Source: Paenibacillus faecis | GTDB lineage: Bacteria; Bacillota; Bacilli; Paenibacillales; Paenibacillaceae | Assembly (NCBI RefSeq): GCF_008084145.1 | Contig: NZ_VSDO01000005.1 | Span: forward strand, 558,001-622,000 | DNA length: 64,000 nucleotides | Direction of reading: 5' to 3' | Shown here: positions 1 to 64,000 of the stretch, one piece after another | How the letters are laid out: each line of letters starts with the position of its first letter | Position numbering within the stretch: the stretch's first letter is position 1 | The notes under the pieces: generated by a model | What the model saw: only the letters and a program-made list of their open reading frames with translations | Database searches by the model: none | Told to the model about the DNA's origin: nothing | Program-made: the position numbers and the translations under genes

Positions 1-1
1 G

Positions 2-178
2 GAAGGACGCCTCTATTTAATCGACCGGGGCGTGCGGAGGGGAATTTTGGCGTCCTACACCTGCCGGATCTGGGGGCTGCCGACGCCGTCTCCGTCTTCA
101 TCGGTCGCCGGATTGTCCGATATGCCCGAAGGAGATCCTATTTTGCCGCCCGTCATTCTGGCTTCGGATGTGCTATAA
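2..178 (+). CDS. C-terminal fragment of an unidentified protein (cut by window start)
   Basis: An open frame runs from the first bases of the window to a TAA at 176-178, giving 58 residues with codon use like its neighbours and ending in a Pro/Asp-rich tail (SDMPEGDPILPPVILASDVL). No start codon is needed because the gene would begin upstream. I do not recognise the family. It lies on the same strand as the spore-surface cluster and ends just before the sigma-K-like promoter at 195-223, so it is probably the last gene of the preceding unit. A minus-strand frame over the same bases is also open, so the call is tentative. Confidence 0.4.
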   Translation, partial: EGRLYLIDRGVRRGILASYTCRIWGLPTPSPSSSVAGLSDMPEGDPILPPVILASDVL

Positions 179-194
179 ACCGGAGTCGCCAAGG

Positions 195-223
195 AACGGC
201 TCCGGTCACTCCGGCATATGCTA
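195..223 (+). promoter_or_regulatory. Sigma-K-like promoter for the spore-surface cluster
   Basis: The -10 element CATATGCTA (215-223) fits the sigma-K pattern CATAnnnTA exactly. An AACG (195-198) sits 16 bases upstream where the sigma-K -35 element (mACm) is expected. It is about 70 bases before the first strong ribosome binding site. Late mother-cell expression fits the CgeB-type genes downstream. Assignment is by pattern only. Confidence 0.5.
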
Positions 224-295
224 GAACAGGATCGTACCGGCGGAAGCGCCGTGGCTCCTGCGGGGCAATCCAAGCTCTTAGTTGGAGGAATCAGG

Positions 296-583
296 ATGGA
301 GCAAAAAATATCGGAGATCATCGTTCATATGTCAAATTCCCACCAGCAAATGGCGCGAATCATCGATGCCGAACGGGAAGTCGCCGTCCGCATGGCTCAG
401 ATTGTGCATGCCATTCCTGATGGGGAATCGGTTTTCGAAGGAACGCCGGGGTTGCTGGAGAATACAGGTCGCGTAAACAAGAGCGTGATCTCCTATTTAA
501 ATGCCATAGCCGATCTTCAGGAGGCGATGGCCGAGAATCTCGGCCTGGTGCTGAAGGAGACCCGGGGGCAGGAGGAAGAGTAG
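296..583 (+). CDS. Small helical protein of the spore-surface cluster (paralogue 1)
   Basis: Unrecognised 95-residue protein, predicted almost entirely alpha-helical with no signal peptide or membrane segment and an acidic C-terminus. The start at ATG 296 is chosen over the upstream in-frame ATG at 218 because GGAGG at 285-289 is ideally placed. Residues 12-40 (for example SHQQMARIIDAEREVAVRMA) resemble the matching part of the 955-1263 product (SQMAMARILDSLAD) and more weakly the 608-958 product. The three small genes therefore look like tandem duplicates. Context suggests a spore-surface or glycosylation accessory role, but no activity can be read from the sequence. Confidence 0.75.
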   Translation: MEQKISEIIVHMSNSHQQMARIIDAEREVAVRMAQIVHAIPDGESVFEGTPGLLENTGRVNKSVISYLNAIADLQEAMAENLGLVLKETRGQEEE

Positions 584-607
584 GATGAGGATAGCGGGGA
601 TGATGGG

Positions 608-958
608 ATGAGCAGAGAACAGGCGTATTTGCAAATACTGGATGCCGCCTCCAAAATCCAGTGGAACGTCGCGATGATATTGGAAGCGAAGGCGGTGGAG
701 GCCGAAAAAGTTCGCAACTGGATCGTGAATCATGTGCACGCCCACAGCTTCGAATCGCACGAGAAGCAGTTGTCCGATCCGCTCGATGTCCATGAGCAGC
801 TCGTGGAGGTGATCGAGGGGCTTACCAAGCTGCAGAACGGATTGTGCAGCAACTTAAAGACGGTGCTTCCTCCTGAAGAAGAGGAATCCGGGGGGGACGA
901 CGGCGGTTTTGGCGGCCTATTCAGCGGCAGCTTTGACCTGGAGGATTCGGACAAATGA
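608..958 (+). CDS. Small helical protein of the spore-surface cluster (paralogue 2)
   Basis: A 116-residue protein, 24 bases after the previous gene and overlapping the next start by 4 bases, so co-transcribed. The first ~80 residues are helical (SKIQWNVAMILEAKAVEAEK). The C-terminus is a highly acidic Glu/Asp/Gly-rich tail (PPEEEESGGDDGGFGGLFSG) likely to be disordered. It contrasts in charge with the very basic protein encoded at 1265-1675, so the two could associate electrostatically; that is inference. Function unknown. Confidence 0.7.
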   Translation: MSREQAYLQILDAASKIQWNVAMILEAKAVEAEKVRNWIVNHVHAHSFESHEKQLSDPLDVHEQLVEVIEGLTKLQNGLCSNLKTVLPPEEEESGGDDGGFGGLFSGSFDLEDSDK

Positions 959-1263
959 CCTGGAACCTTCAGGAAGAGGAAGCGGTAAAACTCAAATTGA
1001 TCGAGTCGATTGCGAGAAGCCAGATGGCGATGGCCCGCATTCTGGACAGCTTGGCGGACGTCTCCGTCCATTCCGGGGAGACGGCCCGCCATTTGGCCGC
1101 CAATATCACTATTCTGGCGAAATACCAAGACGCGATGGCGCGAACGGTATGCGGCATCCGCGTACATCGCGTACACTACGGAACTCCTTCGTCGCCATGG
1201 ATTATGAACTTGTGCTACCCAGCAGCATCCGCTACCCGAGGAGTACAGGAGGATCAGGGATAA
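955..1263 (+). CDS. Small helical protein of the spore-surface cluster (paralogue 3)
   Basis: A 102-residue protein starting in the ATGA overlap with the previous gene. Residues 14-60 carry the same helical pattern as the 296-583 product (IARSQMAMARILDSLADV). After residue ~65 the sequence loses this character and becomes Cys/His/Pro-containing and irregular. This may be a diverged tail or an old frameshift; an alternative frame over 1140-1207 is also open. No known catalytic motif. It ends one base before the next start. Confidence 0.6.
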   Translation: MTWNLQEEEAVKLKLIESIARSQMAMARILDSLADVSVHSGETARHLAANITILAKYQDAMARTVCGIRVHRVHYGTPSSPWIMNLCYPAASATRGVQEDQG

Positions 1264-1264
1264 G

Positions 1265-1675
1265 ATGACAACGATGACGAAATTGCGGCGGAGACGCCGG
1301 GCTAAAACGAGAAAACCGGTAAAGTCGCGGATACCCAAGCGCAAGCGAATTGTTCGGCGCAGCCGCAGGCTGCTTGGCCTGAAGCGGGGGCGTAAAAGAC
1401 AGCTTCGCCCTAAGCGGCGCCTGCATTTGGTCCCAGCTTCCGGCCCCGCCCTGCTTCCGCCTGTTCCGGAACAGCCTTTGCCTCAAAATGTACCCGCGGT
1501 TCCGGAGGCGGCCCCGCCAACGGCCGCTCCGGAATCGGCTCCGCCAGCCGCCGCTCCGGAAGATCCGGCCGCCTATGAACAGTCCTATAACGAAGCGTAC
1601 CAGGAAGGATTTAATTCCGGTTTTGCCAAAGGTTACGAGGACGGGCATACGATGGCTTATACCGAGCGGGTCTAA
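1265..1675 (+). CDS. Arg/Lys-rich protein with Pro/Ala linker and tetrapeptide-repeat tail
   Basis: A 136-residue protein in three parts. Residues 1-60 are extremely basic (many RR/RK pairs, able to bind nucleic acid or anionic polymer). Residues ~60-100 are a Pro/Ala linker. Residues ~103-136 form a periodic tail with an aromatic every fourth position and Gly before it (YNEAYQEGFNSGFAKGYEDG) ending in AYTERV. The same module occurs at the N-termini of the two CgeB-like enzymes downstream. GGAGG at 1248-1252 is the likely ribosome binding site. A terminator follows. Probably a scaffold or docking protein of the glycosylation machinery; function is inferred only from the shared module. Confidence 0.65.
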   Translation: MTTMTKLRRRRRAKTRKPVKSRIPKRKRIVRRSRRLLGLKRGRKRQLRPKRRLHLVPASGPALLPPVPEQPLPQNVPAVPEAAPPTAAPESAPPAAAPEDPAAYEQSYNEAYQEGFNSGFAKGYEDGHTMAYTERV

Positions 1676-1705
1676 TCAGGTCACGGCTGCCCGGCTTCAT
1701 GGGGG

Positions 1706-1752
1706 AGAACCCTCTATTCCGATCATCATTCGGGATAGGGGGTTCTTTTTTT
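1706..1752 (+). terminator. Rho-independent terminator after the small-protein operon
   Basis: A long stem (AGAACCCTCTATTCCGA paired with TTCGGGATAGGGGGTTCT, short TCATCA loop) is followed by a run of T. It separates the small-protein transcript from the glycosyltransferase genes, so the latter need their own promoter. Confidence 0.85.
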
Positions 1753-1873
1753 ATTGGCATTCAAGGGGCATTCAAGGCATTCGCCAATTTCTCAGGCTAC
1801 CGGGTAGTCGTCCATGATGCACGTGTCCTTGGAGCATATATTTATAGGGACCCAGGAAATCCAAAAAGATAGG

Positions 1874-2965
1874 ATGAATGCCTTGAACAACGTGATGGAT
1901 GCGAGAACCGGAGACGAATACCGGGCCGGGTATACCGAAGGCTACCGTTACGGGGGATGCAGGGCGGTTCTCGCCCGCGTTCCGCAATTTTCCGCACCCA
2001 AACGGAAGCTCCGCGTGCTCTATGTTCAGCAAGGGTTTGAGGCGATCGACGGCGGTGTGGCCGATGCGCTCCGAGCGATGACGGAAGAATGCATCGTGGC
2101 TTCCCCCGATACGATGCTTCAGGCCGCTATCAGCCATTGTCCCGATCTGGTGCTCGTGATGAACGCGCTGCATGTATTCCCCGAGAATCACGCCGATCAG
2201 ATCGTACAGATTCGTCAAATGGGGATCCGGACGGCGGTATGGTTTGTAGACGATCCTTATTTTACGGAGGATACGGTACGCCTGTCGCAATATTACGACG
2301 CCGTATTCACCCACGAACTGGAGTGTGTCCCGCTGTACCGCCAAGCCGGCTGCGGGCAGGTGCACTATCTTCCGCTAGCCGCGGATCCTGCGCTCTTTCG
2401 CCCGCTGCAGGTTCCCCGGGAACAGCAATACGACATTTGCTTTATAGGCAACGCGTTTTGGAACAGGGTGGAGCTGTTCGATCGGTTGGCCCCATTCCTG
2501 CAGGGCAAGAAAGTGATGATCGCCGGAGGACATTGGGATCGTCTTCAAAATTATGAGTCGTTATCCGCTTTTATTCACAATGGATGGATCCCCGTCGAAG
2601 AAACGGTTTCGTTCTATAACGGAGCCAAAATCGTGATCAATATGCACCGGCCTACGGCCGCCGGTCACGATAACCGCAACTCCCATAATGTGCCGGGTTC
2701 CTCCATCAATCCGAGAACTTATGAGATCAGCGGGTGCGGGACGCTCCAGATCACCGACATCCGCCAGGACCTGACGGACTATTACCGGCCGGGATATGAC
2801 ATTGAAACGTTCCGGGACGCGGACGAACTTCGGAACAAAATCGAGCACTATCTGAATCACGAGCAAGATCGGCTTCGGATCGCCTGGCGGTCCCTGTGGA
2901 CGACGAGACGGTATCATACGTTCACCGACCGGATCCACCGGCTGCTTGGGGCGATGCAACTCTGA
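1874..2965 (+). CDS. CgeB-family spore glycosyltransferase 1
   Basis: A 363-residue protein of the CgeB family (GT-B-like glycosyltransferases, DUF3880 plus a C-terminal GT1-like domain) that in B. subtilis decorates the spore crust. Features: RVLYVQQG opening strand, TAVWFVDDPYF, CFIGNAFWNRVELF, the late motif NPRTYEISGCGTLQ and GYDIETFRDADEL near the C-terminus. Residues ~14-27 are Phi-x-x-G tetrads (EYRAGYTEGYRYGG) shared with the basic protein upstream. The start is uncertain: ATG 1814 is open in frame, but 1874 gives an N-terminus matching the paralogue at 3011. A weak sigma-K-like -10 (CATATATTTA, 1835) also lies between the two. Residues 40-363 align along their length with the next gene. 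Confidence 0.85.
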   Translation: MNALNNVMDARTGDEYRAGYTEGYRYGGCRAVLARVPQFSAPKRKLRVLYVQQGFEAIDGGVADALRAMTEECIVASPDTMLQAAISHCPDLVLVMNALHVFPENHADQIVQIRQMGIRTAVWFVDDPYFTEDTVRLSQYYDAVFTHELECVPLYRQAGCGQVHYLPLAADPALFRPLQVPREQQYDICFIGNAFWNRVELFDRLAPFLQGKKVMIAGGHWDRLQNYESLSAFIHNGWIPVEETVSFYNGAKIVINMHRPTAAGHDNRNSHNVPGSSINPRTYEISGCGTLQITDIRQDLTDYYRPGYDIETFRDADELRNKIEHYLNHEQDRLRIAWRSLWTTRRYHTFTDRIHRLLGAMQL

Positions 2966-3010
2966 AGGCGGTGTTTTCGCGAAAATAACAGAAGGAGTGA
3001 CGGTGACGAA

Positions 3011-4132
3011 ATGACCACAACAGTTTTTTCACCTGTGGGCGGGGAACTATTGACCTCCTGGGAACGGGGAAGACAGGACGGATTGAGAGACGGTTATCTC
3101 GAAGGATATTTACGCGGACGCTCCAATGCGATTGTGGAAAGGGTCAAACCTCAGTTTCCGTTTCGCCAGGTCCGGGTGCTTTATGTCGGTTCCGGTAAAG
3201 GATTCCCCTACTCGCCGATCGATGAGGCTGTGATATCCACCCTGCGCCAGATGACCGCGGAGACGATCATTTGCGAGGCCGGCGTTCCCATGCCCGAGCT
3301 TGCGGCATCAACCCGGCCGGATCTGGTGCTGGTGCTGGACGGTATGGAACAATCGCTGGAGCATATCGACCAGGTCCGTACCCTCGGCATCCGGACGGCC
3401 GTATGGATGACCGATGACCCTTATTATACGGATATTACCTTTAATATGGCGCCTCATTACGATTACGTTTTTACGCTGGAGCGCAATTGCATCGACCTTT
3501 ATCGGTCTCTCGGATGCCCGAATGTCCACTATTTGCCGTTTGCGGCGTTTCCCGAACATTATCGGCCTAGCGTCGCGAGAGTGCCCGAGATTCGGAACGT
3601 CGGGTTTATCGGATCCGCTTATTGGAACCGGGTAACATTCTTCCAGCCGATTATCGGGCCGTTAATGGACCGGGGATTGAGCATGAACGGCCTATGGTGG
3701 GACCGCCTTCCGGAATACCCGGCTTACGCCGAACGAATCGATCTCGGAAAATGGATGGGACCGCTGGAGACGTCGCAAGTCTACGGCAGCACAAAAATCA
3801 TGATCAATCTGCATCGTTCTCCTTTTGAAGAGACGGTGAATAAAAACGCGGCCGGGATTCCCGCGATATCGCCAAACCCGCGGACCTTTGAAATTTCGGC
3901 GTGCGCGACGCTGCAAATGGTCGACGCCCGGGACGATCTGGCCTCCTTCTATAGACCCGGCGTGGAAATCGAGACGTTTACCTCGCCGCAGGAGCTCTTG
4001 GAGAAAGTGGACTTTTATCTGACCCATGAAAAAGAGAGACAGGACATCGCCCTCCGGGCCTTGGAGAGAACGTACCGTGAGCACACGTACAGCAACCGGA
4101 TTGACGAAATGCTTCGCATTATTTTCGGATAA
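3011..4132 (+). CDS. CgeB-family spore glycosyltransferase 2
   Basis: A 373-residue paralogue of the preceding gene, 45 bases downstream with GGAG at about 2994. It shares TAVWMTDDPYY, GFIGSAYWNRVTFF, MINLHRSPF and NPRTFEISACATLQM. The N-terminus holds five Phi-x-x-G tetrads (WERGRQDGLRDGYLEGYLRG) followed by AIVERV, echoing AYTERV at the end of the 1265-1675 product. CgeB enzymes act in the mother cell on the spore outer layer. Two copies suggest consecutive or alternative sugar additions. Donor and acceptor cannot be told from sequence. Confidence 0.88.
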   Translation: MTTTVFSPVGGELLTSWERGRQDGLRDGYLEGYLRGRSNAIVERVKPQFPFRQVRVLYVGSGKGFPYSPIDEAVISTLRQMTAETIICEAGVPMPELAASTRPDLVLVLDGMEQSLEHIDQVRTLGIRTAVWMTDDPYYTDITFNMAPHYDYVFTLERNCIDLYRSLGCPNVHYLPFAAFPEHYRPSVARVPEIRNVGFIGSAYWNRVTFFQPIIGPLMDRGLSMNGLWWDRLPEYPAYAERIDLGKWMGPLETSQVYGSTKIMINLHRSPFEETVNKNAAGIPAISPNPRTFEISACATLQMVDARDDLASFYRPGVEIETFTSPQELLEKVDFYLTHEKERQDIALRALERTYREHTYSNRIDEMLRIIFG

Positions 4133-4197
4133 CCGGTGCGAATACGGACTATACCGGGAGGCGGCAGCTCCTCATAACGATGCTGAGGTGATCGAAG

Positions 4198-5667
4198 ATG
4201 TCGGAAAGAAAAAAGCTGATGCTTTTTTCACATGTATGCAATACCCGGAGTATCACGGGTGCCGAAAAGCTGCTCTTGTTTCTGGCCAGGAAGCTGTCGC
4301 TCCATTTCGATTGTGTGATCGTGGCTCCCCATGAGGGAATTTTAACGAAACTCGCCGAGGATTACGGCATCCGGGTGCTGTTTTATGAGACGCCCATGCT
4401 TTATACCATGTGTGACCCCAACGAATTTCTGAACCGGGATGCGCAGCAGTTAAAGAACCATCCGGCCACGGCCGGTCTGGTGGACCTGCTCGTTCGGGAA
4501 GCTCCCGCTTACGTTTTCGTCAATACGTGCGTGAACATCGTTCCCGCTATGGCCGCAAAATCCCGGGGCATTCCGGTCATCTGGCACATTACGGAGATCA
4601 TCCGGGACAACGCCCACACGGAAGGGGCTGTGGCGATTGTCGATCGATACAGCGATTGGATTATTGGGATTTCGGAGACCGCGGTCGCTCCTTTTCAAGG
4701 GAAGCCGGCCGAATCCAAGGTGAGTTTGCTGTATCCCTCCTGGGGAGATGAATTTCATCCGGACCAATGGCCCGCCAAAAGGCTGGCGAAACGAAAGGCC
4801 TGGGGGATTTCAGCCGATGCGAAGGTGATCGGATACATCTCTTCGTTTCTTATCGCCGAGAAAGGGGCGGATCATTTCGTCGAAGCGGCGGGACTGCTGG
4901 CAAAGAAATACCCGGAGCTGTATTTTGTTGTGATCGGCGGCGAGGTGGACCGGACTTACTACGCTTCCCTCAAAAAGAACGCCGCCGATTCGGGCCGGAG
5001 CAGCCGGTTTCTCTTCATTGATTACGAGAAGGACATTGAAGGAGCTTATTCCGCGATGGACCTGGTGGTCATCCCGAGCCTGCTCAGTGAAGGGTTCGGC
5101 ATGACGGCCATGGAAGCGATGATCTTCGGTAAGCCTGTGGTGGCTTATGCCTCCGGCGGGCTTCGGGAGATTCTTCAATTTACGGGAAATGAGCGGTACC
5201 TTGTACCGACCGGAGATAAAGAAGGGTTGACGGCCAAAATTTCGGAGCTGCTGGAATTACCGGATGCGCTGCAACAAGTCGGTTTGGAAAACCAAAGGCG
5301 TGTGGAGAGCATTTTCGGCTCCGAAGCCTATGAGAGCCGGTTGCTCAGCATTTTGGGGCATATTTTGTCCCTTTCGGGCCAGACGGTCCCGATGGAGGAA
5401 GCTTTGTATGCCTTCGACGCCTCCCCGGAGGCGCCCGCTCCTTTGCCGGAGCCTGTCGGACCGACACCAGCCCGACCCGCGGGAATACCGCTTAAACGGC
5501 GGGGCCGGAGGCTGAAACGCAAAGGATTGCCGCGGCGGCGGCGGCGGACTCGCTTCTCCGCAAGCCGGAAGGCGAGGCGAAAACCGGGAAGAAGCCGCCG
5601 GACGGTGCGGCGCGGTCGTTCGAGACGCCGTCGTTCCCGGCGTAGAGCTGCGGCGGGAAGAAGGTAA
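4198..5667 (+). CDS. GT4-type glycosyltransferase with Pro- and Arg-rich C-terminal tail
   Basis: A 489-residue protein. Residues 1-395 form a GT-B glycosyltransferase (family GT4): NTRSITGAEKLL near the N-terminus, SFLIAEKGADHFVEAA opening the second domain, and the nucleotide-sugar-binding E-x7-E motif EGFGMTAMEA at ~297-306. From ~405 there is a Pro/Ala-rich stretch, and from ~430 about 60 residues that are mostly Arg. This composition repeats that of the 1265-1675 protein. GAGGTGATC at 4185-4193 is the ribosome binding site. The basic tail is unusual for GT4 enzymes and may tether the enzyme to an anionic spore or DNA surface (inference). Confidence 0.88.
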   Translation: MSERKKLMLFSHVCNTRSITGAEKLLLFLARKLSLHFDCVIVAPHEGILTKLAEDYGIRVLFYETPMLYTMCDPNEFLNRDAQQLKNHPATAGLVDLLVREAPAYVFVNTCVNIVPAMAAKSRGIPVIWHITEIIRDNAHTEGAVAIVDRYSDWIIGISETAVAPFQGKPAESKVSLLYPSWGDEFHPDQWPAKRLAKRKAWGISADAKVIGYISSFLIAEKGADHFVEAAGLLAKKYPELYFVVIGGEVDRTYYASLKKNAADSGRSSRFLFIDYEKDIEGAYSAMDLVVIPSLLSEGFGMTAMEAMIFGKPVVAYASGGLREILQFTGNERYLVPTGDKEGLTAKISELLELPDALQQVGLENQRRVESIFGSEAYESRLLSILGHILSLSGQTVPMEEALYAFDASPEAPAPLPEPVGPTPARPAGIPLKRRGRRLKRKGLPRRRRRTRFSASRKARRKPGRSRRTVRRGRSRRRRSRRRAAAGRR

Positions 5668-5714
5668 CCGTGAAGGCGGATTAGACCATTTAACTTCAGG
5701 GGGTGGAGATTAAG

Positions 5715-6806
5715 GTGAAGGTTATGACGATCCTGGGGACGCGACCGGAAATCATCCGCTTGAGCCTGATTATTCCCTTGCTGGACCGGTATGCGAGCAA
5801 GCATGTTCTGGTCCATACGGGCCAGAATTTTACGGCCAGCCTGAGCGGTATTTTTTTTGAGCAGCTCGGTCTCCGTGCGCCCGATTACGTTTTGCAGGAC
5901 CGCCAGGCCTCGCTTGGCGGCCAAATGGCGGCGATGTTTTCCCAAGTGGAGCGGATCTTGGAGCTGGAGCAACCGGACCGTGTGCTGTTGTTGGGCGATA
6001 CGAACAGCGCCTTGTGCGCCATCCTTGCGGAACGGATGGGCTTTCCCGTAGTGCATATGGAGGCGGGGAACCGCTGTTTTGATTTGGATGTGCCGGAGGA
6101 GAAGAACCGGAAAGTGATCGACGCGATCTCCTCCGTAAATATGCCATATACGGCCCAGAGCAAAAGCCATTTGATCGCCGAAGGCTATCCGAGCCGAAAC
6201 ATCGTGCTGACCGGCAATCCGATTTATGAAGTGATGCGCCATTACGAGAAAAAAATCGCAAGCAGCGACATTTTGGAGCGCTTGAGCCTCAGGCCGGGCG
6301 ATTACTTCCTGGTGACGACCCACCGCGCGGAGAACGTGGATCGGCCGGAGCATTTGCGCGAGATCATGTCCGGCTTGAACAAGGTAGCCGAGACTTACGG
6401 GCGGAGGCTGATTTGCAGCATCCATCCCCGTACCCGTTCCAGAATCGCAAGCGATCTGCGGATGGAAATGCATCCGCTCGTTGAATTTCACGAGCCCTTC
6501 GGCTTTTTTGACTTCGTCCGGCTGGAGGAACAGGCTTCCTGCGCTTTGACCGACAGCGGCACGGTGCAGGAGGAATGCTGCATTATGCATGTTCCCACGG
6601 TCACCTTACGGCGGACGACCGAGCGACCCGAGACCGTGGATTGCGGCAGCAACATCGTGTCCGGTCTGGATGCCGAGCGCATCGCCCGGTCGGTGGCGTT
6701 GATGACGGAGATGGACCGGTCATGGGAATGTCCGGAGGGGTACCTGGCGGATAAGGTGTCGGAGAAGGTTGTTAAATTTCTGCTTGGAGGGAAACGGCAT
6801 GTTTGA
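5715..6806 (+). CDS. UDP-GlcNAc 2-epimerase-family enzyme (WecB/WbjD-like)
   Basis: A 363-residue non-hydrolysing UDP-sugar 2-epimerase. Typical motifs: GTRPEIIRL at the N-terminus, HTGQNF, GDTNSAL, MEAGNRCFD with VPEEKNRKVIDAIS, THRAENVD, IHPRTRSRI and the C-terminal TDSGTVQEECCIM. GTG 5715 is preferred over GTG 5703 because GGTGGAG at 5702-5708 is correctly spaced. With the next two genes it matches the three-enzyme set (dehydratase/5-epimerase, reductase, 2-epimerase) that converts UDP-GlcNAc to UDP-2-acetamido-2,6-dideoxy-L-hexoses. It would then be the last-acting 2-epimerase (FnlC/WbjD/WbvD type) rather than a ManNAc-forming enzyme. That assignment rests on gene context. Confidence 0.88.
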   Translation: MKVMTILGTRPEIIRLSLIIPLLDRYASKHVLVHTGQNFTASLSGIFFEQLGLRAPDYVLQDRQASLGGQMAAMFSQVERILELEQPDRVLLLGDTNSALCAILAERMGFPVVHMEAGNRCFDLDVPEEKNRKVIDAISSVNMPYTAQSKSHLIAEGYPSRNIVLTGNPIYEVMRHYEKKIASSDILERLSLRPGDYFLVTTHRAENVDRPEHLREIMSGLNKVAETYGRRLICSIHPRTRSRIASDLRMEMHPLVEFHEPFGFFDFVRLEEQASCALTDSGTVQEECCIMHVPTVTLRRTTERPETVDCGSNIVSGLDAERIARSVALMTEMDRSWECPEGYLADKVSEKVVKFLLGGKRHV

Positions 6807-7785
6807 GAATAAACGGATTTTGGTAACCGGAGGGACCGGTTCCTGGGGACATGAGTTAATCACGCAGTTGTTGCCGCAGCAGCCCCGGGAGGTGATCGTC
6901 TTTTCCCGGAACGAGTCCACCCAAGTAGCGATGAGCCGTCAATTTGAAGATGACCGCTTGAAATTCTGCATCGGCGATATCCGTGACAAGGAGGCGCTCA
7001 TCCAGGCCTCCCAGGACGTGGATTACGTGTTTCACCTGGCGGCCTTGAAGCATGTGCCGGTATGCGAGGACCAGCCTTACGAAGCGTTGAAAACGAATGT
7101 GATCGGGACGCAAAACGTCATTGAAGCCGCCATAGCCAATGAAGTGGAAAAGGTGATCTATATTTCTACGGACAAGGCGGCGAATCCGTCCAACTTCTAC
7201 GGCATGACCAAAGCGATCGGGGAGAAGCTGATCGTTTACGCCAATCTGCTCCGCAGCAAAACCCGTTTTGTTACGGTGCGCGGAGGTAACGTGCTCGGCA
7301 CGAACGGCAGTGTGGTTCATCTGTTCAAGAGCCAGATCCGGCAAAAGGGGCAGGTCACGATCACGGATATGAAAATGACCCGCTTCTTCCTGACGCTCCG
7401 CGACGCGATATCCCTGTTGTTTAAAGCTTCCGTTGAAAGTGTCGGCGGTGAAATTTTCGTGATGACGATGCCGACCTGCCGGATTGTGGACTTGGCGGAG
7501 GTGCTGATCGAGGATTCGGGGGTGCCGGATGTGAAGATTACCGAAAGCGGTATTCGCCCCGGCGAAAAAATTCATGAGATTCTGATGAGCGATTTCGAAA
7601 GTCTGACGACCGTGGTTTACGACGAAGCGTATCTGGTCATTTTGCCGACGATTGGCATCCCCGGCCTGCGGGAGCATTATAGCCATTGCGACCCGGTCTC
7701 TTTCAGCAGCTTCAGCTCGGAGCATAATCTGATGACCAAAGACGAGATCCGGAATATTCTGCGGCGCGGGGGGTTCTTGTCATGA
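6799..7785 (+). CDS. Polysaccharide biosynthesis SDR, CapE/FnlA-like UDP-GlcNAc 4,6-dehydratase/5-epimerase
   Basis: A 328-residue extended SDR of the CapD/FlaA1/CapE group. NAD-binding motif GGTGSWGHELI at the N-terminus, HLAALKHVPVCEDQPYEA, the YxxxK pair in NFYGMTKAIGEK, RGGNVLGTNGSVV, MTRFFLTL and GIRPGEKIHE are diagnostic of this group. It starts at ATG 6799 (GGAGGG at 6786) inside the end of the previous gene, 8 bases of overlap. In the L-FucNAc/L-QuiNAc routes this enzyme makes the 4-keto-6-deoxy-L-hexose intermediates from UDP-GlcNAc. The product feeds the RmlD-like reductase encoded next. Confidence 0.9.
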   Translation: MFENKRILVTGGTGSWGHELITQLLPQQPREVIVFSRNESTQVAMSRQFEDDRLKFCIGDIRDKEALIQASQDVDYVFHLAALKHVPVCEDQPYEALKTNVIGTQNVIEAAIANEVEKVIYISTDKAANPSNFYGMTKAIGEKLIVYANLLRSKTRFVTVRGGNVLGTNGSVVHLFKSQIRQKGQVTITDMKMTRFFLTLRDAISLLFKASVESVGGEIFVMTMPTCRIVDLAEVLIEDSGVPDVKITESGIRPGEKIHEILMSDFESLTTVVYDEAYLVILPTIGIPGLREHYSHCDPVSFSSFSSEHNLMTKDEIRNILRRGGFLS

Positions 7786-8627
7786 AGCTGCTCATTGTCG
7801 GAGGGAACGGGATGGCCGGCCATGTGCTGGTAGACTATTTCCGGCATCAGGGGCGACACCACGTGTTTTATACGAGCCGGGATCCCAAAGATCCCCAAGG
7901 GCTCTACCTGGATGCGTCCGACAGTTTCATGGTGGAAAAAGTGGTCGAAACCGTCCGCCCGGACATCCTGATCAACGCGGTGGGGGTGCTCAACCAGTTT
8001 GCCGAGCGGGATAAAATCAACGCCTACCATATTAACGGTTTTTTACCGCACCGCCTGCAGCGGGCGGCGGACCTGGCGGGAGCCCGGCTGATTCATATCA
8101 GCACCGATTGTGTTTTTGAGGGGACGCGGGGCGGCTACAACGAGGAGGATGAGCCGGACGGACAAAGTGTTTATGCCGTAACGAAAGCGCTCGGGGAAAT
8201 CCGGGCGCCCGGCCATTTAACGATTCGGACCTCGATCATCGGGCCGGAAATCCGGACCCGGCGCATCGGGCTCATGAACTGGTTTATGAGCTCAAACGGC
8301 GAGGTGTCCGGGTATACGCGCGTTCTGTGGAACGGGGTTACCACACTGGAACTGGCGAAGGCCATCGATGCGGTGATGGAGTCGTCCCTCTCCGGGCTGA
8401 TTCACCTGGCCCAGCCGATCCCGGTCAGCAAGCATGATCTGCTATTGCTGATTCAAGAAATCTGGGATCTCAAGCGGATTACCGTCGTTCCCAGCGATAC
8501 GCCCGTACAGGATCGGACGCTGGTGTCGACCCGCACCGATTGGACCTACAAAGTCCCTCCTTACCGGGAGATGCTGAAGGAGTTGGAGAGATGGATGAGA
8601 GAACGCAATTATTACAAAATAAGCTGA
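7782..8627 (+). CDS. RmlD-like SDR sugar-nucleotide reductase
   Basis: A 281-residue NAD(P)-dependent reductase related to dTDP-4-dehydrorhamnose reductase. GGNGMAGHVLVDYF at the N-terminus, STDCVFEGTRGGY, the YxxxK pair in YAVTKALGE, and IRTSIIGPEI are typical. It overlaps the previous gene by 4 bases (ATGA). It lacks the C-terminal cupin domain of CapF/FnlB and is close in length to the RmlD-type reductase WbvR. That favours the UDP-L-RhaNAc to UDP-L-QuiNAc branch over the L-FucNAc branch. The choice of product is inference. Confidence 0.85.
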   Translation: MKLLIVGGNGMAGHVLVDYFRHQGRHHVFYTSRDPKDPQGLYLDASDSFMVEKVVETVRPDILINAVGVLNQFAERDKINAYHINGFLPHRLQRAADLAGARLIHISTDCVFEGTRGGYNEEDEPDGQSVYAVTKALGEIRAPGHLTIRTSIIGPEIRTRRIGLMNWFMSSNGEVSGYTRVLWNGVTTLELAKAIDAVMESSLSGLIHLAQPIPVSKHDLLLLIQEIWDLKRITVVPSDTPVQDRTLVSTRTDWTYKVPPYREMLKELERWMRERNYYKIS

Positions 8628-9529
8628 TTCTCATCACGGGCGCCTCGGGGTTCACCGGGAGTCATGCCTGTCGTTACTTTGCTTCCATAGGCATGCGGGT
8701 GGCCGCGGTGGTGCGGGATGAACAGGGGCATGCCGGCCTGGGCGGAGTCACCTATCATCGCTGCGATCTGCTGTCTTATGAACAGGTCCGGGAAACGGTG
8801 AGCCGGATTCGGCCGGATTACGTTTTGCATTTGGGCGGCAAAAATTCCGTTCCCGAGTCATGGAAAGATCCGATGCTTTACATGGAATCCAACGTGCTCT
8901 CCGTTCTTTATTTACTCGACGCGCTGCGGGACATTCCCGCCTGCCGTACGCTTGTGGTGGGATCGCGCTTGTCCGGGCCGTCGCTTTCTTCTTCCTATCG
9001 TCCCCACCATCCTTACGGGCTGAGCAAAACGTTGCAAAAGCTGGTCGCGCTGTCCTGGAAACAGCTGTTCGACCAGCATGTCATTCTGGCGGAACCGAGC
9101 AATTTGATGGGCCCCGGACGTTCGACGGGCTTTTGCTCGCTGCTCGGCGGACGGATCGTTCAGGAGGAAAGAGAAGGGGGGACTCCCCCTTTTCGCGTCT
9201 CCTCCCGGCAGGAGCGGCGGGACTTTTTGGATGTCCGCGACGCGGTAAGGGCCTATGCCTTTTTGCTGGCCTATGGTTCCAGCGGGGAAATCTATCAGGT
9301 TTGCTCGGGCCAGCCCCGAACGCTCGAAGAAGTGACGACGACGATGCTAAACCTCTCGGGCAGCCGGATGACGGTAGAGTGGGGAGACAACCCGACGGCC
9401 GATTCCACGGCCGAGGTCATCCAGCCGGAATATCTGGAAAGGATCGGGTGGGTTCCCCTCTATCCCCTCCGGACTTCCCTGGAAGATATAATCCGATACT
9501 ACCGGGATGAAGCGAAAGGAGGAGATTGA
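8591..9529 (+). CDS. NAD-dependent epimerase/dehydratase (GDP-4-keto-6-deoxymannose reductase-like)
   Basis: A 312-residue extended SDR starting at ATG 8591. AAGGAG at 8578-8583 decides the start, which overlaps the previous gene by 37 bases. N-terminal GASGFTGSHACRYF, DYVLHLGGKNSVPES, active-site YGLSK, PSNLMGPGRSTGFCS and RRDFLDVRDAVRAY resemble GDP-4-dehydro-6-deoxy-D-mannose reductases and GDP-mannose dehydratase relatives. No GDP-mannose dehydratase is present in the window, so its substrate may instead be the deoxyhexose made by the neighbouring genes. A further sugar-nucleotide step for the spore glycan is likely. Confidence 0.82.
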   Translation: MDERTQLLQNKLILITGASGFTGSHACRYFASIGMRVAAVVRDEQGHAGLGGVTYHRCDLLSYEQVRETVSRIRPDYVLHLGGKNSVPESWKDPMLYMESNVLSVLYLLDALRDIPACRTLVVGSRLSGPSLSSSYRPHHPYGLSKTLQKLVALSWKQLFDQHVILAEPSNLMGPGRSTGFCSLLGGRIVQEEREGGTPPFRVSSRQERRDFLDVRDAVRAYAFLLAYGSSGEIYQVCSGQPRTLEEVTTTMLNLSGSRMTVEWGDNPTADSTAEVIQPEYLERIGWVPLYPLRTSLEDIIRYYRDEAKGGD

Positions 9530-9530
9530 G

Positions 9531-10247
9531 GTGCTTCCGTTAGTTACCATCGTCATTCCTTTCTACAATTGCGCCTATATCGATCAGGCCGTACAGAGCG
9601 CATTGAACCAAACTTATAAACCTTTGGAAATCATCGTGGTGGATGACGGATCCACCCGGCATGCCGACCGTCTTACGCCTTATCTTCCTTATATCAGTTA
9701 TATGGGAAAAGCGAACGGGGGCACGGCCACGGCGCTGAACCACGGCATTAGGAACGCTTCCGGCGAATATATCGCCTGGCTGAGTTCGGATGATTTGTTC
9801 TACCCCGATAAAATCGCACATCAAGTAGCTTTTATGCGCGATCAGCGCGCACGCATTTCCCATACGAATTTTAACTATATCGATCAAACGGGAAAGGTGA
9901 CTCAATATCAGGTTTCTCCGGGATTCAAGGTAACGACCGATTTCTACCGCGGCTTTTTGAACGGGAACCCCGTTAACGGATGTACGGTGATGGTCAAGAA
10001 GGAGCTGTTTCAGACGATCGGCCTGTTTGACGAAAGCCTTCCTTACACCCATGACCTGGATTTCTGGTTTCGGGCGATCGTGAGCGGTACGTGTTTTCCG
10101 TTTCTCAACGAGGCGCTGACGGCCTACCGCTGGCATGATGCCATGGGAACATTGCGTCATCAGGAGAAGATTATGCCGGAATATTTGAATACGCAGGCCC
10201 GGCATCGGGAAGCGCTGCTTCAAGTGTTGGCGCGCACGAATCTATAG
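9531..10247 (+). CDS. GT2-family glycosyltransferase
   Basis: A 238-residue GT-A glycosyltransferase starting at GTG 9531, one base after the previous stop region. AAAGGAGGAG at 9517-9524 fixes this start over ATG 9507. It opens with LVTIVIPFYNCAYIDQAVQS and has ALNQTYKPLEIIVVDDGS, the DxD-equivalent WLSSDDLF and an ED-like TYTHDLDFWFR-type segment (YTHDLDFWFRAI). No membrane segment, so cytosolic. It ends the glycan biosynthesis operon that begins at the CgeB-like genes. Donor sugar could be the activated deoxyhexose made upstream (inference). Confidence 0.88.
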   Translation: MLPLVTIVIPFYNCAYIDQAVQSALNQTYKPLEIIVVDDGSTRHADRLTPYLPYISYMGKANGGTATALNHGIRNASGEYIAWLSSDDLFYPDKIAHQVAFMRDQRARISHTNFNYIDQTGKVTQYQVSPGFKVTTDFYRGFLNGNPVNGCTVMVKKELFQTIGLFDESLPYTHDLDFWFRAIVSGTCFPFLNEALTAYRWHDAMGTLRHQEKIMPEYLNTQARHREALLQVLARTNL

Positions 10248-10308
10248 CATTCTATTAATTCGGAAAGTTAATCTACCTCCTTTCGCCTCTTTTGCTATTC
10301 TTGGATAA

Positions 10309-10344
10309 TTCGTCCAACCCTGTTCTGGCACGCTGCATAGAATA
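10309..10344 (+). promoter_or_regulatory. Sigma-K-like promoter with TTCGTCCA box (jelly-roll gene 1)
   Basis: CATAGAATA (10336-10344) is an exact CATAnnnTA sigma-K -10. ACC at 10317-10319 lies 16 bases upstream as a -35. An octamer TTCGTCCA (10309-10316) lies 19 bases before the -10, and the same octamer with the same spacing precedes the next paralogous gene. Conservation of box and spacing between two duplicated genes supports a real late-sporulation promoter. Confidence 0.6.
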
Positions 10345-10369
10345 GCATCAGAAAGGAGGGAGAAAACCA

Positions 10370-10819
10370 ATGCCGAACTTTTTAGTAGACAGCCAGCTTT
10401 CACAGAACGCTTCGACCGCGAATTCCATTTCGATCGCCGCGTCATCGACACCCGCTTTGTTTGGCACACTCGGATTGGACACGGCGGATGCCGGTTCCAA
10501 CTTGCGTGTCCACTTCAGCGCCACCGTTACGCTGAGCGCCACCATATCCATTCTTGTCCCTGTAACGATCACGATCCGACGTGTTATTAACGGCGTACCG
10601 ACAACGGTTTATACGGCCACGAAATCACTGCCGGTCGGAACACTGCTGCTGACGACGGATGTCTTCACGATTAGCGGAATCGATACCCCGCCGCCTGCGG
10701 ATTTCATCATCTATCAAGCTTTTGTCAGCATTCCGGCAGGCTTGGCCGTCACCCCGACCCGGGTTGGTCCGGAGAGCTTCCAGGCTGTAGCTTATTCCGA
10801 CTTGCCGACTCCTGTGTAA
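10370..10819 (+). CDS. Jelly-roll-like spore-surface protein 1
   Basis: A 149-residue beta-strand-rich protein without signal peptide, with AAAGGAGGG at about 10351. Alternating hydrophobic/Thr/Ser strands (LRVHFSATVTLSATISILVP) and the C-terminal block YQAFVSIPAG...RVGPESFQAVAYSD recall the compact C-terminal domains of exosporium BclA-type proteins. That resemblance is by pattern, not alignment. The product at 11006-11440 is a clear paralogue and the 15432-15821 product a distant one. Single-gene transcript: sigma-K-like promoter upstream, strong terminator downstream. A mother-cell protein assembling on the spore surface, and possibly the acceptor for the glycans made next door, is inferred. 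Confidence 0.72.
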   Translation: MPNFLVDSQLSQNASTANSISIAASSTPALFGTLGLDTADAGSNLRVHFSATVTLSATISILVPVTITIRRVINGVPTTVYTATKSLPVGTLLLTTDVFTISGIDTPPPADFIIYQAFVSIPAGLAVTPTRVGPESFQAVAYSDLPTPV

Positions 10820-10830
10820 TGCATGTTCAA

Positions 10831-10864
10831 AAACCGCCGGGATCCTGGATCCCGGCGGTTTTTA
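10831..10864 (+). terminator. Rho-independent terminator after jelly-roll gene 1
   Basis: Perfect 13-base arms (AACCGCCGGGATC and GATCCCGGCGGTT) around a short loop, followed by a T run. Confidence 0.9.
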
Positions 10865-10944
10865 CATATACCCCTGCTTTAGCTGCTGAAAAGTCTCTAT
10901 TAGATTTAATCTGTTTAAGAGCCTCTTTTAACATAACGGGAAAG

Positions 10945-10980
10945 TTCGTCCATGCGAAATCTTTCTACTTACATACGATA
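10945..10980 (+). promoter_or_regulatory. Sigma-K-like promoter with TTCGTCCA box (jelly-roll gene 2)
   Basis: CATACGATA (10972-10980) matches the sigma-K -10 pattern. TTCGTCCA (10945-10952) is 19 bases upstream, exactly as before the paralogue. The -35 has CAT instead of CAC, so the match there is poorer. Confidence 0.55.
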
Positions 10981-11005
10981 GAATTATGAAAGGAGGTAGA
11001 ATTTA

Positions 11006-11440
11006 ATGCCAAGACAATTTCTTGACGCGAAGGTAGCCGTAAATTCCCTGGGGGGCACTGCGGTCACGACGACACCCGCCATTTTCGGTACGCTCGGGTT
11101 GAATACTTCGGCCGCGGGTCCCGACCTGGAAATTCAGTTCTCCGCCACGGTGACAATCTCCGTTGCAAGTACCGCTCCCACCAATGTAACAATTACTATT
11201 AACCGGATTTCGTCGCTGGGAACAGTACCGGTTTACACAGTAACCGAAGGCTTCCCGACCGTTAGCGGCGAAGGCGGGCAATTTGCCTTCACGATTGCCG
11301 GAGCCGATTATCATCCGCCGAACCCTGATGGCTTCCTGATTTACCAAGCGGTTGTGTCCGTGAACAGCACGACAGCTACGCCGACTCGCGTCGGTCCCGA
11401 AAGCTTGATCGCCGCCGCTTATTCCGAACCCGCCGTTTAA
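11006..11440 (+). CDS. Jelly-roll-like spore-surface protein 2
   Basis: A 144-residue paralogue of the 10370-10819 product. Both share FGTLGL, FSATVT, the VPVYTVTE/VYTATK strand, IYQAVVSV and the C-terminal TRVGPES-AAAYSE block. GAAAGGAGG at about 10988 is the ribosome binding site. Between strands it is rich in Thr, Ser and Ala and lacks Cys. Tandem duplication with conserved promoter architecture suggests two subunits of one surface layer, or dose. No catalytic signature is visible. Confidence 0.72.
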   Translation: MPRQFLDAKVAVNSLGGTAVTTTPAIFGTLGLNTSAAGPDLEIQFSATVTISVASTAPTNVTITINRISSLGTVPVYTVTEGFPTVSGEGGQFAFTIAGADYHPPNPDGFLIYQAVVSVNSTTATPTRVGPESLIAAAYSEPAV

Positions 11441-11475
11441 TCGCTCTAGCTCTAACCCTGCATACTCCCTCTCTA

Positions 11476-11511
11476 GCCGGCCCTCGGGTATACCCGGGGG
11501 CCGGCCTTTTT
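11476..11511 (+). terminator. Rho-independent terminator after jelly-roll gene 2
   Basis: Fifteen-base arms (GCCGGCCCTCGGGTA / TACCCGGGGGCCGGC, one G-T pair) followed by CTTTTTG. It lies directly against the left end of the IS200-type element. Confidence 0.88.
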
Positions 11512-11520
11512 GTCGAAGAA

Positions 11521-12247
11521 AACCCCCAGTTTGACTGGGGGTTCAGGAAAGCTTATAGCTATGAGTAAAAATCCCTTGACCTTTATGATAAAATGATAGC
11601 CGGTCTGCCAACCGCATCATGAAATCAAGGAGGACAAGGGAAATGGATAAGAGCAGTCTAGCACATACACGCTGGAACTGCAAATACCATATCGTATTTG
11701 CGCCAAAGTACAGACGACAAGTGATCTATGGGAAATTAAAAAGAGAAATCGGAAAAATCATTCGAGAGCTATGTGAGAGAAAAGGTGTGGAGATTCATGA
11801 GGCGGAGGCATGCCCAGACCATATTCACATGCTGGTAAGTATCCCTCCTAAGTTAAGTGTGTCGGAATTTATGGGATACTTGAAGGGAAAAAGTTCGCTG
11901 ATGATCTTCGATAAGTTTGCGAACCTAAAGTATCGGTACGGAAATCGACAGTTTTGGTGTAGAGGATACTTTGTGGATACGGTAGGACGTAACAGGAAAG
12001 CGATCGTCGAATACATTCGGAATCAGCTAACAGAAGATAAGAACTACGAACAACTCACGATGAAAGAACTGTTCGACCCGTTTACGGGTGAGTCGGTAGG
12101 AAAGGGCAAGTAAAAAAGCCCCTTTAAGGGGCATGCCCGAGACCGCTCGCGGTTGGCAGACTTTCAGTGCGCCTTCTTAGGCGCTTGCTAGTACCATGCC
12201 CTTATAGGGCTGATGGAAGCCACCGGCTAAGCCGGTGGTTATGACTT
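11521..12247. mobile_element. IS200-group (IS200/IS605) insertion sequence
   Basis: About 725 bases with a single tnpA and no tnpB, the usual IS200 layout. The left end carries a subterminal hairpin (AACCCCCAG TTTGA CTGGGGGTT, 11521-11543). The right end carries another (CCACCGGC TAA GCCGGTGG, 12221-12239) followed by ATGACTTAA. IS200 elements move as single strands and make no target duplication, so the exact ends (about 11519-11521 and 12240-12250) cannot be fixed without an empty-site comparison. Bases 12114-12220 between tnpA and the right hairpin contain no gene but several short stem-loops. Confidence 0.85.
11643..12113 (+). CDS. tnpA: IS200-type Y1 transposase TnpA
   Basis: A 156-residue HUH/Y1 single-strand transposase. 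The HUH pair is visible in CPDHIHMLVSIPP (His-Ile-His), and the nucleophile tyrosine lies in AIVEYIRNQ at ~127. KYHIVFAPKYRRQV and the WCRGYFVDTVG segment are typical of the family. AGGAGG at 11629 sets the start at ATG 11643, not the in-frame ATG at 11619. Full family length, so probably active. Confidence 0.93.
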   Translation: MDKSSLAHTRWNCKYHIVFAPKYRRQVIYGKLKREIGKIIRELCERKGVEIHEAEACPDHIHMLVSIPPKLSVSEFMGYLKGKSSLMIFDKFANLKYRYGNRQFWCRGYFVDTVGRNRKAIVEYIRNQLTEDKNYEQLTMKELFDPFTGESVGKGK

Positions 12248-12387
12248 AAATTTGTCTTTCTAATTTGTCCCGGGGGAAAGGCCAATGACGTGACCGGGGG
12301 TTCGGGAAGGGGAATATACTGTAATATCGCACAAGTTCACTTAAGTCGCGCTCTGCCGGAAGGCCGATCGCCCGGGAAGGAGAAGGC

Positions 12388-13806
12388 ATGAGAATCCTGC
12401 TTGCAACTTATTGGCTTATCCCGCATGTGGGCGGAGTCTGGAAATTTATGATGCAGATCAAGCAGCACTTGGAGGCGCTTGGACATGAAGTCGATTTAAT
12501 GGGGAATAGTCCGGATTACAGTAAATACCACATTTGGAATCGGGGTTTAGAGCTGCCCAAAGCGGAACTTCGCCCGCTGTTGGAGGCCAAACTGGACAAA
12601 GCCAAAGCCCCCTTGCTCCATGCGCAAAGTCCCATCGATTTCTATGAGCTGGATCGCTATATGATGGAGCTGTCGGCCGCCTACTTCGGCCTGGACCGAT
12701 ACGATGTGATTCATACTCAGGATATATTTTCCGCCAGGGCGCTTGCCAGGGTTAAGCCGCCGCACATTCCCCTGATCGCACATCTCCATGGGTCGGTAGC
12801 CACGGAATTAAAAAATCACTTTATCAAGAACCCGCATCTGAATGTGAACGCAAGCTCGCCGGCTTGGCGGTATTTCGAGATCATGGAGCATTATGGAGCG
12901 ATGTCCGGAGATCTGGCGATTACCGCCAACCAGGTGCAGCGGAACAAGTTGATCCATGAATACTGGGTCCCTGCTTCGCGGATCGCCGCCTTTCAATACG
13001 GACTGGATGCCGAGGCTTTCCGGCAGAGTTTAATACGCGGAACCTCCATCAGGCGCCCCGAACGAAAGAAAGTGATTATTTTTCCGGCGCGTCTCACCGC
13101 GGTAAAAGGCATCGACGTGTTGATTTCGGCGTTGGGGATCCTTAAATCCGCGCGAAGGGATTGGGTCTGCTGGATTGTGGGCGAAGGGGAGAAGCGCCAG
13201 GAATTGGAGCGGCAAGTCGCCACACTGCAACTGCAGGAAGACGTCCTTTTTTTGGGGGAACGGGATGATGTGCCCGCGCTGCTTGCGATCTCCGATATAT
13301 TCGTTCACTCGTGCATCCAGGATAATCAGCCGTTTTCGGTGATGGAGGCGCAGATGGCTGGACTGGCGGTTTGCGTTTCGGACGCAGGGGGACTGCCGGA
13401 AATGGTGGAACACGGCAAGACCGGCTTGATTTCGCCGGTAAACGATCCCGCCAGCCTGGCCTCCCAGTTGTCTCTTTTGCTTGAAAATGAAGCTCTCCGC
13501 AGGGAACTCGGACGAAATGCACAGGCTTGGGGGAGCGTCCATTGGTCGATGAATGCGATGATTCAAAGATTGTTGTCCGTCTATCATTTGGCGGTTGCTG
13601 AACCCATCCACAAGCGGACGGAAGGTGCGGCAAGCCCTCCTACCAAATCTCATAAAGTCAGCGGAGATCTGTATAATCGGATTTTCGCGGTACCGTCGGC
13701 TCACCCCGAAATTTTGGTCGATTCCGCGGTGTGGGACCGGATTCTCGCCCATCTTCCCCGAGGATATATGGTCTATGATTCGGAGGTTTTGGAACTCACC
13801 CGCTGA
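12388..13806 (+). CDS. GT4-type glycosyltransferase with C-terminal extension
   Basis: A 472-residue GT-B enzyme. WLIPHVGGVWKFM at the N-terminus, IAHLHGSVATE, FPARLTAVKGIDVLISAL and the E-x7-E-like SVMEAQMAGLAVCVSDAGG are those of GT4. About 60 residues after ~410 (from TEGAASPPTKSHKVSGD) do not belong to the fold and may be a separate docking domain. AAGGAGAAGG directly precedes the start. The IS200 element upstream lies between this gene and the rest of the cluster, so its promoter may be altered. A terminator follows at 13825. Confidence 0.88.
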   Translation: MRILLATYWLIPHVGGVWKFMMQIKQHLEALGHEVDLMGNSPDYSKYHIWNRGLELPKAELRPLLEAKLDKAKAPLLHAQSPIDFYELDRYMMELSAAYFGLDRYDVIHTQDIFSARALARVKPPHIPLIAHLHGSVATELKNHFIKNPHLNVNASSPAWRYFEIMEHYGAMSGDLAITANQVQRNKLIHEYWVPASRIAAFQYGLDAEAFRQSLIRGTSIRRPERKKVIIFPARLTAVKGIDVLISALGILKSARRDWVCWIVGEGEKRQELERQVATLQLQEDVLFLGERDDVPALLAISDIFVHSCIQDNQPFSVMEAQMAGLAVCVSDAGGLPEMVEHGKTGLISPVNDPASLASQLSLLLENEALRRELGRNAQAWGSVHWSMNAMIQRLLSVYHLAVAEPIHKRTEGAASPPTKSHKVSGDLYNRIFAVPSAHPEILVDSAVWDRILAHLPRGYMVYDSEVLELTR

Positions 13807-13824
13807 AGCCTTGAGCGAAAAAAC

Positions 13825-13860
13825 CAGGCAGTTCCCGCCACCGGGGCCGCCTGTTTTTTT
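13825..13860 (+). terminator. Rho-independent terminator
   Basis: CAGGC...GCCTG closing stem with an inner TTCCCG/CGGGG stem, then seven T. It ends the GT4 gene transcript. Confidence 0.8.
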
Positions 13861-13986
13861 GCTTTCGACGGGCATTTCGAAGCTGTTCTTTTAAGAATAG
13901 GTTGTACCCGGCGGGAGGGTGCCCTTCCCTTTGAAGAGGAAAAGCATACCATGGCTTATAGAAGATTTCTGCATTGGAGGGCTGGT

Positions 13987-14322
13987 ATGTCTACTTTAAG
14001 AATCAAGGCGACGGAAAACGGAAAAATCGATTCCCGATATATTCAAACTGTGGACGTATCTTTGACCAATTTGGGAGGGAACGGCTTTGAGTTTTTACTG
14101 TTGGGATATGGGCCGTATGGACTGATTCACCGCCGCCTTTATCATTTGGGACAGGGAGAGAGCGTGACGATTCCGAAAATCATGACTGAGCATGCTCCTT
14201 TTGAAATCCTCGTGGTCACCAACGCGCCGAATTATGATAGGACCGGTTTGACCCTTTTCGCCCGAAACCAGCAGGAAACCGTGGCTATCTTCACTCAGGA
14301 GGATGCGATACGGGAAACTTAA
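13987..14322 (+). CDS. Small beta-rich protein of the spore-surface cluster
   Basis: A 111-residue protein of unknown function. GGAGG at 13976-13980 supports ATG 13987 over the upstream in-frame ATG at 13951. Predicted strands alternate with turns (VDVSLTNLGGNGFEFLLLGY, EILVVTNAPNYDRTGLTLFA), suggesting a small beta-sandwich. It precedes the GT4 gene by 18 bases and is co-transcribed with it and the next small protein. Likely a structural or acceptor protein; not recognised. Confidence 0.65.
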   Translation: MSTLRIKATENGKIDSRYIQTVDVSLTNLGGNGFEFLLLGYGPYGLIHRRLYHLGQGESVTIPKIMTEHAPFEILVVTNAPNYDRTGLTLFARNQQETVAIFTQEDAIRET

Positions 14323-14340
14323 CATCAGGGAGGTGGGACG

Positions 14341-15435
14341 GTGAAGGTGCTGTTCGTTTTTTACGTACCCAGCGGCGGCGTCCATTCCTTAAATCGCCAG
14401 CGTTGCCTCGCCCTGCGTCGACACGGGATTCAGGCGGATTGCCTGTATTACGACTGGGGGGCGGGGTTTCAAAGCCTGGAGGATTTTCCGGTCTACCTGA
14501 CCCGGGACGATCGAGAAACCGCGCACATTTTGCGGTCAAGGAACTATGACCTTATCGTCGTGACTTCGGACTTCACGTGTTTTGAGCGTTTCAGAAAACT
14601 GGGCTATACCGGGAAAATGGCGCTGGAAATTCAAGGATACGGCCCACCGGAGCTTGCCCGCCGTAGACTGGTGGAGGGGGCTCCGGCGATCCAGGCCCAT
14701 GCTTCGGCGCTTCTTAACCCCAATACGCCGCACATCGCTTTGTTATTGCAGGAAATGTATCCGTCAATCCCGTTGTTTCAATTTAACAACTGTTTTGATT
14801 ATGAGCGGTTTACTTACCGGGAGCAGGCCGGTCACGGTGCCGATTCGCCGATCATCGCCTGGCTGGGCCGAATCGAAGACAACAAAAACTGGCGGGAATT
14901 TTTATATATCGGATACGCACTCCAAAAGCATTATCCCCAGCTCAAGCTTTGGATGTTCGAAGATTCCAATTTAGCCGATCCCGAGGAAAAGGTACAGTTC
15001 GACCGCATGGTGGAGCTGTTGCAATTAAGTTCCCGCTTGACGGTACGCTCCAATGTGCCTAATGACCATATGATGCATTACTTTTCACGGATCGGGGATT
15101 CGGGCGGGTTTCTGTGCTCCACTTCCAAAGCGGAGGGCTCGCCTCAGGCTATACTGGAAGCGATGAGCTGCAGATGTCCCGTACTGGCGGCGGATTGTGA
15201 CGGTGTGTTTGCCTCCGTCGTTCACAATATTACCGGCAAGAACTACAGGCTCGGCGATATTGAACATGCCGTCAGGGAAGCTATCGAACTGATCGATAAC
15301 GGCCCGCTTCGCCAAAACATCCAATCGGCCGCGCTTCTGCATGTCCAGACCGAATTTAATTCGGAGGTGTACTGCCGTAATTTTATCGGGATGCTCCAGG
15401 AAATTGTTGAGGGAAGAGGGGGGAACGGTTTTTGA
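14341..15435 (+). CDS. GT4-type glycosyltransferase
   Basis: A 364-residue GT-B enzyme starting at GTG 14341 after GGAGGTG. FYVPSGGVHSLNRQRCLAL opens the acceptor domain, IIAWLGRIEDNKNWREFLYI starts the donor domain, and the donor-binding E-x7-E is in KAEGSPQAILEAMSCRCPVL at ~263. No tail or membrane segment. It is translationally coupled to the jelly-roll-like gene that follows (4-base overlap), which hints that enzyme and possible acceptor are made together. Confidence 0.88.
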   Translation: MKVLFVFYVPSGGVHSLNRQRCLALRRHGIQADCLYYDWGAGFQSLEDFPVYLTRDDRETAHILRSRNYDLIVVTSDFTCFERFRKLGYTGKMALEIQGYGPPELARRRLVEGAPAIQAHASALLNPNTPHIALLLQEMYPSIPLFQFNNCFDYERFTYREQAGHGADSPIIAWLGRIEDNKNWREFLYIGYALQKHYPQLKLWMFEDSNLADPEEKVQFDRMVELLQLSSRLTVRSNVPNDHMMHYFSRIGDSGGFLCSTSKAEGSPQAILEAMSCRCPVLAADCDGVFASVVHNITGKNYRLGDIEHAVREAIELIDNGPLRQNIQSAALLHVQTEFNSEVYCRNFIGMLQEIVEGRGGNGF

Positions 15436-15821
15436 AATATACGCATAAAGTAGGGACGGCCGCCGGAACCTTTCCGCCTTTTTTGGTTGGCGGGAAAGAA
15501 GTCATCCTGACGTCGGTGACGATGATGAGCATTTCGCCCGGCGATCTGCTGGTTTTGCGGCTGGATGTGGGATGGAAGAAACCGACACATGGGGATGCAG
15601 GTGAAATCGAGTTGAAGATCCGGAAGGATAGCCCCGATGGCCCCGTGATCTATCGGATCCTGGAAACCTGTGTTGAAAAGGCCTATACGATGGAGAGGGT
15701 GACGGATATCGGGAACGTTCCGGTTCAGCACTACTATTTGACCGCTTGCTCCGCGGACAGCCGGGCCGTCATAACGGGGCCTTATTCCCTGCAGGGTTCG
15801 GTATTTCCCAAAAACGAATAA
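15432..15821 (+). CDS. Jelly-roll-like spore-surface protein 3 (divergent)
   Basis: A 129-residue protein with TTG start overlapping the previous stop; GAGGGGGGAA precedes it. It aligns loosely with the 10370 and 11006 products: a LLVLRLDVGW strand where they have LxxxFSATVT, then GPVIYRIL for VPVYTV. HYYLTACSADSRAVITGPYS matches IYQAFVSIPAG...VGPES. It keeps the G-P-x-S signature near the C-terminus. No signal peptide. Likely the third member of a surface beta-sandwich family in this cluster. Confidence 0.62.
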   Translation: MKYTHKVGTAAGTFPPFLVGGKEVILTSVTMMSISPGDLLVLRLDVGWKKPTHGDAGEIELKIRKDSPDGPVIYRILETCVEKAYTMERVTDIGNVPVQHYYLTACSADSRAVITGPYSLQGSVFPKNE

Positions 15822-15822
15822 T

Positions 15823-15865
15823 CAAAAGGCTGACGTTTCGCGAAAATTGCGAAGTCAGCCTTTTG
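15823..15865. terminator. Bidirectional terminator between convergent genes
   Basis: CAAAAGGCTGAC / GTCAGCCTTTTG arms around an inner TTCGC/GCGAA stem, with A/T runs on both sides. It serves both the cluster above and the minus-strand epimerase gene below. Confidence 0.82.
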
Positions 15866-15878
15866 GTATGTTTTAGGG

Positions 15879-16796
15879 CTATAAAGGAGCCCAGTTCGCG
15901 TAAGTTTCCGCGAGTCCTTCCTTTATCGCGTATTCGGGCTTCCATTGTAAGTCGTTGCGCGCCTTAAGATTGGAGAGACAGCTGTGCCTGATATCCCCTG
16001 GTTTCGCCGCTTGATACAGCACCTCGATCTCCTCGGGATGCAGCTCGTGCAGATACGCGATCAGCTGGTTCAGCGAAGTCTTTTTTCCGGTGCTTACATG
16101 AATGGTGTCCTGCGTCCCCCGTTCCGCGGCAGCCACAATGGCTTTTGCCACGTCCTGTACATAGATGAAGTCCCGGGTTTGCTCCCCGTCCCCGAAAATG
16201 GGAAGCGGGAGTCCCTTTTTGAGCCGGTCCATGAATATAGCAACCACACCGCCCTCTCCCTTGATGGTCTGCCCGGGGCCGTATACATTGGCAAACCTCA
16301 AAATGGTATAGGGGATGTCGTAAAATTTGTCATACAGCCGGATGTATTGCTCCGCGGTCCACTTGGATAGTCCGTAAAAAGAGATCGGCTTTACCGGATC
16401 GAGTTCGGTCAGCACCTCTTTGGCAAGATCGCCGTATACGCCGGAAGTCGAGGCGAAAATGAATTTCTTTACCTTGGTTTCCCGGCAGGCTTCCAACAGG
16501 TTCAGGGTTCCTGCCACATTGACGTCGGCATCGAAAGTAGGACTGTCAACGGATTGCCTGACATCGGCCTGAGCCGCCAGGTGAATCAGCAGATCCGGCC
16601 TGGATTTTCGGATCGTTTCCCGAGTCATCTCGCTCCGGACATCCGCGATATGAAGTTCTGCCTGCTGCGGTACTTTTTGCTTGTGTCCCGTGCTTAAATC
16701 ATCGATGACAATGACTTTATAGCTTTGGCGGATCAGCCGGTTGACGAGGTGCGAACCGATAAACCCTGCTCCGCCGGTAACGACTGCGGTCTTCAA
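15879..16796 (-). CDS. NAD-dependent sugar-nucleotide epimerase (GalE-like)
   Basis: A 305-residue extended SDR. GGAGFIGSHLVNRLI binds NAD, IDDLSTGHK follows, HLAAQADVRQSVDSP, STSGVYGD, active-site YGLSK, RFANVYGPGQ and GDGEQTRDFIYVQDVA are typical of UDP-glucose/UDP-GlcNAc 4-epimerases. The TTG at 16796 is chosen because GGGAGG lies 9 bases upstream and the family starts at this point; a longer frame to 16919 is open but has no homology. A CATACGATA on the minus strand (16832-16840) fits a sigma-K -10 but has no good -35. It probably supplies UDP-Gal or UDP-GalNAc for the spore glycan. Confidence 0.88.
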   Translation of the reverse strand: MKTAVVTGGAGFIGSHLVNRLIRQSYKVIVIDDLSTGHKQKVPQQAELHIADVRSEMTRETIRKSRPDLLIHLAAQADVRQSVDSPTFDADVNVAGTLNLLEACRETKVKKFIFASTSGVYGDLAKEVLTELDPVKPISFYGLSKWTAEQYIRLYDKFYDIPYTILRFANVYGPGQTIKGEGGVVAIFMDRLKKGLPLPIFGDGEQTRDFIYVQDVAKAIVAAAERGTQDTIHVSTGKKTSLNQLIAYLHELHPEEIEVLYQAAKPGDIRHSCLSNLKARNDLQWKPEYAIKEGLAETYANWAPL

Positions 16797-16968
16797 TTCC
16801 CATGGCCTCCCTTGAATGAGCGCATAATACGTATCGTATGAAGGAGGGTTAAATTTGGCATGGGACAGCAGAGGAGATCGGGTAAGTTTACCTGTATTCC
16901 GAAGAAGGCGTCGGCGCATCCTAAGTCCTGTTCATCATAAACTTTATAAATGGATAGGGGATGACTTC

Positions 16969-18129
16969 ATGCGAGGAGCAAAAATCGTAAGCTTGTCATT
17001 ATCCGCTGCATTGATTGCCGGTATGGTTGGGATTACGGGCTGCGGAAACCGTACGGACAACAACAATGTTCGGACCCAAGGCCTTCGTCAGCAAAACCGG
17101 AACTATGACGTAAACTCCTTGCCGGAAGGGAACCGCATCTTCTCCCGCAGCGCGGGAAGCGGCCAAAACCAGCGGATCACTTCGCTGAGATACAGCCCTG
17201 CCTTGAGCAACAAGGTAGCCCAGCTTCGGGACGTACAAACGGCTCATGTCGTGGTAACCGACCGCGATGCTTATGTGGCGCTTACGATGCATGGGGCCAA
17301 TAACACCCGAGGCCATGGCGGCAATATGAGCGGCATGTCCACGGGGATGTCGACCGGCATCGGCGGCAACCGGGGAACCGCGAATATGGGCGGCCCTTAC
17401 GGAGCCGATTACGGAACCCGAGGTGCCGGAGATAACGGTCTGGCCTTGGGATTGACGGGCCGTTCGGGAACCGCAGGAAGCTTGTTCGATATGACTCGGG
17501 GAAGCGGATTGACTGGGGGCCATACGGGAACCGGTCTGTCCGGAACGAACGGAAACATGGGATTGAACGACATGAACGGAGCGGGCACGCCAGGAACGGT
17601 GGGGACGGGCGGATATGGAACGAGGGGAACGAGCGGTTTACAAGGGACGGGAACCACGGGAACGGGCGGTACCGGCCGGATGAGTGGGCTTGGAACGGGA
17701 ACAAGCGGAACAAGCGGAACAGGCCGGATGAACGGAGTTGGAACGGGGACCGGCACTTTTAACGGGTTAGGCAACGGTACCGTAGCCGGTCATGTTACGG
17801 ACAATGTTCCTCAGCATGTGAAAGACCAAGTGTCGCATATCGTCAAAAAAACGGCGCCGCATATCCGGAATGTCCACGTTTCCGGCAACCCCGACTTCGT
17901 AACGCATGTAGGGAACTACGCTACCCAATCCCGCGGCGGGGGGACGGGTGGAACGCTTAGAGGGTATATCGCGGATTTTGAGAATATGATCAACCGGATC
18001 TTCCCGGGACGTACCGGAACGATGACCGGGCCGAACGGGTATGCGCCAACAACGCCTAACGGATATACCGGCGGTGCGAACCGCGGCGGGATGAATACCG
18101 GCGGCTACTCCGGCGGGGTCACAAGGTAA
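16969..18129 (+). CDS. YhcN/YlaJ-family sporulation lipoprotein with Gly/Thr-rich insertion
   Basis: A 386-residue lipoprotein starting at ATG 16969 (GGGGAT upstream). Signal peptide with lipobox GITGC places the lipidated Cys at 25. Family features: KVAQLRDVQTAHVVVTDRDA and YVALTM early, then HVKDQVSHIVKKTAPHIRNV and VHVSGNPDFVTHV late. Family relatives are usually about half this length. Here residues ~105-268 are a low-complexity Gly/Thr/Met/Asn insert full of G-T-G and T-S-G units. B. subtilis YhcN is a spore membrane lipoprotein. The insert is probably a flexible spacer. Confidence 0.85.
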   Translation: MRGAKIVSLSLSAALIAGMVGITGCGNRTDNNNVRTQGLRQQNRNYDVNSLPEGNRIFSRSAGSGQNQRITSLRYSPALSNKVAQLRDVQTAHVVVTDRDAYVALTMHGANNTRGHGGNMSGMSTGMSTGIGGNRGTANMGGPYGADYGTRGAGDNGLALGLTGRSGTAGSLFDMTRGSGLTGGHTGTGLSGTNGNMGLNDMNGAGTPGTVGTGGYGTRGTSGLQGTGTTGTGGTGRMSGLGTGTSGTSGTGRMNGVGTGTGTFNGLGNGTVAGHVTDNVPQHVKDQVSHIVKKTAPHIRNVHVSGNPDFVTHVGNYATQSRGGGTGGTLRGYIADFENMINRIFPGRTGTMTGPNGYAPTTPNGYTGGANRGGMNTGGYSGGVTR

Positions 18130-18143
18130 TAGCGATGTAAGCG

Positions 18144-18194
18144 AAAAAGCGTGGCCGATCCGGGAATGAGTTCCCTTTTGCGGCCACGCTTTTC
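18144..18194. terminator. Bidirectional terminator
   Basis: AAAAGCGTGGCCG and CGGCCACGCTTTT arms flank a GGGAA..TTCCC inner stem. It lies between convergent yhcN-like and nagA genes. Confidence 0.85.
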
Positions 18195-18197
18195 AAC

Positions 18198-19376
18198 TTA
18201 CCCTTTGAATTTACGTCCCTCGACCCAAACGTGTTGAAGTTCCAAGTCCCGGTCAAGGAGTAGCAGATCGCCGAGCTTTCCGGTTTCAACGGATCCGGTC
18301 AGATGGTCGATTCGAATCAGTTTGGCCGGGTTCAAGCTGGCGGCTTCCGAAGCTTCTTCAACGGAGAGCCCGATTTCCCGCACGAGGTGCCGGAATCCGC
18401 GGATCATCGTCAAGGTGCTTCCGGCCAGCGTTCCTTCGCTGTCGCGCAGCGTGCAGACGCGGTCTTTGACGACAACGGGCAGATCGCCCAGCTTGTACTC
18501 GCCGTCGCCAAGTCCTGTCGCCGACATCGCGTCCGTAATCAGGATGAGATTATGGTTCTTTTTGACGCTGGCCAGCAGTTGGATACCGGCTTTGTGCACA
18601 TGAATGCCGTCGGCGATGATCTCCCCGCTGATGGCGGGAGAGCTCAGAATCGCTCCGGCCACCCCGGGTTTGCGGTGATGCAAAGGCGTCATCGCGTTGA
18701 AGGTGTGCACCGCATGATGCAGACCGACTTCGACGGCGGCCATCATTTCTTCGTAGGTCGCATTCGTATGACCGGCCGCCGCAACGATTCCTTTTTTGCG
18801 CAAAAACCGGATCAAATCATGGGCTCCCTCACGTTCCGGGGCAAAAGTAACCTGCTTGATCAATCCGGGGTACCGCTCCTCCCAGGCCTCGATCCACCCG
18901 GCGTTCGGCGGTACGATATGGGCGGGATTTTGCGCTCCCGGCCATTTCGGACTGATAAAGGGGCCTTCCAAATGAACGCCGGCTAGTTTGGCGTAAGGCA
19001 TTCCGTTATTGATGTAGCGCTGAACCTCCTCCAGCACCTGTTCGATGACCGGCTTCGGCAGCGTCATCGTCGTGGCCAGCATCGAGGTCGTTCCTTGACT
19101 GCAATGAAGCTTGGTGATCGCGTCGAAGGCTTCTTGTCCCGGCTCGGAGAAATCATGAAGCATTCCGCCATGGACATGAACGTCTATGAAACCGGGCAGG
19201 ACCAAGCCGCCTTGGGCATCGACCACTTCCACGGAATCGGTGGTTTCCGCGGGCGCTCCGGCGGTAGAGCCGACATACGTGATGACGCCGTCCTTGACGG
19301 TCACGGCTCCATCGGAAATCCGTCCCCGGGGCGTAATGACGTCGGCATGTACAATTTGCACGGACCCTTGTCGCAT
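18198..19376 (-). CDS. nagA: N-acetylglucosamine-6-phosphate deacetylase
   Basis: A 392-residue amidohydrolase that deacetylates GlcNAc-6-P to GlcN-6-P in amino-sugar recycling. Metal-site motifs are visible: FIDVHVHGG, GVHLEGPFISPKWPGAQNP, AAGHTNATYEEM, HAVHTFNAMTPLHHRKPG, and the catalytic Asp in ILITDAMSATG. Full family length. Its ATG shares a base with the nagB stop (TGATG), so the two are translationally coupled in a murR-nagB-nagA operon. Confidence 0.95.
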   Translation of the reverse strand: MRQGSVQIVHADVITPRGRISDGAVTVKDGVITYVGSTAGAPAETTDSVEVVDAQGGLVLPGFIDVHVHGGMLHDFSEPGQEAFDAITKLHCSQGTTSMLATTMTLPKPVIEQVLEEVQRYINNGMPYAKLAGVHLEGPFISPKWPGAQNPAHIVPPNAGWIEAWEERYPGLIKQVTFAPEREGAHDLIRFLRKKGIVAAAGHTNATYEEMMAAVEVGLHHAVHTFNAMTPLHHRKPGVAGAILSSPAISGEIIADGIHVHKAGIQLLASVKKNHNLILITDAMSATGLGDGEYKLGDLPVVVKDRVCTLRDSEGTLAGSTLTMIRGFRHLVREIGLSVEEASEAASLNPAKLIRIDHLTGSVETGKLGDLLLLDRDLELQHVWVEGRKFKG

Positions 19377-20104
19377 CAGAGCAGCCCCCCCGCAGCCTGG
19401 TCAAGCACCACGACGACGTTGGGATGGGTCTGAAGCAGCGAGGCGGGACATTGGGTGGTGATCGGTCCGCGCAGCGCCCGGGCCACCACTTCCGCCTTAT
19501 CGGCTCCCTTCGCCATCAGCAAAATTTGCTTGGCCTGCAAAATAGTACCGATCCCCATCGTGATCGCATGAGTCGGCACTTCATCGATCGAAGGGAAATA
19601 GCGGGCATTCGCCTGGCGGGTTCTCTCCTCCAGCTTGACGATATGCGTCGGTCCGGTCAGCTCCTCGGCGGGCTCGTTAAAGCCGATATGGCCATTATGG
19701 CCCAATCCGAGCAGTTGAAGATCGATTTGCCCGGCCTGTTCCAGCAGCCGGTTATACTCCGCGGCCGCCTGTTCGGGATCGGACGAGCTTCCGGAAGGGA
19801 CATGCGTATTTTCCGGCAGGATATCGATGTGGTTGAACAGCTTCTCATTCATAAACCGGCGATAGCTTTCGGGGTGCTGCTCATCGAGTCCGATATATTC
19901 ATCCAGGTTAAAGCTGCTGGCCTGCTTGAAACTGACCACGCCCTCGCGATAAAGTTCGATCAATTTGCCGTATACTCCGACCGGAGTGCTCCCTGTGGCG
20001 AGCCCTAGGATTGCCCGGGGATTGGATTGAAGCAGACTGGCGATGATGCCGGCTCCGGTTTCGTTGAACTGCTGCTCGTCTTTTACCTTGATAATGTTAA
20101 GCAT
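19376..20104 (-). CDS. nagB: Glucosamine-6-phosphate deaminase
   Basis: A 242-residue isomerase/deaminase converting GlcN-6-P to fructose-6-P and ammonia. LGLATGSTPVGVYGKLI binds phosphate, FNLDEYIGLDEQHPESYRRFM and GLGHNGHIGFNEPAEEL carry the catalytic Asp/His/Glu. The start at 20104 follows GGGAGGG on the minus strand and gives the normal family N-terminus; an open frame to 20182 is upstream of it. It overlaps murR by 8 bases. Confidence 0.95.
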   Translation of the reverse strand: MLNIIKVKDEQQFNETGAGIIASLLQSNPRAILGLATGSTPVGVYGKLIELYREGVVSFKQASSFNLDEYIGLDEQHPESYRRFMNEKLFNHIDILPENTHVPSGSSSDPEQAAAEYNRLLEQAGQIDLQLLGLGHNGHIGFNEPAEELTGPTHIVKLEERTRQANARYFPSIDEVPTHAITMGIGTILQAKQILLMAKGADKAEVVARALRGPITTQCPASLLQTHPNVVVVLDQAAGGLL

Positions 20105-20969
20105 GCGAATTGCCCTCCCTTTGTTTTCTGTATATTTGCACGTTCTGGTAAGAGGTTTCCAGCTTCGGAATAAAATGCTCAAACTCCATACTTACCATTC
20201 CCGTAAATAAAATATCAATCACATGCAGCTGCGCGATTCTTGATGCCATATCTCCCCGGCGCATACCTTCCTCCAGAGAAGAAGAGAATAACGATATATC
20301 GGCCAGAGAAGCGAGCGTGTTGCTGCCGTATTGGGTCAACGAAATGGTCAGGGCCCCGCTGTCTTTGGCGCAGCGGAGCGCATCGATCGTTTCCGGCGTC
20401 TCTCCACCGTACGAGACGGCAAAGGCGACATCACCGCTCCCAAGTGAGGAAGCCGAGGTGATCTGCATGTGGGAATCGGCGAACGCCGTAGCGTGCTTGC
20501 CGATCCGAACCAGTTTCTGATAGAAATCCTGGGCGATAATCGACGAAGTGGCCACGCCGTAAAGGTCGATCCGTCCCGCCTTGCAAAGGGCATCGACGGC
20601 GCGGCGCAGTTCGTTCATGTCAAGAAGGCGCGTCGTATCCGTAATGGAGGCCAGGTGATTGGCTTCCATCGCCTGCACGATTTTGTGCAGATCGTTCCCC
20701 GCGATCACATCTTGATACTGGGTTTGCGAAGGCTGATGGGCCAACTCGCCGGCCAGCTTCATTTTAAAATCGGGAAACCCTTTAAAATGGAATGTTTTGC
20801 AAAAACGGGTCACCGTCGAGGGACTGATTCCGCAGGTGTAAGCCAGCTCGGTGATGCCGAGGTGGATGACGGAGGCCGGTGACTTTAAAATATATTCCCC
20901 CAGCCGTCTTTCCTGGGGAGGCAGCGTTTCCAAATGGCTGGAGAGCGCATGCAGGATGGGTGTCTGCAA
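20097..20969 (-). CDS. MurR/RpiR-family regulator of the nag operon
   Basis: A 290-residue regulator with an N-terminal RpiR-type HTH (residues ~20-75: GITELAYTCGISPSTVTRFC, FKGFPDFKMKL) and a C-terminal SIS domain (~115-260: YGVATSSIIAQDFYQKL, AVSYGGETPETIDAL) that should bind an amino-sugar phosphate. TTG 20969 after GAGGTGA is preferred; GTG 20978 lies within that ribosome binding site. First gene of the nag operon and therefore probably autoregulated through the two TGAAAATAATTTT sites upstream. Confidence 0.9.
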   Translation of the reverse strand: MQTPILHALSSHLETLPPQERRLGEYILKSPASVIHLGITELAYTCGISPSTVTRFCKTFHFKGFPDFKMKLAGELAHQPSQTQYQDVIAGNDLHKIVQAMEANHLASITDTTRLLDMNELRRAVDALCKAGRIDLYGVATSSIIAQDFYQKLVRIGKHATAFADSHMQITSASSLGSGDVAFAVSYGGETPETIDALRCAKDSGALTISLTQYGSNTLASLADISLFSSSLEEGMRRGDMASRIAQLHVIDILFTGMVSMEFEHFIPKLETSYQNVQIYRKQREGNSHA

Positions 20970-20991
20970 AGGCGTCACCTCTTTTTAAGTT

Positions 20992-21039
20992 TGAAAATAA
21001 TTTTTGGGGATTACTATGATATAGTGAAAATAATTTTGA
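20992..21039. promoter_or_regulatory. Two candidate RpiR-type operators upstream of murR-nagBA
   Basis: TGAAAATAATTTTTG (20992-21006) and TGAAAATAATTTTGA (21025-21039) are near-palindromic copies of the TGAAA-N-TTTCA type recognised by many RpiR-family proteins. Their starts are 33 bases apart, about three helical turns, in the only intergenic space before the operon. A MurR dimer or tetramer could bind both. Confidence 0.5.
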
Positions 21040-21166
21040 TTTCATCATAATCGTTTCTCTGTCGGAATGCAAGATTTTCCTGGGAACTCATAGATTTTCT
21101 TGTCATTTCATCGGGTGCATACTACACTGATTGTAAGCATGAATGACCGAAGAGGTGAAAGGGATA

Positions 21167-21619
21167 GTGGATTCTAATCTTGATGAATATATCGAGCGGC
21201 TCTTGTCCGCCTGGTCCAAAACGGTACGCAAAATGCAGAGCGAGATCATGCATCACCGTGAACTGGGTCTGACCGGGCCCCAATTTCATATGCTGGCGCT
21301 AATCGCCAAGAACAAAAACTGCAATGTCAGTTATTTGTCGGACAAACTGGAGGTCAAGCCCAGCGCGATTACAGTGATGGCGGACCGTCTCGTTCAAAGC
21401 GGGTACGTGGAGCGCAGGCATGATGACCAAGACCGGCGCGCGGTGCTGCTGTCGGTGACCGAACTCGGTGACCAGGTGTACGAGGAAGCGCGAAAACGGT
21501 CGCGGAACGTGCTCAAATCGTATCTTTCGGGCCTGGAGCCCCATGAGCTTGAAGTGCTGATCGGCGTGATCGAGAAGCTCGGAAAAGACGAGCCCACGGA
21601 TGACGGCGAAGAGGCCTAA
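21167..21619 (+). CDS. MarR-family transcriptional regulator
   Basis: A 150-residue winged-helix regulator. LTGPQFHMLALIAKNKNCNV leads into the recognition region LEVKPSAITVMADRLVQSGY and wing RRHDDQDRRAVLLSVTELGD, the classical MarR order. GTG 21167 with AGAGGTGA at 21151-21158 is preferred over ATG 21143, which has no ribosome binding site. In B. subtilis a MarR regulator (ysmB) also lies next to gerE; here gerE is 2 kb downstream. Target unknown. Confidence 0.9.
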   Translation: MDSNLDEYIERLLSAWSKTVRKMQSEIMHHRELGLTGPQFHMLALIAKNKNCNVSYLSDKLEVKPSAITVMADRLVQSGYVERRHDDQDRRAVLLSVTELGDQVYEEARKRSRNVLKSYLSGLEPHELEVLIGVIEKLGKDEPTDDGEEA

Positions 21620-21639
21620 ACCACAAACGGAATGGAGCG

Positions 21640-21666
21640 GCTTGCTGGCTACCGGCAAGCTTTTTT
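21640..21666 (+). terminator. Rho-independent terminator after marR-like gene
   Basis: GCTTGCTGG CTA CCGGCAAGC hairpin with one T-G pair, followed by TTTTTT. Confidence 0.8.
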
Positions 21667-21705
21667 CATGCCGTCGCTCGGACATGTTATTTTCCAGAGG
21701 GGGCC

Positions 21706-23676
<1,971 letters not shown>

Positions 23677-23793
23677 ATCCGCCCATTTTATCCGGTGACG
23701 GCACCGTTGCCGCTGCTTCTTCATAAGATGTTTTGACTGTATCCCTTAACCTTGTTAAAACCATAAAACCCGAGCAAGGAGGGGTGACGCATT

Positions 23794-23946
23794 TTGAAGA
23801 GCAGCGATCGCAACAGCAATCTGTTAACACATCGTGAACGGGAAGTTTTCGAACTCCTCGTGCAGGATAAAACGACGCGCGACATTGCGGGCCAACTGTT
23901 TATCAGCGAGAAAACCGTCCGAAATCATATTTCTAATGTAATATAA
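23794..23946 (+). pseudogene. gerE: gerE, 5' half, truncated by prophage insertion
   Basis: A TTG-started frame after GGAGGGGTGA encodes 50 residues. Residues 10-49 (LLTHREREVFELLVQDKTTR, DIAGQLFISEKTVRNHISNV) are nearly identical to B. subtilis GerE, a 74-residue LuxR-type regulator of late mother-cell spore-coat genes. The frame then reads I-stop, where GerE continues with MQKLGVKGRSQ. The lost part is the final dimerisation helix. AT-rich sequence unlike the host follows directly, beginning with a terminator and then prophage genes. As it stands the protein should be inactive unless excision restores it. Confidence 0.92.
23930..23946. other. Left prophage junction (attL) inside gerE
   Basis: Host gerE sequence is recognisable to about ATTTCTAATGTAAT (23930-23943); afterwards the sequence no longer matches GerE coding capacity. 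A normal gene would continue ..GTA ATG CAA AAG.., so the shared core could be the few bases up to AAT at 23941-23943. The partner site (attR with the gerE 3' half) is not within the window, so the core length is unknown. Confidence 0.65.
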
Positions 23947-23949
23947 TTT

Positions 23950-23981
23950 GAAGCACACAACATTGTGATGCTTCTTTTTTT
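23950..23981 (+). terminator. Terminator just inside the prophage left end
   Basis: GAAGCA-CACAA-CA-TTGTG-A-TGCTTC hairpin with seven T after it. It follows the truncated gerE by four bases and would stop gerE transcription from entering the prophage. Confidence 0.8.
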
Positions 23982-24017
23982 GTACATATACATTTATCGA
24001 ATGGAGGAAAACTGAGA

Positions 24018-24365
24018 ATGGGGATGGTTACAATGAAAGAGGAAATGAATGCCGGTGATCTGAGGGTACAGATTGACTATGAAGCGATTGAAAAGAAGAG
24101 CAGTAAGGAATTTGTGGGTAGGTTAAAGAAAATGTTCGGTCCATATGGGAGTTGGGAGTGTACCTTCTTCCTTGAGGAAGACACCCCAAGTCATTACTGT
24201 CTTTATTTAGCCAATGGTTTTTATTTGGAGATGCATGATAAAACGGCTCATGACGAGGTCATCTACGCACAGTATTCCAAAAAAGACGGCGTAATCAGTA
24301 TAAACAGCATGAACACTATTTTTCTGAAACGTTTTGCTCCGATCGGAGTATCAGTGAACGAATGA
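24018..24365 (+). CDS. Unknown protein, prophage left arm
   Basis: A 115-residue soluble protein with GGAGG at 24003-24007. An N-terminal basic helix (EKKSSKEFVGRLKKMFG) is followed by strands containing aromatic residues (WECTFFLEEDTPSHYCLYLA). No motif is recognised. It is the first gene after attL, AT-rich relative to the host, and co-directional with the next genes. Such positions often hold lysogenic-conversion genes. Confidence 0.65.
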   Translation: MGMVTMKEEMNAGDLRVQIDYEAIEKKSSKEFVGRLKKMFGPYGSWECTFFLEEDTPSHYCLYLANGFYLEMHDKTAHDEVIYAQYSKKDGVISINSMNTIFLKRFAPIGVSVNE

Positions 24366-24453
24366 ATTAGTAGTTCCTGTATTACTGGAGTGGTATCTTA
24401 TCTCCGTGATAAAGAAATGGTATACTCAAGAAAATGAAAACGGAGGCTGTTTT

Positions 24454-24930
24454 GTGGATAAACACGATTATGTAAGGTCTGATGAGCCTGTTCCACAAAC
24501 GTTGCAGGAGCAAAAAGAAAAATTTAAGAATATGGCCGAGAAAAGCGGTGCTGAAGTTATTGAGGACAATCCCCTACATGAAAAGGTCACGGAGTTTAAG
24601 AAGGCGTTCGAAGATTATAAGCCCAATGGAAGGATTCTTAAGGAGACGCAAGAAATGATAGCTCAGGAAAAAGTCCTTCAAGCCCAGGAACGAAAAACGC
24701 TTATAGAACGCGAAGAAATTCAAATAGATTTTACCAGGATTTACAGGGAAAAAGGGTTCAAATACAAGTATGTTTATACGGTAGGCAATCTGGACAAACC
24801 AGAAACCGTAGAGATTGTTGACTGCTGGGAACGTGAAGAATTGACTACCGACGAGCTTGAGCAACAGAAGCGGCATGTAATGAGGGGTACGGGAAAGCCG
24901 ATCGTGAATATTGATATTGAAGAAATCTAG
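24454..24930 (+). CDS. Unknown charged helical protein, prophage left arm
   Basis: A 158-residue protein. GTG 24454 with GGAGG at about 24442 is preferred over the open frame to 24406. It is highly charged, with a long predicted helix or coiled coil (residues ~20-90, KETQEMIAQEKVLQAQERKT), then a strand-rich segment (FTRIYREKGFKYKYVYTVG) and a C-terminal acidic end. It could be a small cytoplasmic accessory factor. No family recognised. Confidence 0.6.
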   Translation: MDKHDYVRSDEPVPQTLQEQKEKFKNMAEKSGAEVIEDNPLHEKVTEFKKAFEDYKPNGRILKETQEMIAQEKVLQAQERKTLIEREEIQIDFTRIYREKGFKYKYVYTVGNLDKPETVEIVDCWEREELTTDELEQQKRHVMRGTGKPIVNIDIEEI

Positions 24931-24957
24931 GCTGGGATCAATCCGGCCTTTTTTTTG
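24929..24957 (+). terminator. Rho-independent terminator
   Basis: GGCTGGGAT CA ATCCGGCC imperfect stem followed by eight T. Confidence 0.65.
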
Positions 24958-25021
24958 TTCTACGTGATTTTTCGATTTCAAAGAAAAAATTAAGAAAAAA
25001 ATAGGAAAAACCTATGAGTTA

Positions 25022-25050
25022 TTGGACTTTTAATAGCTTATAGTTATAGC
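25022..25050 (+). promoter_or_regulatory. Promoter of the candidate structured RNA
   Basis: TTGGAC (25022-25027) and TATAGC (25045-25050) are separated by 17 bases. The start of transcription would fall at about 25056, the first bases of the closing stem of the RNA that follows. Confidence 0.45.
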
Positions 25051-25053
25051 ATG

Positions 25054-25153
25054 GAGAATCGAGAGAGGACACCACAGGGGCGTGAACGCCCTGTAACGTC
25101 GCCGGCCGAGTCGCTGGCAACCTCACAAAGGTGAAAGCTCCGATCCGATTCTC
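25054..25153 (+). ncRNA. Candidate structured leader RNA (multi-helix, S-box-like in part)
   Basis: The ~100-base element is closed by GAGAATCG (25054-25061) and CGATTCTC (25146-25153). Inside are three more helices: ACAGGG(G)CG/CGCCCTGT with a TGAA loop (25074-25094), GCCGG/CTGGC (25101-25118) and ACCT/AGGT (about 25120-25132). Thus a four-way junction is possible. The order AGAGAGG ... GGCAACC ... AAGGTG..A.CTCC recalls the SAM-I (S-box) riboswitch, but the kink-turn of P2 is missing and the downstream gene is not a methionine gene, so the class is undetermined. It lies 155 bases upstream of a small membrane-protein gene. Bases 25154-25307 hold further short hairpins but no gene. Confidence 0.45.
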
Positions 25154-25307
25154 TGGGAGTGCCCTTCAGTGTTTTGGGTCACGTTTTACGTGGCTTGATG
25201 CAATGAGGGGCTGATTTATTTGGCAGCAGCATCCCTTTGCCTTGAAGGTATTCTCATGAAATAGTCGAATTATGGCATTGAGATTATTTTACAGGGTGGG
25301 GATTTCT

Positions 25308-25775
25308 ATGGGATTTGACTGGGGCGGTTTTGCTGGTAGTATTGTTGGGGTACTCGGGGCATACGGTATAGCTGTTTGGCAAGTTCGTAAGCAACGAGAG
25401 GCGGAGGAGCCTTCAAAGCACAAAAAAATTTACGAACTTTCTATACTAATAAGCGAGCATCTAAACTCTGCCTGGTCCTATTTTGCAACCGAGAATTTCG
25501 AATACGGGGAGCTTTTTAGAAAAGTCATAGAATTTAACAATTCTATTATCAAATATCAATCCGAAGCAATCGGCACGGACAAAAGACTGGTTGCGGTGGT
25601 CTCAGAGACTATTCAAGGGCTGTCTGACATTAGTAAAAAGTTTTCAGCGAAGCCTCGGAACCATGAGAATTATATGCTTTACGAGGGTGAACTGATTACT
25701 TTAGCTGAGGTAATGCGTGGCAAGTGTCTTGAAATTAGGGATGAGATAGTAAAACAGAACAAGCAAGACTTCTAA
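25308..25775 (+). CDS. Small membrane-anchored protein downstream of the structured RNA
   Basis: A 155-residue protein with one N-terminal membrane helix (residues ~6-24, GGFAGSIVGVLGAYGIAVWQ) followed by a positively charged RKQRE stop and a helical cytoplasmic domain. ATG 25308 with GGTGGGG upstream is preferred to ATG 25272. The layout, single anchor plus helical bundle, is common in phage immunity or superinfection-exclusion proteins, but no motif proves it. Expression may depend on the RNA element upstream. Confidence 0.6.
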   Translation: MGFDWGGFAGSIVGVLGAYGIAVWQVRKQREAEEPSKHKKIYELSILISEHLNSAWSYFATENFEYGELFRKVIEFNNSIIKYQSEAIGTDKRLVAVVSETIQGLSDISKKFSAKPRNHENYMLYEGELITLAEVMRGKCLEIRDEIVKQNKQDF

Positions 25776-25896
25776 ACAATATGACAAGGTACATAAGGGG
25801 TAATTTGGCTACGGAATCTTTTAAAATCACTTTGACTTGGCAAATGCAGGAAGTTGGCTCCTGGTGTCGAACATTATGAGACAGGAGGGTGATAGT

Positions 25897-26319
25897 GTGG
25901 AAAAAGAAACTAAGCTTACATTAGGAAAAATATTGGGGGAAATATACCGAATTCAGAAGCATTCTAAGAGTGTGATTTGTCCCGTGGGAAATGACACTAT
26001 TTTTGGATTGCTGAATGGATTTGAAGAGACACTTGAGCGGGAAATTGAAAGTTTAGAATTAATTTCCTCTGAAGAGGTAGCTTTTGTGTCAAGGGTACTT
26101 AACAAATACTTTACTGACGAACAAAAGCTGAATGACTTTAATGGATACTACGATATAGAAGCTGAATTAGAAGAACGAGGCATCGATCGAATTAAGGCAA
26201 AGAGAATTATCACTATGTTTAAAGCAGAGGGACGATTTTTGAAGGTAATTGAAAAGATGGACTCATCCGGTTCACCAGCTGAATGCAGAACATTTGAGAT
26301 ACCTGATTATGAAATGTGA
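25897..26319 (+). CDS. Unknown protein, prophage left arm
   Basis: A 140-residue soluble acidic protein starting at GTG 25897 (GGAGGGTGAT upstream); the open frame to 25837 lacks a ribosome binding site. Mostly helical (GKILGEIYRIQKHSKSVICP, FEETLEREIESLELISSEEV). The region YYDIEAELEERGIDRIKAKR suggests a DNA- or protein-binding helical hairpin. No family recognised. Confidence 0.6.
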   Translation: MEKETKLTLGKILGEIYRIQKHSKSVICPVGNDTIFGLLNGFEETLEREIESLELISSEEVAFVSRVLNKYFTDEQKLNDFNGYYDIEAELEERGIDRIKAKRIITMFKAEGRFLKVIEKMDSSGSPAECRTFEIPDYEM

Positions 26320-26327
26320 TTATGTTT

Positions 26328-26350
26328 AGCACCCTAACAGGTGCTTTTTC
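26328..26350 (+). terminator. Rho-independent terminator
   Basis: AGCACC CTAAC AGGTGCT stem followed by TTTTTC. A near-identical hairpin ends the gene at 26670-26894. Confidence 0.7.
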
Positions 26351-26371
26351 TTTGAAATAGAAAAGCCCCTG

Positions 26372-26470
26372 CTATTGCAGGAGCTTGAGAATGCCGGAGA
26401 CTACAACTGCTAAGTTCAGCAGTTTATCCAGGCACTCTGCCGAGATTACTAATTCTAGGCGAATTTTCAT
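26372..26470 (-). CDS. Small hydrophobic peptide with its own terminator
   Basis: A 32-residue frame on the minus strand preceded by AAGGAGG at ideal 6-base spacing. The peptide is charged at the N-terminus (MKIRLELVI) and hydrophobic after (LLNLAVVVSGILKLLQ), able to form one membrane helix. A stem (AAGCTCCTGC AATA GCAGGGGCTT, then TTTC) overlaps the stop codon and would terminate the transcript. Tiny autonomous genes of this kind resemble type I toxin or holin-like peptides. It is opposite in direction to its neighbours. No antisense antitoxin RNA was identified. Confidence 0.45.
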   Translation of the reverse strand: MKIRLELVISAECLDKLLNLAVVVSGILKLLQ

Positions 26471-26669
26471 CCCGATCCTCCTTCCAGAAAGGGCGGATTC
26501 GCCATGGGGCAACCCCTTCCCATTCTTGGGCAAGCCACTCGAACAGGCAATCTGTCAGGAAGACAAAATGATTATATCACAAGTCGCTTAGATAGGCGGC
26601 TTATTCTTTTGAAATAAAAGGATAAACCTTCCAAATGTCGAATTGTGATATTGCTGGGAGGTGAGAACT

Positions 26670-26894
26670 ATGAGAATTGAGTTGGAATTTTTAGATATGG
26701 ATAAAGTAGTGCTCCACAACAACGAAATGGTTTACAAAATTGACGAGAGCATTGCTTATCCTAATGCGGGAGATCGAGTCTATATTGAGGGGATGCTGTA
26801 TGAAGTGAAAGAACGGGACTTCATATATCTCAGCGGAGCCGCGGGCATCGATTTGAAAATTTCATTTTGGTGCGAGGAGGTTCAAAGAAAATAG
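26670..26894 (+). CDS. Unknown small protein
   Basis: A 74-residue beta-rich protein, ATG 26670 after GGGAGGTGAG. The sequence IAYPNAGDRVYIEGMLYEVK suggests a small barrel of the SH3 or 'DUF3850-like' sort, though I cannot assign a family. Followed by a terminator at 26901. Single-gene unit in the prophage left arm. Confidence 0.6.
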   Translation: MRIELEFLDMDKVVLHNNEMVYKIDESIAYPNAGDRVYIEGMLYEVKERDFIYLSGAAGIDLKISFWCEEVQRK

Positions 26895-26900
26895 TTTATT

Positions 26901-26926
26901 AAGCACCCTAACCGGTGCTTTTTTAT
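26901..26926 (+). terminator. Rho-independent terminator
   Basis: AAGCACC CTAACC GGTGCTT hairpin and TTTTATTTT tail. Confidence 0.78.
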
Positions 26927-26942
26927 TTTGGAGGGGAGTGAG

Positions 26943-27620
26943 GTGGCCACACATCGAGTCAACAAATCAGGCAAGGCGGCGCCGCCATTCACCCGGATCC
27001 TGAACGATCCGCTCCAGGATGAACGGCTCTCATTCAAGGCCCGCGGGCTGCTCGCCTATATGCTCTCCAAGCCGGACAATTTCCGCTTTTATATCGACGA
27101 GCTGGTCAGGCACACGACCGAGGGAAAGGACAGCATCCGCGCCGGCATGAAGGAGCTCGAGCAACTGGGATACATTCATCGATACCCGGTCAAAAATGAG
27201 CGGGGAAAGATCATGTCGTGGGAGCTGGATATTTACGAAAGCCCGTCATTACGTCCAGAATCGGGTTTTCCAGTTGTGGAAAATCCAACGCTAATAACGA
27301 ATGATAATATAATAACGAATGATAAAAGATTAAATAAATACCTCTCTCTTGAAATAGAGGATAATCCCTATATAAAAACCTATCTGAAATACTTCAGCCA
27401 GAAGAAGAACAAACAGCATATGAGGGTAACAACAGATCAGTATGGATGGATTATGAATCAGATAGAGCACCTGAAATCCTCCGACATTCCAATAAAGCAA
27501 TGGGAGGACCAGGTGAGAGATCATTTCGAAAAGCTCCCGGCAAAGAACAACGGGAATATCATAGCGTTCCTGCATGCGTCGCACAGGCGGTTTGATGTGG
27601 GGATACATGATCAGTTCTAA
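26943..27620 (+). CDS. Winged-helix replication-initiator-like protein
   Basis: A 225-residue protein starting at GTG 26943 (GGAGGGG upstream). Residues ~15-90 form a helix-turn-helix of the HTH_36/RepA-N-like kind (LSFKARGLLAYMLSKPDNFR, KDSIRAGMKELEQLGYIHRY). A low-complexity Asn/Ile-rich linker (residues ~105-135) with unusual repetition TNDNIITND follows. The C-terminal ~80 residues are helical. This arrangement is common in DnaD-like phage replisome organisers of Gram-positive phages. Its position far from the other early genes is odd. It may be a remnant replication module of the left arm. Confidence 0.68.
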   Translation: MATHRVNKSGKAAPPFTRILNDPLQDERLSFKARGLLAYMLSKPDNFRFYIDELVRHTTEGKDSIRAGMKELEQLGYIHRYPVKNERGKIMSWELDIYESPSLRPESGFPVVENPTLITNDNIITNDKRLNKYLSLEIEDNPYIKTYLKYFSQKKNKQHMRVTTDQYGWIMNQIEHLKSSDIPIKQWEDQVRDHFEKLPAKNNGNIIAFLHASHRRFDVGIHDQF

Positions 27621-27633
27621 CGAGGTGAACGCC

Positions 27634-27762
27634 ATGTTCAAACAGTTTATCGACGATATGATACATTTGACGGAAGGGGAAAGGCTCGTCGCATACTGGC
27701 CTTTATGGCTCGTCATCGTGCTCATAGGCGTTATTGTCTCGATAATCGACAGAAAGAAGTAA
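27634..27762 (+). CDS. Small single-span membrane protein
   Basis: A 42-residue peptide, ATG 27634 with GAGGTGA upstream. One membrane helix (PLWLVIVLIGVIVSIIDRKK) with positive C-terminal end, so probably N-out/C-in. Too short to assign. It follows the replication-like gene by 13 bases. Confidence 0.5.
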   Translation: MFKQFIDDMIHLTEGERLVAYWPLWLVIVLIGVIVSIIDRKK

Positions 27763-27826
27763 CTGAATACGACAAGCCAAGGTCATCAGATACGGGTGGC
27801 CTTTTTTAATTGCCAGAGAGGGGGTG

Positions 27827-28615
27827 ATGACCATAGAAGCTGACACATTGATTTATATCGGGCCAACTATTGAAGGCAGCGGGCTATTTGAAAATGAAGT
27901 GATGCTCGGGACGATCCCCAGTAGAGTGAAAGGGCTCATGCATATCGAGCAGGTGGAGCGCTTGATCATCCCCATCGATCAGCTGGTGGAGAAGAAGAAG
28001 CGGATCCAGACACCAGGCACCTTGGAATATGAGGACTATCAGTATTTGAGCAAACAAACCAAAACAGAGGAGATGAAGAACGTGGAACCAAAATCGTACT
28101 TAGGACAATTTCTTTACACGCTTGATAATGAAGGGAATCCGGTTGTTGTATCACCGGCTAATCCACTGCCATTCTCAGGCGTTGGAGGAGAGGGAGGAGG
28201 AGGATCAGCCATTGCCTTTTTATCAGGGACAGCTGACCCGGCAGCAGCAACGGGCAAAGACGGGGATGTATACCTCAATACCACATCCGGTGATCTGTTC
28301 CAAAAAGCGTCCGGGGCATGGGCTAAGAAAGCAAACCTGAAAGGACCTGCAGGAGCAACCGGACCCAAGGGCGACAAAGGGGATACAGGAGCCACAGGCC
28401 CAGCAGGTGCGACAGGTCCGAAAGGAGATACGGGGGCGACAGGAGCAACCGGGGCGAAAGGTGATAAGGGCGACAAGGGTGATCCCGGCGAAACTGCACC
28501 GACAGGAACCGCGGCTCAACTGCAGGCCGGCACTGATACGGTAGCACGGACCTGGTCGGCCAAGGCGATCAGTGACGAGATCAAGAGACAGATAGCCGCT
28601 ATTCCTTCGACATAG
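27827..28615 (+). CDS. Phage structural protein with collagen-like repeats
   Basis: A 262-residue protein. Residues ~9-65 (TLIYIGPTIEGSGLFENEVM ... LIIPIDQLVEKKKRIQTPGT) resemble the small tail-operon protein at 37798-38142 (LIYIGPSLRDNGLALRTNQI ... LFVPVAELRDAQKQINTTGT). A Gly-rich linker follows, then about 17 Gly-X-Y triplets (GPAGATGPKGDKGDTGATGP type) and a short C-terminal coiled region. Trimeric collagen-like fibres occur in tail and head appendages of Bacillus-group phages. It may be a decoration or side fibre anchored by the shared domain. GTG 27824 is an alternative start. Confidence 0.75.
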   Translation: MTIEADTLIYIGPTIEGSGLFENEVMLGTIPSRVKGLMHIEQVERLIIPIDQLVEKKKRIQTPGTLEYEDYQYLSKQTKTEEMKNVEPKSYLGQFLYTLDNEGNPVVVSPANPLPFSGVGGEGGGGSAIAFLSGTADPAAATGKDGDVYLNTTSGDLFQKASGAWAKKANLKGPAGATGPKGDKGDTGATGPAGATGPKGDTGATGATGAKGDKGDKGDPGETAPTGTAAQLQAGTDTVARTWSAKAISDEIKRQIAAIPST

Positions 28616-28629
28616 AAAGGATGATAGAC

Positions 28630-28791
28630 ATGGAAGTGGATGAACAAGAACTGGTGGAGTATATCTTCGGGAAGCTCATTGAGAAGGGGATCGTCGTAAA
28701 CCGCGAGGACATCCTGACTATCCTCGATCTGGAGATGGAGTACATGGTGAAGGAAGGCATTGCCGTACCGATCGATGAGGAGGGAAAGTGA
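28630..28791 (+). CDS. Small acidic phage protein
   Basis: A 53-residue acidic protein (VDEQELVEYIFGKLIEKGIV, ILTILDLEMEYM) with AAAGGATGAT upstream. Helical. Similar small acidic proteins follow collagen-like or fibre genes in many Gram-positive phages (XkdX-type position). Family not certain. It is 14 bases after the collagen-like gene. Confidence 0.6.
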   Translation: MEVDEQELVEYIFGKLIEKGIVVNREDILTILDLEMEYMVKEGIAVPIDEEGK

Positions 28792-28793
28792 TC

Positions 28794-28994
28794 ATGGCAA
28801 AGAAACCAATCGCACGATTATTACAGCGCATAACAGGTGTTCATCGGGTGCATCACATCTGGTATTCATACGGGTGGAAAATACCATTTACGGATGTTGC
28901 ATACTTCCCATCGAAGGTACACGGGATCAGGCATGGCTTTAAGGCGCTGAATAAACAGCATTATCACAACTGTACATTAACGGGAGTGTGCTGA
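28794..28994 (+). CDS. Small basic phage protein
   Basis: A 66-residue His/Lys/Tyr-rich basic protein, ATG 28794 with GAGGAGGG upstream and 2 bases after the previous stop. Contains four His and two Cys (HHIWYSYGWKIPF, HNCTLTGVC). Not recognised. Ends the left-arm block. Confidence 0.55.
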   Translation: MAKKPIARLLQRITGVHRVHHIWYSYGWKIPFTDVAYFPSKVHGIRHGFKALNKQHYHNCTLTGVC

Positions 28995-29303
28995 ATTCAA
29001 CGCGCGTCATCAGACGCACAGAATGGCCCCTATCAGCGTTCGATGGAAAGCCAGTACGAATACGTGACGGTGGTCCGTAAAATCGAATCTAGGGCAAATC
29101 TGGCGGTCATGGGTCCTTCTGGGGTCTCGGGATGAGTGCGGGTGCGGACGACCCCGAAATTCCGCTAGAAATTATTTCAAAAATTTAGTTCCGCTTCCGC
29201 TTCGAATCGTCTTGATTCGGGGCTTTTAAATTTTTGCTTCGAATTATGCGATTGGGCGGAGATGGGTTTAAATCGATCAAAAAACGGAAGTTGAGGTGAG
29301 ATA
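28995..29303. other. Gene-free stretch before terminase; possible packaging (cos/pac) site
   Basis: About 310 bases without a supported gene. It contains GC-rich blocks with partial symmetry (GGGTCCTTCTGGGGTCTCGGG at about 29109-29129 as written in two parts, and GACCCCGAAATT at 29150) and then an AT-rich stretch (29160-29290). Cos sites of lambda-type terminases lie immediately upstream of the small subunit, as here. No cohesive-end sequence can be named from this window alone. Confidence 0.3.
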
Positions 29304-29831
29304 ATGGCCAAAAATAAAGCGGAAGAGACAAAACTGCATGATAGAGTCGTCGGAACCGGGGAATTGGCGGCCATTATCGGGAAATCGGATCGATGGGTCC
29401 GGCAGCTGACTGGGGAAAAGGTGCTCACGCAGGTGGAACGCGGCAAATATATTCTTGGCGACGCGATCCAAGCTTACATCGAGCACGCCTCTGGTGGTAA
29501 GGATGACGATAAGAAGCCGCGGCTCATCGATTATAAGACAGAACACGAAAAGGCGAAGGCCGAAAAGGCCGTGCTTGAACTGGAGCAGATGAAAGGGAAT
29601 CTTCATGTGGCGGGAGATGTTGAACGCCTGCTTTCGGATCTCATCCTGACAACAAAATCCCGGCTGCTTGGGGTGCCGAGTCGGATCGCAACGGAGTGTG
29701 AAAACGAACCTGCCGATGTGGTAGAGGCGGTTGTTCGCCGGGAGATTGAAACCGTGCTGGCAGCTCTGGCGAAGTACACCCCGGATAAGATTGGGGGCGA
29801 AATAGATCATGGTAGCACAGAAGACGATTGA
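29304..29831 (+). CDS. Terminase small subunit (Nu1-like)
   Basis: A 175-residue protein. An N-terminal winged helix (VGTGELAAIIGKSDRWVRQL) should bind the packaging site. A charged helical region (DYKTEHEKAKAEKAVLELEQ) follows, and the C-terminal part contacts the large subunit. This order is that of lambda Nu1 homologues. AGGTGAG precedes the start. It overlaps the large-subunit gene by 23 bases. Confidence 0.85.
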   Translation: MAKNKAEETKLHDRVVGTGELAAIIGKSDRWVRQLTGEKVLTQVERGKYILGDAIQAYIEHASGGKDDDKKPRLIDYKTEHEKAKAEKAVLELEQMKGNLHVAGDVERLLSDLILTTKSRLLGVPSRIATECENEPADVVEAVVRREIETVLAALAKYTPDKIGGEIDHGSTEDD

Positions 29832-31680
29832 TCTATTTGTCCGGGCAAACAAGCAGTGGGAACCGAAGAGGCGGCTTTCTGTTTCTGAGTGGGCCGACGT
29901 TAACCGGATTCTCACGACGGAAAGCAGCGCGGAGCCGGGGCCGTGGCGGACTGATCGTGCGCCATATCAGCGTGAGATTATGGATTCCATTGAAAAATGG
30001 GAAGAGGTCGTAATCATGGCCTCGGCGCAGGTCGGGAAAACGGAATTTCTACTTAATGTTACCGGATCGTATATCGATCAGGAGCCTTGCCCTATCCTGC
30101 ACGTGCTGCCCAATGACACTTTGATTCAAGCCTATTCGAAAAAGCGGCTCACCCCTATGATCAACAGTAGCGAAGTGTTGAGGTCTAAAATTGGAGTTGC
30201 TAAGTCGCGCGGTAGCAGCAATACCATTGATGAAAAATCCTTCCCCGGTGGTTACGTGGCAATTGCAGGGGCCAATGTCCCGGAAGACCTTTCGTCGCGA
30301 CCGATTCAGATTGTCTTATGCGACGAAGTTGATAGGTTCCCAGTTTCATCCGGGAAAGAAGGTGATCCGATTGCACTTGCAACAGCTCGGACAAAAACCT
30401 ATCGGCATAAGCGGCGGCATCTGTTCGTATCGACTCCCGTCGATAAAGAGACATCCCGAATCTATCAGCTTTACGAAGATAGCACAATGGAGCAGTGGTG
30501 CTTACCATGCCCACATTGTGGCGAACTTCAACCGCTCAAATTTAAGAGGGGGAAGGATTGGGGGATTGTATTCGAGCACTATGTCTCTGAGTCCGGCGAA
30601 ATCGTAGTGACCAAGGCGGAACACCGCTGCGCATACTGCGGCATGCTTGGCTCAGAAAAGGAATGGAAGCGGGGCGAGGGCCAGTGGATTGCTCAGAAAG
30701 AACACTCAACCCGTCGCGGATTCCACATCAACCAGCTTTCCAGCCCGTGGTCAGATTGGCGCGAGGTTGCGAAGGCTTTTTTGGTTGCAAAAAGAGAGGG
30801 TGTCGACAAGCTTAAGGTTTTCGTGAACACCGTATTAGGCGAGCCGTGGGAGACAAAGGTCAAGGGCGTCGATGAAAAGACGCTGGCAGCTCGCCGAGAG
30901 CGTTATGAATATGAGGTTCCCGAAGGCGTCAAGATTCTCACCGCAGCGATCGATACCCAGGACGACCGATTCGAGGTTGAAGTTATCGGGTGGGGAGCCG
31001 GGAAAGAGTCATGGAGGATCGAATACCATCGTATTTACGGCGATTTGGATAGGGAAGAGGTGTGGGAACGGCTCGACGAATACCTTTGCCGATCCTGGAC
31101 TGGGCCAAACGGAAGGGAATTCCGAATTGTCGGAGCTTTCATGGACTCAGGCGGCCATTACACCAAAGAGGTATATGCGTTCACGAAAGCACGAAATTAC
31201 CGGAACATCTACGCTATCAAGGGCGTGGGTAAAACAGCGAAAACGGCTCACGATATCCCATTTATCGCAGGCCACAGCAAAACTCAAATCGAGAAAGCTG
31301 TATTGATCAAGCTCGGCGTAGATGATGGCAAGGTGAAAGTCTTCGATTCGCTGAAAGTCGATAAGCCCGGTCCCCTCTACTGTCACTTTCCTGGCGAGGA
31401 TAAGGGTTACACCGAGGAATATTTCCTTGGTCTGACTTCCGAAACGCAGAGGATCGTTACTCAAGAAGGTGTTAAGTACAAGACTTGGGTCAAGATTAGG
31501 GACCGCAACGAGCCGTTCGATTTGGCGGTGTACAATAGAGCGGTCCTCGAGATGCTTAGACCGAACCTCTCCTTGCCAGTTGAAAGACAGCCTAATGGGC
31601 CAAAGGTTACTCCGGGTGGAATGACTCAGATTCAAAGGGCGAGGAAATCGAAGAAAAAGAACGTCACGAGCAGTATATAG
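29809..31680 (+). CDS. Terminase large subunit, GpA family
   Basis: A 623-residue packaging ATPase-nuclease of the lambda GpA family. Walker A at 71-79 (ASAQVGKTE), Walker B around IQIVLCDEVDRFP at ~165-177. A Cys-x2-Cys zinc pair (CPHCGELQPLKF, CAYCGML) lies in the middle. The nuclease domain begins near AAIDTQDDRFEVEVIGWG. It cuts concatemers and translocates DNA into the prohead. Full family length. First gene of the structural operon proper. Confidence 0.95.
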   Translation: MVAQKTIDLFVRANKQWEPKRRLSVSEWADVNRILTTESSAEPGPWRTDRAPYQREIMDSIEKWEEVVIMASAQVGKTEFLLNVTGSYIDQEPCPILHVLPNDTLIQAYSKKRLTPMINSSEVLRSKIGVAKSRGSSNTIDEKSFPGGYVAIAGANVPEDLSSRPIQIVLCDEVDRFPVSSGKEGDPIALATARTKTYRHKRRHLFVSTPVDKETSRIYQLYEDSTMEQWCLPCPHCGELQPLKFKRGKDWGIVFEHYVSESGEIVVTKAEHRCAYCGMLGSEKEWKRGEGQWIAQKEHSTRRGFHINQLSSPWSDWREVAKAFLVAKREGVDKLKVFVNTVLGEPWETKVKGVDEKTLAARRERYEYEVPEGVKILTAAIDTQDDRFEVEVIGWGAGKESWRIEYHRIYGDLDREEVWERLDEYLCRSWTGPNGREFRIVGAFMDSGGHYTKEVYAFTKARNYRNIYAIKGVGKTAKTAHDIPFIAGHSKTQIEKAVLIKLGVDDGKVKVFDSLKVDKPGPLYCHFPGEDKGYTEEYFLGLTSETQRIVTQEGVKYKTWVKIRDRNEPFDLAVYNRAVLEMLRPNLSLPVERQPNGPKVTPGGMTQIQRARKSKKKNVTSSI

Positions 31681-31708
31681 CCCCCTTGAAAGGAGGTGAG
31701 AAGGGAAA

Positions 31709-31939
31709 ATGCCGAGGATAACATACGAAGAAGCCAAAGCGAAATACAAAATGTGGAGTGATGCAGAGGATGCGCGTTCAACTGGGGCGGCTTATTCCAT
31801 TGCGGGCCGATCGTTAACGAGAATCCCCATGGAAGAAATCCAAATGATGAAACGAAAGTATGGCCGAATCATTGATGCGTATGAGAATGGCGGCAAACGT
31901 CGTTCCAGAACGTCGGGATTTTACCCTGTTGACCGATGA
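31709..31939 (+). CDS. Head-tail joining/DUF6148-like small protein
   Basis: A 76-residue basic helical protein between terminase and portal, AAGGAGGTGAG upstream. YEEAKAKYKMWSDAEDARST and SLTRIPMEEIQMMKRKYG resemble gpW-type or DUF6148 small head proteins found in the same place. Overlaps the portal start by 4 bases. Confidence 0.75.
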   Translation: MPRITYEEAKAKYKMWSDAEDARSTGAAYSIAGRSLTRIPMEEIQMMKRKYGRIIDAYENGGKRRSRTSGFYPVDR

Positions 31940-33621
31940 ACATCATTGATAAGGCGCTAAACGTATTCGCTCCAGGAATTGCCGCCAAGCGCGAGCAGGC
32001 CAGAACGGAGGTTGTGCGACAACAAGCGGTCCGGAAGGTCGCCAATAGCTTAATTGGAGGATCTGGGAGCAACGGGCGAGGTTATGGTAAGCATGGGGCC
32101 AGCACAACCAAGTCATCCATGATGTTCTGGCAGACCCCTGTCGGCGATGCTGACACGGATATCCATCAGAACGTACCAAAACTGCGCGAGAGGGCGCGGG
32201 ACCTGCATATGGGTTCTGACATCGTCGCCGCAGCTCACAAAGGACTACGGACCAATATTGTCGGAACCGGATTGCGGCTGAATCCAGCCTTTGACGCCTC
32301 ATATCTTGGTTTAACTAAAGAACAAGCTGAGAAGCTGCGTAGCTCCATTCAACGGGAATGGGCTTTGTGGGCCGAGACGACCAAGTGTGACGCGGCCGGC
32401 CTGAACGATTTTTATGAACTGCAAGGGCTAGCCTTTATTTCAACCCTTATGAGCGGCGATGTGTTCGCACTGATGCCAAGCAAGCCGCGTCGTTGGTCAG
32501 TGTATGACCTTAAGGTGAATCTGATCGAGGCCGATAGATGCGCAACCCCTCCGGATAAGGTCAACATTGATAGGGAACGTATTCAATCGGGGGTCGAGGT
32601 TGATTCAGACGGAATGGTTGTAGCTTACCACTTCAGCAACCGCCACCCCGGCGCAGGTGGGTACAGCTTGAGCGGAGTCAACGAATGGGTACGCGTTGAA
32701 AAATACGGCAAGCGCACCGGGCGAGTGAACGTACTCCACTTGTTCGAGGCGGAAAGGCCAGGGCAACGCCGGGGCATCCCGGTCATCGCTCCAATCATCG
32801 AATCGCTGAAGCAGCTAAGCCAGTACACGGATGCCGAACTTGCCGCCGCAGTAATCACATCCATGTATACAGTCTTTATCACGACGCCGGCAGATGACGA
32901 GGGAGGAAGCCCGTTTGATGGCGTCGGGATGGATGATGAGGATCTGGACGGTGTTGATAGTGTACCGGGTGCTACAGGAGACGAGATTAAGCTTGGACGA
33001 GGGGCTATCATGCGGACCGATCCGGGGGAGGATGTCAAATTCGCCGACCCCACAAGGCCGAATCCTAACTATGAGGCATTTGTCCGAGCCATGCTTAAGC
33101 AAATGGCCGCGGCCCTCGAGCTTCCATACGAGATCCTGACAAAGCAGTTCACTAGCTCTTATTCAGCTTCCCGCGGCGCCCTGTTGGAAGCCTGGAAAAT
33201 GTATCGTATGCGCCGCTCTTGGCTCGCAAAAACGTTCTGTCAGCCCATCTATGAAGAGTGGTTTGTGGAGGCAGTAACCAAAGGAAGAATTGACGCACCC
33301 GGCATCTTTGATGATCCGGCTATTTTTGCTGCCTACACAAAGGCGGAATGGCATGGACCATCGCAGGGATTGCTTGACCCAACCAAAGAGGTACAAGCAG
33401 CCGTCATGCGGATTGACAACAATTTATCCACCGGAACGCGCGAAACAGCCGAGATCAATGGTGGATCGTGGGAAGACAACGTCCAGCAGCGTGCATATGA
33501 GCAAAGCCGCCTGAAAAAGTTAGGGCTTGTGCAAGCTGCTCCAGCGCCTGTCACACTGTCCGAACCTTCAAATGAAGGCGACGAAGACAACGACGACGAG
33601 GAAGGGGGTGAACAGAACTAA
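31936..33621 (+). CDS. Portal protein (lambda gpB family)
   Basis: A 561-residue portal that forms the ring at one capsid vertex for DNA entry. LRERARDLHMGSDIVAAAHK, NIVGTGLRLNP, SGDVFALMP, HLFEAERPGQRRGIPVIAP and LPYEILTKQFTSSYSASRGA are typical of lambda-type portals. The C-terminus is acidic (GDEDNDDEEGGEQN). The gene overlaps the upstream ATG by 4 bases and shares its final A with the protease start. Confidence 0.95.
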   Translation: MNIIDKALNVFAPGIAAKREQARTEVVRQQAVRKVANSLIGGSGSNGRGYGKHGASTTKSSMMFWQTPVGDADTDIHQNVPKLRERARDLHMGSDIVAAAHKGLRTNIVGTGLRLNPAFDASYLGLTKEQAEKLRSSIQREWALWAETTKCDAAGLNDFYELQGLAFISTLMSGDVFALMPSKPRRWSVYDLKVNLIEADRCATPPDKVNIDRERIQSGVEVDSDGMVVAYHFSNRHPGAGGYSLSGVNEWVRVEKYGKRTGRVNVLHLFEAERPGQRRGIPVIAPIIESLKQLSQYTDAELAAAVITSMYTVFITTPADDEGGSPFDGVGMDDEDLDGVDSVPGATGDEIKLGRGAIMRTDPGEDVKFADPTRPNPNYEAFVRAMLKQMAAALELPYEILTKQFTSSYSASRGALLEAWKMYRMRRSWLAKTFCQPIYEEWFVEAVTKGRIDAPGIFDDPAIFAAYTKAEWHGPSQGLLDPTKEVQAAVMRIDNNLSTGTRETAEINGGSWEDNVQQRAYEQSRLKKLGLVQAAPAPVTLSEPSNEGDEDNDDEEGGEQN

Positions 33622-34709
33622 TGCCAAAACGAATTAATTTTTACGGTACAGTCGTGCCGAATGACGATGCTTGGTTTTATGAGTGGTTCGAAATGGACTA
33701 TGTTAGCCCTCGGTTGATAAACGAACAACTTAAGGAAGCCAACGGTGATGATGTGGAATTATACATCAATTCCGGCGGGGGAGAAGTTTGGGCAGGATCG
33801 GAGATTTACACGGCTTTGCGTGAATATTCCGGGAACGTAACAGCCAAGGTCGTCGGCGTTGCTGCAAGTGCCGCGTCCGTTGCGATGTGCGGAGCTAAAA
33901 CGGTCATGGTGTCACCAACAGCCCAGATAATGGTTCATCGATCTTTGACAGTGGCGTCTGGCAATAAAAACGTATTTGATCAGGCTTCACAAATGCTTAA
34001 TAGCGTAGATGAAGGCATGCTCAACGCTTACGAACACAAGACTGGCAAGGATCGTGCCGAACTGTTGGCTTTAATGGACGGTGAAACATTCTTCAACGCC
34101 CAGGAAGCTATTACTCATGGATTCGCTGATGAAATTATGTTTGCCCAAACAGAGAAGGTTGTCGCTTCCGTGTCAGCACCAGTGTTTTCGAACGAGATTA
34201 TGAACAAAATCAAGTCGAAACTGATCCGTGAAAACATGTTACCCGGTGGTGCACCTGCCGCATCTAGCGGCCCAGAAAATCCAGAACCTAAGGCAAAAAA
34301 AGAAAATGAGGAGGACGCAAAACCTATGGATATGAACGAATTGAAGGAGAAATACCCTGATCTGTACGCGCAGATCACAAACGAGGCACAAGCGGCCGAG
34401 CGTGCTCGCATTTCTGCTTTACAAGCGTTCGCGACAGCCCCAGGCGCCGCACAATTCATCAACGAGGCTATTACGAACGGTGAAACTGTTCAGGATGTTG
34501 CGGTGAAGGTTATGGAGGCTTCGATGAAACGAGCAGGCCAAGAGGCTACAAACCGAAAACTTGATGCAGAGGAAAGCGGCGTTGATGACGTTGAAGCAAT
34601 CGAGGCAAAAACACCAGACGCAGCCAAAGAAGAGAAGAAAGCCAATGCAGTGGCCAGCATGATTGCTATGGCCCAGAAAATTAAATCTAAGAATGGAGGA
34701 CGTATGTAA
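33621..34709 (+). CDS. Head maturation protease (ClpP-type) fused to a scaffold domain
   Basis: A 362-residue protein. Residues 1-190 are a ClpP-like serine protease: IYINSGGG-type oxyanion strand (LYINSGGGEVWAGSEIYTAL), catalytic Ser86 in GVAASAASVAMCG and His105 in QIMVHRS. Residues ~230-360 are charged and helical (MDMNELKEKYPDLYAQITNE) and should act as the internal scaffold, as in lambda C/Nu3. It ends where the decoration gene begins (shared A). Confidence 0.92.
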   Translation: MPKRINFYGTVVPNDDAWFYEWFEMDYVSPRLINEQLKEANGDDVELYINSGGGEVWAGSEIYTALREYSGNVTAKVVGVAASAASVAMCGAKTVMVSPTAQIMVHRSLTVASGNKNVFDQASQMLNSVDEGMLNAYEHKTGKDRAELLALMDGETFFNAQEAITHGFADEIMFAQTEKVVASVSAPVFSNEIMNKIKSKLIRENMLPGGAPAASSGPENPEPKAKKENEEDAKPMDMNELKEKYPDLYAQITNEAQAAERARISALQAFATAPGAAQFINEAITNGETVQDVAVKVMEASMKRAGQEATNRKLDAEESGVDDVEAIEAKTPDAAKEEKKANAVASMIAMAQKIKSKNGGRM

Positions 34710-35101
34710 TGGCAGAGTATACAAGCCCATCGTTTGACGAGTTGTTTGCAGGGGGAGTACAGCCAGAGAGAATGACGGCGATCATCATCAAGTCAGGATC
34801 CGGAGTTGTTACTCGCGGTACTGTTTTAGGTCGCGTGAGCCAACTGCCTGAAAGCGACCTGTATGCAGGTACGCCGATCGTGGCCCCGGTTGATTCCACA
34901 AAAACAGACGGTTCCCAGAATCCGTATTGTATCCTGGCTGACTCTGTTATTGATGCTACCACGGGCGATGCCCGAGCTGCAGCTTATCTCGACGGTGAAT
35001 TTAATCGTGACGCACTCAAATTTGGGGGCACGGATACAGTAGCCCAACATGAGGTCGCAATGCGTAATATCGGCCTGATCACGAAACGAGTAGTTAAATA
35101 A
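34709..35101 (+). CDS. Head decoration protein (lambda gpD family)
   Basis: A 130-residue protein with the gpD pattern: GSGVVTRGTVLGRV, PYCILADSVIDATTGDARAA and YLDGEFNRDALKFGG. Trimers of gpD stabilise the expanded capsid. Placed between protease and capsid genes as in lambda. GGAGGACG upstream. Confidence 0.9.
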   Translation: MAEYTSPSFDELFAGGVQPERMTAIIIKSGSGVVTRGTVLGRVSQLPESDLYAGTPIVAPVDSTKTDGSQNPYCILADSVIDATTGDARAAAYLDGEFNRDALKFGGTDTVAQHEVAMRNIGLITKRVVK

Positions 35102-35116
35102 GGAGGATAAACAAAT

Positions 35117-36160
35117 ATGCCATCTTACCATGAAATTTTAGAGATTCCAACACTGGTGCAGGTCGTTGAAGCATTTCCGGAGGACTCTTACTACCTGACC
35201 GACACATATGCAAGTGAGGGCAGGGTCTTCGAAACAGATGAAATCGAAATTCAAACTAAGAAGGGTCACCGCCCGTTGGCGCCGTATGTAAATGAATTGC
35301 TTCCCGGCAAGGTTGTTTTGCGTACAGGTTTCACATCCAAAACATATCGGCCGGCGTTGCTGAAACCGATGCGGGTCATTACCCGACACGATTTGAAAGT
35401 GAAGCAGATCGGCGAAACGCTGCTCAATCCGAAGAATCCCGAGGAACGATACCAGGAACTGATTGTAGAGGACCTAGCTGATCTGACGGATACTATCGAT
35501 CGTCGTAAAGTGCAGCAACTCTCTCAAACCATGTTTACTGGTAAAACCGAGCAGATCGGTGAAGGAGTAAGCCAGATTCTTGACTGGGGTTTCACGAATA
35601 TTGAGGTGCTGTCAGGAACCGACTTTTCGGATGATTCTTTCAACGTTGTAGAGTACCTCACCGAAAAGAAGATGGAAGTAATGCGAAAGAGCGGGAGGAC
35701 GATGCGTAGAGTGCTGACAACCTATGAAGTCGGTACCAGAATTACGAGCCATCCATCTTTGCTTGCGCTGATCGAGGCTAAGAAAGAAACTCTGGATGTG
35801 GGTAACCTCAACCGTGAAATCTTGCCCGAAGGCGTAGTATATCACGGATATCTGCGACAAGCTGACCTTCACATTTGGTCCTATACCAACTCTTATACTG
35901 ATGAGGAAGGCAAAGAGGTGAGTTACATCCCGGCTGGAACACTTGCTTTGCTGCCTGATGGAAAACCATTTGAGTTCCTTTATGGCGCGAACCTGGTTGC
36001 CAACGATGAAGGCGCCTTTGTTTTTGCCCAGGCAAAGATTTTCCCACAAGTACTGAGTGAGAAAGAGCCGCCAAGTCGTAAGTTGCAATTGCTGTCACGT
36101 CCTATTTGTGTTCCTGGTAACGTCGATGGCTGGTATGTAGCTAAGGTTCTCAAAAAATAA
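35117..36160 (+). CDS. Major capsid protein (lambda gpE family)
   Basis: A 347-residue HK97-fold capsid subunit of the Phage_cap_E family. LRTGFTSKTYRPALLKPMRV, TDTIDRRKVQQLSQTMFTGK, RTMRRVLTTYEVGTRI and the late PSRKLQLLSRPICVPGNVDG are family traits. AAGGAGG at 35100. Full length. Confidence 0.94.
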   Translation: MPSYHEILEIPTLVQVVEAFPEDSYYLTDTYASEGRVFETDEIEIQTKKGHRPLAPYVNELLPGKVVLRTGFTSKTYRPALLKPMRVITRHDLKVKQIGETLLNPKNPEERYQELIVEDLADLTDTIDRRKVQQLSQTMFTGKTEQIGEGVSQILDWGFTNIEVLSGTDFSDDSFNVVEYLTEKKMEVMRKSGRTMRRVLTTYEVGTRITSHPSLLALIEAKKETLDVGNLNREILPEGVVYHGYLRQADLHIWSYTNSYTDEEGKEVSYIPAGTLALLPDGKPFEFLYGANLVANDEGAFVFAQAKIFPQVLSEKEPPSRKLQLLSRPICVPGNVDGWYVAKVLKK

Positions 36161-36174
36161 GGAGGGTTAATATC

Positions 36175-36366
36175 ATGGGATATATCGCAGAATGGAACAT
36201 CCGTCACAACGGTACGAAAATTGCAATTGGGGAGCCGATTCCTAAGGAAATGAAAAAAGAGGACATCGATTACCTGCTCGCGATTAAGGCGATCAAAGAT
36301 CCTGAGGCTGAAGCGAAGGCGATCAAAGAAGCTGCTGCAAAGAAAGCGAAGGAAGCAGCCGAATAA
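36175..36366 (+). CDS. Small head protein with Ala/Lys-rich C-terminus
   Basis: A 63-residue protein: IAEWNIRHNGTKIAIGEPIP at the N-terminus (beta), then a long Lys/Ala/Glu helix. Position right after the capsid gene matches lambda FI-like packaging helper or a DUF7210-type protein. AAGGAGG before the start. Confidence 0.7.
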   Translation: MGYIAEWNIRHNGTKIAIGEPIPKEMKKEDIDYLLAIKAIKDPEAEAKAIKEAAAKKAKEAAE

Positions 36367-36379
36367 GGGGTTGATCGTA

Positions 36380-36724
36380 GTGAATTTTAAGGAGCAAATG
36401 GCGAAGGACGTGCTAAACGTCTTCATTAACCCCGAGGAGTTCGCGGAGCTTCATGAGGTCACAACAGTTACGCCAAACCAGGGCGTAGTAAAGAGACCAC
36501 TGCCGATGGTTATTGAAAAATTCACTCTTGACGGCAAGCCACTTCAATACGCTGAAGGTGTGTCGGTCTACAATGCAGTTGTCCATATCGCTCCCGAAGT
36601 CCTGGCCTACCCTCCACGAGTGGACCAGGCTTTTGTTTTGGACGGGGCTACTTATACGGTCAAGGGTGTTTCCAACGATACCGGCGTGCTTAAAATCGTG
36701 TTGCAAGCGAATGGAGCGCGGTAA
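36380..36724 (+). CDS. Head-tail connector-type protein
   Basis: A 114-residue beta-rich protein, GTG 36380 with AAGGGG upstream (TTG 36371 is open in frame but lies on the ribosome binding site). FINPEEFAELHEVTTVTPNQ and VHIAPEVLAYPPRVDQAFVL with TVKGVSNDTGVLKIVLQA are typical of the small head-tail joining proteins after capsid E genes. Confidence 0.72.
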   Translation: MNFKEQMAKDVLNVFINPEEFAELHEVTTVTPNQGVVKRPLPMVIEKFTLDGKPLQYAEGVSVYNAVVHIAPEVLAYPPRVDQAFVLDGATYTVKGVSNDTGVLKIVLQANGAR

Positions 36725-36726
36725 TC

Positions 36727-37293
36727 ATGAGCGACTTTATTGAAATCAAGGACAACCTAAAGCAGGTCAATCGATCGCTGAAGCAAATGGACAAGGCCGT
36801 TCGTCAGGCGACCTTGTCCAGCCTTAACCGAGCCACGCAGAGGGCGAAGACGGAAACCGGCCGGAAGGTCCGGGAAAAGTACATCGTCAAGCAAAAAGAG
36901 GTCTTGGAGACAATCAAGGTCCAAAAGGCGAAGGCCGGGGGATTGACGGCCACATTGACATCCAAGGGGCACACCATTCCGCTGATCCGCTTCGGCGTCG
37001 CTCCGAGGCGTAAGCTCAAAAAGGCACCCAAGGCGCTTAAGGCGGCGGTATACCGGGGCGGAGCAAAGAAGCCCATCCCGGGAGCGTTTATCGCGACGAC
37101 CGGCAGCCATCTTGGGGTATTTGAGCGGTCCGGGAAGAAGCGGCTGCCGATCCGGGAGCTCCGCGGGCCTGCGGTGCCGTCGATGGCGGCAAATGATGAG
37201 GTCCGCGAGCATGTGCAGGGCGTCTTTGGTGAGGAGATGTTGAAGCGGCTGCCGCATGAACTCAATCGGACGTTAGGGAGGCTGAGTACATGA
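36727..37293 (+). CDS. Minor tail protein Z-like (head-tail completion)
   Basis: A 188-residue very basic protein resembling lambda gpZ: N-terminal helix (LKQVNRSLKQMDKAVRQATL), RVREKYIVKQ-type segment and PGAFIATTGSHLGVFERSGK followed by RLPIRELRGPAVPSM. It acts at the tail end that joins the head. Overlaps the next gene by 4 bases. Confidence 0.85.
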   Translation: MSDFIEIKDNLKQVNRSLKQMDKAVRQATLSSLNRATQRAKTETGRKVREKYIVKQKEVLETIKVQKAKAGGLTATLTSKGHTIPLIRFGVAPRRKLKKAPKALKAAVYRGGAKKPIPGAFIATTGSHLGVFERSGKKRLPIRELRGPAVPSMAANDEVREHVQGVFGEEMLKRLPHELNRTLGRLST

Positions 37294-37808
37294 CGCCCAG
37301 TTTGATGATGGATAAGCTGCAGGAATACCTGCAGGAGATCACCAGCGAGATGTTTCTGGGTCCGCTACGGCTCCGGCCGAACATTTACAAGGTCGATCTG
37401 CCCCCGCGTGCAACGCCGGATTATGACCCGTCTCTGCCGGTCGTGGATATCACGGCATCAACGGCGGACACAACCATTAAGGACGAGCGGGACGAGCGAT
37501 GGCCGTTTATCATCATCGTCTATACCGAGTCGGAGGATAACGATGAGGGCTACAGATCCGCTACGGTTGATTTCCAATTTGGGTGCGAGGGCAGGGGCGC
37601 CGACGGCTACATGGATGTGTTGCATCTGATGGAGCATGTCAGGGCCTCTTTTTTGCGAGCTACGTGGAAGGGATGGTCGTTCCGGCTAACCCGGCCGCTC
37701 TCAATGGGATTTTACGAGGAACAGGCTGACCCATATTGGATGGGCTACATGTCCACCACATGGGAAGTGCCTGGATTTGAAATGGAGGTCTGGAATCATG
37801 GCTACTAG
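37290..37808 (+). CDS. Tail terminator/neck-type protein
   Basis: A 172-residue protein with strand DYDPSLPVVDITASTADTT and IIVYTESEDNDEGYRSATVD, then LHLMEHVRASFLRATWKGWS and TTWEVPGFEMEV. Similar to the small proteins between gpZ and sheath genes in P2-like contractile phages. Overlaps the next gene by 11 bases. Confidence 0.7.
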   Translation: MTPSLMMDKLQEYLQEITSEMFLGPLRLRPNIYKVDLPPRATPDYDPSLPVVDITASTADTTIKDERDERWPFIIIVYTESEDNDEGYRSATVDFQFGCEGRGADGYMDVLHLMEHVRASFLRATWKGWSFRLTRPLSMGFYEEQADPYWMGYMSTTWEVPGFEMEVWNHGY

Positions 37809-38142
37809 AAAAGACGAAGCGAAAAGTGATGCTCCTGAAACAGGGGCGCAGGAGATTAAGGCGGCGGCTACTCCGGATCTTACGCCGGAAGAACCGGTCG
37901 CCCCTGCGGAGCGGGAGCAGTTGATCTATATCGGCCCTTCTCTCCGGGATAATGGGTTGGCCCTTCGGACAAACCAGATTTTTATCGGCGGGCATCCGGG
38001 GTTTTACAAGGCACTTTATGACAAATACCCGATGATCCAGCAGTTGTTTGTCCCTGTGGCGGAACTCCGAGACGCGCAAAAACAAATCAATACGACGGGA
38101 ACGGCGCTTAATATGGCCCTCTTGTCGTTGAAAGGAGTGTAA
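37798..38142 (+). CDS. Small tail-operon protein sharing a domain with the collagen-like protein
   Basis: A 114-residue protein, ATG 37798 after GGAGG at 37784. A disordered Ala/Pro/Glu N-terminus is followed by residues ~40-100: LIYIGPSLRDNGLALRTNQI, PMIQQLFVPVAELRDAQKQI and NTTGT. The same order appears in the 27827-28615 protein. Located just before the sheath gene, so probably a neck or tail-associated protein. Confidence 0.75.
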   Translation: MATRKDEAKSDAPETGAQEIKAAATPDLTPEEPVAPAEREQLIYIGPSLRDNGLALRTNQIFIGGHPGFYKALYDKYPMIQQLFVPVAELRDAQKQINTTGTALNMALLSLKGV

Positions 38143-38145
38143 TAC

Positions 38146-39582
38146 ATGCCAGAATTTCACGGTGTAAGAGCAACCGAAATTTTTGCCCCAAGGGCAGCGG
38201 TGGTGCAAACCAATACGCTGCCTATTTATTTTGGCACCGCGCCGATCAACCAGGTGGCGAACCCGGCGGAAGCGGTGAACAAGGTCATACTGGCAACAAG
38301 CTTCGAAGACTTTAAGGCGAAACTAGGCTACTCGGAGGATTGGAAGTCATACACCCTCTGTGAGGCGGCCTATGCCCATTTTGTGGAGTCTGAGCAGGGC
38401 CCGGTCGCCTTTGTTAACGTCCTTGACGTAACCGACACCGAGACGACGGCGCCGGCCGATGCTAAATTTACCGACGGCATGTTTACGATCCCGAAAGACG
38501 GGGTCTTGAAGGCTTCGGTATCGGTTGGGGATGGAACAACCACCTATCAAGCGGGGAAAGACTACGCCCTTGCGTTTGACGCTGCGGGCAAGCTTGTGAT
38601 CGCAATCATGAGCGGCGGGACCATTCCGGCCGGAACGACTACCCTCAAGGTAGGATACAAAGCCCTGAAGCCATCCGCGGTTAATGCTGCCCGCATTATC
38701 GGTGGGACTGACTCACAAACTGGCGTCCGGACGGGCCTGGAACTGATCGAGGACGTATTCCTTGAGACCTCGTTCGTGCCGAACCTCATCGTCGCCCCAG
38801 GCTGGTCGGACAATCCTACGGTGGCGGCCATAATGGTTGCCAAGGCGAAGGATATCAACGGCCTTTTTGAGGCGCATGCGGTCACTGATCTTGACGCTGG
38901 CCAGAAGTATGTGGATATTCCGGCATGGAAAGAAGAAAACGGGTATACCAGTCACCTGCAGACTAATACCTACCCGATGGCCACGTATAAGGGCCGCGTT
39001 TACCACATGTCTACGCTGGTCACGGCGACCATGGTCGCAACCGATCAGAAAAACGGAGGGATTCCGGTCCAGACCCCGTCCAATCAGCCGATCACAGCCG
39101 ATGGGTTTGTCTACAAAGACGGTTCGGCCGTTCGACTTCCGTTTGATCAGGCCAACATCCTGAACTCCAATGGTATTGTAACGGGGAGCCGCTGGCAGGA
39201 CGGCTTTAAAGCCTGGGGCAACCGCACGGGAGCATACCCAGAGTTCACCGACGCTCAGCGAGCGTTTATCCCCGTTCGGCGGATGTTCTCATACATCAAA
39301 AATAACCTCGTGCTCCGTCACTGGCAGCAGGTAGACAATCCGCTTGATCGCCGGCTGATTGAGTCAGTCACAGACGGCGCAAACATTTGGATCAACGGCC
39401 TAGTCGGTGCAGGTTACCTTCTTGGCGGGCGCGTTGAGTTCTGGGCATCTGACAATCCGCCGGACCAGCTGGAGAATGGGAAAATGAAGTATCGCGTGTT
39501 TATTACGCCGCCATCCATGGCCCAAGAGATTGGCTTTACGGTCGAATACGACCCAATTTATTTGGCTGCTCTGGCAGCTTAA
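38146..39582 (+). CDS. Contractile tail sheath protein
   Basis: A 478-residue sheath subunit. PEFHGVRATEIFAPRAAVVQ, NLIVAPGWSDNPTVAAIMVA, SNQPITADGFVYKDGSAVRL, ANILNSNGIVTGSRWQDGFK, YIKNNLVLRHWQQVDNPLDR and the C-terminal strand FTVEYDPIYLAALAA are diagnostic. It makes the phage a myovirus type. Confidence 0.96.
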   Translation: MPEFHGVRATEIFAPRAAVVQTNTLPIYFGTAPINQVANPAEAVNKVILATSFEDFKAKLGYSEDWKSYTLCEAAYAHFVESEQGPVAFVNVLDVTDTETTAPADAKFTDGMFTIPKDGVLKASVSVGDGTTTYQAGKDYALAFDAAGKLVIAIMSGGTIPAGTTTLKVGYKALKPSAVNAARIIGGTDSQTGVRTGLELIEDVFLETSFVPNLIVAPGWSDNPTVAAIMVAKAKDINGLFEAHAVTDLDAGQKYVDIPAWKEENGYTSHLQTNTYPMATYKGRVYHMSTLVTATMVATDQKNGGIPVQTPSNQPITADGFVYKDGSAVRLPFDQANILNSNGIVTGSRWQDGFKAWGNRTGAYPEFTDAQRAFIPVRRMFSYIKNNLVLRHWQQVDNPLDRRLIESVTDGANIWINGLVGAGYLLGGRVEFWASDNPPDQLENGKMKYRVFITPPSMAQEIGFTVEYDPIYLAALAA

Positions 39583-39603
39583 GGAAAGGAGTGAACAAAC
39601 ACC

Positions 39604-40122
39604 ATGGCACAAAACATCCCAGTAAAATTGGTCGGCCTCCGGTCGTTTCTCAACGATACAGAGTTTGCAACCGCTGATATCACACTGCCGTCACTCACTC
39701 AGATGACTGACACTTTGTCCGGGGCAGGTATTTTAGGTGAGTTGGACCTCCCGTCACCGGGCCATTATTCTTCCCTTGAATTGGGGGTTGCCTGGAAGAC
39801 CATTAACACTGGCGTTTTTAGCATTGCCGGTGCAGAGGAAGCCTCCATGGAATTCAGGGGGGCTTTTCAAGAATACGAGGTAAACAAAGGACTCGTAACA
39901 AAGGCTATCAAGATTGTCATTCGCGGCCATAGCAAGGGAATCGACCTCGGTACACTGGCGCAAAACGCGGCCACTGACACATCAAACACTGTCGAAATCA
40001 CGTACATCAAGATTTTTATCGAAGGATCGTCTGTGTTTGAACTGGATAAATTCAATTATATTTTCCGGATCAACGGCAAGGATGCCTTGTACGATGTGAG
40101 AAAAGCCCTCGGGTACAATTAA
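39604..40122 (+). CDS. Major tail tube protein
   Basis: A 172-residue tube subunit (P2 FII family). ATADITLPSLTQMTDTLSGA, LDLPSPGHYSSLELGVAWKT, AIKIVIRGHSKGIDLGTLAQ and ELDKFNYIFRINGKDALYDV are typical. Follows the sheath gene as in P2. Confidence 0.94.
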   Translation: MAQNIPVKLVGLRSFLNDTEFATADITLPSLTQMTDTLSGAGILGELDLPSPGHYSSLELGVAWKTINTGVFSIAGAEEASMEFRGAFQEYEVNKGLVTKAIKIVIRGHSKGIDLGTLAQNAATDTSNTVEITYIKIFIEGSSVFELDKFNYIFRINGKDALYDVRKALGYN

Positions 40123-40141
40123 AAGAAGGGAGCAATAAATA

Positions 40142-40492
40142 ATGAGCGAACAAAAGGTAAACGTAGATAAGTTGGAGGAAGTAAAACAGGCCGGGACGGT
40201 GATTAAGCTGTCCCGGCCTGTTGTTTGGGAGGACGTGGAATATAAGGAATTGACCCTTAGATTCGATGACTTGACAGGCGAAGACGTAATTGATGCAGAG
40301 TCTGAATTTATGGATTTTGTGGCAGGCAAGAAGAACGTTTTTGTTGCCCTCAAGGACCAGCACCCGGCCTATTTGGCTGTTTTGGCGGCAAAGGCAGCAG
40401 GTGTACACCCGAACATGACCAAACTCCTCTCGGCCAAAGACTTTAAGAAAGTGACAGGTGCAGCGCAACGTTTTTTGACCGATTTGGGTTAA
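40142..40492 (+). CDS. Tail assembly chaperone gpE-like
   Basis: A 116-residue P2 gpE/TAC-like protein: VIKLSRPVVWEDVEYKELTL, FDDLTGEDVIDAESEFMDF and late MTKLLSAKDFKKVTGAAQRF. Near the C-terminus the codons CGT TTT TTG create the slippery heptamer T TTT TTG at 40471-40477, the same as in phage P2 gene E. A -1 shift there continues into the gpE' frame. AAGGGAG lies upstream of the start. Confidence 0.88.
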   Translation: MSEQKVNVDKLEEVKQAGTVIKLSRPVVWEDVEYKELTLRFDDLTGEDVIDAESEFMDFVAGKKNVFVALKDQHPAYLAVLAAKAAGVHPNMTKLLSAKDFKKVTGAAQRFLTDLG

Positions 40493-40656
40493 GTGATAAC
40501 CCTCTTCGAAAGCTGATGAAATGGTCAATAAAGCTATCTCGTATGGGCGGCGATCCGAATAGTTGGATGAGCCGTCCTATTTGGCTTTTGTACGAATGGT
40601 TTCTGGCCCGTGGTGAATTACATGAAGAAGAACGTCAAGCGAGAGAAGGGGGTTGA
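40471..40656 (+). CDS. gpE' extension made by -1 programmed frameshift
   Basis: From the T TTT TTG site the -1 frame is open to TGA 40654-40656. It adds about 59 residues (DRFGLSDNPLRKLMKWSIKL, then MGGDPNSWMSRPIWLLYEWF and a Glu/Arg end). The full product is about 171 residues. The segment has no own good ribosome binding site, and tape-measure ATG 40659 follows directly. P2-like phages use a gpE plus gpE+E' pair to chaperone the tape measure. Confidence 0.85.
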   Translation, partial: FFDRFGLSDNPLRKLMKWSIKLSRMGGDPNSWMSRPIWLLYEWFLARGELHEEERQAREGG

Positions 40657-40658
40657 CC

Positions 40659-43565
40659 ATGGCAGGAAAAAAGCAGTACGAAATGTCATTTGAATTAAAT
40701 GGGAAAATCGACCCCCGACTCACGCGGTCGTTCGATAGCCTTTCTCGGGATGTGACCGGGCTTGAAAAGGACCTTGGTCAGCTACGGCGAACCAAGAGCT
40801 TGGACAAGATTACTCGGGAAGCGGATCATGCGTCCGGCGCTTTCGGTGAGTTGAGGGAGAACGTCCGGGAATTCGGAGACATCCTGCAGCGCGTCGGGCA
40901 ATATACTGGAGCCTATGCGATCATCGAAAAGGTGACCGGCTCGATCGGCGAGATGGTAAGCACGATTGGGCAACTTGATGCACAATCGGGGCAGCTCGGC
41001 GCAGCCACCGGGGCAACGGCCGAGGAATTACAGGAGCTCCAAGGAATTTCCCAGTCCCTGTATCGTCAAGGTCTCGGCGAGGGCGTGAACGACCTGACGG
41101 ATGCGCTGGTCGTTGCTCGTAACGTAACCAAACAGCAGGGCGATGAACTCGAGCGTACGGCCAAAAATGCGATTGTATTGCAAGACGTATTTCGATTTGA
41201 TATTCCTGAATCCCTAAAGGCTTCGGACACCATGATGCGGCAATTCAGCATCACCTCCGAACAGTCGATGAACCTTCTGGCACAGGGGGCGCAGCGGGGG
41301 CTGGATAAGTCCGGCGAGCTGCTGGACTCCGCGAACGAGTACGCGCCGCAGTTTGCCGCGCTTGGATACTCCGCAAATGAGATGTTCGACTTCTTCGCGG
41401 CCGGTCTTGAGGCCGGTGCGTGGAATCTGGATAAGGTTGGGGATCTGGCGAAAGAGTTCAATATCCGGATCCAGGACGGCAGCGATAAGACAGCGAGCGC
41501 CCTTGCGGCCTTGTTTGCTCCCGATGATATCGAGAAATTTACGATGGCTTTGACCAAAGGCGGGACCAAGTCGGCTGAATACCTGGAACTGCTCAAGCAC
41601 GTCTCCGCTGATACCGCGAAGCAAATGGTCAAGGACCTACAAAAGGGCGGCAAAGGGTCCGAGGATACCTTTAAGGCGCTGTCCGGCATCATGGGCGAAG
41701 GTAACAAAATACTCACGGACCTGAGCACTGGCGCTCTCAAGGGTAAAGATGTCATGCAAAAGGTCATCGCCCAGCTCAACAGCATTGACAACAAGGTATA
41801 TCGCAACGCGCTGGGCGTGGAGCTTTTCGGCACCCAGTGGGAGGACCTGGAGAAGGACGTCGTGGCCGCACTCGGTAATGTTCAGCATCAATTTCACATG
41901 ACTGAGTCAACCATGGAAGACATGGCGGCGGTCAAATACGACAACCTGGCGCAGGACCTGAAGGTTCTCGGCCGCGAACTGATGGAAGAAGTGGTCATCC
42001 CGATCGGCGAGGACCTGATGCCGGTGCTGCGCGATTTAACAGCTTGGGCCTCGGATAACAAAGACCTGATAAAGACCCTTGCTCTCGCCGTTCCGGCGGG
42101 CATGCTCGCTAAAAATACCGTCTCTATGGGCAAGGACTTTGCCAAGGTGGGCAAATCTTTGATGGGTACCGTGGATAAGGTGGGGAAATTTGGCGGAGCG
42201 ATTGGCCTCTTAACCAATCCGATCGGTCTCGCCGTCGGTGCACTCGGTGCCCTTACACTCGGCGTGATCGCCTATAAGCATCATCAGGAAAAGGCAAGGC
42301 AAGAACTCATCAACATGGGCGACGCCATCGATAAGGCATTCGACGACTATGCTGCTGTCGAGGGCCAGACCAACAGGACGAAGGAACTCATTAAAGAGTA
42401 CGACCGTCTGAAAGATAAGATCAACAACGCCAAGACACCTGCCGCAGAGCTGACAGAAGCCCGGCGTAAGATGGCGGATGTTGAACAGGAACTGATTGAT
42501 CTTAACCCGGATATTCTGCGGGCCGAAGATGCCAAGAGTGAGAGTTTCCGTGAACAGTTGGGTCTTGCTGATGAACTAAATCAAAGTCGTGCTGAGATGG
42601 CTCGCCGTGAAGTGGAAATGTCGGTTATGGAAGGCCAAGCAGACCTTCCGGAATTGGTAGAAGAGTATGGCCGACTAAATCAAAAGTTGGCCGATACCGA
42701 CGAAGCTTACCAAAAAGCTAAAGCTAGTTACGCGCAATACTCTGACTACGTCAATCGCCAGCAAGAAATTGTTAATGACCCTTCCTTGTCAGAAGATCAG
42801 GAGAGTACTAAGTTATATGAACTTGCTGCTGAGATAGAAAAAGCTACTGGCAATTATTACGCCGGGAACTGGGCTAATTTAATGAGTGATTTTCATAATT
42901 TCAAGGGTGTTATCGACGAGAATTATGAATCATGGAAGAAAACTCAGCAGGAAATCATCGACACGGAACAAAGTTTCCAATCTCTCTATGACAACCAGAA
43001 GGCGCTTATCGAAATGGACTTGGGCGGGACAATAGGTGAGCAAGCTTCCAAGTATAAAGAGTTGTCCACCGCCGAAAAGCAGCGATTTGATGCAGCCATG
43101 CAGGACATCGCGGAACTCAATCGGGCAATGGACATGATCCCGGATGCTAAAAAGGTGAACATCGAGCTCGTTTGGCAGCAAACTGGAACAATTCCGGATA
43201 TGTCTACCCCGGCCGGCAAGAAGCTAAAGCAAATCCAGTTACGGGACCCAGGCTTTAATGGTTATGCCGAAGGAGCCCATATTACCTCACCAGAATTGGC
43301 ATGGGTCGGCGAGGGCGGCGACGATGAGTTTATCATCCCGGTCAACAACTCCAAACGCTCCCACGCTCTATATGCGGCTGCTGGGGAGGCTTTGGGGTAC
43401 AGCACCGGAGGCGGTAACTTTGCGCCAGTTTACAGTCCAGTGCTGAATTTCTACGCCCCGGTGGATAAGGGGGCGGTTAGTGATGCCCTTAAGGATAACC
43501 AAGGTGACTGGGAGCGAAAACTCAAGCAATATCAGCAACAACAGCAGAGGGTGAGCTTTAAATGA
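40659..43565 (+). CDS. Tail tape measure protein
   Basis: A 968-residue protein that fixes tail length and may enter the host at infection. Long charged helical stretches at the N- and C-terminal parts (for example LTRSFDSLSRDVTGLEKDLG, ELNQSRAEMARREVEMSVME) surround the TMP core (LSGIMGEGNKILTDLSTGAL, VIAQLNSIDNKVYRNALGVE). A hydrophobic segment at ~525-550 (GAIGLLTNPIGLAVGALGAL) is typical. Start ATG 40659 rather than TTG 40653. Base composition shifts toward AT after ~42,550, suggesting a recombined C-terminal part. Confidence 0.94.
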   Translation: MAGKKQYEMSFELNGKIDPRLTRSFDSLSRDVTGLEKDLGQLRRTKSLDKITREADHASGAFGELRENVREFGDILQRVGQYTGAYAIIEKVTGSIGEMVSTIGQLDAQSGQLGAATGATAEELQELQGISQSLYRQGLGEGVNDLTDALVVARNVTKQQGDELERTAKNAIVLQDVFRFDIPESLKASDTMMRQFSITSEQSMNLLAQGAQRGLDKSGELLDSANEYAPQFAALGYSANEMFDFFAAGLEAGAWNLDKVGDLAKEFNIRIQDGSDKTASALAALFAPDDIEKFTMALTKGGTKSAEYLELLKHVSADTAKQMVKDLQKGGKGSEDTFKALSGIMGEGNKILTDLSTGALKGKDVMQKVIAQLNSIDNKVYRNALGVELFGTQWEDLEKDVVAALGNVQHQFHMTESTMEDMAAVKYDNLAQDLKVLGRELMEEVVIPIGEDLMPVLRDLTAWASDNKDLIKTLALAVPAGMLAKNTVSMGKDFAKVGKSLMGTVDKVGKFGGAIGLLTNPIGLAVGALGALTLGVIAYKHHQEKARQELINMGDAIDKAFDDYAAVEGQTNRTKELIKEYDRLKDKINNAKTPAAELTEARRKMADVEQELIDLNPDILRAEDAKSESFREQLGLADELNQSRAEMARREVEMSVMEGQADLPELVEEYGRLNQKLADTDEAYQKAKASYAQYSDYVNRQQEIVNDPSLSEDQESTKLYELAAEIEKATGNYYAGNWANLMSDFHNFKGVIDENYESWKKTQQEIIDTEQSFQSLYDNQKALIEMDLGGTIGEQASKYKELSTAEKQRFDAAMQDIAELNRAMDMIPDAKKVNIELVWQQTGTIPDMSTPAGKKLKQIQLRDPGFNGYAEGAHITSPELAWVGEGGDDEFIIPVNNSKRSHALYAAAGEALGYSTGGGNFAPVYSPVLNFYAPVDKGAVSDALKDNQGDWERKLKQYQQQQQRVSFK

Positions 43566-43765
43566 AATATACAACCAGTCAAGGGGATACCTTTAGCGGT
43601 ATCTCCTTTCGTTTATTCGGCGAGGAGCGTTTTTCGATTAATCTCATGAGGGCCAACCCGGAACATATGGGGACGGCCATCTTTGCGGCTGGCGTGATGC
43701 TGGCTGTTCCAGAAATCCCTGCGGAACAGGCCGATACATTGCCGCCATGGAAGCGGGAGGAATGA
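43562..43765 (+). CDS. Tail protein X (LysM-like)
   Basis: A 67-residue P2 gpX-type protein with LysM-like core (YTTSQGDTFSGISFRLFGEE) and VMLAVPEIPAEQ. It overlaps the tape-measure stop by 4 bases. It binds near the baseplate hub. Confidence 0.9.
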   Translation: MKYTTSQGDTFSGISFRLFGEERFSINLMRANPEHMGTAIFAAGVMLAVPEIPAEQADTLPPWKREE

Positions 43766-43767
43766 TC

Positions 43768-44799
43768 ATGAACGGGATACAAGATGCTCGCCGGGCCGTG
43801 CTGGTGCTGTCTTACAACGGCAAGGAGGTTACGAAGGATATCGCCGATTACCTGCTGGATTTTTCGTATAATGACGCGGCCCCGGGGACCATGGATGATC
43901 TTCAAATATCCCTATCGGACCGGGAACGGAAATGGCAGGGACCATGGCAGCCGACGGAGGCCGACAAAATCAAGGCTGAGATCCGGACGATCAACTGGAG
44001 CAAGCCCGGCGAAATCAAAAGCTTGCCATTAGGATCCTTTGAGGTGGATAGCTTTGAATTTGCAGGACCGCCGGACACCGTCTCGATCAAGGCGATATCA
44101 CTGCCTGTCGGCTCCAATGCTCGGGCGGAACGGCGGACGCGGGCATGGGAGAAAGTGACTCTCAAAACGATTGCCGCGGATGTCGCCAAAAAAGCCAAGC
44201 TGAAGCTGCTTTACGAAGCAAAAGACAATCCCTCATATGATCGGTTGGACCAGACGGAACAGTCTGACCTCGCCTTTTTAAATGATCAGGCCAAGCAGGA
44301 AGGGATCGCCGTAAAGATCGCATCAGGCAAGTTGGTCCTTTTTGATGAGGCTGAGTATGAGAAAAAGAAGGCGGCCGTAACGATCGAGCGCGGAAAGGAT
44401 AACGTCCTCTCTTATCAGTTTAGCTGGGGGACGGCTTACACGGCTTACCGGGCCTGCGAGGTCAGCTACAAGCCTCCAAAGTCCAAAAAGACGATCAAAT
44501 ACACCTACACGCCGCCCAAGGCTCCGAAGACGGGGCCGATCCTAAAAATAAATCAGCAGGTTGACTCCGCGGCGGCTGCGCAGCGCTTGGCCCGAAAGAG
44601 CCTCCGTGAGAAAAACAAGGAGGCAGGAAGAGCGTCGCTCACCCTGGTTGGTGATATCCGGATGGCCGCAGGTGTGACGATCGACATCAAAGGCTGGGGG
44701 CGGTTTGACGGCAAGTACATCATCGATAGCTGCCGTCATCAGATCGGCGGGGGCGGGTATGTAACTACAATTGAAATCCGAAAGGTCCTGGGGTGGTAG
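43768..44799 (+). CDS. Late control/tail protein D (baseplate hub)
   Basis: A 343-residue gpD-family protein (baseplate hub, structurally like T4 gp27). Features: DARRAVLVLSYNGKEVTKDI, FSYNDAAPGTMDDLQISLSD, KVTLKTIAADVAKKAKLKL, DQTEQSDLAFLNDQAKQEG and the C-terminal GWGRFDGKYIIDSCRHQIGG. ATG 43768 with GGGAGGA upstream is preferred over 43747. Confidence 0.9.
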   Translation: MNGIQDARRAVLVLSYNGKEVTKDIADYLLDFSYNDAAPGTMDDLQISLSDRERKWQGPWQPTEADKIKAEIRTINWSKPGEIKSLPLGSFEVDSFEFAGPPDTVSIKAISLPVGSNARAERRTRAWEKVTLKTIAADVAKKAKLKLLYEAKDNPSYDRLDQTEQSDLAFLNDQAKQEGIAVKIASGKLVLFDEAEYEKKKAAVTIERGKDNVLSYQFSWGTAYTAYRACEVSYKPPKSKKTIKYTYTPPKAPKTGPILKINQQVDSAAAAQRLARKSLREKNKEAGRASLTLVGDIRMAAGVTIDIKGWGRFDGKYIIDSCRHQIGGGGYVTTIEIRKVLGW

Positions 44800-44801
44800 G
44801 A

Positions 44802-45215
44802 ATGAGCATTGAACAAAACATGATACGTGCTGGCATCGTATCGAGCGCCAACCCGTCAGCCGGAACTGTTCGGGTTACCTTCCCAGATCGGGATGACCTG
44901 GTTTCTGATGATCTCCCCGTTCTGACCCCGGGCGGCTGGGGGAGAGGAAACTCCGTCCCCTTGCCGGGCGAGAGCGTCCTTTGCGCATTTCTCGGGAATG
45001 GTCTTCAGGTGGGCATTTGCCTCGGCTCCTACTATACAGACGATGAAAAGCCACCCGGGACGGACGAGCAGCGCGGCGTTTGGTTTGAAGATGGCAGCCA
45101 GGTCTATTATGACCGGAGCATCAGAAAGCTCGTTGTAAAGGCTGCGGGGGGCGTCAAAATCGATGGCGATCTGGAGGTTACTGGGTCGATCAAAAGGGCG
45201 GGTGAAGTGCTTTGA
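44802..45215 (+). CDS. Baseplate assembly protein V (spike base)
   Basis: A 137-residue gpV-like protein with OB domain: IRAGIVSSANPSAGTVRVTF, LPVLTPGGWGRGNSVPLPGE, FLGNGLQVGICLGSYYTDDE, and a short beta-helix tail (VKIDGDLEVTGSIKRAGEVL). Too short for a lysozyme domain. Overlaps the next start. Confidence 0.9.
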   Translation: MSIEQNMIRAGIVSSANPSAGTVRVTFPDRDDLVSDDLPVLTPGGWGRGNSVPLPGESVLCAFLGNGLQVGICLGSYYTDDEKPPGTDEQRGVWFEDGSQVYYDRSIRKLVVKAAGGVKIDGDLEVTGSIKRAGEVL

Positions 45216-45607
45216 ATAAAATAGGGAGCCTTGGCCCGGTTGTATTCGTGGTGGGGCCGGAGGCGATCCGGACATTTGCTGAGCTCTCTCGGTCCTCTGC
45301 CGGGCGGTGGGCAAACCATGAGGTACTTGGCAAAAAGCCCATATCTCAGTTTATCGGACCGGGTCTTGATACGGTCTCGTTTACAATGCGTTTTGATGTG
45401 CGGTACCGTATCAATCCCCGAAAAGAGCTCAGCAAACTTGTTGAACTTGAGCGGGCCGGGAAGGCAATGCCGTTGATAGTCGGCGGCCAGGGGCTTGGGG
45501 TAAACAAGTGGAAAATAACATCACTTGAGCAGTCTTGGGAGGAGATTGACGGCAAGGGCAACCTGCTGAAGGCTACCGCAACCATCACATTGGAGGAATA
45601 CCTATGA
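45212..45607 (+). CDS. Tail protein U-like (gpU family)
   Basis: A 131-residue P2 gpU-like protein with TTG start in the overlap: GPVVFVVGPEAIRTFAELSR, DTVSFTMRFDVRYRINPRKE and WEEIDGKGNLLKATATITLEEYL (last part split for length). gpU acts at the baseplate or tail tip. Confidence 0.85.
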   Translation: MNKIGSLGPVVFVVGPEAIRTFAELSRSSAGRWANHEVLGKKPISQFIGPGLDTVSFTMRFDVRYRINPRKELSKLVELERAGKAMPLIVGGQGLGVNKWKITSLEQSWEEIDGKGNLLKATATITLEEYL

Positions 45608-45948
45608 TTTACACAGTGGATATGAGCGGGGAAGGGGCGTGGGTGAACTTTTCTCCGGCTTCGACGGCCGAAGAGGTTGGACAAAATATCCGAACGATCA
45701 TCGGCACGAGTCTCGGATCCGCACCAGGCTCCCGGGAGATAGGCACGGATTATACCGGGTTGGTGGATGAGCCCATCCCTATCCTGCGGGCACGGCTTAG
45801 CGGCATCATAACGGCCGCAATCATGGAGCAAGAGCCCCGGGCCAGGATCGTCAGCATAGATTTTCAGGAGACCGAGGAGGAATCCGCTCTCTATGGCCGG
45901 CTGCTCCCCGTGATTAAATACACCTTGGCGGAGGAGGCGACGACTTGA
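45604..45948 (+). CDS. Baseplate wedge protein W (gp25-like)
   Basis: A 114-residue GPW/gp25 protein: TAEEVGQNIRTIIGTSLGSA, PGSREIGTDYTGLVDEPIPI and MEQEPRARIVSIDFQ. T4 gp25-like proteins nucleate sheath polymerisation. Overlaps both neighbours by 4 bases. Confidence 0.93.
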   Translation: MIYTVDMSGEGAWVNFSPASTAEEVGQNIRTIIGTSLGSAPGSREIGTDYTGLVDEPIPILRARLSGIITAAIMEQEPRARIVSIDFQETEEESALYGRLLPVIKYTLAEEATT

Positions 45949-47078
45949 GCAGCAGTTTTGACACGTTAAAGGATATCGATTTTGTGGATGTTGACCCGAC
46001 TGAAATCCAAAACAGCATTATTACCACGTTTGAGGCTATCGACGGCACCCGGTTATATCCGGCGGACCCGAGACGCCTCTTTTTATTGGCTCTGGCTCAA
46101 ATCATCATCCAGCAGCAAGCGCTCCTTAACCACAACAAAAAAAACGATCTGCTCAAATACGCAAGCGGGCCGATGCTGGATCATATCGCGGTCTTGTACG
46201 ATGTGACCCGGTTACCAGCTGAGCCAGCAATCACCACGCTCCAGTTTAACCTGTCGATCCCACTCACATCGGCGACGATTATCCCGGCGGGGACCCGGGT
46301 CGGCCCGGCGAGCGGCGCCGGAACCATCCTCTTTATGACGGATAAGGTGCTGGAGATACCTGCGGGAGGAGTATCAGGCACCGTCATGGCCTCTTGTACG
46401 GTCCCGGGGATTGTGGGCAACGGATTCCTTGCCGGGCAGCTGAACACGCTTGTTGACCCCATTCCATTCATCCAGAGCGTCGCAAATATCACCGAGAGCA
46501 CGGGCGGGGCCGAGGAGGAGACGGACGACGCTTTCCGCTCGCGTATCCGATCCGCTCCGGAGAGCTTCTCCGTGGCGGGGCCAGAGGGGGCGTATCGGTA
46601 TTGGGCGATGACGGCGAGCTCGTCGATCATTGATGTGGCAGTCAAGTCGCCGGCGCCTTGTGAGGTCGTCGTGGTACCGCTCCTGCGGGGAGGCGAGCTC
46701 CCCACGGAAGACATCCTTAACGACGTTTCGGCTGTACTCAATGACAGGTCAGTCCGGCCGCTTACTGATCAGGTAACCGTCCAGGCCCCTGAAAAGGTCA
46801 ATTACAACATCGACATCAAGTTTTATGTGGACCGTGCGCGGGCTACGGAGGCGACAAGTGTAGAGGCGGCGGTAAAAGCGGCGGTGGACACATACCGACT
46901 ATGGCAAAAATCCAAGCTTGGCCGCGACATTAACCCTTCGGAGCTGATCTGGAGGGTAATGTCGGCGGGGGCGCTGCGGGTAGAGGTTACGGCACCGGTA
47001 TTTACGGAAGTATCCGAACTGCAAGTGGCCCAGGACGCCACCGTCAATGTCGTAAATGGAGGCCTTGCCGATGATTGA
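45945..47078 (+). CDS. Baseplate protein J
   Basis: A 377-residue Baseplate_J protein, TTG start in the stop of the preceding gene. LYPADPRRLFLLALAQIIIQ, TTLQFNLSIPLTSATIIPAG, ESTGGAEEETDDAFRSRIRS, SVAGPEGAYRYWAMTASSSI and GRDINPSELIWRVMSAGALR are typical. Wedge component. Confidence 0.95.
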   Translation: MSSSFDTLKDIDFVDVDPTEIQNSIITTFEAIDGTRLYPADPRRLFLLALAQIIIQQQALLNHNKKNDLLKYASGPMLDHIAVLYDVTRLPAEPAITTLQFNLSIPLTSATIIPAGTRVGPASGAGTILFMTDKVLEIPAGGVSGTVMASCTVPGIVGNGFLAGQLNTLVDPIPFIQSVANITESTGGAEEETDDAFRSRIRSAPESFSVAGPEGAYRYWAMTASSSIIDVAVKSPAPCEVVVVPLLRGGELPTEDILNDVSAVLNDRSVRPLTDQVTVQAPEKVNYNIDIKFYVDRARATEATSVEAAVKAAVDTYRLWQKSKLGRDINPSELIWRVMSAGALRVEVTAPVFTEVSELQVAQDATVNVVNGGLADD

Positions 47079-47628
47079 CCTAAAGAGCCTCAAAATGCTC
47101 GATATGCTGCCGGACAGTCTCAAGCAGGACCCAAACATCAGGGCTGCGGCGGAGGCGCTTGACAGCCAATTGCAGGGGCTTACGGAGCAAATCAACAAGC
47201 TTCCACGAATCTCCCGATTGGATGAGTTGACCAATGACGAGGCTGATGAGATGGCTTGGCAGTTTCACGTCGATTTTTACGACCCGGATTTACCAATCGA
47301 GCAAAAACGGGAACTGGTCAAAAACGCCATACGGTTCCATCGACGAAAGGGGACCCCGGCGGCTGTTGAGGAACTTATCTCGATCCTGTTCGGCACTGGG
47401 GCTGTCGAAGAATGGTTCGAATATGGCGGAGAGCCGGGATACTTTCGAGTGCGAACCAGTGATCCGGCCGCCACCAACGAAAAGGCCGAGGAGTTTGTTC
47501 GGGCGATTGACTCGGTTAAGCGGCTGTCGGCCTGGCTGGAGACGGTGATCCTGGAGGAGACCATCCCAGCCAATGACCTCTATTTTGGCCAGACGCTGCA
47601 CATCGGCGATTTTATAACGATAGGGTAG
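47071..47628 (+). CDS. Baseplate/tail protein I
   Basis: A 185-residue P2 gpI-like protein: ISRLDELTNDEADEMAWQFH, DFYDPDLPIEQKRELVKNAI, RFHRRKGTPAAVEELISILF and LETVILEETIPANDLYFGQT. ATG 47071 after TGGAGG. Links wedge and tail fibre. Confidence 0.92.
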   Translation: MIDLKSLKMLDMLPDSLKQDPNIRAAAEALDSQLQGLTEQINKLPRISRLDELTNDEADEMAWQFHVDFYDPDLPIEQKRELVKNAIRFHRRKGTPAAVEELISILFGTGAVEEWFEYGGEPGYFRVRTSDPAATNEKAEEFVRAIDSVKRLSAWLETVILEETIPANDLYFGQTLHIGDFITIG

Positions 47629-47640
47629 GTGATTTACAAA

Positions 47641-49209
47641 ATGAGCTCTTGGAGTTATGCACTCACAAATAAAGGGCGTCAGTTGCAGGCTAAAGCGCAG
47701 GCTGGCGTCCAACTTGTTTATACGAGGATGGCTGTCGGTAGTGGCACTTTAAGCGGACAATCCCTTGAGGATATGAGCGCTTTGATCACTCCGGTAAAGG
47801 ACCTGACCATTTCACGGTTAAAGCGGCCGCCGGGATCTACCCGGGCTTTAATCGGGGCCACATTGACTAACCAGGACGTGACAACAGGCTTTTACCTCCG
47901 GGAGGTTGGCATATTTGCTACGGACCCGGACTTGGGTGAAATCTTGTACATGTACGCTAATGCCGGATCAACCGCTGACTATATCACACCAAAGGGTGAC
48001 GGCGTGATTGAAAAGGCAATCAATATGAACGTGTTCGTCGGCGCAGCCTCGAGCATCACGGCGAACATTGACGAGTCGCTTGTATACGTGACTAAGGATG
48101 AGCTCAACGAAGCGATCGCCGGCATAACGATCCCTGATGCCTCATTGACGGTAAAGGGCAAGGTTCAACTCTCCAACGCAACGAACAGCAGCAGCGAAAC
48201 ACTGGCAGCGACACCGAAGGCGGTCAAGTCGGCCTATGATGCGGCCACGGCGGCGCAAAACACCGCGAACGCAGCAAATTTAGCGGCGGCAACTGCGCAG
48301 TCCAGAGCTGACCAGGCTTTTCAGTCTGGCAATGAGCGGAAAGCGGAAGTGGTTGCCGCGCTTGTTGCCAAAGGTATACCGGCGACCACAGCAGAAAGTT
48401 GGGATTCGTTAATCGCCAAAATGGCAGCGATTATCCGAGCCACCGGCAACGCAGGACCGGCACAAGTATTGAGCGGGTACACGTTTTCCAATGCCAGCGG
48501 CAATAATCAGGCCGGAGCAATGCCTAAGCAGGCATCTGGTGCGAGGCCCGCATCACCAGATGCTGGGTATGCCGATGGTGTGGGTAACTTATTTTCAAAA
48601 GTACCGCCTGGGTATTATTACGAAGATAATGTATACATTTCTTCACACGACCCGGATTTTGTTGCTGGGAACCTGCCGAAAGACACCAATATATTTGGTT
48701 TGGTTGGTGCTTTGGAGCGGATGACCACAGCAGAAAAACAAGGAATAGCAGATGCCATTACAGGCAAAGGCGTACCCGCTAGTGTAAATGATTTGAACAC
48801 GGTTTTGGCGCAAAAGATTGGGCAAATAAAGCTGGGGTCACTTTACGCCACTGGAACTGCCACTGTATCTAACACAAATACCTTAGAATTTACTAGGCAC
48901 GACGGAGTCGTTGTCCCAATGAAATATCTTCAGGTATCTGGGTTGAATTTCCTCCCAAAAACACTATTAGTTGTAGGTAATGATTTGAGCAGCGGCACTG
49001 GCTATGGGTTCGAAACTATTTATAGAGATGGCATGAAATTCCGGTATGATAGTGCAGCTCAATTATTTATTTCAAGTGCCGCAAGCGGATCGATGGGCGT
49101 TGTTTTATCGGGAAATGCTTATTTGACAAGCACAGGATTCTTGGTTCCCGTTAACCCTTATTATACGAATCGTGATTTTTCAGCGACATGGTATGCTTTT
49201 GGGGATTAA
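47641..49209 (+). CDS. Tail fibre protein
   Basis: A 522-residue fibre. The N-terminal ~160 residues form a phage tail-collar fibre domain (SSWSYALTNKGRQLQAKAQA, TTGFYLREVGIFATDPDLGE, GVIEKAINMNVFVGAASSIT). Middle Ala-rich coiled coil (KSAYDAATAAQNTANAANLA, AATAQSRADQAF). The C-terminal ~220 residues are beta-rich and AT-richer, probably the receptor-binding tip acquired separately. GTG 47629 is an alternative start. Confidence 0.9.
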   Translation: MSSWSYALTNKGRQLQAKAQAGVQLVYTRMAVGSGTLSGQSLEDMSALITPVKDLTISRLKRPPGSTRALIGATLTNQDVTTGFYLREVGIFATDPDLGEILYMYANAGSTADYITPKGDGVIEKAINMNVFVGAASSITANIDESLVYVTKDELNEAIAGITIPDASLTVKGKVQLSNATNSSSETLAATPKAVKSAYDAATAAQNTANAANLAAATAQSRADQAFQSGNERKAEVVAALVAKGIPATTAESWDSLIAKMAAIIRATGNAGPAQVLSGYTFSNASGNNQAGAMPKQASGARPASPDAGYADGVGNLFSKVPPGYYYEDNVYISSHDPDFVAGNLPKDTNIFGLVGALERMTTAEKQGIADAITGKGVPASVNDLNTVLAQKIGQIKLGSLYATGTATVSNTNTLEFTRHDGVVVPMKYLQVSGLNFLPKTLLVVGNDLSSGTGYGFETIYRDGMKFRYDSAAQLFISSAASGSMGVVLSGNAYLTSTGFLVPVNPYYTNRDFSATWYAFGD

Positions 49210-49321
49210 TCAAAGGGAGATGACACGCCTACATCATTTGATGTGTACAAGGGGTAAGTGACTATACAGATGTAACCATAAGAGCGCGGGCATAGCACTA
49301 CTAAAACGAAGGGTGATGAGG

Positions 49322-49597
49322 ATGATTAGAACATTTCAATCGAACGAACGTGTGGAAGCAATAGAGTTTAAAGATTTATCCACGATCCAGCCAATCATCA
49401 GTTTCACGGGAATGAGCGTAAATGTAGCTTTTGCTCCGGATGGAACATTGAAGTCAGTGACGTTGAAAAAAGATAAAACCGAACTTGTGGCCATTCCGGG
49501 GCAATTCATCTACAAAAATGATACTGGAACCTGTGGAATTTGTAACTATGAGTATTTGGCTGAAAAGTATAAGGAAGTAACTGGAGCAGAGAAATAA
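49322..49597 (+). CDS. Small protein after tail fibre
   Basis: A 91-residue protein with MIRTFQSNERVEAIEFKDLS, VNVAFAPDGTLKSVTLKKDK and a C-terminal Cys pair (CGICNYEYLAEKYKEV). ATG 49322 with AAGGG upstream. No family assigned; by position a fibre assembly or moron gene. Downstream is a terminator at 49631. Confidence 0.65.
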   Translation: MIRTFQSNERVEAIEFKDLSTIQPIISFTGMSVNVAFAPDGTLKSVTLKKDKTELVAIPGQFIYKNDTGTCGICNYEYLAEKYKEVTGAEK

Positions 49598-49630
49598 GAC
49601 AAAGAACGCGCCGGAAGGCGTATTTTTTAT

Positions 49631-49662
49631 GCCCTCGGGACGCCCTGGGGGCTAATTTTTTT
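49631..49662 (+). terminator. Rho-independent terminator before lysis genes
   Basis: GCCC-TC-GGG-ACG-CCC-TG-GGGC two-part stem and TAATTTTTTT tail. A weaker CGCC/GGCG hairpin with T run lies just upstream at about 49611-49626. Confidence 0.6.
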
Positions 49663-49679
49663 GAGGGGGAAGGAAGCAT

Positions 49680-50141
49680 ATGGACAGAGTTAAAACGGGG
49701 ATTATGGGGTTCGGGGCTGGGCTGGTGCCGATCTTTGACTACTTGTATGGGGAAGGGGAGGCCGTGGCTGCGATCATGGTGGCGTTGCTGTTTTTCGTAA
49801 TTATGGACTGGATTTCCGGCGTTCGCGCCGCCAAAAAGGACAATACCTATGCCAGTCGCTACGGCCTGGACGGCATCATCAGGACGTTTTTTATCCTCCT
49901 GCTCCCTGCAGGGGGCCACCTTCTGGACGTGGTTCTTTACTTGCCGGGCGTCATTTTTGGGGCGCTAGCTCTGGGGTCCTTATACCACGTCCTGCAGAGT
50001 ATGACGGCCAATAGCATCCGGGCGGGATGGGGGGACTGGCTGCCGTTGCCGGTTCTTAACGGGCTGATGGAATGGGTGAAAAGTGAACTGGACAAGAAAA
50101 TTCAGCGAGCTGAATCCAGAAAGGATGGTGCAAAAGAATGA
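49680..50141 (+). CDS. Holin (phage_holin_4 type)
   Basis: A 153-residue holin-like membrane protein with three predicted spans: ~8-24, ~27-46 (AVAAIMVALLFFVIMDWISG) and ~66-100 (IIRTFFILLLPAGGHLLDVV). DWISGVRAAKKDNTYASRYG is the hallmark of the Cph1/phage_holin_4_1 family. Charged C-terminus. Overlaps the lysin gene by 4 bases. Confidence 0.9.
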   Translation: MDRVKTGIMGFGAGLVPIFDYLYGEGEAVAAIMVALLFFVIMDWISGVRAAKKDNTYASRYGLDGIIRTFFILLLPAGGHLLDVVLYLPGVIFGALALGSLYHVLQSMTANSIRAGWGDWLPLPVLNGLMEWVKSELDKKIQRAESRKDGAKE

Positions 50142-50920
50142 AACTGGTCTATTACAGCCAAGAGGACCCGCGATGGCGTAACGTCATGTACTCGATTACG
50201 GGGGACAAAAAACAAACTATTGGTACATCTGCATGCGGCCCCACCTGCGCGTCTATGGTGGCGAGTTCCTATACCGGCAAAACAATTTTGCCGACAGAGG
50301 CGGCGAGCTTCGCCGTCAAAAAAGGATTTCGCACGGCCAACAGCGGCACGGATTGGGGGTTTTTTAAGAAATTTTTTGAGCAGTATGGGCTTGAGTGTAA
50401 GCAAACCGGCAGCCTAGCTGATGTAAAGGCGGCTCTAAAAGCGGGGGAACTTGCCATTGCATCGATGGGACCGGGCCATACCACGGGCGGCGGCCATTAC
50501 ATCCACCTCGTCGGCATTAGTAAAGAGGGCTGGATCGACGTCTATGATCCTAACCACGATAACCGCAAGTATGGTAACGACGGGTTGATCGAGCAGGGTG
50601 TAAGGGATGACGGCAAGATAAAGGTCAAAGAGATCGTATTTGCCCGGGAAGCAAAGCAATACTGGATTATTTCAAAACCAAAACAGGAGGACGACGAAGT
50701 GAAGAGAGAAGAATTTGAGGCGCTAGAAAAGCGCATAGAAGCCATTGAGAAGCACATTAATATTTCCGGTAACCAAGAACCTCCAGCGTGGGCAGTAGAG
50801 GCTATAGGGGCCGCCAAAGCAGCCGGAGCCATCAAGACCAGCGCAGATAAGAGTCTTTCGGAAATCAAGATGATTCAAATGCTTTTCAATATGGGATTTT
50901 TCAATAAGGAGGCTAAATAA
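50138..50920 (+). CDS. Endolysin-like C39-type peptidase
   Basis: A 260-residue cell-wall hydrolase. Papain-like C39 core: YYSQEDPRWRNVMYSI, catalytic Cys33 in TSACGPTCASM, His in TTGGGHYIHLVGI and Asp in IDVYDPNHDN. The C-terminal ~80 residues are charged helices (REEFEALEKRIEAIEKHINI), likely for multimerisation or wall binding. Flanked by two holin genes, so its role is lysis. Confidence 0.9.
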   Translation: MKLVYYSQEDPRWRNVMYSITGDKKQTIGTSACGPTCASMVASSYTGKTILPTEAASFAVKKGFRTANSGTDWGFFKKFFEQYGLECKQTGSLADVKAALKAGELAIASMGPGHTTGGGHYIHLVGISKEGWIDVYDPNHDNRKYGNDGLIEQGVRDDGKIKVKEIVFAREAKQYWIISKPKQEDDEVKREEFEALEKRIEAIEKHINISGNQEPPAWAVEAIGAAKAAGAIKTSADKSLSEIKMIQMLFNMGFFNKEAK

Positions 50921-50922
50921 TC

Positions 50923-51135
50923 ATGAACAAATGGAAAAACTATGGGATGTGGGTATCATTGGTATCGGCTGTTTTGCTGGCGGTGCAGGCATGCGGAGAT
51001 ATTTTGGGGTTTCAGCTTGCCCCCGAAAAGTACGATCAGATCATGACGGCCGTGAATGCCCTTCTGGGGGTTCTGGTTGTGCTTGGGATCGTTAGCAATC
51101 CGGAAGCAGGGAAGGGGTTCAGAGACAAGAAGTAG
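50923..51135 (+). CDS. Second holin (phi LC3 family)
   Basis: A 70-residue protein with two membrane spans (MWVSLVSAVLLAVQACGDIL; ITAVNALLGVLVVLGIV-like segment) and YDQIMTAVNALLGVLVVLGI, SNPEAGKGFRDKK end. This is the phage_holin_1/phi LC3 pattern. Two bases after the lysin. Confidence 0.9.
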   Translation: MNKWKNYGMWVSLVSAVLLAVQACGDILGFQLAPEKYDQIMTAVNALLGVLVVLGIVSNPEAGKGFRDKK

Positions 51136-51146
51136 GACGAAGAAAT

Positions 51147-51182
51147 GCCCACTGGCCATTAATCGGTCGGTGGGCTTTTTTT
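51147..51182. terminator. Terminator of the late operon
   Basis: GCCCAC ... GTGGGC outer stem, inner TGGCC/GGTCG-like stem, then eight T. It lies between convergent genes; the minus-strand Zn-ribbon gene ends within it. Confidence 0.82.
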
Positions 51183-51656
51183 GCTTTTTGCATCTTTGGC
51201 GCGTTTCTGCTTCCTCCATTCCCGGGCGTACTGATTGGTGTATTGGCGCCGACACTGGTCCGAGCATGTTACGCTTCCATTCACTGGCACAAACTCATTT
51301 CCGCACCATAAGCAAATGTTTCCCCGCTTACGTCGCTTTATTTTTCGAGCCGGGTTAATCTTCTCCTTATTTGCATGATAATATGGCAGAGCGGTTTCGC
51401 GGTCGTATTCGGCATTATGTACAGGTTGACATTCGGGACAAAACCGCTGTAATCCGCTATTAACGGTATAATCCGATCCGCAAAGTTCACATGTGTCCGT
51501 GCTGCCGAGTTCTCTTACCTCTCCTTGTCGTTTCCGCCTCCGATACTCCGCTCTATCCTGCTTTGCTCTTTCCGCTCGACACGACGGGCAGTAGTACGCA
51601 CGCGGACCGCCCTGAAATGATGCTCCGCACTGTTTACATTTCCGACCTTGTATCAT
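51159..51656 (-). CDS. Triple zinc-ribbon protein
   Basis: A 165-residue basic protein with three Cys4-type sites: CKQC..CPSC (residues ~7-26), CELC..CPEC (~56-76) and CLWC..CSDQC (~114-135), separated by Arg/Lys-rich helices (RAERAKQDRAEYRRRKRQGE, QYAREWRKQKRAKDAKSKKS). Probably nucleic-acid binding. Its ATG overlaps the preceding small gene's TGA. Start of a minus-strand moron group ending the late operon. Precise family not recognised. Confidence 0.7.
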   Translation of the reverse strand: MIQGRKCKQCGASFQGGPRAYYCPSCRAERAKQDRAEYRRRKRQGEVRELGSTDTCELCGSDYTVNSGLQRFCPECQPVHNAEYDRETALPYYHANKEKINPARKIKRRKRGNICLWCGNEFVPVNGSVTCSDQCRRQYTNQYAREWRKQKRAKDAKSKKSPPTD

Positions 51657-51793
51657 TGTTCACTCTCAAACCGGCTTTTTAACCATAAAGGCCGCCCCTC
51701 AAATAAAGCATCAGGCCGAAGCATTGAGCCCCGATAACCAGGTTTCAAGGCATTAAGGCCAGACTTTGAGACGTTCTGCTGCGTGGTGCCCAT
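51653..51793 (-). CDS. Short HTH-like gene, possibly 5'-truncated, coupled to the zinc-ribbon gene
   Basis: The minus-strand frame ending at TGA 51653-51655 reads MGTTQQNVSKSGLNALKPGY RG... from ATG 51793 (46 residues). The frame is open further, to about 51,870, with EYVGAAWVARHMGTTQQNVS forming a convincing helix-turn-helix, but no ATG, GTG or TTG start exists there. Either the gene lost its 5' end or it uses an unusual start. ATGA overlap with the zinc-ribbon gene supports a real gene. Confidence 0.45.
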   Translation of the reverse strand: MGTTQQNVSKSGLNALKPGYRGSMLRPDALFEGRPLWLKSRFESEQ

Positions 51794-51837
51794 ATGGCGG
51801 GCGACCCACGCAGCTCCAACGTATTCAAGGGGCGGTG

Positions 51838-52077
51838 CTACTTTACCAGCGTCACACCAACTGGATTATCCCAATCACAAATTGAAGATTCGTCTGTGAT
51901 CTCCGGGTCAATAACCTTCCAAACAAGTACATATTCGTTTCCTGCTGCATCGATCGCGGGGGCCGTGTACATGTCCCCTTCATCGGTTACGTTCGGGTCT
52001 TGAGTAGTTTTGAGAGTCTTTCCTTCCCATTCAATCACCGTCGAGTTAAATTCGTTCAAATCGCTAAATGTTCTCAT
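51838..52077 (-). CDS. Small acidic beta-rich protein
   Basis: A 79-residue acidic protein, ATG 52077 with AAGGAGC on the minus strand (not the upstream ATG at 52101). NEFNSTVIEWEGKTLKTTQD and GDMYTAPAIDAAGNEYVLVW suggest a small beta-fold. Unknown. Lies in the moron group between ligase and zinc-ribbon genes. Confidence 0.6.
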   Translation of the reverse strand: MRTFSDLNEFNSTVIEWEGKTLKTTQDPNVTDEGDMYTAPAIDAAGNEYVLVWKVIDPEITDESSICDWDNPVGVTLVK

Positions 52078-52234
52078 GGATATTTGCTCCTTTTTCCTCA
52101 TCCGGTATCTCCGGCTTGTTGGTCCCGTGTCTCTTGCTGTTGATTAAATAATATCACGAATAGTTGTGTAACACAACCGAACAGAAAGGGAACGTAATGT
52201 AAAAAAACCACCGATATGAAATCGATGGATAAGG

Positions 52235-53098
52235 CTATACTATAAACTCCTCAAAAACGGGACTCCGCAACAACCCCGACTTTGTCCAATTTCGTATTTT
52301 TACACGTGCGCGGATTTTCGGCTCAACATAAACAAAGTTGCGATTCTCTCCGGTAACCAGCGCCTTACTTACGCCATAAAATGCTTTTCGTTCCGTCGGC
52401 CCTGCACCTAGCTCGATAATCCCAGCAGGCCGCACTTTCCCGGTTTCGTCGGCCACTCCCGCCAACCAGCCAAACTCCGCCTTTTTGTAACCCGTGATAT
52501 AGACGTCAGCATATGTCCAGTTAATGACCTTACGCCAGCTATTCGATCGGCGGCCGGTTTCATAAGCACTATCAGCCCGCTTACCGACGACACCCTCCAT
52601 GCCGCGGGCTTCAATCTGCGCAAATAAAGCTTCCCCTGCGCCTTCAACATGCGGTACTATCCCAAAACTACTTGACGGCATCTTGAGGCTCGCCAGCAAC
52701 TCTTTGCGTTCCCTTAGCGGGCGTCGGCGCATGTCCTCCCCCTTGTACATCAGGATGTCAAAAATGGCATAGTAGGCCGGGAGGGTAGCGGCTAACCGCA
52801 CAATCTTGTCGGCTCTTTTAGCTTGGAAGCGTGTCATCACTGCCTCAAAATCGGACACTCCGGTCGCCGGGTCCACGCATGCGATCTCGCCGTCCAGGAC
52901 TATGTCGTGCGGAAACAGAGCGTCTGCAATTTCGGGATATTGCCGAGTGCAGTCGTTATTGTGGCGGGTATATAGGCGGACAGTGCCGTCTTGCTGAGAA
53001 TAGATCAACCGATGGCCATCTATCTTGGGTTCAAATATAAAGCGCGGATCGCTGAACGGACCCGGTGCTGTTGCGAGTAACATAGGATCGATAAACAT
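52235..53098 (-). CDS. ATP-dependent DNA ligase
   Basis: A 287-residue ligase that seals nicks using ATP. Nucleotidyltransferase motifs are in order: I EPKIDGHR (adenylated Lys25), III LDGEIACVD (~68), IIIa YAIFDILMY, IV RGMEGVVGKRAD and V SWRKVIN. The OB-fold follows. The compact form resembles LigD-type or phage ligases. Preceded by an inverted repeat that covers its ribosome binding site. Confidence 0.92.
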   Translation of the reverse strand: MFIDPMLLATAPGPFSDPRFIFEPKIDGHRLIYSQQDGTVRLYTRHNNDCTRQYPEIADALFPHDIVLDGEIACVDPATGVSDFEAVMTRFQAKRADKIVRLAATLPAYYAIFDILMYKGEDMRRRPLRERKELLASLKMPSSSFGIVPHVEGAGEALFAQIEARGMEGVVGKRADSAYETGRRSNSWRKVINWTYADVYITGYKKAEFGWLAGVADETGKVRPAGIIELGAGPTERKAFYGVSKALVTGENRNFVYVEPKIRARVKIRNWTKSGLLRSPVFEEFIV

Positions 53099-53105
53099 AA
53101 AAACA

Positions 53106-53146
53106 CCTCTCTACCGATTATAGCGCTTAGCTATACGGTAGAGAGG
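53106..53146 (-). promoter_or_regulatory. Long hairpin sequestering the ligase ribosome binding site
   Basis: CCTCTCTACCG (53106-53116) and CGGTAGAGAGG (53136-53146) pair perfectly and an inner TATAGC/GCTATA stem extends the helix to 17 pairs with an AT bulge. On the ligase mRNA the 3' arm contains the AGAGAGGTG ribosome binding site, 11 bases from the ATG. Translation would need the hairpin to open, or the repeat may be a protein-binding site. Confidence 0.65.
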
Positions 53147-53192
53147 CGGTAAGTGTTGGGCGAGATGGGTCTTTGCGGCACCATCAGGCGGA

Positions 53193-53369
53193 TTATTTAC
53201 GTCGTGCCAACGTGTTCGCTAACTTGTCGTATTTTTCAACGTCATAACTCTTGATTTTGATCGCATGGGATCGTGCCATTTGCGCAACGTTGTCAGGGGT
53301 AATTCCTGTTTCTCTCATGACCTCAAGCATAATCTTTTCGCTATCGGATACAGTAATTTCATTCAACAT
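53193..53369 (-). CDS. Small DNA-binding-like protein
   Basis: A 58-residue protein (ITVSDSEKIMLEVMRETGIT, NVAQMARSHAIKIKSYDVEK) with GGAGG 6-10 bases before ATG 53369. The two helices and PDNVAQMARSHAI could form an HTH-like or ribbon-helix fold; not assigned. Too short for standard ORF cut-offs. Part of a minus-strand set of four small genes below a repressor-controlled promoter. Confidence 0.65.
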   Translation of the reverse strand: MLNEITVSDSEKIMLEVMRETGITPDNVAQMARSHAIKIKSYDVEKYDKLANTLARRK

Positions 53370-53429
53370 GGTAGTCCTCCAAGTTTAAAGCCCTCCGGCT
53401 ATTGTATAGAGGGGACGAAGCCCCCGGGT

Positions 53430-53579
53430 CTATCTCAGGTTCAGAATCTGCTGCTTGACCTGCTCATTTTTAACGCCACGAGCCAAGCTCTCTTTATAAT
53501 TCATGATGTCGCGGTCTGTTGCTCCCCGACTTCTCCGTTTTTCGATCACTCGTAAAATAGCTGCCAGTCTGTTATTCAT
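53430..53579 (-). CDS. Small basic protein
   Basis: A 49-residue basic protein (NNRLAAILRVIEKRRSRGAT, DIMNYKESLARGVKNEQVKQ) with GGGAGG before ATG 53579. Helical, possibly a small regulator. Downstream gene follows 60 bases later on the same strand. Confidence 0.65.
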   Translation of the reverse strand: MNNRLAAILRVIEKRRSRGATDRDIMNYKESLARGVKNEQVKQQILNLR

Positions 53580-53664
53580 AATTGAATCCTCCCGATTCAT
53601 TTTTGATTAGCTTTGTGTTAAGATTGGGAGGAGAGGGGCGCTAACCCTCTCCGGTGGAACCTTT

Positions 53665-53730
53665 CTAACGTCTGCGTCGCACGCGCCGTTTAGGGGTTCC
53701 TTTTCTTTTGCTTGGAGCTGACTTCTCCAC
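53665..53730 (-). CDS. Possible 21-residue Arg/Lys-rich peptide
   Basis: GTG-started frame MEKSAPSKRKGTPKRRVRRR plus one Arg and a stop. It lies between two small genes on the same strand but lacks a clear ribosome binding site, so this is only a possibility. Confidence 0.25.
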   Translation of the reverse strand: MEKSAPSKRKGTPKRRVRRRR

Positions 53731-53747
53731 GTCTTACAGTTATGACT

Positions 53748-53954
53748 TCACAAGGACGATTGATTGTGAGCGGCATTTTCTAACTCTTGCATTTTTGCAT
53801 TAACGTTATTGCTAAACATGGTGTGCCAGTTGAAGTACTTAAAGCTTTTGTAATCTGTCGACGCGCTTACTTTTTCGACTGGATAACCCAGCGCCTTCAT
53901 GGCACTTTCCAGTAAGATTACATTCGCTTTTGTTGCTCTGTACTTTTTGAACAT
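53748..53954 (-). CDS. Small protein under the left operator pair
   Basis: A 68-residue protein starting at ATG 53954 (GGAGG 8 bases before). KKYRATKANVILLESAMKAL and the aromatic YKSFKYFNWHTMFSNNVNAK, helical end. First gene of the minus-strand unit driven by the TTGACT/TATATT promoter at 53996-54024. Unknown function; early phage genes of this sort may act on host processes. Confidence 0.7.
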   Translation of the reverse strand: MFKKYRATKANVILLESAMKALGYPVEKVSASTDYKSFKYFNWHTMFSNNVNAKMQELENAAHNQSSL

Positions 53955-53977
53955 TTTCATTGCCTCCTTATGTGTTG

Positions 53978-54089
53978 TATTAACTTCCTGATATAAATAT
54001 ACCAGATGATAATACACTAGTCAATACATAATATTAACTTCTTGATATTTTATTTATATATGTTTATACTGAGTATCAAAAGGAGGTTG
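53978..54089. promoter_or_regulatory. Divergent promoters with operator pair (53978 and 54032)
   Basis: Operators TATTAACTTCCTGATA (53978-53993) and TATTAACTTCTTGATA (54032-54047) are 16-base dyads TATYA-N6-TGATA, starts 54 bases apart. The minus promoter has -35 TTGACT (54019-54024), 17-base spacer and -10 TATATT (53996-54001). A plus promoter uses TTGATA at 54042-54047 (inside the second operator) and TATACT 17 bases later for the HTH gene at 54098. Confidence 0.7.
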
Positions 54090-54097
54090 AACGACAG

Positions 54098-54331
54098 ATG
54101 ATGATTAACCACTTAAGCGAAATTATGGGGCGTAAACGACTGACTCAGCGTGATGTAGTGCGCGGAACGGGTCTTGCTATAAATACAGTTGCGGGCTTGT
54201 ACCGAGACGAATCTAAGCGGGTCGATCTGGATACAATCGATAAGCTGTGTAAGTTTCTCGGCGTCACGGTTGGCGAGATTTTTGAATATAAAGAAGATGA
54301 GGAGGACGAACATGTTACCCAGGGTAATTGA
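54098..54331 (+). CDS. Xre/HTH_26-family regulator (operator-pair repressor candidate)
   Basis: A 77-residue HTH protein. The HTH runs RKRLTQRDVVRGTGLAINTV ... GLYRDESKRVDLDTIDKLCK, followed by FLGVTVGEIFEYKEDEEDEH (acidic end). AGGAGG lies upstream. It sits beside two 16-base dyads and a similar pair guards another minus promoter at 54724. It is the likely repressor of both and of itself. Confidence 0.85.
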   Translation: MMINHLSEIMGRKRLTQRDVVRGTGLAINTVAGLYRDESKRVDLDTIDKLCKFLGVTVGEIFEYKEDEEDEHVTQGN

Positions 54332-54464
54332 GTATAAAGTGGACGGCAATCTCCTAATACCGCTCGTATACGTCGACATGGATTTGTTGATCGATGATTA
54401 TGATTCGTTTATGATTAATATCAAACAGGTGCAGCGGTGTAAGCAAAAGAAAAGAGGGGCTTAA
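54312..54464 (+). CDS. Small protein coupled to the HTH gene
   Basis: A 50-residue protein overlapping the HTH gene by 20 bases, GAGGAGG before ATG 54312. LPRVIEYKVDGNLLIPLVYV, then acidic DMDLLIDDYDSF and a basic KQKKRGA end. Could be an antitoxin or regulator partner; unknown. Followed by a terminator. Confidence 0.65.
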   Translation: MLPRVIEYKVDGNLLIPLVYVDMDLLIDDYDSFMINIKQVQRCKQKKRGA

Positions 54465-54475
54465 TTAGCCCCTCT
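54453..54475. terminator. Bidirectional terminator-like hairpin
   Basis: AGAGGGGCT TAATT AGCCCCTCT perfect 9-base stem between convergent genes. No long T run on the plus strand, so efficiency is uncertain. Confidence 0.6.
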
Positions 54476-54482
54476 CCGCAAC

Positions 54483-54695
54483 TTACTTGCTGCTGCGCTT
54501 GCCTTTCATTCTGAGGTACAGGTCGTAAGCCCGTTCCTCACCCAGCGTTAGGCGATACCGCTCAAGGATTTCCGCCTCACGCTTTTTGAACTCCTCCTTG
54601 GTGATGCGCCCCAGCCCGAACTGGTCGCGTGTCACTCTTAGGAGGTGTTCTGCTTTTTGAAGCTTTTCAAATGCGTTCATGAGTTGTTTTTCCAC
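54483..54695 (-). CDS. Small SHOCT-like protein under the right operator pair
   Basis: A 70-residue helical protein, GTG 54695 with GGAGG 8 bases before. The segment FGLGRITKEEFKKREAEILE is the SHOCT-like short helix pair found at C-termini of diverse proteins, here alone. Its promoter (TTGACT-17-TATATT, 54742-54770) is flanked by the second operator pair. Confidence 0.68.
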   Translation of the reverse strand: MEKQLMNAFEKLQKAEHLLRVTRDQFGLGRITKEEFKKREAEILERYRLTLGEERAYDLYLRMKGKRSSK

Positions 54696-54723
54696 TGACT
54701 TCACCTCCTCGGGAAGTCTCTTG

Positions 54724-54793
54724 TATCAACTTCCTGATATAAATATACCACTTTGTGATATACAAGTCAACACTTTATATCAATTAGTTGATA
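54724..54793. promoter_or_regulatory. Minus promoter with operator pair (54724 and 54778)
   Basis: TATCAACTTCCTGATA (54724-54739) and TATCAATTAGTTGATA (54778-54793), again TATYA-N6-TGATA and 54 bases apart. Between them on the minus strand are -35 TTGACT (54765-54770) and -10 TATATT (54742-54747), 17-base spacer. Layout is the same as at 53978-54047. Confidence 0.72.
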
Positions 54794-54859
54794 TAAAATA
54801 AGAATATTGTGAAACGAGAAGACCACTGAGGCATGAAGCAGAGTGGTCTTTTTTTCATC

Positions 54860-54904
54860 TTGCGTAGAAAACATTCATTCGCATATAATACAAACAAACG
54901 TTCG
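54860..54904 (+). promoter_or_regulatory. Promoter with LexA (DinR)-like box
   Basis: TTGCGT (54860-54865), 18-base spacer, TATAAT (54884-54889). CAAACAAACGTTCG (54891-54904) fits the Gram-positive LexA box CGAAC-N4-GTTCG with one mismatch and covers the transcription start. The genes downstream would then be SOS-induced, consistent with the YolD-like gene. Confidence 0.55.
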
Positions 54905-54923
54905 TATATTTGGGGTGATAAAA

Positions 54924-55202
54924 ATGTTGGATGACTTAGAAAGAAAATTACTCCGGATCCTGTATAACTTTAATAGCCAGCGGCACCGTATGCCGACCAA
55001 ACCGGAGTTGGAACGCACGACAGGGCGCCGGTACCACGACATTGAGGCGGCGCTTAATACATTGGTGCAAGAGAGGTACATATTTTGGCCAGACAAACCG
55101 CGCCTGGATACGATCGTTATCCTTGAGGGATGGGAGCGGGATCAGCCGATCACTCCCAAAACACGGCCATCAAGTGGCATAGATTATTGGACTAAATATT
55201 GA
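54924..55202 (+). CDS. Small winged-helix-like protein in SOS-type operon
   Basis: A 92-residue protein, ATG 54924 (TGGGGTGAT upstream) rather than the open frame to 54843. LDDLERKLLRILYNFNSQRH, PTKPELERTTGRRYHDIEAA and LVQERYIFWPDKPRLDTIVI form a winged helix. Co-transcribed with the YolD-like gene 12 bases on. Probably a repressor-like LexA N-domain relative; not certain. Confidence 0.7.
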   Translation: MLDDLERKLLRILYNFNSQRHRMPTKPELERTTGRRYHDIEAALNTLVQERYIFWPDKPRLDTIVILEGWERDQPITPKTRPSSGIDYWTKY

Positions 55203-55214
55203 GGAGTGGTGATC

Positions 55215-55553
55215 ATGAGCAGCCGATTAGGTGATGGGTTATGGTCCACAAAGTTTATTCTTCCCGAGCATAGGGAAGCGATGGAACGGCAGAGGCTGGG
55301 GGAGGGAAGGCGGCAGCGCCCCACCCTAGACGCCCAAGAACTGGAGTTGATCGAGAGGGCGCTGGCCGAGTCTTACCGGGATCACCGGCGCATTACGCTC
55401 CGGGTATTTGGGGAGTATGAGGACAGAGAGCTCGCGGGAATCGTGACGGCCGTGCAGACGTATCGGCGGGAGATCAAGCTTGCTACTGGGGCGGGCGAAT
55501 GGCAGTGGGTTGCGATTGAAGACATATTGTCGATAGAGATATATGACAAATAA
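55215..55553 (+). CDS. YolD-like protein
   Basis: A 112-residue YolD-family protein: SRLGDGLWSTKFILPEHREA at the N-terminus, LDAQELELIERALAESYRDH, ITLRVFGEYEDRELAGIVTA, REIKLATGAGEWQWVAIEDI and LSIEIYDK. YolD proteins are often paired with Y-family DNA polymerases (UvrX/DinB). No such polymerase is in this window. ATG 55215 preferred with GGAGTGGTGATC upstream. Terminator follows. Confidence 0.82.
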   Translation: MSSRLGDGLWSTKFILPEHREAMERQRLGEGRRQRPTLDAQELELIERALAESYRDHRRITLRVFGEYEDRELAGIVTAVQTYRREIKLATGAGEWQWVAIEDILSIEIYDK

Positions 55554-55585
55554 GCCTCCTAGCATAGTCAGGGAGGCTTATTTTT
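55552..55585 (+). terminator. Rho-independent terminator
   Basis: AAGCCTCC ... GGGAGGCTT stem overlapping the stop codon, then ATTTTTG. Confidence 0.82.
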
Positions 55586-55616
55586 GTTATATTTTAGGTA
55601 AAAAAGGCGGGAAGAC

Positions 55617-56180
55617 ATGGGGATTAAAAAAATTGTAGCTGGGTTTATTGTCATTGCTCTACTCCTCACTGGTTGCGGGGGAGGATCATCTTTTTCTGCG
55701 GATAACTTGGCAATTAGAAAAATTAATGACAAGAAGCAAGTAGTTCGTTACGGAATGACTCGTACAGACGCTGAAAAAGTCCTGGGGGTTGGAGAAAAAC
55801 AGGGGGACGGCGTTGGGGCAAGGAATTCGTATAATTACGAATCAGGGGTTGTTATTGCATATCGTGATGATAAAGTCGTAGTAATCTTACTGAACGAAGG
55901 ATCTAGTGATGTTTATGAGACATCTAAGGGAGCTAGAGTCGGAATGCTGAAAGGTGAAATTGAGGAAATGTATGGGGAAAACTATCTAAAAGAAACTAAC
56001 GAAAGAAATTTGGATTATATATATGATTCAGTTAATAAAAAGTTTATAGTGGATTCAGGTTCGATGAAGGACCTTAAAGCAGATAATAAAACATACATGA
56101 TTTCGTCCACATTTAATAGTGACGGATATGCAGAGACTGTAATGCTACTTGATCGTGAATTTGGGGTATACTTAAGATAG
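55617..56180 (+). CDS. Prophage lipoprotein (moron)
   Basis: A 187-residue lipoprotein, lipobox LLTGC with Cys20. The mature part begins GGGSSFSADNLAIRKINDKK and has a SmpA/OmlA-like pattern (VRYGMTRTDAEKVLGVGEKQ, repeated as ARVGMLKGEIEEMYGENYLK) that suggests two BLIP-like repeats. AT-rich. Probably surface-exposed and expressed from the lysogen. Function unknown. Confidence 0.75.
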   Translation: MGIKKIVAGFIVIALLLTGCGGGSSFSADNLAIRKINDKKQVVRYGMTRTDAEKVLGVGEKQGDGVGARNSYNYESGVVIAYRDDKVVVILLNEGSSDVYETSKGARVGMLKGEIEEMYGENYLKETNERNLDYIYDSVNKKFIVDSGSMKDLKADNKTYMISSTFNSDGYAETVMLLDREFGVYLR

Positions 56181-56349
56181 TCAGTTTACAGTACTTTACA
56201 AAGTTCAAATGCATCTGCTATCATAAGTCCTATACCTTTATTATTTATTCCTCAATCCCCTAGCATGCGCAAAAGGGGCATGCTAAAAGCTGATTTTCAG
56301 CTAATTCAGTGAATCTCGGGAAGGCGTCATTATATTCCAATGACAAAAT

Positions 56350-56457
56350 GCCACTGAGATCCAGATTAATACGGATATAAAAAAACGGGTTTCGTTGCCT
56401 AAAGTCAACGAGACGGACGTTTTGTCCCGTACTATTCTGGATTTCAGTGGCTTTTTT
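56350..56457. repeat. Fold-back (palindromic) repeat element, terminator-like
   Basis: Arms 56350-56374 and 56428-56451 (GCCACTGAGATCCAGATTAA left, TTCTGGATTTCAGTGGC right) match at about 21 of 24 positions. An inner stem GTTTCGTTG/CAACGAGAC lies around 56388-56413, and CTTTTTTG follows the right arm. The whole can fold as one long hairpin. It lies in the ~475-base gap 56181-56656 that otherwise has no gene. It could be a dispersed MITE-like element or a strong terminator. An 86-residue frame across it is probably spurious. Confidence 0.65.
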
Positions 56458-56656
56458 GCGTTTTCTCGAAACGAAAGGTAGGTGAAGGCGCCGAATTTTG
56501 TCCGGTTTACTTCCGGTCATGCGTAGGTATTTTGGATTATTTTACAAGTAAGCACTTTCGACATTTTACGACGAAAAACGCGAAGAGAAGGTTATACAAT
56601 GGGTTAATGAGATGTTAAGAATTACTTAACAGCATTCCCAGGGGTGAGTAGATAAT

Positions 56657-56884
56657 CTACTCATTCCTGTCACTGGACCACTCTAATACATATAGATCAG
56701 TCACACGGCATTCAAGGAAATGGGCGGCATTGATCGCAAATTCAAGAGACATCTTAGAATCCCCGTAGATCAATTGCGTCACATAAGCGCGGGAGCATTT
56801 CATTCGTCTGGAAAATTCCGCTTGAGTGACTCCTTTTTCCTTTAAACGATCCAGTAGCAGGCATTCCCCGAGTAGGAACGCCAT
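56657..56884 (-). CDS. Xre-family regulator (Cro/CI-like)
   Basis: A 75-residue HTH protein. KEKGVTQAEFSRRMKCSRAY then VTQLIYGDSKMSLEFAINAA is the HTH; FLECRVTDLYVLEW the end. AAGGAG 7 bases before ATG 56884. The promoter region carries a LexA-like box. Role in lysogeny control is likely. Confidence 0.85.
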   Translation of the reverse strand: MAFLLGECLLLDRLKEKGVTQAEFSRRMKCSRAYVTQLIYGDSKMSLEFAINAAHFLECRVTDLYVLEWSSDRNE

Positions 56885-56910
56885 TGGAAACTCCTTTCCA
56901 TTTTCATTGA

Positions 56911-56930
56911 ATTATACGAACGGATGTTCT
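56911..56930 (-). promoter_or_regulatory. LexA (DinR)-like box and -10 element
   Basis: CGAACGGATGTTCT (56917-56930) matches the Bacillus LexA consensus CGAACRNRYGTTYG at all but one or two positions. The minus-strand -10 TATAAT (complement of 56911-56916) abuts it. The box lies in the spacer, a position able to block RNA polymerase. Confidence 0.6.
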
Positions 56931-57099
56931 GGTTTTTGCTCGTATTTTATGATATGCTCGTCTTAACATCTCAAACGGAAAAATATAACAACTTGGGAGT
57001 GATGACCTATTAGTTCACATGAAAAAATAACAGAAATCAATTTATTTGATCTGGCAATGGTTTGTGGAGAAGACCCACTTCTTTTTAGAAAAAAAGTAC

Positions 57100-58014
57100 T
57101 CACTCTTCTTCGAGTTCCCGATCCATACGAATCAGCCCAATTATCTTCCGAAGTTCCTTCTCTGACAGAGGGCGCCCATCAACTGAAATAGTTGGATATT
57201 TTTTAACTAAATCCTTATCAGCCAAATCGATTTTGGCATCATGTATAAACTCTCTTTCGGTTTTAAATGGAAGAGGGTTTATTTTTTCTGTAATTTTGTG
57301 TTGTAAAGCGAGATTGCTTAGTGCTTCTATCACGCTAGATTTGAAGTCAATATCATTATGATCAATCAAATTATTTTTTAGTTGTTGATAATTCTCTGGT
57401 TTTTCGAGATTAATACTAAAAGTAAACTTCTTTTTGGATTTAACGATTAATTCGGACAGAGTATTAATAAATTCAGCAAGCAATTCTTTATTCTTCCCAT
57501 CAGTAAAATCAAATAAATTTAAAGTAAATAAAACCTGTTCATTTATGTAATCTTCTTTGTACAAACTTTCAAAAAATTCTTTTTTCTCTTGTTCAGTTAA
57601 ATCAATTAGTGCTCCCGTAGCTTCGTATAGTTGAACATATGATACATTAAGGACTTCAGCTAGTTTTTTCATTGTTTTAACATCGAAGTAGTGGGATGTC
57701 GTATCTTCGTTCTCAATGCGCGATAGTTGTGTTTCATTAATCCCAGTTCTCCTACAAACCTCTTCTAAAGATAACCCCGCCATTTCTCTTTCTAATCTAA
57801 TGAACTTTCCAAACGACTCCCTTCCGTGAAGGAGATCCGCAGTTGATACTCCAAGAGCTTCAGCAATATCAGAAAGAGTATCTAGGCTAGGATTATATCG
57901 ATCCCCTTCGACGTCCGCCAGGTAAGATCTAGACATATTAGCTTTTTTGGCAAGCTCAACTTGAGTCAGCTTTTTTTCTTTTCTAAAAGTCTTAATGTTC
58001 TTTCCGATGGACAT
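57100..58014 (-). CDS. Large Xre regulator with two HTH domains (CI-like repressor)
   Basis: A 304-residue protein. HTH 1 at ~5-60 (EKKLTQVELAKKANMSRSYL ... NPSLDTLSDIAEALGV). HTH 2 at ~68-128 (AGLSLEEVCRRTGINETQLS ... TMKKLAEVLNVSYVQLY). The C-terminal ~175 residues are helical and charged with no peptidase Ser/Lys pair, so not LexA-like autocleaved. It faces the Cro-like gene across an intergenic region with repeated boxes. Likely the main repressor. GAAGGAGC upstream. Confidence 0.85.
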   Translation of the reverse strand: MSIGKNIKTFRKEKKLTQVELAKKANMSRSYLADVEGDRYNPSLDTLSDIAEALGVSTADLLHGRESFGKFIRLEREMAGLSLEEVCRRTGINETQLSRIENEDTTSHYFDVKTMKKLAEVLNVSYVQLYEATGALIDLTEQEKKEFFESLYKEDYINEQVLFTLNLFDFTDGKNKELLAEFINTLSELIVKSKKKFTFSINLEKPENYQQLKNNLIDHNDIDFKSSVIEALSNLALQHKITEKINPLPFKTEREFIHDAKIDLADKDLVKKYPTISVDGRPLSEKELRKIIGLIRMDRELEEE

Positions 58015-58045
58015 TATTGTAGCTCCTTCTAAATGGATTCACTTT

Positions 58046-58204
58046 ATTCTAACGTTGGTATGTCGGTAATACAAGTAATAAAATGACGGAAATACAAGTA
58101 ATAATGAGGAAATAGACGGAAATACAAGTAAATATATAGTTATCGCTCTTATTTGCTTCAATTTGCTGGAAAATGCTCTTAGACAAAAATGTCGGAAATA
58201 CAAT
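58046..58204. promoter_or_regulatory. Immunity region with direct-repeat operators
   Basis: The 13-mer G(T/A)CGG(T/A)AATACAA starts at 58062, 58085, 58115 and 58191, with a fifth copy in the Cro-like gene at 58441. The minus promoter of the 57100-58014 gene uses -35 TTGTAT (complement of 58069-58074, inside repeat 1), 17-base spacer and -10 TAGAAT (complement of 58046-58051). Repeat 4 overlaps TACAAT at 58199-58204, a possible -10 for the plus-strand gene. Confidence 0.65.
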
Positions 58205-58237
58205 ACAATTCAATTATCGAAAGGAGGGGCGTATACG

Positions 58238-58468
58238 ATGTCACTTGACAAGAAAATCGTCGGAGCTGTTATTAAGCAGAAGCGCAAAGAAAAAAAATTA
58301 AAACAAAATCAACTGTCTGAAGAAGTCGGTTTATCTCGAAATTACATTTCTGACATTGAAAATGGGCGTTATCTTCCGAGCGTAGATGCACTCTATAAGT
58401 TGGCTTCTTGTCTGGAAATTGATTTAAACACGCTGCCGATGTCGGAAATACAAGATGTTAAAGTTTAG
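58238..58468 (+). CDS. Xre-family Cro-like regulator
   Basis: A 76-residue HTH protein: VIKQKRKEKKLKQNQLSEEV then GLSRNYISDIENGRYLPSVD and ALYKLASCLEIDLNTL. AAGGAGGGG before ATG 58238; the frame to 58163 is upstream leader. The C-terminal codons MSEIQ.. contain the operator 13-mer. Divergent from the large repressor, as cro from cI. Confidence 0.88.
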   Translation: MSLDKKIVGAVIKQKRKEKKLKQNQLSEEVGLSRNYISDIENGRYLPSVDALYKLASCLEIDLNTLPMSEIQDVKV

Positions 58469-58511
58469 CCCAATAATCTAACTTTTATTCACATGGAAAG
58501 GAATGGTGCAA

Positions 58512-59231
58512 ATGAACAAGCTTCAGATCGTTAATCACGATGATCAACGGGTTTTAACAACGTCCCAACTTGCGGAGGCATTTGGTACTGAAAGCAAAAT
58601 CATCACAAACAACTTTTCCCGTAATAAGGATCGGTACACTGCAGGGAAGCACTATTTCGAGCTTCGAGGTCAGGAACTGGATGATTTCAAAGGTTCACAT
58701 CAATTTGATGCCAACCTTAAATTCGCCCCTGTCATTTACCTCTGGACCGAAAAAGGCGCTTGGATGCACGCCAAGTCGCTCAACACAGACCAAGCTTGGG
58801 AAGCTTACGAGATGCTGGTGGACGATTATTACCGGGTTAAGTCTAACCCCTACGGACAGCTTAGCCAAGAGCTTCAAGCGATATTCATGCTCGATCAGCG
58901 TACCCAGGAGTTTGAGGTCCGGGTGGCCCGGCTGGAGAACAACACGACTATTGATTACGGCCAGCAAAACGACCTGCAGTTGATAGCCAATAAAACAATC
59001 GTCTCCCTGCTCGGAGGAAAAGAGAGTCCGGCCTACTTAGACAAGACGATCCGGAGCGAGACTTACTCGGCGCTCTGGCGGGACTTCAAAGGATACTTCA
59101 ACACCAACTCTTACAAAAACACCTTGGTGAAGGACTTTGACAAGGCGAAGGAATATGTCGCCAGCTGGCGGCCACACGGAAAGTTACTGCGGGATATAGA
59201 ACAGGCCAATACTCAAATGGCCTTCAGTTAA
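58512..59231 (+). CDS. ORF6N/ORF6C-domain antirepressor-like protein
   Basis: A 239-residue protein. ORF6N domain at ~1-100 (TTSQLAEAFGTESKIITNNF, YTAGKHYFELRGQELDDFKG, VIYLWTEKGAWMHAKSLNTD). ORF6C-type C-terminus (ARLENNTTIDYGQQNDLQLI, SETYSALWRDFKGYFNTNSY). Such proteins are phage antirepressors or early regulators. AAAGGAATG before ATG 58512. Confidence 0.88.
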   Translation: MNKLQIVNHDDQRVLTTSQLAEAFGTESKIITNNFSRNKDRYTAGKHYFELRGQELDDFKGSHQFDANLKFAPVIYLWTEKGAWMHAKSLNTDQAWEAYEMLVDDYYRVKSNPYGQLSQELQAIFMLDQRTQEFEVRVARLENNTTIDYGQQNDLQLIANKTIVSLLGGKESPAYLDKTIRSETYSALWRDFKGYFNTNSYKNTLVKDFDKAKEYVASWRPHGKLLRDIEQANTQMAFS

Positions 59232-59286
59232 TCCCCAATTGCTCTTTGACAACTGAATTGAAACCAAACGAAAGGAGAGTGAGCAC

Positions 59287-59529
59287 ATGGCGATCATGAT
59301 CCTTCCGGTGCATCGCCGACTGGCGGAACTGCACTTGATCATTAAAAAGCGCCAGCTGACGGTGCTGGAAGCGGCTGACTTGATGCACTGCATGCAGGTC
59401 AATGCAAAACTGGTGCAGGAAATCGACGGCTTTAAGGAAGCGGCCTATGCAGCACAGTGCAACGATCAGATGGACCTGGTCCAGCACTTCAGCCAAAAAC
59501 TCGACGAAATGGAGGCGCAAATCACTTGA
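59287..59529 (+). CDS. Small early phage protein (DUF7667-like)
   Basis: An 80-residue helical protein: HRRLAELHLIIKKRQLTVLE and LMHCMQVNAKLVQEIDGFKE, AAQCNDQMDLVQHFSQKLDE. AAAGGAGAG before ATG 59287. The pattern is found in many Paenibacillus phages; activity unknown. It overlaps the next start by 4 bases. Confidence 0.75.
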   Translation: MAIMILPVHRRLAELHLIIKKRQLTVLEAADLMHCMQVNAKLVQEIDGFKEAAYAAQCNDQMDLVQHFSQKLDEMEAQIT

Positions 59530-59690
59530 ACATCATAGAAAAGATGGTCCTGTTCCTGAGAACCGAGGCGTATGCCAAGGCGAATAACCGGATGAAGGTA
59601 GCGGAGTGGGCCAGACAACAATATCGGAAAAACCGGGAAATGTACTTTGCAAATTGGGGTGGTTCGGATGTCGGACGATCGGCTTCATAG
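59526..59690 (+). CDS. Small early phage protein
   Basis: A 54-residue basic helical protein, TTG 59526 in the ATGA-like overlap with GGAGG upstream. NIIEKMVLFLRTEAYAKANN, RMKVAEWARQQYRKNREMYF. Not recognised. Confidence 0.6.
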   Translation: MNIIEKMVLFLRTEAYAKANNRMKVAEWARQQYRKNREMYFANWGGSDVGRSAS

Positions 59691-59799
59691 TCTCGGCAAA
59701 TATTTTGAGCATTTCAACGTCAGAGCACGTTATGGCATCACGTTTGAGGATTTTGTAGGGCGGGTCCAGCGCGGGGTTTGGGTTGCATGGCTGGCATAG
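59668..59799 (+). CDS. Very small early phage protein
   Basis: A 43-residue protein (SDDRLHSLGKYFEHFNVRAR, YGITFEDFVGRVQRGVWVAW) overlapping the previous gene by 23 bases. Weak ribosome binding site (TTGGGGTGG). Compatible with the dense packing of early phage genes. Confidence 0.55.
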   Translation: MSDDRLHSLGKYFEHFNVRARYGITFEDFVGRVQRGVWVAWLA

Positions 59800-59942
59800 A
59801 TCTGGACCGCTTCTCTCAGCCGCTGTGGGGCGAGCAGGAGCGCCGGACGCGGCGGGAGGATGAACTGGCCGAATACAAGCGGGAACGCGACGAGCGGCTT
59901 GAGGATGACTTGGAGGGAGGTGAGGAAGACGATGGCAACTAA
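59787..59942 (+). CDS. Very small Arg/Glu-rich early protein
   Basis: A 51-residue charged helical protein (GIDLDRFSQPLWGEQERRTR then ELAEYKRERDERLEDDLEGG) overlapping both neighbours. Function unknown. Confidence 0.55.
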   Translation: MAGIDLDRFSQPLWGEQERRTRREDELAEYKRERDERLEDDLEGGEEDDGN

Positions 59943-60105
59943 AACGCGGAACGACCTTATCGGTTGTAAGGGAACAGTTACCCGTCAGATCGAAGTATTG
60001 GACGCGCAGGAAGCGCCGGACGGAACGGTTGATATCTATGTCTCTGACAACATGGGTAACACCTACTGGACGTTATTGGACGGGGAAATTGACTTGGATT
60101 CATAG
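59932..60105 (+). CDS. Small beta-rich early protein
   Basis: A 57-residue protein with GGAGGTGAGG upstream: NDLIGCKGTVTRQIEVLDAQ, DGTVDIYVSDNMGNTYWTLL. Looks like a small OB or SH3-like barrel. Unknown. Confidence 0.6.
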   Translation: MATKTRNDLIGCKGTVTRQIEVLDAQEAPDGTVDIYVSDNMGNTYWTLLDGEIDLDS

Positions 60106-60172
60106 GGTCCTATTATTTTTTTGCCAAAAACGGGGTTTTGAGCCCAAAATCAACAGAAAGCGAGGGAAAACC

Positions 60173-60430
60173 ATGGATGACCAAACGCTGCAATACATGG
60201 GCGAACGGGTTGACAAGGCCCGGGAAATTAAGAAGAAAATCGCTAGGCTTAGAGATTTTATTAAGCACAGTGAAGGTAAAAGCAATATTGAAATAACCGC
60301 GGGTGGCCACGGATGCGTCCAGATACCAAGCTACGATTTCAAACGACTCGCCCTTAAAGCCAAAGCAGCCATCTTGAACCAAGTCCAGGAAGAAATAAAC
60401 CTGCTCGAGCAAGAGCTTGCCGAGTTGTAG
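60173..60430 (+). CDS. Small coiled-coil early protein
   Basis: An 85-residue protein, ATG 60173 with GCGAGGG upstream. Two helices (VDKAREIKKKIARLRDFIKH; AAILNQVQEEINLLEQELAE) around a beta turn (NIEITAGGHGCVQIPSYDF), as in Gp-type small phage proteins. Unknown. Confidence 0.65.
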   Translation: MDDQTLQYMGERVDKAREIKKKIARLRDFIKHSEGKSNIEITAGGHGCVQIPSYDFKRLALKAKAAILNQVQEEINLLEQELAEL

Positions 60431-60440
60431 GAGGGAGCGC

Positions 60441-60671
60441 ATGGCCGAAAAACCACAATTACCAGCTGCAGTTATTCAAGCGATTTATGAACGGCTTCCG
60501 GCCGTTGTCCGGATCGATATTCAAAATTACCTCTTTGCTTGGGATTGGCTTCAGTCGGAAACGAACGGAGATACCCGGGCCCACTTGATTAGCGAGCTCG
60601 AGCGGATTGAGCGGAAATACGGAATAACGGTAGAAAGAAAAAAAAGCCGCCCTGATAGGAGCGGTCAATAA
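60441..60671 (+). CDS. Small early protein
   Basis: A 76-residue protein: LPAAVIQAIYERLPAVVRID, IQNYLFAWDWLQSETNGDTR, AHLISELERIERKYGITVER. GGAGGGAGCG before ATG 60441. Not recognised. Confidence 0.65.
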   Translation: MAEKPQLPAAVIQAIYERLPAVVRIDIQNYLFAWDWLQSETNGDTRAHLISELERIERKYGITVERKKSRPDRSGQ

Positions 60672-60715
60672 GAAATAGTTCAAATCAATATTACCACGGA
60701 AAGCGAGGTACGTGA

Positions 60716-62293
60716 ATGGCAAAGCAAGTCAGATTTATCCGATGGGCGGGAAAGAACTTCGCCAGCTTGCGAGATATCGTCGTGGAATATGGCGATATCA
60801 CGAAATTGTCCGGCCACAACGGAGAAGGCAAATCGACAATCGGCACAGGCCCGGTATGGACATTGTGGGGATGCGACCTGTTCGGAAATAAGCACAATCC
60901 CAGCCCTACGACCTACGATTTTGATCGGGTTTTTTCGGTCCTTACCATTTCGATCGACGGCGAGGAATCGACCTTCGCTCGGGAGATCAACGAGAAGGGT
61001 GCCAATGTATTTTACATCAACGATGTCCCGGTCAAAGCAAAGGAGTATGAGGCCGCAGTGGCCGACCTATTCGATAAAGAGGACTTCTTATCCCTTTATA
61101 ACCCAGGCTTCTTTTTTACCCAGCATTGGACAAAACAGCGGGCCCAGATCCTAAAAAATTCTGTTCTGCCGGCAAAGTCCGAGGTTTTGGCGGAAATGAG
61201 CCGGACTGACCCCGGCCAAAAGCCGAAGGACATCGAGCTTAACCCAGCTGCGGCCAAGCTCGATGAGCTGACAAAGAAGCATTCTCTCGACGACCTTCAG
61301 AAGATTCACGGCGGGACCGGCGGCCAAAAGTCGAAGCTTGAAAAGCAGCATATCGCAGATCAAAGCCGGACGAAGACACTGCAGGAGCAGTTCGACCGCC
61401 TGCCAGCCGCGCCGGATGATATCGAAGCAGCAAAAACCGAATCTGCCGCGTTGCTTGAGCAAATCAAGACTATTGAAAAGCAAATTGACGCGACCAAGAT
61501 CGCCAACGATCAGCGTTCCGCGGTTCAGTCGCAACTCGCTGCAACGCGAGAACAAGTTGAGGCCGCCAAGGACCGGTATATGAAGGTCTACAACGAGCCG
61601 ATTGAGGATACCTGCCCAAGCTGCAAGCGGCCGCTGGATGAGGAAGCTGTTAAGGCGGTCACCGACAGCAAGGAGAAGCGGAAAGAAGAACTACGGTCCG
61701 AGCATGCTGCGCTGGTCGCAAAACGCAAGGAACTGGAGGAACAACTCGCCGGCACGGAAATGATCGACGTCTCCAAATTGTGGGGCGACATGCGGGAGCT
61801 GGAGCGAAAACGGGATGAACTCGAGGATACAATCCACGCAGACAAAGCCCGGCAGGGCCTCAAGAATGATGTTGAAGCAGCCAAACAGGCCGAGGACGAA
61901 ACGCTGGCGGCCCTGAAAGAGTCTATCTTTATCCTGGATGCCATCAAGGCGTACCGGGCCAAGGAGGCCGAATTACAGGCCGAGAAGGTCCAGTCTCTAT
62001 TCACCAGGCTCAAGATTCGCCTATTCAAATATGTCAAAACCTCGGACGAATGGGAGCCGGATTTCAGCATCCAGATGGACGGTAAGGATTACGCCACACT
62101 CTCGGTCGGCGAAAAGATCACCGCGGGGCTGGAGCTCACCGAAGTGCTCTTCAAGCAATCCGAATTGATCGTTCCGACCTTTGTCGATGGCATCGGCGAG
62201 TATACAGGCGAGTTCAAGATTTACGGCCAACTGATCACAGCCCAAGCGGTTAAAGGCCGCGCACTCACTATCGAAACGGAGGACCTTGGATGA
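60716..62293 (+). CDS. SbcC/RecN-like AAA ATPase with zinc hook
   Basis: A 525-residue SMC-type ATPase. Walker A (GHNGEGKST, ~33-41), two coiled-coil arms (LEQIKTIEKQIDATKIANDQ; ERKRDELEDTIHADKARQGL), a CPSC zinc hook at ~299 (EDTCPSCKRPLD), and an ABC-type signature LSVGEKITAGLELTE at ~463. The D-loop/Walker B segment IVPTFVDGIGEY follows. It probably works with RecT in phage recombination or replication; a nuclease partner (Mre11-like) may be the MBL-like or unseen genes. Full length. Confidence 0.88.
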   Translation: MAKQVRFIRWAGKNFASLRDIVVEYGDITKLSGHNGEGKSTIGTGPVWTLWGCDLFGNKHNPSPTTYDFDRVFSVLTISIDGEESTFAREINEKGANVFYINDVPVKAKEYEAAVADLFDKEDFLSLYNPGFFFTQHWTKQRAQILKNSVLPAKSEVLAEMSRTDPGQKPKDIELNPAAAKLDELTKKHSLDDLQKIHGGTGGQKSKLEKQHIADQSRTKTLQEQFDRLPAAPDDIEAAKTESAALLEQIKTIEKQIDATKIANDQRSAVQSQLAATREQVEAAKDRYMKVYNEPIEDTCPSCKRPLDEEAVKAVTDSKEKRKEELRSEHAALVAKRKELEEQLAGTEMIDVSKLWGDMRELERKRDELEDTIHADKARQGLKNDVEAAKQAEDETLAALKESIFILDAIKAYRAKEAELQAEKVQSLFTRLKIRLFKYVKTSDEWEPDFSIQMDGKDYATLSVGEKITAGLELTEVLFKQSELIVPTFVDGIGEYTGEFKIYGQLITAQAVKGRALTIETEDLG

Positions 62294-62442
62294 AACAGGG
62301 CAAGAACCCCACTCGCCGCCAGATGATCACAATCAAGGAAGCAGGTCTGAACCCGGAAAACTGGCTTGTGTCCAAGGCGCTTCCGGATCGCCTGGTTCTA
62401 ACCCACCGTTTCGCTGGAACAGAAAAAACCATCTTCATTTAG
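62290..62442 (+). CDS. DUF6906-like small protein
   Basis: A 50-residue basic protein (GKNPTRRQMITIKEAGLNPE, NWLVSKALPDRLVLTHRFAG). ATG 62290 overlaps the previous TGA. The pattern RRQ...I.AGLNPxNWLV matches DUF6906 proteins of Firmicute phages. Role unknown. Confidence 0.75.
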   Translation: MKQGKNPTRRQMITIKEAGLNPENWLVSKALPDRLVLTHRFAGTEKTIFI

Positions 62443-62457
62443 GAGGCAATTATTCAT

Positions 62458-63372
62458 ATGGCAGGTACAAATCAACTAGCAACAATCGGAAACTGGAGTA
62501 TCGAAGATATCGAAACAATGAAGCAGACACTTGCCGCAGGAACAACGGATTCACAGTTTCAGTTGTTCTTACGGACGGCGCACGCATCGGGACTCAATCC
62601 TTTCTTAAATCATATTTACGCCATTGTCTACCAAGGAAAAATGTCGCTGCAGATCGGTATTGAGGGGATTGCATACCTTGCAAAGCAACATGAGGGATAC
62701 CGAGGCTATGATGCCCAAATCGTCTGCGAAAACGACACATTTAAAGCCAAGAAATCCACCGTTTATAACGAAAAAACCGGGGAACGCGAAGATGAATGGA
62801 TCATTGTAGATCATGAAATCGGGTTCCCGCGTGGAAAAATCGTTGGTGCGTACGCCATTGCCTATCGGGACGGATTCCCACCGTTCACTGTCCTGATGGA
62901 TTGGAGCGAAGTCGAGCATTTTTTAAACAGCCAAATCCCGAACCAAAAAACGATGTGGACAAAGTACACGGCCGATATGTTCAAAAAGCACGTAGCGAAA
63001 CGAGCTTTGAAAGGGCAATTTGGAATCGACATCAGTGAGGATGATATCCCGGGTGCAGGATCTATCCTACCGGAATCCGAACCACAGCGCCGCGACATCA
63101 CCGCTGAAGTTAATGCAGCAGCCCAAAAGGAAGAGCCTAAACATGAGACACCGGCTGACGACGCTGACGAACTCAAAAAATGCCGCGAAAAAATGAAGGA
63201 GAATTTTTCGAAATTGGGTATCACCACGCCGGAGGGGATAGAAGAATACATCGCCAATCACGGCAAGATCAAAGGCGAGAAACCGACGCTTGCCGAATAT
63301 AAGGCGCTCCTGAAGGTCATGGACCTCCATATCGCTGAGAAGCAGGCAGCCGATGACTCGCTCCCGATGTGA
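62458..63372 (+). CDS. recT: RecT-family recombinase
   Basis: A 304-residue single-strand annealing protein. SDSQFQLFL-type N-terminus (TTDSQFQLFLRTAHASGLNP, FLNHIYAIVYQGKMSLQIGI), EGIAYLAKQHEGYRGYDAQI, IVGAYAIAYRDGFPPFTVLM and WTKYTADMFKKHVAKRALKG are diagnostic. The Glu/Lys-rich C-terminus binds partners. AGGAGG upstream. Works with the SbcC-like protein or an exonuclease in strand annealing. Confidence 0.93.
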   Translation: MAGTNQLATIGNWSIEDIETMKQTLAAGTTDSQFQLFLRTAHASGLNPFLNHIYAIVYQGKMSLQIGIEGIAYLAKQHEGYRGYDAQIVCENDTFKAKKSTVYNEKTGEREDEWIIVDHEIGFPRGKIVGAYAIAYRDGFPPFTVLMDWSEVEHFLNSQIPNQKTMWTKYTADMFKKHVAKRALKGQFGIDISEDDIPGAGSILPESEPQRRDITAEVNAAAQKEEPKHETPADDADELKKCREKMKENFSKLGITTPEGIEEYIANHGKIKGEKPTLAEYKALLKVMDLHIAEKQAADDSLPM

Positions 63373-63565
63373 AGTCGAACAACTGGACCTATTTGGCGGC
63401 GCTGATCTAAGCGGCGAGAAGCCGCTAAACGGCGTGTACTACGAGAAGGCGACGGACTTGTTCGTTTCCTTCTCCAGGGGACGCCGGTATAAGGAATGGC
63501 CGGCAAAGGGATGCACCTTTGACCGGGAATGGCAGGAACGAATCAAAAGGGAGCGAGCAATATGA
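63353..63565 (+). CDS. Small early protein after recT
   Basis: A 70-residue protein overlapping recT by 20 bases: EVEQLDLFGGADLSGEKPLN, GVYYEKATDLFVSFSRGRRY, then a basic tail. A QLDLFG-type motif recalls beta-clamp-binding peptides (QLxLF), seen in phage and host replication proteins. Function inferred only. Confidence 0.6.
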   Translation: MTRSRCEVEQLDLFGGADLSGEKPLNGVYYEKATDLFVSFSRGRRYKEWPAKGCTFDREWQERIKRERAI

Positions 63566-64000
63566 AGGTCGAGATTTTAGCAACCGGATCGAACGGTAAC
63601 TGTATCCACTTGCAAAGCGGCTCCACTGGGATCCTGATCGATGCCGGCAAGTGGAAGCGGGATTTGGAAAAGCGGCTGCTGGCTCGGGGGATCAATGCCG
63701 CGACGGATATCCAGGCCGTTTTCATTACCCACTCTCACGGGGACCATATCCGCGGCCTGACGCTGGCAAATAAGTACCGAGTCCAGGTTTGGGCCACCGA
63801 AGGCGAATGGAAAGGCATATCCGGTGTAGACGAGGAGCTGCGCCGGGTGCTGGAAACCCGTTGGAGCAAATATGATCCCGTTCAGATTGGCGAGCTGACG
63901 ATCCATCCCTTCCGAACTCACCACAATACCTACGAACCGGTTGGATACGCGATCGAGGACGATAGCGGCGCTCGGGCCTGCGTGGTGTTTGACACCGGCC
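63562..64000 (+). CDS. Metallo-beta-lactamase-fold hydrolase (partial, 3' end beyond window)
   Basis: The first 146 residues of an MBL-fold protein. N-terminal VEILATGSNGNCIHLQSGST, metal motif THSHGDHIRG at ~56, and a strand with His in HPFRTHHNTYEPVGYAI. Then GARACVVFDTG. YycJ/WalJ-like small MBL proteins look like this and act as nucleases or phosphodiesterases. The stop codon lies past 64,000. Confidence 0.85.
   Translation, partial: MKVEILATGSNGNCIHLQSGSTGILIDAGKWKRDLEKRLLARGINAATDIQAVFITHSHGDHIRGLTLANKYRVQVWATEGEWKGISGVDEELRRVLETRWSKYDPVQIGELTIHPFRTHHNTYEPVGYAIEDDSGARACVVFDTG

Follow-up and report, generated by a model that had tools for sequence, protein, structure and literature searches.

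A contractile-tailed prophage splits gerE at codon 48 in Paenibacillus faecis and may be removed in the sporulating mother cell

Known elements in sporulation genes

The product of gerE is a late spore-coat regulator. To our knowledge, interrupted sporulation genes have so far been regarded as few in number. The element gin (GirC/GirX), which occupies gerE in Bacillus cereus ATCC10987, excises during sporulation (Abe 2017, PMC5595907) and has also been placed at amyE of B. subtilis 168. It is described as having three recombinases and no phage genes, and its factor, 42 aa long, is encoded at a distance from girC. The same paper reports that B. glycinifermentans BGLY (LT603683) carries a prophage within gerE and that the integrase of this prophage is 52% identical to GirC. 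In P. larvae, the phage Xeni_IDv2 was observed integrating in gerE; the available passages of that report (2025, PMC12453123) treat the insertion in terms of lysogeny and resistance and do not mention sporulation-timed excision. Besides gin, sprB of SP-beta is an experimental precedent. A sporulation gene-intervening element, including a prophage in gerE, is already a known kind.

The element studied here resembles gin in the interrupted codon (Asn49 in gin, Asn48 here), a di-adenine crossover (predicted in gin), a scar-free join and the pairing of a large serine recombinase with a small factor (a candidate one here), the comparison with GirC/GirX being by description only. It differs in being a complete-looking contractile phage and in having a partner open reading frame (ORF) that overlaps the recombinase start. 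With B. glycinifermentans BGLY it shares, going by published description, a prophage inside gerE. The P. larvae phages Lily and Likha carry a recombinase that is 48% identical to ours and preceded by a small ORF (Xeni_IDv2's own recombinase being outside this comparison), and their attP core around AA has inverted arms as here; the Lily terminase is 49.5% identical to that of our phage. In B. subtilis, spsM holds SP-beta and sigK holds skin; these two and the C. difficile skin are likewise phages or phage-like elements in a mother-cell gene, with a serine recombinase. In those systems the recombinase or the directionality factor is controlled by the mother cell, as is proposed here. They differ in occupying other genes, and the SP-beta-type recombinase (yokA, phage Goe11) is only 24% identical.

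The split gene and its prophage

The window, meaning the whole 64,000-nucleotide stretch analysed (G000:C5:558001-622000), holds the 5' part of gerE, which begins with TTG, reads LKSSDRNSNLLTHREREVFELLVQDKTTRDIAGQLFISEKTVRNHISN and then gives way to phage sequence (Table 1). The first-pass annotation had read the gene through VRNHISNV; its placement of the 5' part stands, and one codon of that string proved to be phage-derived. The cut falls within the Asn48 codon (AAT), at its AA, a dinucleotide common to both ends. The 3' part (C5:637353-637436) lies on the same strand about 15.4 kb beyond the window end, beside a serine recombinase, as had been anticipated for the right end, and the AA-to-AA distance across the element is 55,424 bp. 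Joining the flanks in silico gives a scar-free 73-residue GerE, and precise excision would restore the frame. An intact second copy had been named among the findings that would speak against a sporulation-controlled element; whole-genome searches with PF00196 (21 matches) and with GerE itself (26 matches at E-values of 10 or less) found no second gerE, because the other matches are longer reading frames or weak only. This result and the 3' part at the right end settle two of the three refuting checks proposed with the first-pass annotation, both in its favour. Both parts are in place on one contig, which confirms that a prophage splits gerE. Like the known intervening elements, it lies within the coding part of a sporulation gene of the mother cell.

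Nine of ten phage proteins tested (terminase, portal, protease, major head, sheath, head closure, tape measure, tail and baseplate) match PHROGs phage families, and Pfam adds a holin, which bears out the earlier description of a complete-looking, contractile-tailed phage; genes for head and packaging are present, as are those for sheath, tape measure and baseplate. The protein labelled head closure might, at a guess, be the tail tube, which its location after the sheath would suit. Around the AA, the attP arms of this element show 16/24 palindromic matches, against 6.5 after shuffling.

Table 1. Features of the split gerE locus; plain positions are those of the window, the others lie outside it.
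Feature	Position	Strand	Remark
gerE 5' part, codons 1-47 + AA of codon 48 (Asn)	23794..23936	+	TTG start
Crossover dinucleotide AA at attL	23935..23936	.	matching attR AA = L009:17359-17360 = C5:637359-637360, ~15.4 kb beyond window end
gerE-interrupting prophage, left 40 kb of 55.4 kb	23937..64000	+	continues outside window to C5:637358
attP right arm as left in attL	23937..23960	.	palindromic matching with left arm kept in attR
Terminator-like inverted repeat + T run (GAAGCA...TGCTTC-TTTTTTT)	23950..23981	+	just inside phage, by eye
Terminase large subunit	29809..31680	+	phrog_15; Pfam GpA ATPase and nuclease
Portal protein	31936..33621	+	phrog_21
Head maturation protease	33621..34709	+	phrog_94
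Major head protein	35117..36160	+	phrog_29; Pfam Phage_cap_E
Tail sheath (contractile tail)	38146..39582	+	phrog_23
Protein labelled head closure	39604..40122	+	phrog_55
Tail tape measure protein	40653..43565	+	phrog_1272; best match phrog_5218 without function
Tail protein	43747..44799	+	phrog_52
Baseplate wedge protein	45945..47078	+	phrog_6
Phage holin	50923..51135	+	PF04531
HTH_3 regulator, plausible phage repressor	57100..58014	-	Pfam
ORF6N/ORF6C protein, plausible antirepressor	58503..59231	+	Pfam
Promoter-like CATAACCTA	L009:15563		outside window; before small partner ORF
Small partner ORF, 63 aa	L009:15589-15780		outside window; overlaps recombinase start
Large serine recombinase	L009:15767-17332		outside window; ends just before right junction, adjoins attR
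attR + gerE 3' part	up to L009:17439		outside window

Recombinase, partner ORF and upstream boxes

The element's own recombinase has Resolvase, Recombinase and zinc-ribbon domains (Pfam) and by this domain content is a large serine recombinase. The motif YVRVST, whose serine we take to be the N-terminal catalytic one, occurs in 30/30 recombinases, and a small ORF precedes the recombinase in 30/30 loci. A profile of this ORF, built partly from the same genomes, was applied to 76 further loci, near-copies included, and located the partner ahead of the recombinase in 70 of them. The partner matched no known family in Pfam and no solved structure in a profile search of solved structures, and its AlphaFold model is middling (pLDDT 77, pTM 0.47). 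Judging by its position and conservation, it is likely the recombination directionality factor of the recombinase.

The promoter set comprised 71 of 107 upstream regions, kept after near-copy removal and with L206, L209, L210 and L236 excluded beforehand; we separated the 34 elements of the window's group from the 37 others on percent identity and on how the upstream DNA looked, not on a tree. A CATA box lies 13-17 nt before the ribosome site in 34/34 elements of the window's group, where 3.6 are expected from a single-base shuffle, in a test whose 10-26 nt range and ribosome site were chosen in the knowledge of CATA. For L027 this count took a CATA that sits inside the ORF, and the true L027 box was seen separately. 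The second group has [GT]ACAA-N8..11-[CA]ATA in 25/37 elements (2.1 expected), a pattern picked after looking, and CATANNNT[AG] is weak there (14/37; 7.2 expected, shuffle maximum 14). Before gerE itself, CATANNNT[AG] was counted without a shuffle control in 51 of 52 upstream regions, which were drawn from 60 loci (the others being repeats or having no start) and represent one homologous promoter. A strict -10 pattern is present in only 30/71 elements, and the -35 side gives no clean sigma-E or sigma-K match. The hairpin test covered 20 of the 34 regions of the window's group, chosen for a visible hairpin. We propose that the box before the partner ORF is a mother-cell-type promoter, like gerE's own.

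The element is probably a temperate contractile-tailed prophage that the recombinase and its partner remove from gerE in the sporulating mother cell, rebuilding GerE. As read from the sequence, the recombinase split the gene by recombining attP with attB at the crossover AA in codon 48. Once sigma-E or sigma-K is active, the mother-cell-type promoter would turn on the partner gene and the recombinase, and the two proteins would excise the phage from the terminal mother-cell chromosome; GerE would be rebuilt at the time the late coat genes need it, and the forespore would retain the prophage. We infer the sporulation timing from the scar-free join, the conserved recombinase and partner, the promoter box and the retention of the recombinase in elements without room for phage genes.

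Split gerE across the family

Codon 48 is where gerE is split in 33 of the 276 GerE-bearing genomes sampled from the family, and we therefore regard the insertion as more than chance. The AA dinucleotide is identical in all 30 of these 33 that were lined up at both junctions, and across elements the palindromic attP arms average 16.6/24 matches against 6.5 shuffled. Carriers of the recombinase are split at codon 48 in 32 of 33 cases, the 33rd (G026) having gerE in three pieces, an arrangement of one species, P. selenitireducens; at E<=1e-80 the recombinase is absent from all 242 genomes scored intact by E-value. Near codon 26, a different recombinase enters gerE. The E-value call of G058 as a codon-48 split was dropped from the count because its codon-48 site is uncut and the cut lies near codon 26, and a supposed insertion in G120 is instead a frameshifted gerE.

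Codon-48 elements range from 63-kb prophages down to 2.6-3.2-kb cassettes that consist of the recombinase, the small partner ORF and about one cargo gene; the one in P. nasutitermitis measures 2.9 kb. The same att recognition thus serves one recombinase clade that spans phages to bare recombinase cassettes. Together with the insertion at codon 48 and the proposed removal in the mother cell, this makes up our best explanation, which as a whole we hold with good confidence. With somewhat better than even chances, gerE may be a general docking gene of spore-forming Bacillales, in which phages repeatedly shrink to such cassettes or exchange their own genes for those of pili or defence, turning into "DNA introns" that are spliced in development. 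Two recombinases would then enter gerE, at codon 48 and near codon 26, and spores would tolerate the inserts since the mother cell removes them; if so, the 73-codon gerE of P. selenitireducens would need two removals to work.

An ordinary temperate phage could instead have met gerE as a chance attB, leaving only on phage induction and without developmental control, and its lysogens would sporulate without GerE at a cost. The module looks complete, a P. larvae phage was observed entering gerE on infection, and the insertions are patchy, as for repeated invasion: genus labels need 18 changes on the recombinase tree (minimum possible 8; 19.8 on average when shuffled), and in each of two genera compared most recombinases share 46-66% identity, with one pair at 92%. 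Yet recombinase and partner ORF are retained in four small cassettes, which keep the recombinase open and occupy four places of the tree, and also in a pilus-gene element common to two species (G005/G037). The latter was used for the selection test because no sister of the small cassettes was found in 22 genomes of G194's genus and 37 of G211's; its recombinase is kept (pN/pS 0.27), though neither promoter pattern was found in this pair, the basis of the selection argument. The conserved box before the partner ORF, similar to gerE's promoter box, and excision at the same codon in B. cereus, which is reported to be sporulation-specific, also argue against an ordinary phage, and we consider it unlikely.

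Even less credible is a dead gerE, in which the insertion is a tolerated permanent knock-out, GerE being absent from other family members. Such a loss would suit the 19 of 295 genomes where GerE is absent at E<=1e-16 (16 of them one genus's entire sample), the frameshift in G120, and P. cisolokensis (G014) with its broken recombinase between intact gerE parts; against it, both parts are open in all 33 split genomes and the recombinase in 32 of them. The split parts show no sign of decay (pN/pS 0.033 split vs 0.006 intact for the 5' part and 0.030 vs 0.022 for the 3' part, the intact sample being mostly one genus), and pN/pS is no proof that the gene is used once the insertion is in place. An assembly artefact or chimera was considered, the genome being in 9 contigs. 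We rejected this reading as having negligible probability, because both junctions, with matching att arms, lie within one 738 kb contig and 31 of the 33 split genomes show this arrangement, again on a single contig.

Mother-cell removal of the prophage, our preferred reading, stands beside several new observations: the 33/276 frequency, the one dinucleotide, the phage-to-cassette range, the conserved partner ORF and promoter box, and the second entry near codon 26. Among the 276 family genomes that have this regulator gene of 220 bases, 33 have it cut at one and the same codon, and the survey yields a set of recombinases whose att sites can be read, along with candidates for their partner factors. 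It makes testable the domestication of phages into developmental switches through selection to rebuild a gene. Removal would offer a possible reason for the continued sporulation of such lysogens, and inserts that can be taken out again may serve these bacteria as a switch in development.

The split gerE and its prophage

The first-pass annotation had proposed that a prophage running beyond the window splits gerE, a late mother-cell regulator gene for the spore coat, and leaves it again during sporulation. In the Paenibacillus faecis genome (6.34 Mb, 9 contigs), gerE keeps an open frame through codon 47 and the next two bases, where phage sequence takes over, and a GerE search of this genome recovered the anticipated 3' part on the same strand as the 5' part (see table). 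The right end carries, in order, a small ORF, a large serine recombinase, attR and the gerE 3' part. Element ends were set by the AA of codon 48 (Asn) that is common to both junctions, placing them 55,424 bp apart; joining the flanks gives a 73-residue GerE reading. We found no further GerE in this genome: apart from the two parts, the 21 PF00196 and 26 GerE matches are longer frames or weak. At the level of sequence, the placement of the prophage, its site and the scar-free join are established. In the gene directly upstream of gerE, identified by eye as glycerol-kinase-like, a frameshift or a sequencing slip separates two frames.

Coordinates of gerE parts and neighbouring features
Feature	Location	Remark
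Glycerol-kinase-like gene	window 22100-23676	broken near 22950
Its two ORFs	window 22100-22966 and 22777-23676	
gerE 5' part, start	window 23794	
gerE 3' part	C5:637353-637436	C5, contig NZ_VSDO01000005.1; the window spans C5:558001-622000
GC-rich hairpin	L009:15530-15562	L009, right-end stretch past the window
gerE pieces of P. selenitireducens (G026)	C12:326634, 335285, 349368	

PHROGs labels were obtained for nine of the ten phage proteins tested (terminase, portal, protease, major head protein, sheath, head closure, tape measure, tail and baseplate); the tenth is C39-peptidase-like by Pfam and has a single weak PHROGs match. Pfam also identifies a holin, an HTH regulator and an ORF6N/ORF6C protein, and a DnaB helicase, a cytosine methylase and a phage transcriptional activator (phrog_248) lie past the window's right end. 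P. larvae phages have an annotated ArpU-like protein at the position of this activator, and their recombinases are the nearest to the window's among isolated phages (48%). The terminase of P. larvae phage Lily ranks second among isolated phages (49.5%), below that of an Exiguobacterium phage (53.1% identical).

gerE splits across the family

The window's recombinase, with Resolvase, Recombinase and zinc-ribbon domains, occurs at E<=1e-80 in 33 of 295 genomes drawn from the family, and GerE at E<=1e-16 in 276 of them. Of these 276, 242 score like a full-length match at E 1.6e-31 or better (match ranges were given for the best matches alone), 33 have the codon-48 split and one (G058) is cut elsewhere. 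All but one of the 33 recombinase genomes belong to the 33 codon-48-split ones; in the remaining genome, G026, gerE is divided into three pieces. The only split genome that lacks the recombinase at this threshold, P. cisolokensis G014, carries a broken copy, and no genome of the sample scored as gerE-intact has the recombinase at E<=1e-80. Searching 35 genomes for gerE parts recovered the 5' part in 33 and the 3' part in all 35. In 31 of the 33 split genomes the two parts share a contig and a strand and stand in gene order. Four genomes (G053, G207, G232 and G251, the last at locus L150) show one 5' part followed by two or three 3' parts, a pattern that stacked elements, or elements that took a gerE end with them, might leave. 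In genus g8, GerE was found in 0 of 16 sampled genomes, and re-searching four with the pieces returned longer regulators only.

Among the matches listed for named genomes, a gerE part lies within 10 kb of the recombinase at 48 of 54 loci. The other six comprise two 27%-identical alphaproteobacterial proteins, a locus that breaks off after six codons of the gerE 3' part (L160), one ending in the att core (L162), one split over contigs (L204; G258 by coordinates) and one with an uncut attP (L167). Hosts include Paenibacillus, Cohnella, Fontibacillus, Aneurinibacillus, Neobacillus, Mesobacillus, Metabacillus, Peribacillus and Calidifontibacillus, as well as Sulfoacidibacillus with a 31% identical recombinase.

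A second insertion site lies near codon 26, where an element of ~41 kb cuts gerE in G058 (L153, L254); in P. selenitireducens (L256, L154) one insertion lies there and one at codon 48. The serine recombinase of the codon-26 element is a different protein (547-557 aa), absent from the matches listed for the codon-48 recombinase search of the 295 genomes, and relatives of its first 90 residues occur in 9 of the 295 at E<=1e-20.

Attachment sites and the partner gene

AA is common to both junctions in all 30 of the 33 split genomes that we lined up, in which the attP arms, compared as inverted repeats, agree at a mean of 16.6 of 24 positions vs 6.5 when shuffled (lowest, 10/24 in G037). By eye, an uncut attP is present between two tandem element copies in Cohnella sp. 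GbtcB17 (G211), and seven distinct phage or contig loci have one following the recombinase.

In 30 of 30 loci a partner ORF, initially called at 47-123 aa, directly precedes or overlaps the recombinase, and a profile detected such an ORF at 70 of the 76 named or viral loci. No Pfam family or solved structure matches it, and its best PHROGs result is a single match at E 0.087. CATA stands 13-17 nt before the partner's ribosome site in 34/34 elements of the window's group (3.6 expected; maximum 8 in 200 shuffles), and CATANNNTA lies upstream in 30 of the 71 elements of both groups (5.0 expected, maximum 11). The box CATANNNT[AG] is also found upstream of gerE itself (51 of 52 regions). In SP-beta sprB, too, a perfect sigma-E/sigma-K -10 is combined with a poor -35, and its transcript reportedly starts 20 nt before the start codon. 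In the second group, a pattern chosen post hoc, [GT]ACAA, a gap of 8-11 nt and [CA]ATA, occurs in 25 of 37 elements (2.1 expected) and recalls SpoIIID-assisted sigma-E promoters; sigma-E and SpoIIID are reported to control spoIVCA and the C. difficile factor CD1234. A GC-rich hairpin with paired changes, shared with relatives, ends directly before the partner promoter box; in 20 regions picked for showing it, both partners vary in five of the eight pairs, and pairing holds in 87.5% of cells. One guess is that it may protect the partner/recombinase pair from phage read-through. We infer that the partner protein would act as a directionality factor, from its own promoter and with mother-cell timing.

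Cassettes, precedents and probable excision

Distances between gerE parts in the 31 one-contig cases, taken to the nearest 3' copy, exceed 30 kb in 14, fall at 8-25 kb in 12 and at 2.6-3.3 kb in four, and reach 5.7 kb in G211, which has two tandem 2.87 kb copies. These tandem cassettes (L144) are nearly identical and, in a draft assembly, could be an artefact. An open recombinase and small ORF are kept in P. terrigena G008, P. phyllosphaerae G033, P. nasutitermitis G194 and G211, beside about one cargo gene each (DUF1360, DNA methylase, DUF2935 and a protein whose AAA match falls short of the Pfam threshold); the 3.3 kb element of G014 has the broken recombinase. The four open-recombinase cassettes fall in four places of a 30-row recombinase tree, some of them at weakly supported forks. 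The G211 recombinase is sister, with full support, to that of a 59.7 kb element (G178); the two are separated by 200.7 synonymous and 52.3 nonsynonymous changes, a pN/pS of 0.074.

In G005 (L148) and G037 (L149), which are different species, the gerE-interrupting element contains a type IV pilus gene set and is colinear, as are its flanks. Both retain the small ORF and the recombinase, at a pN/pS of 0.27 with synonymous sites 78% different; the ratio is 0.044-0.095 in four other close pairs. The element of Fontibacillus phaseoli (G181, L151) carries defence genes of AbiE type (a pair) and SIR2 type (ThsA/SIR2-like), together with a PDC-S06-like protein, and we recognised no phage structural genes among the proteins tested from the G005 and G181 elements.

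PMC5595907 describes gin in B. cereus gerE, excised during sporulation by GirC and GirX at Ile-Ser-Asn 47-49 with a predicted di-adenine crossover, and names a prophage in B. glycinifermentans gerE as untested. According to PMC12453123, P. larvae B-3650 acquired phage Xeni_IDv2 in its gerE, where a nine-base repeat marks the two ends. Since these cases precede it, the window's prophage is another case of a known kind; the open-licence papers that our searches covered contain no report of a pattern across the family, of the cassette series, of a small gene paired with the recombinase and its promoter, or of a double cut. Plain lysogeny in gerE seems to us an improbable account. Excision of the window's prophage from gerE during sporulation is the reading that we consider likely. 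The retention of the recombinase in the pilus element of G005 and G037 is the best sign that it may be maintained for a purpose other than phage growth.
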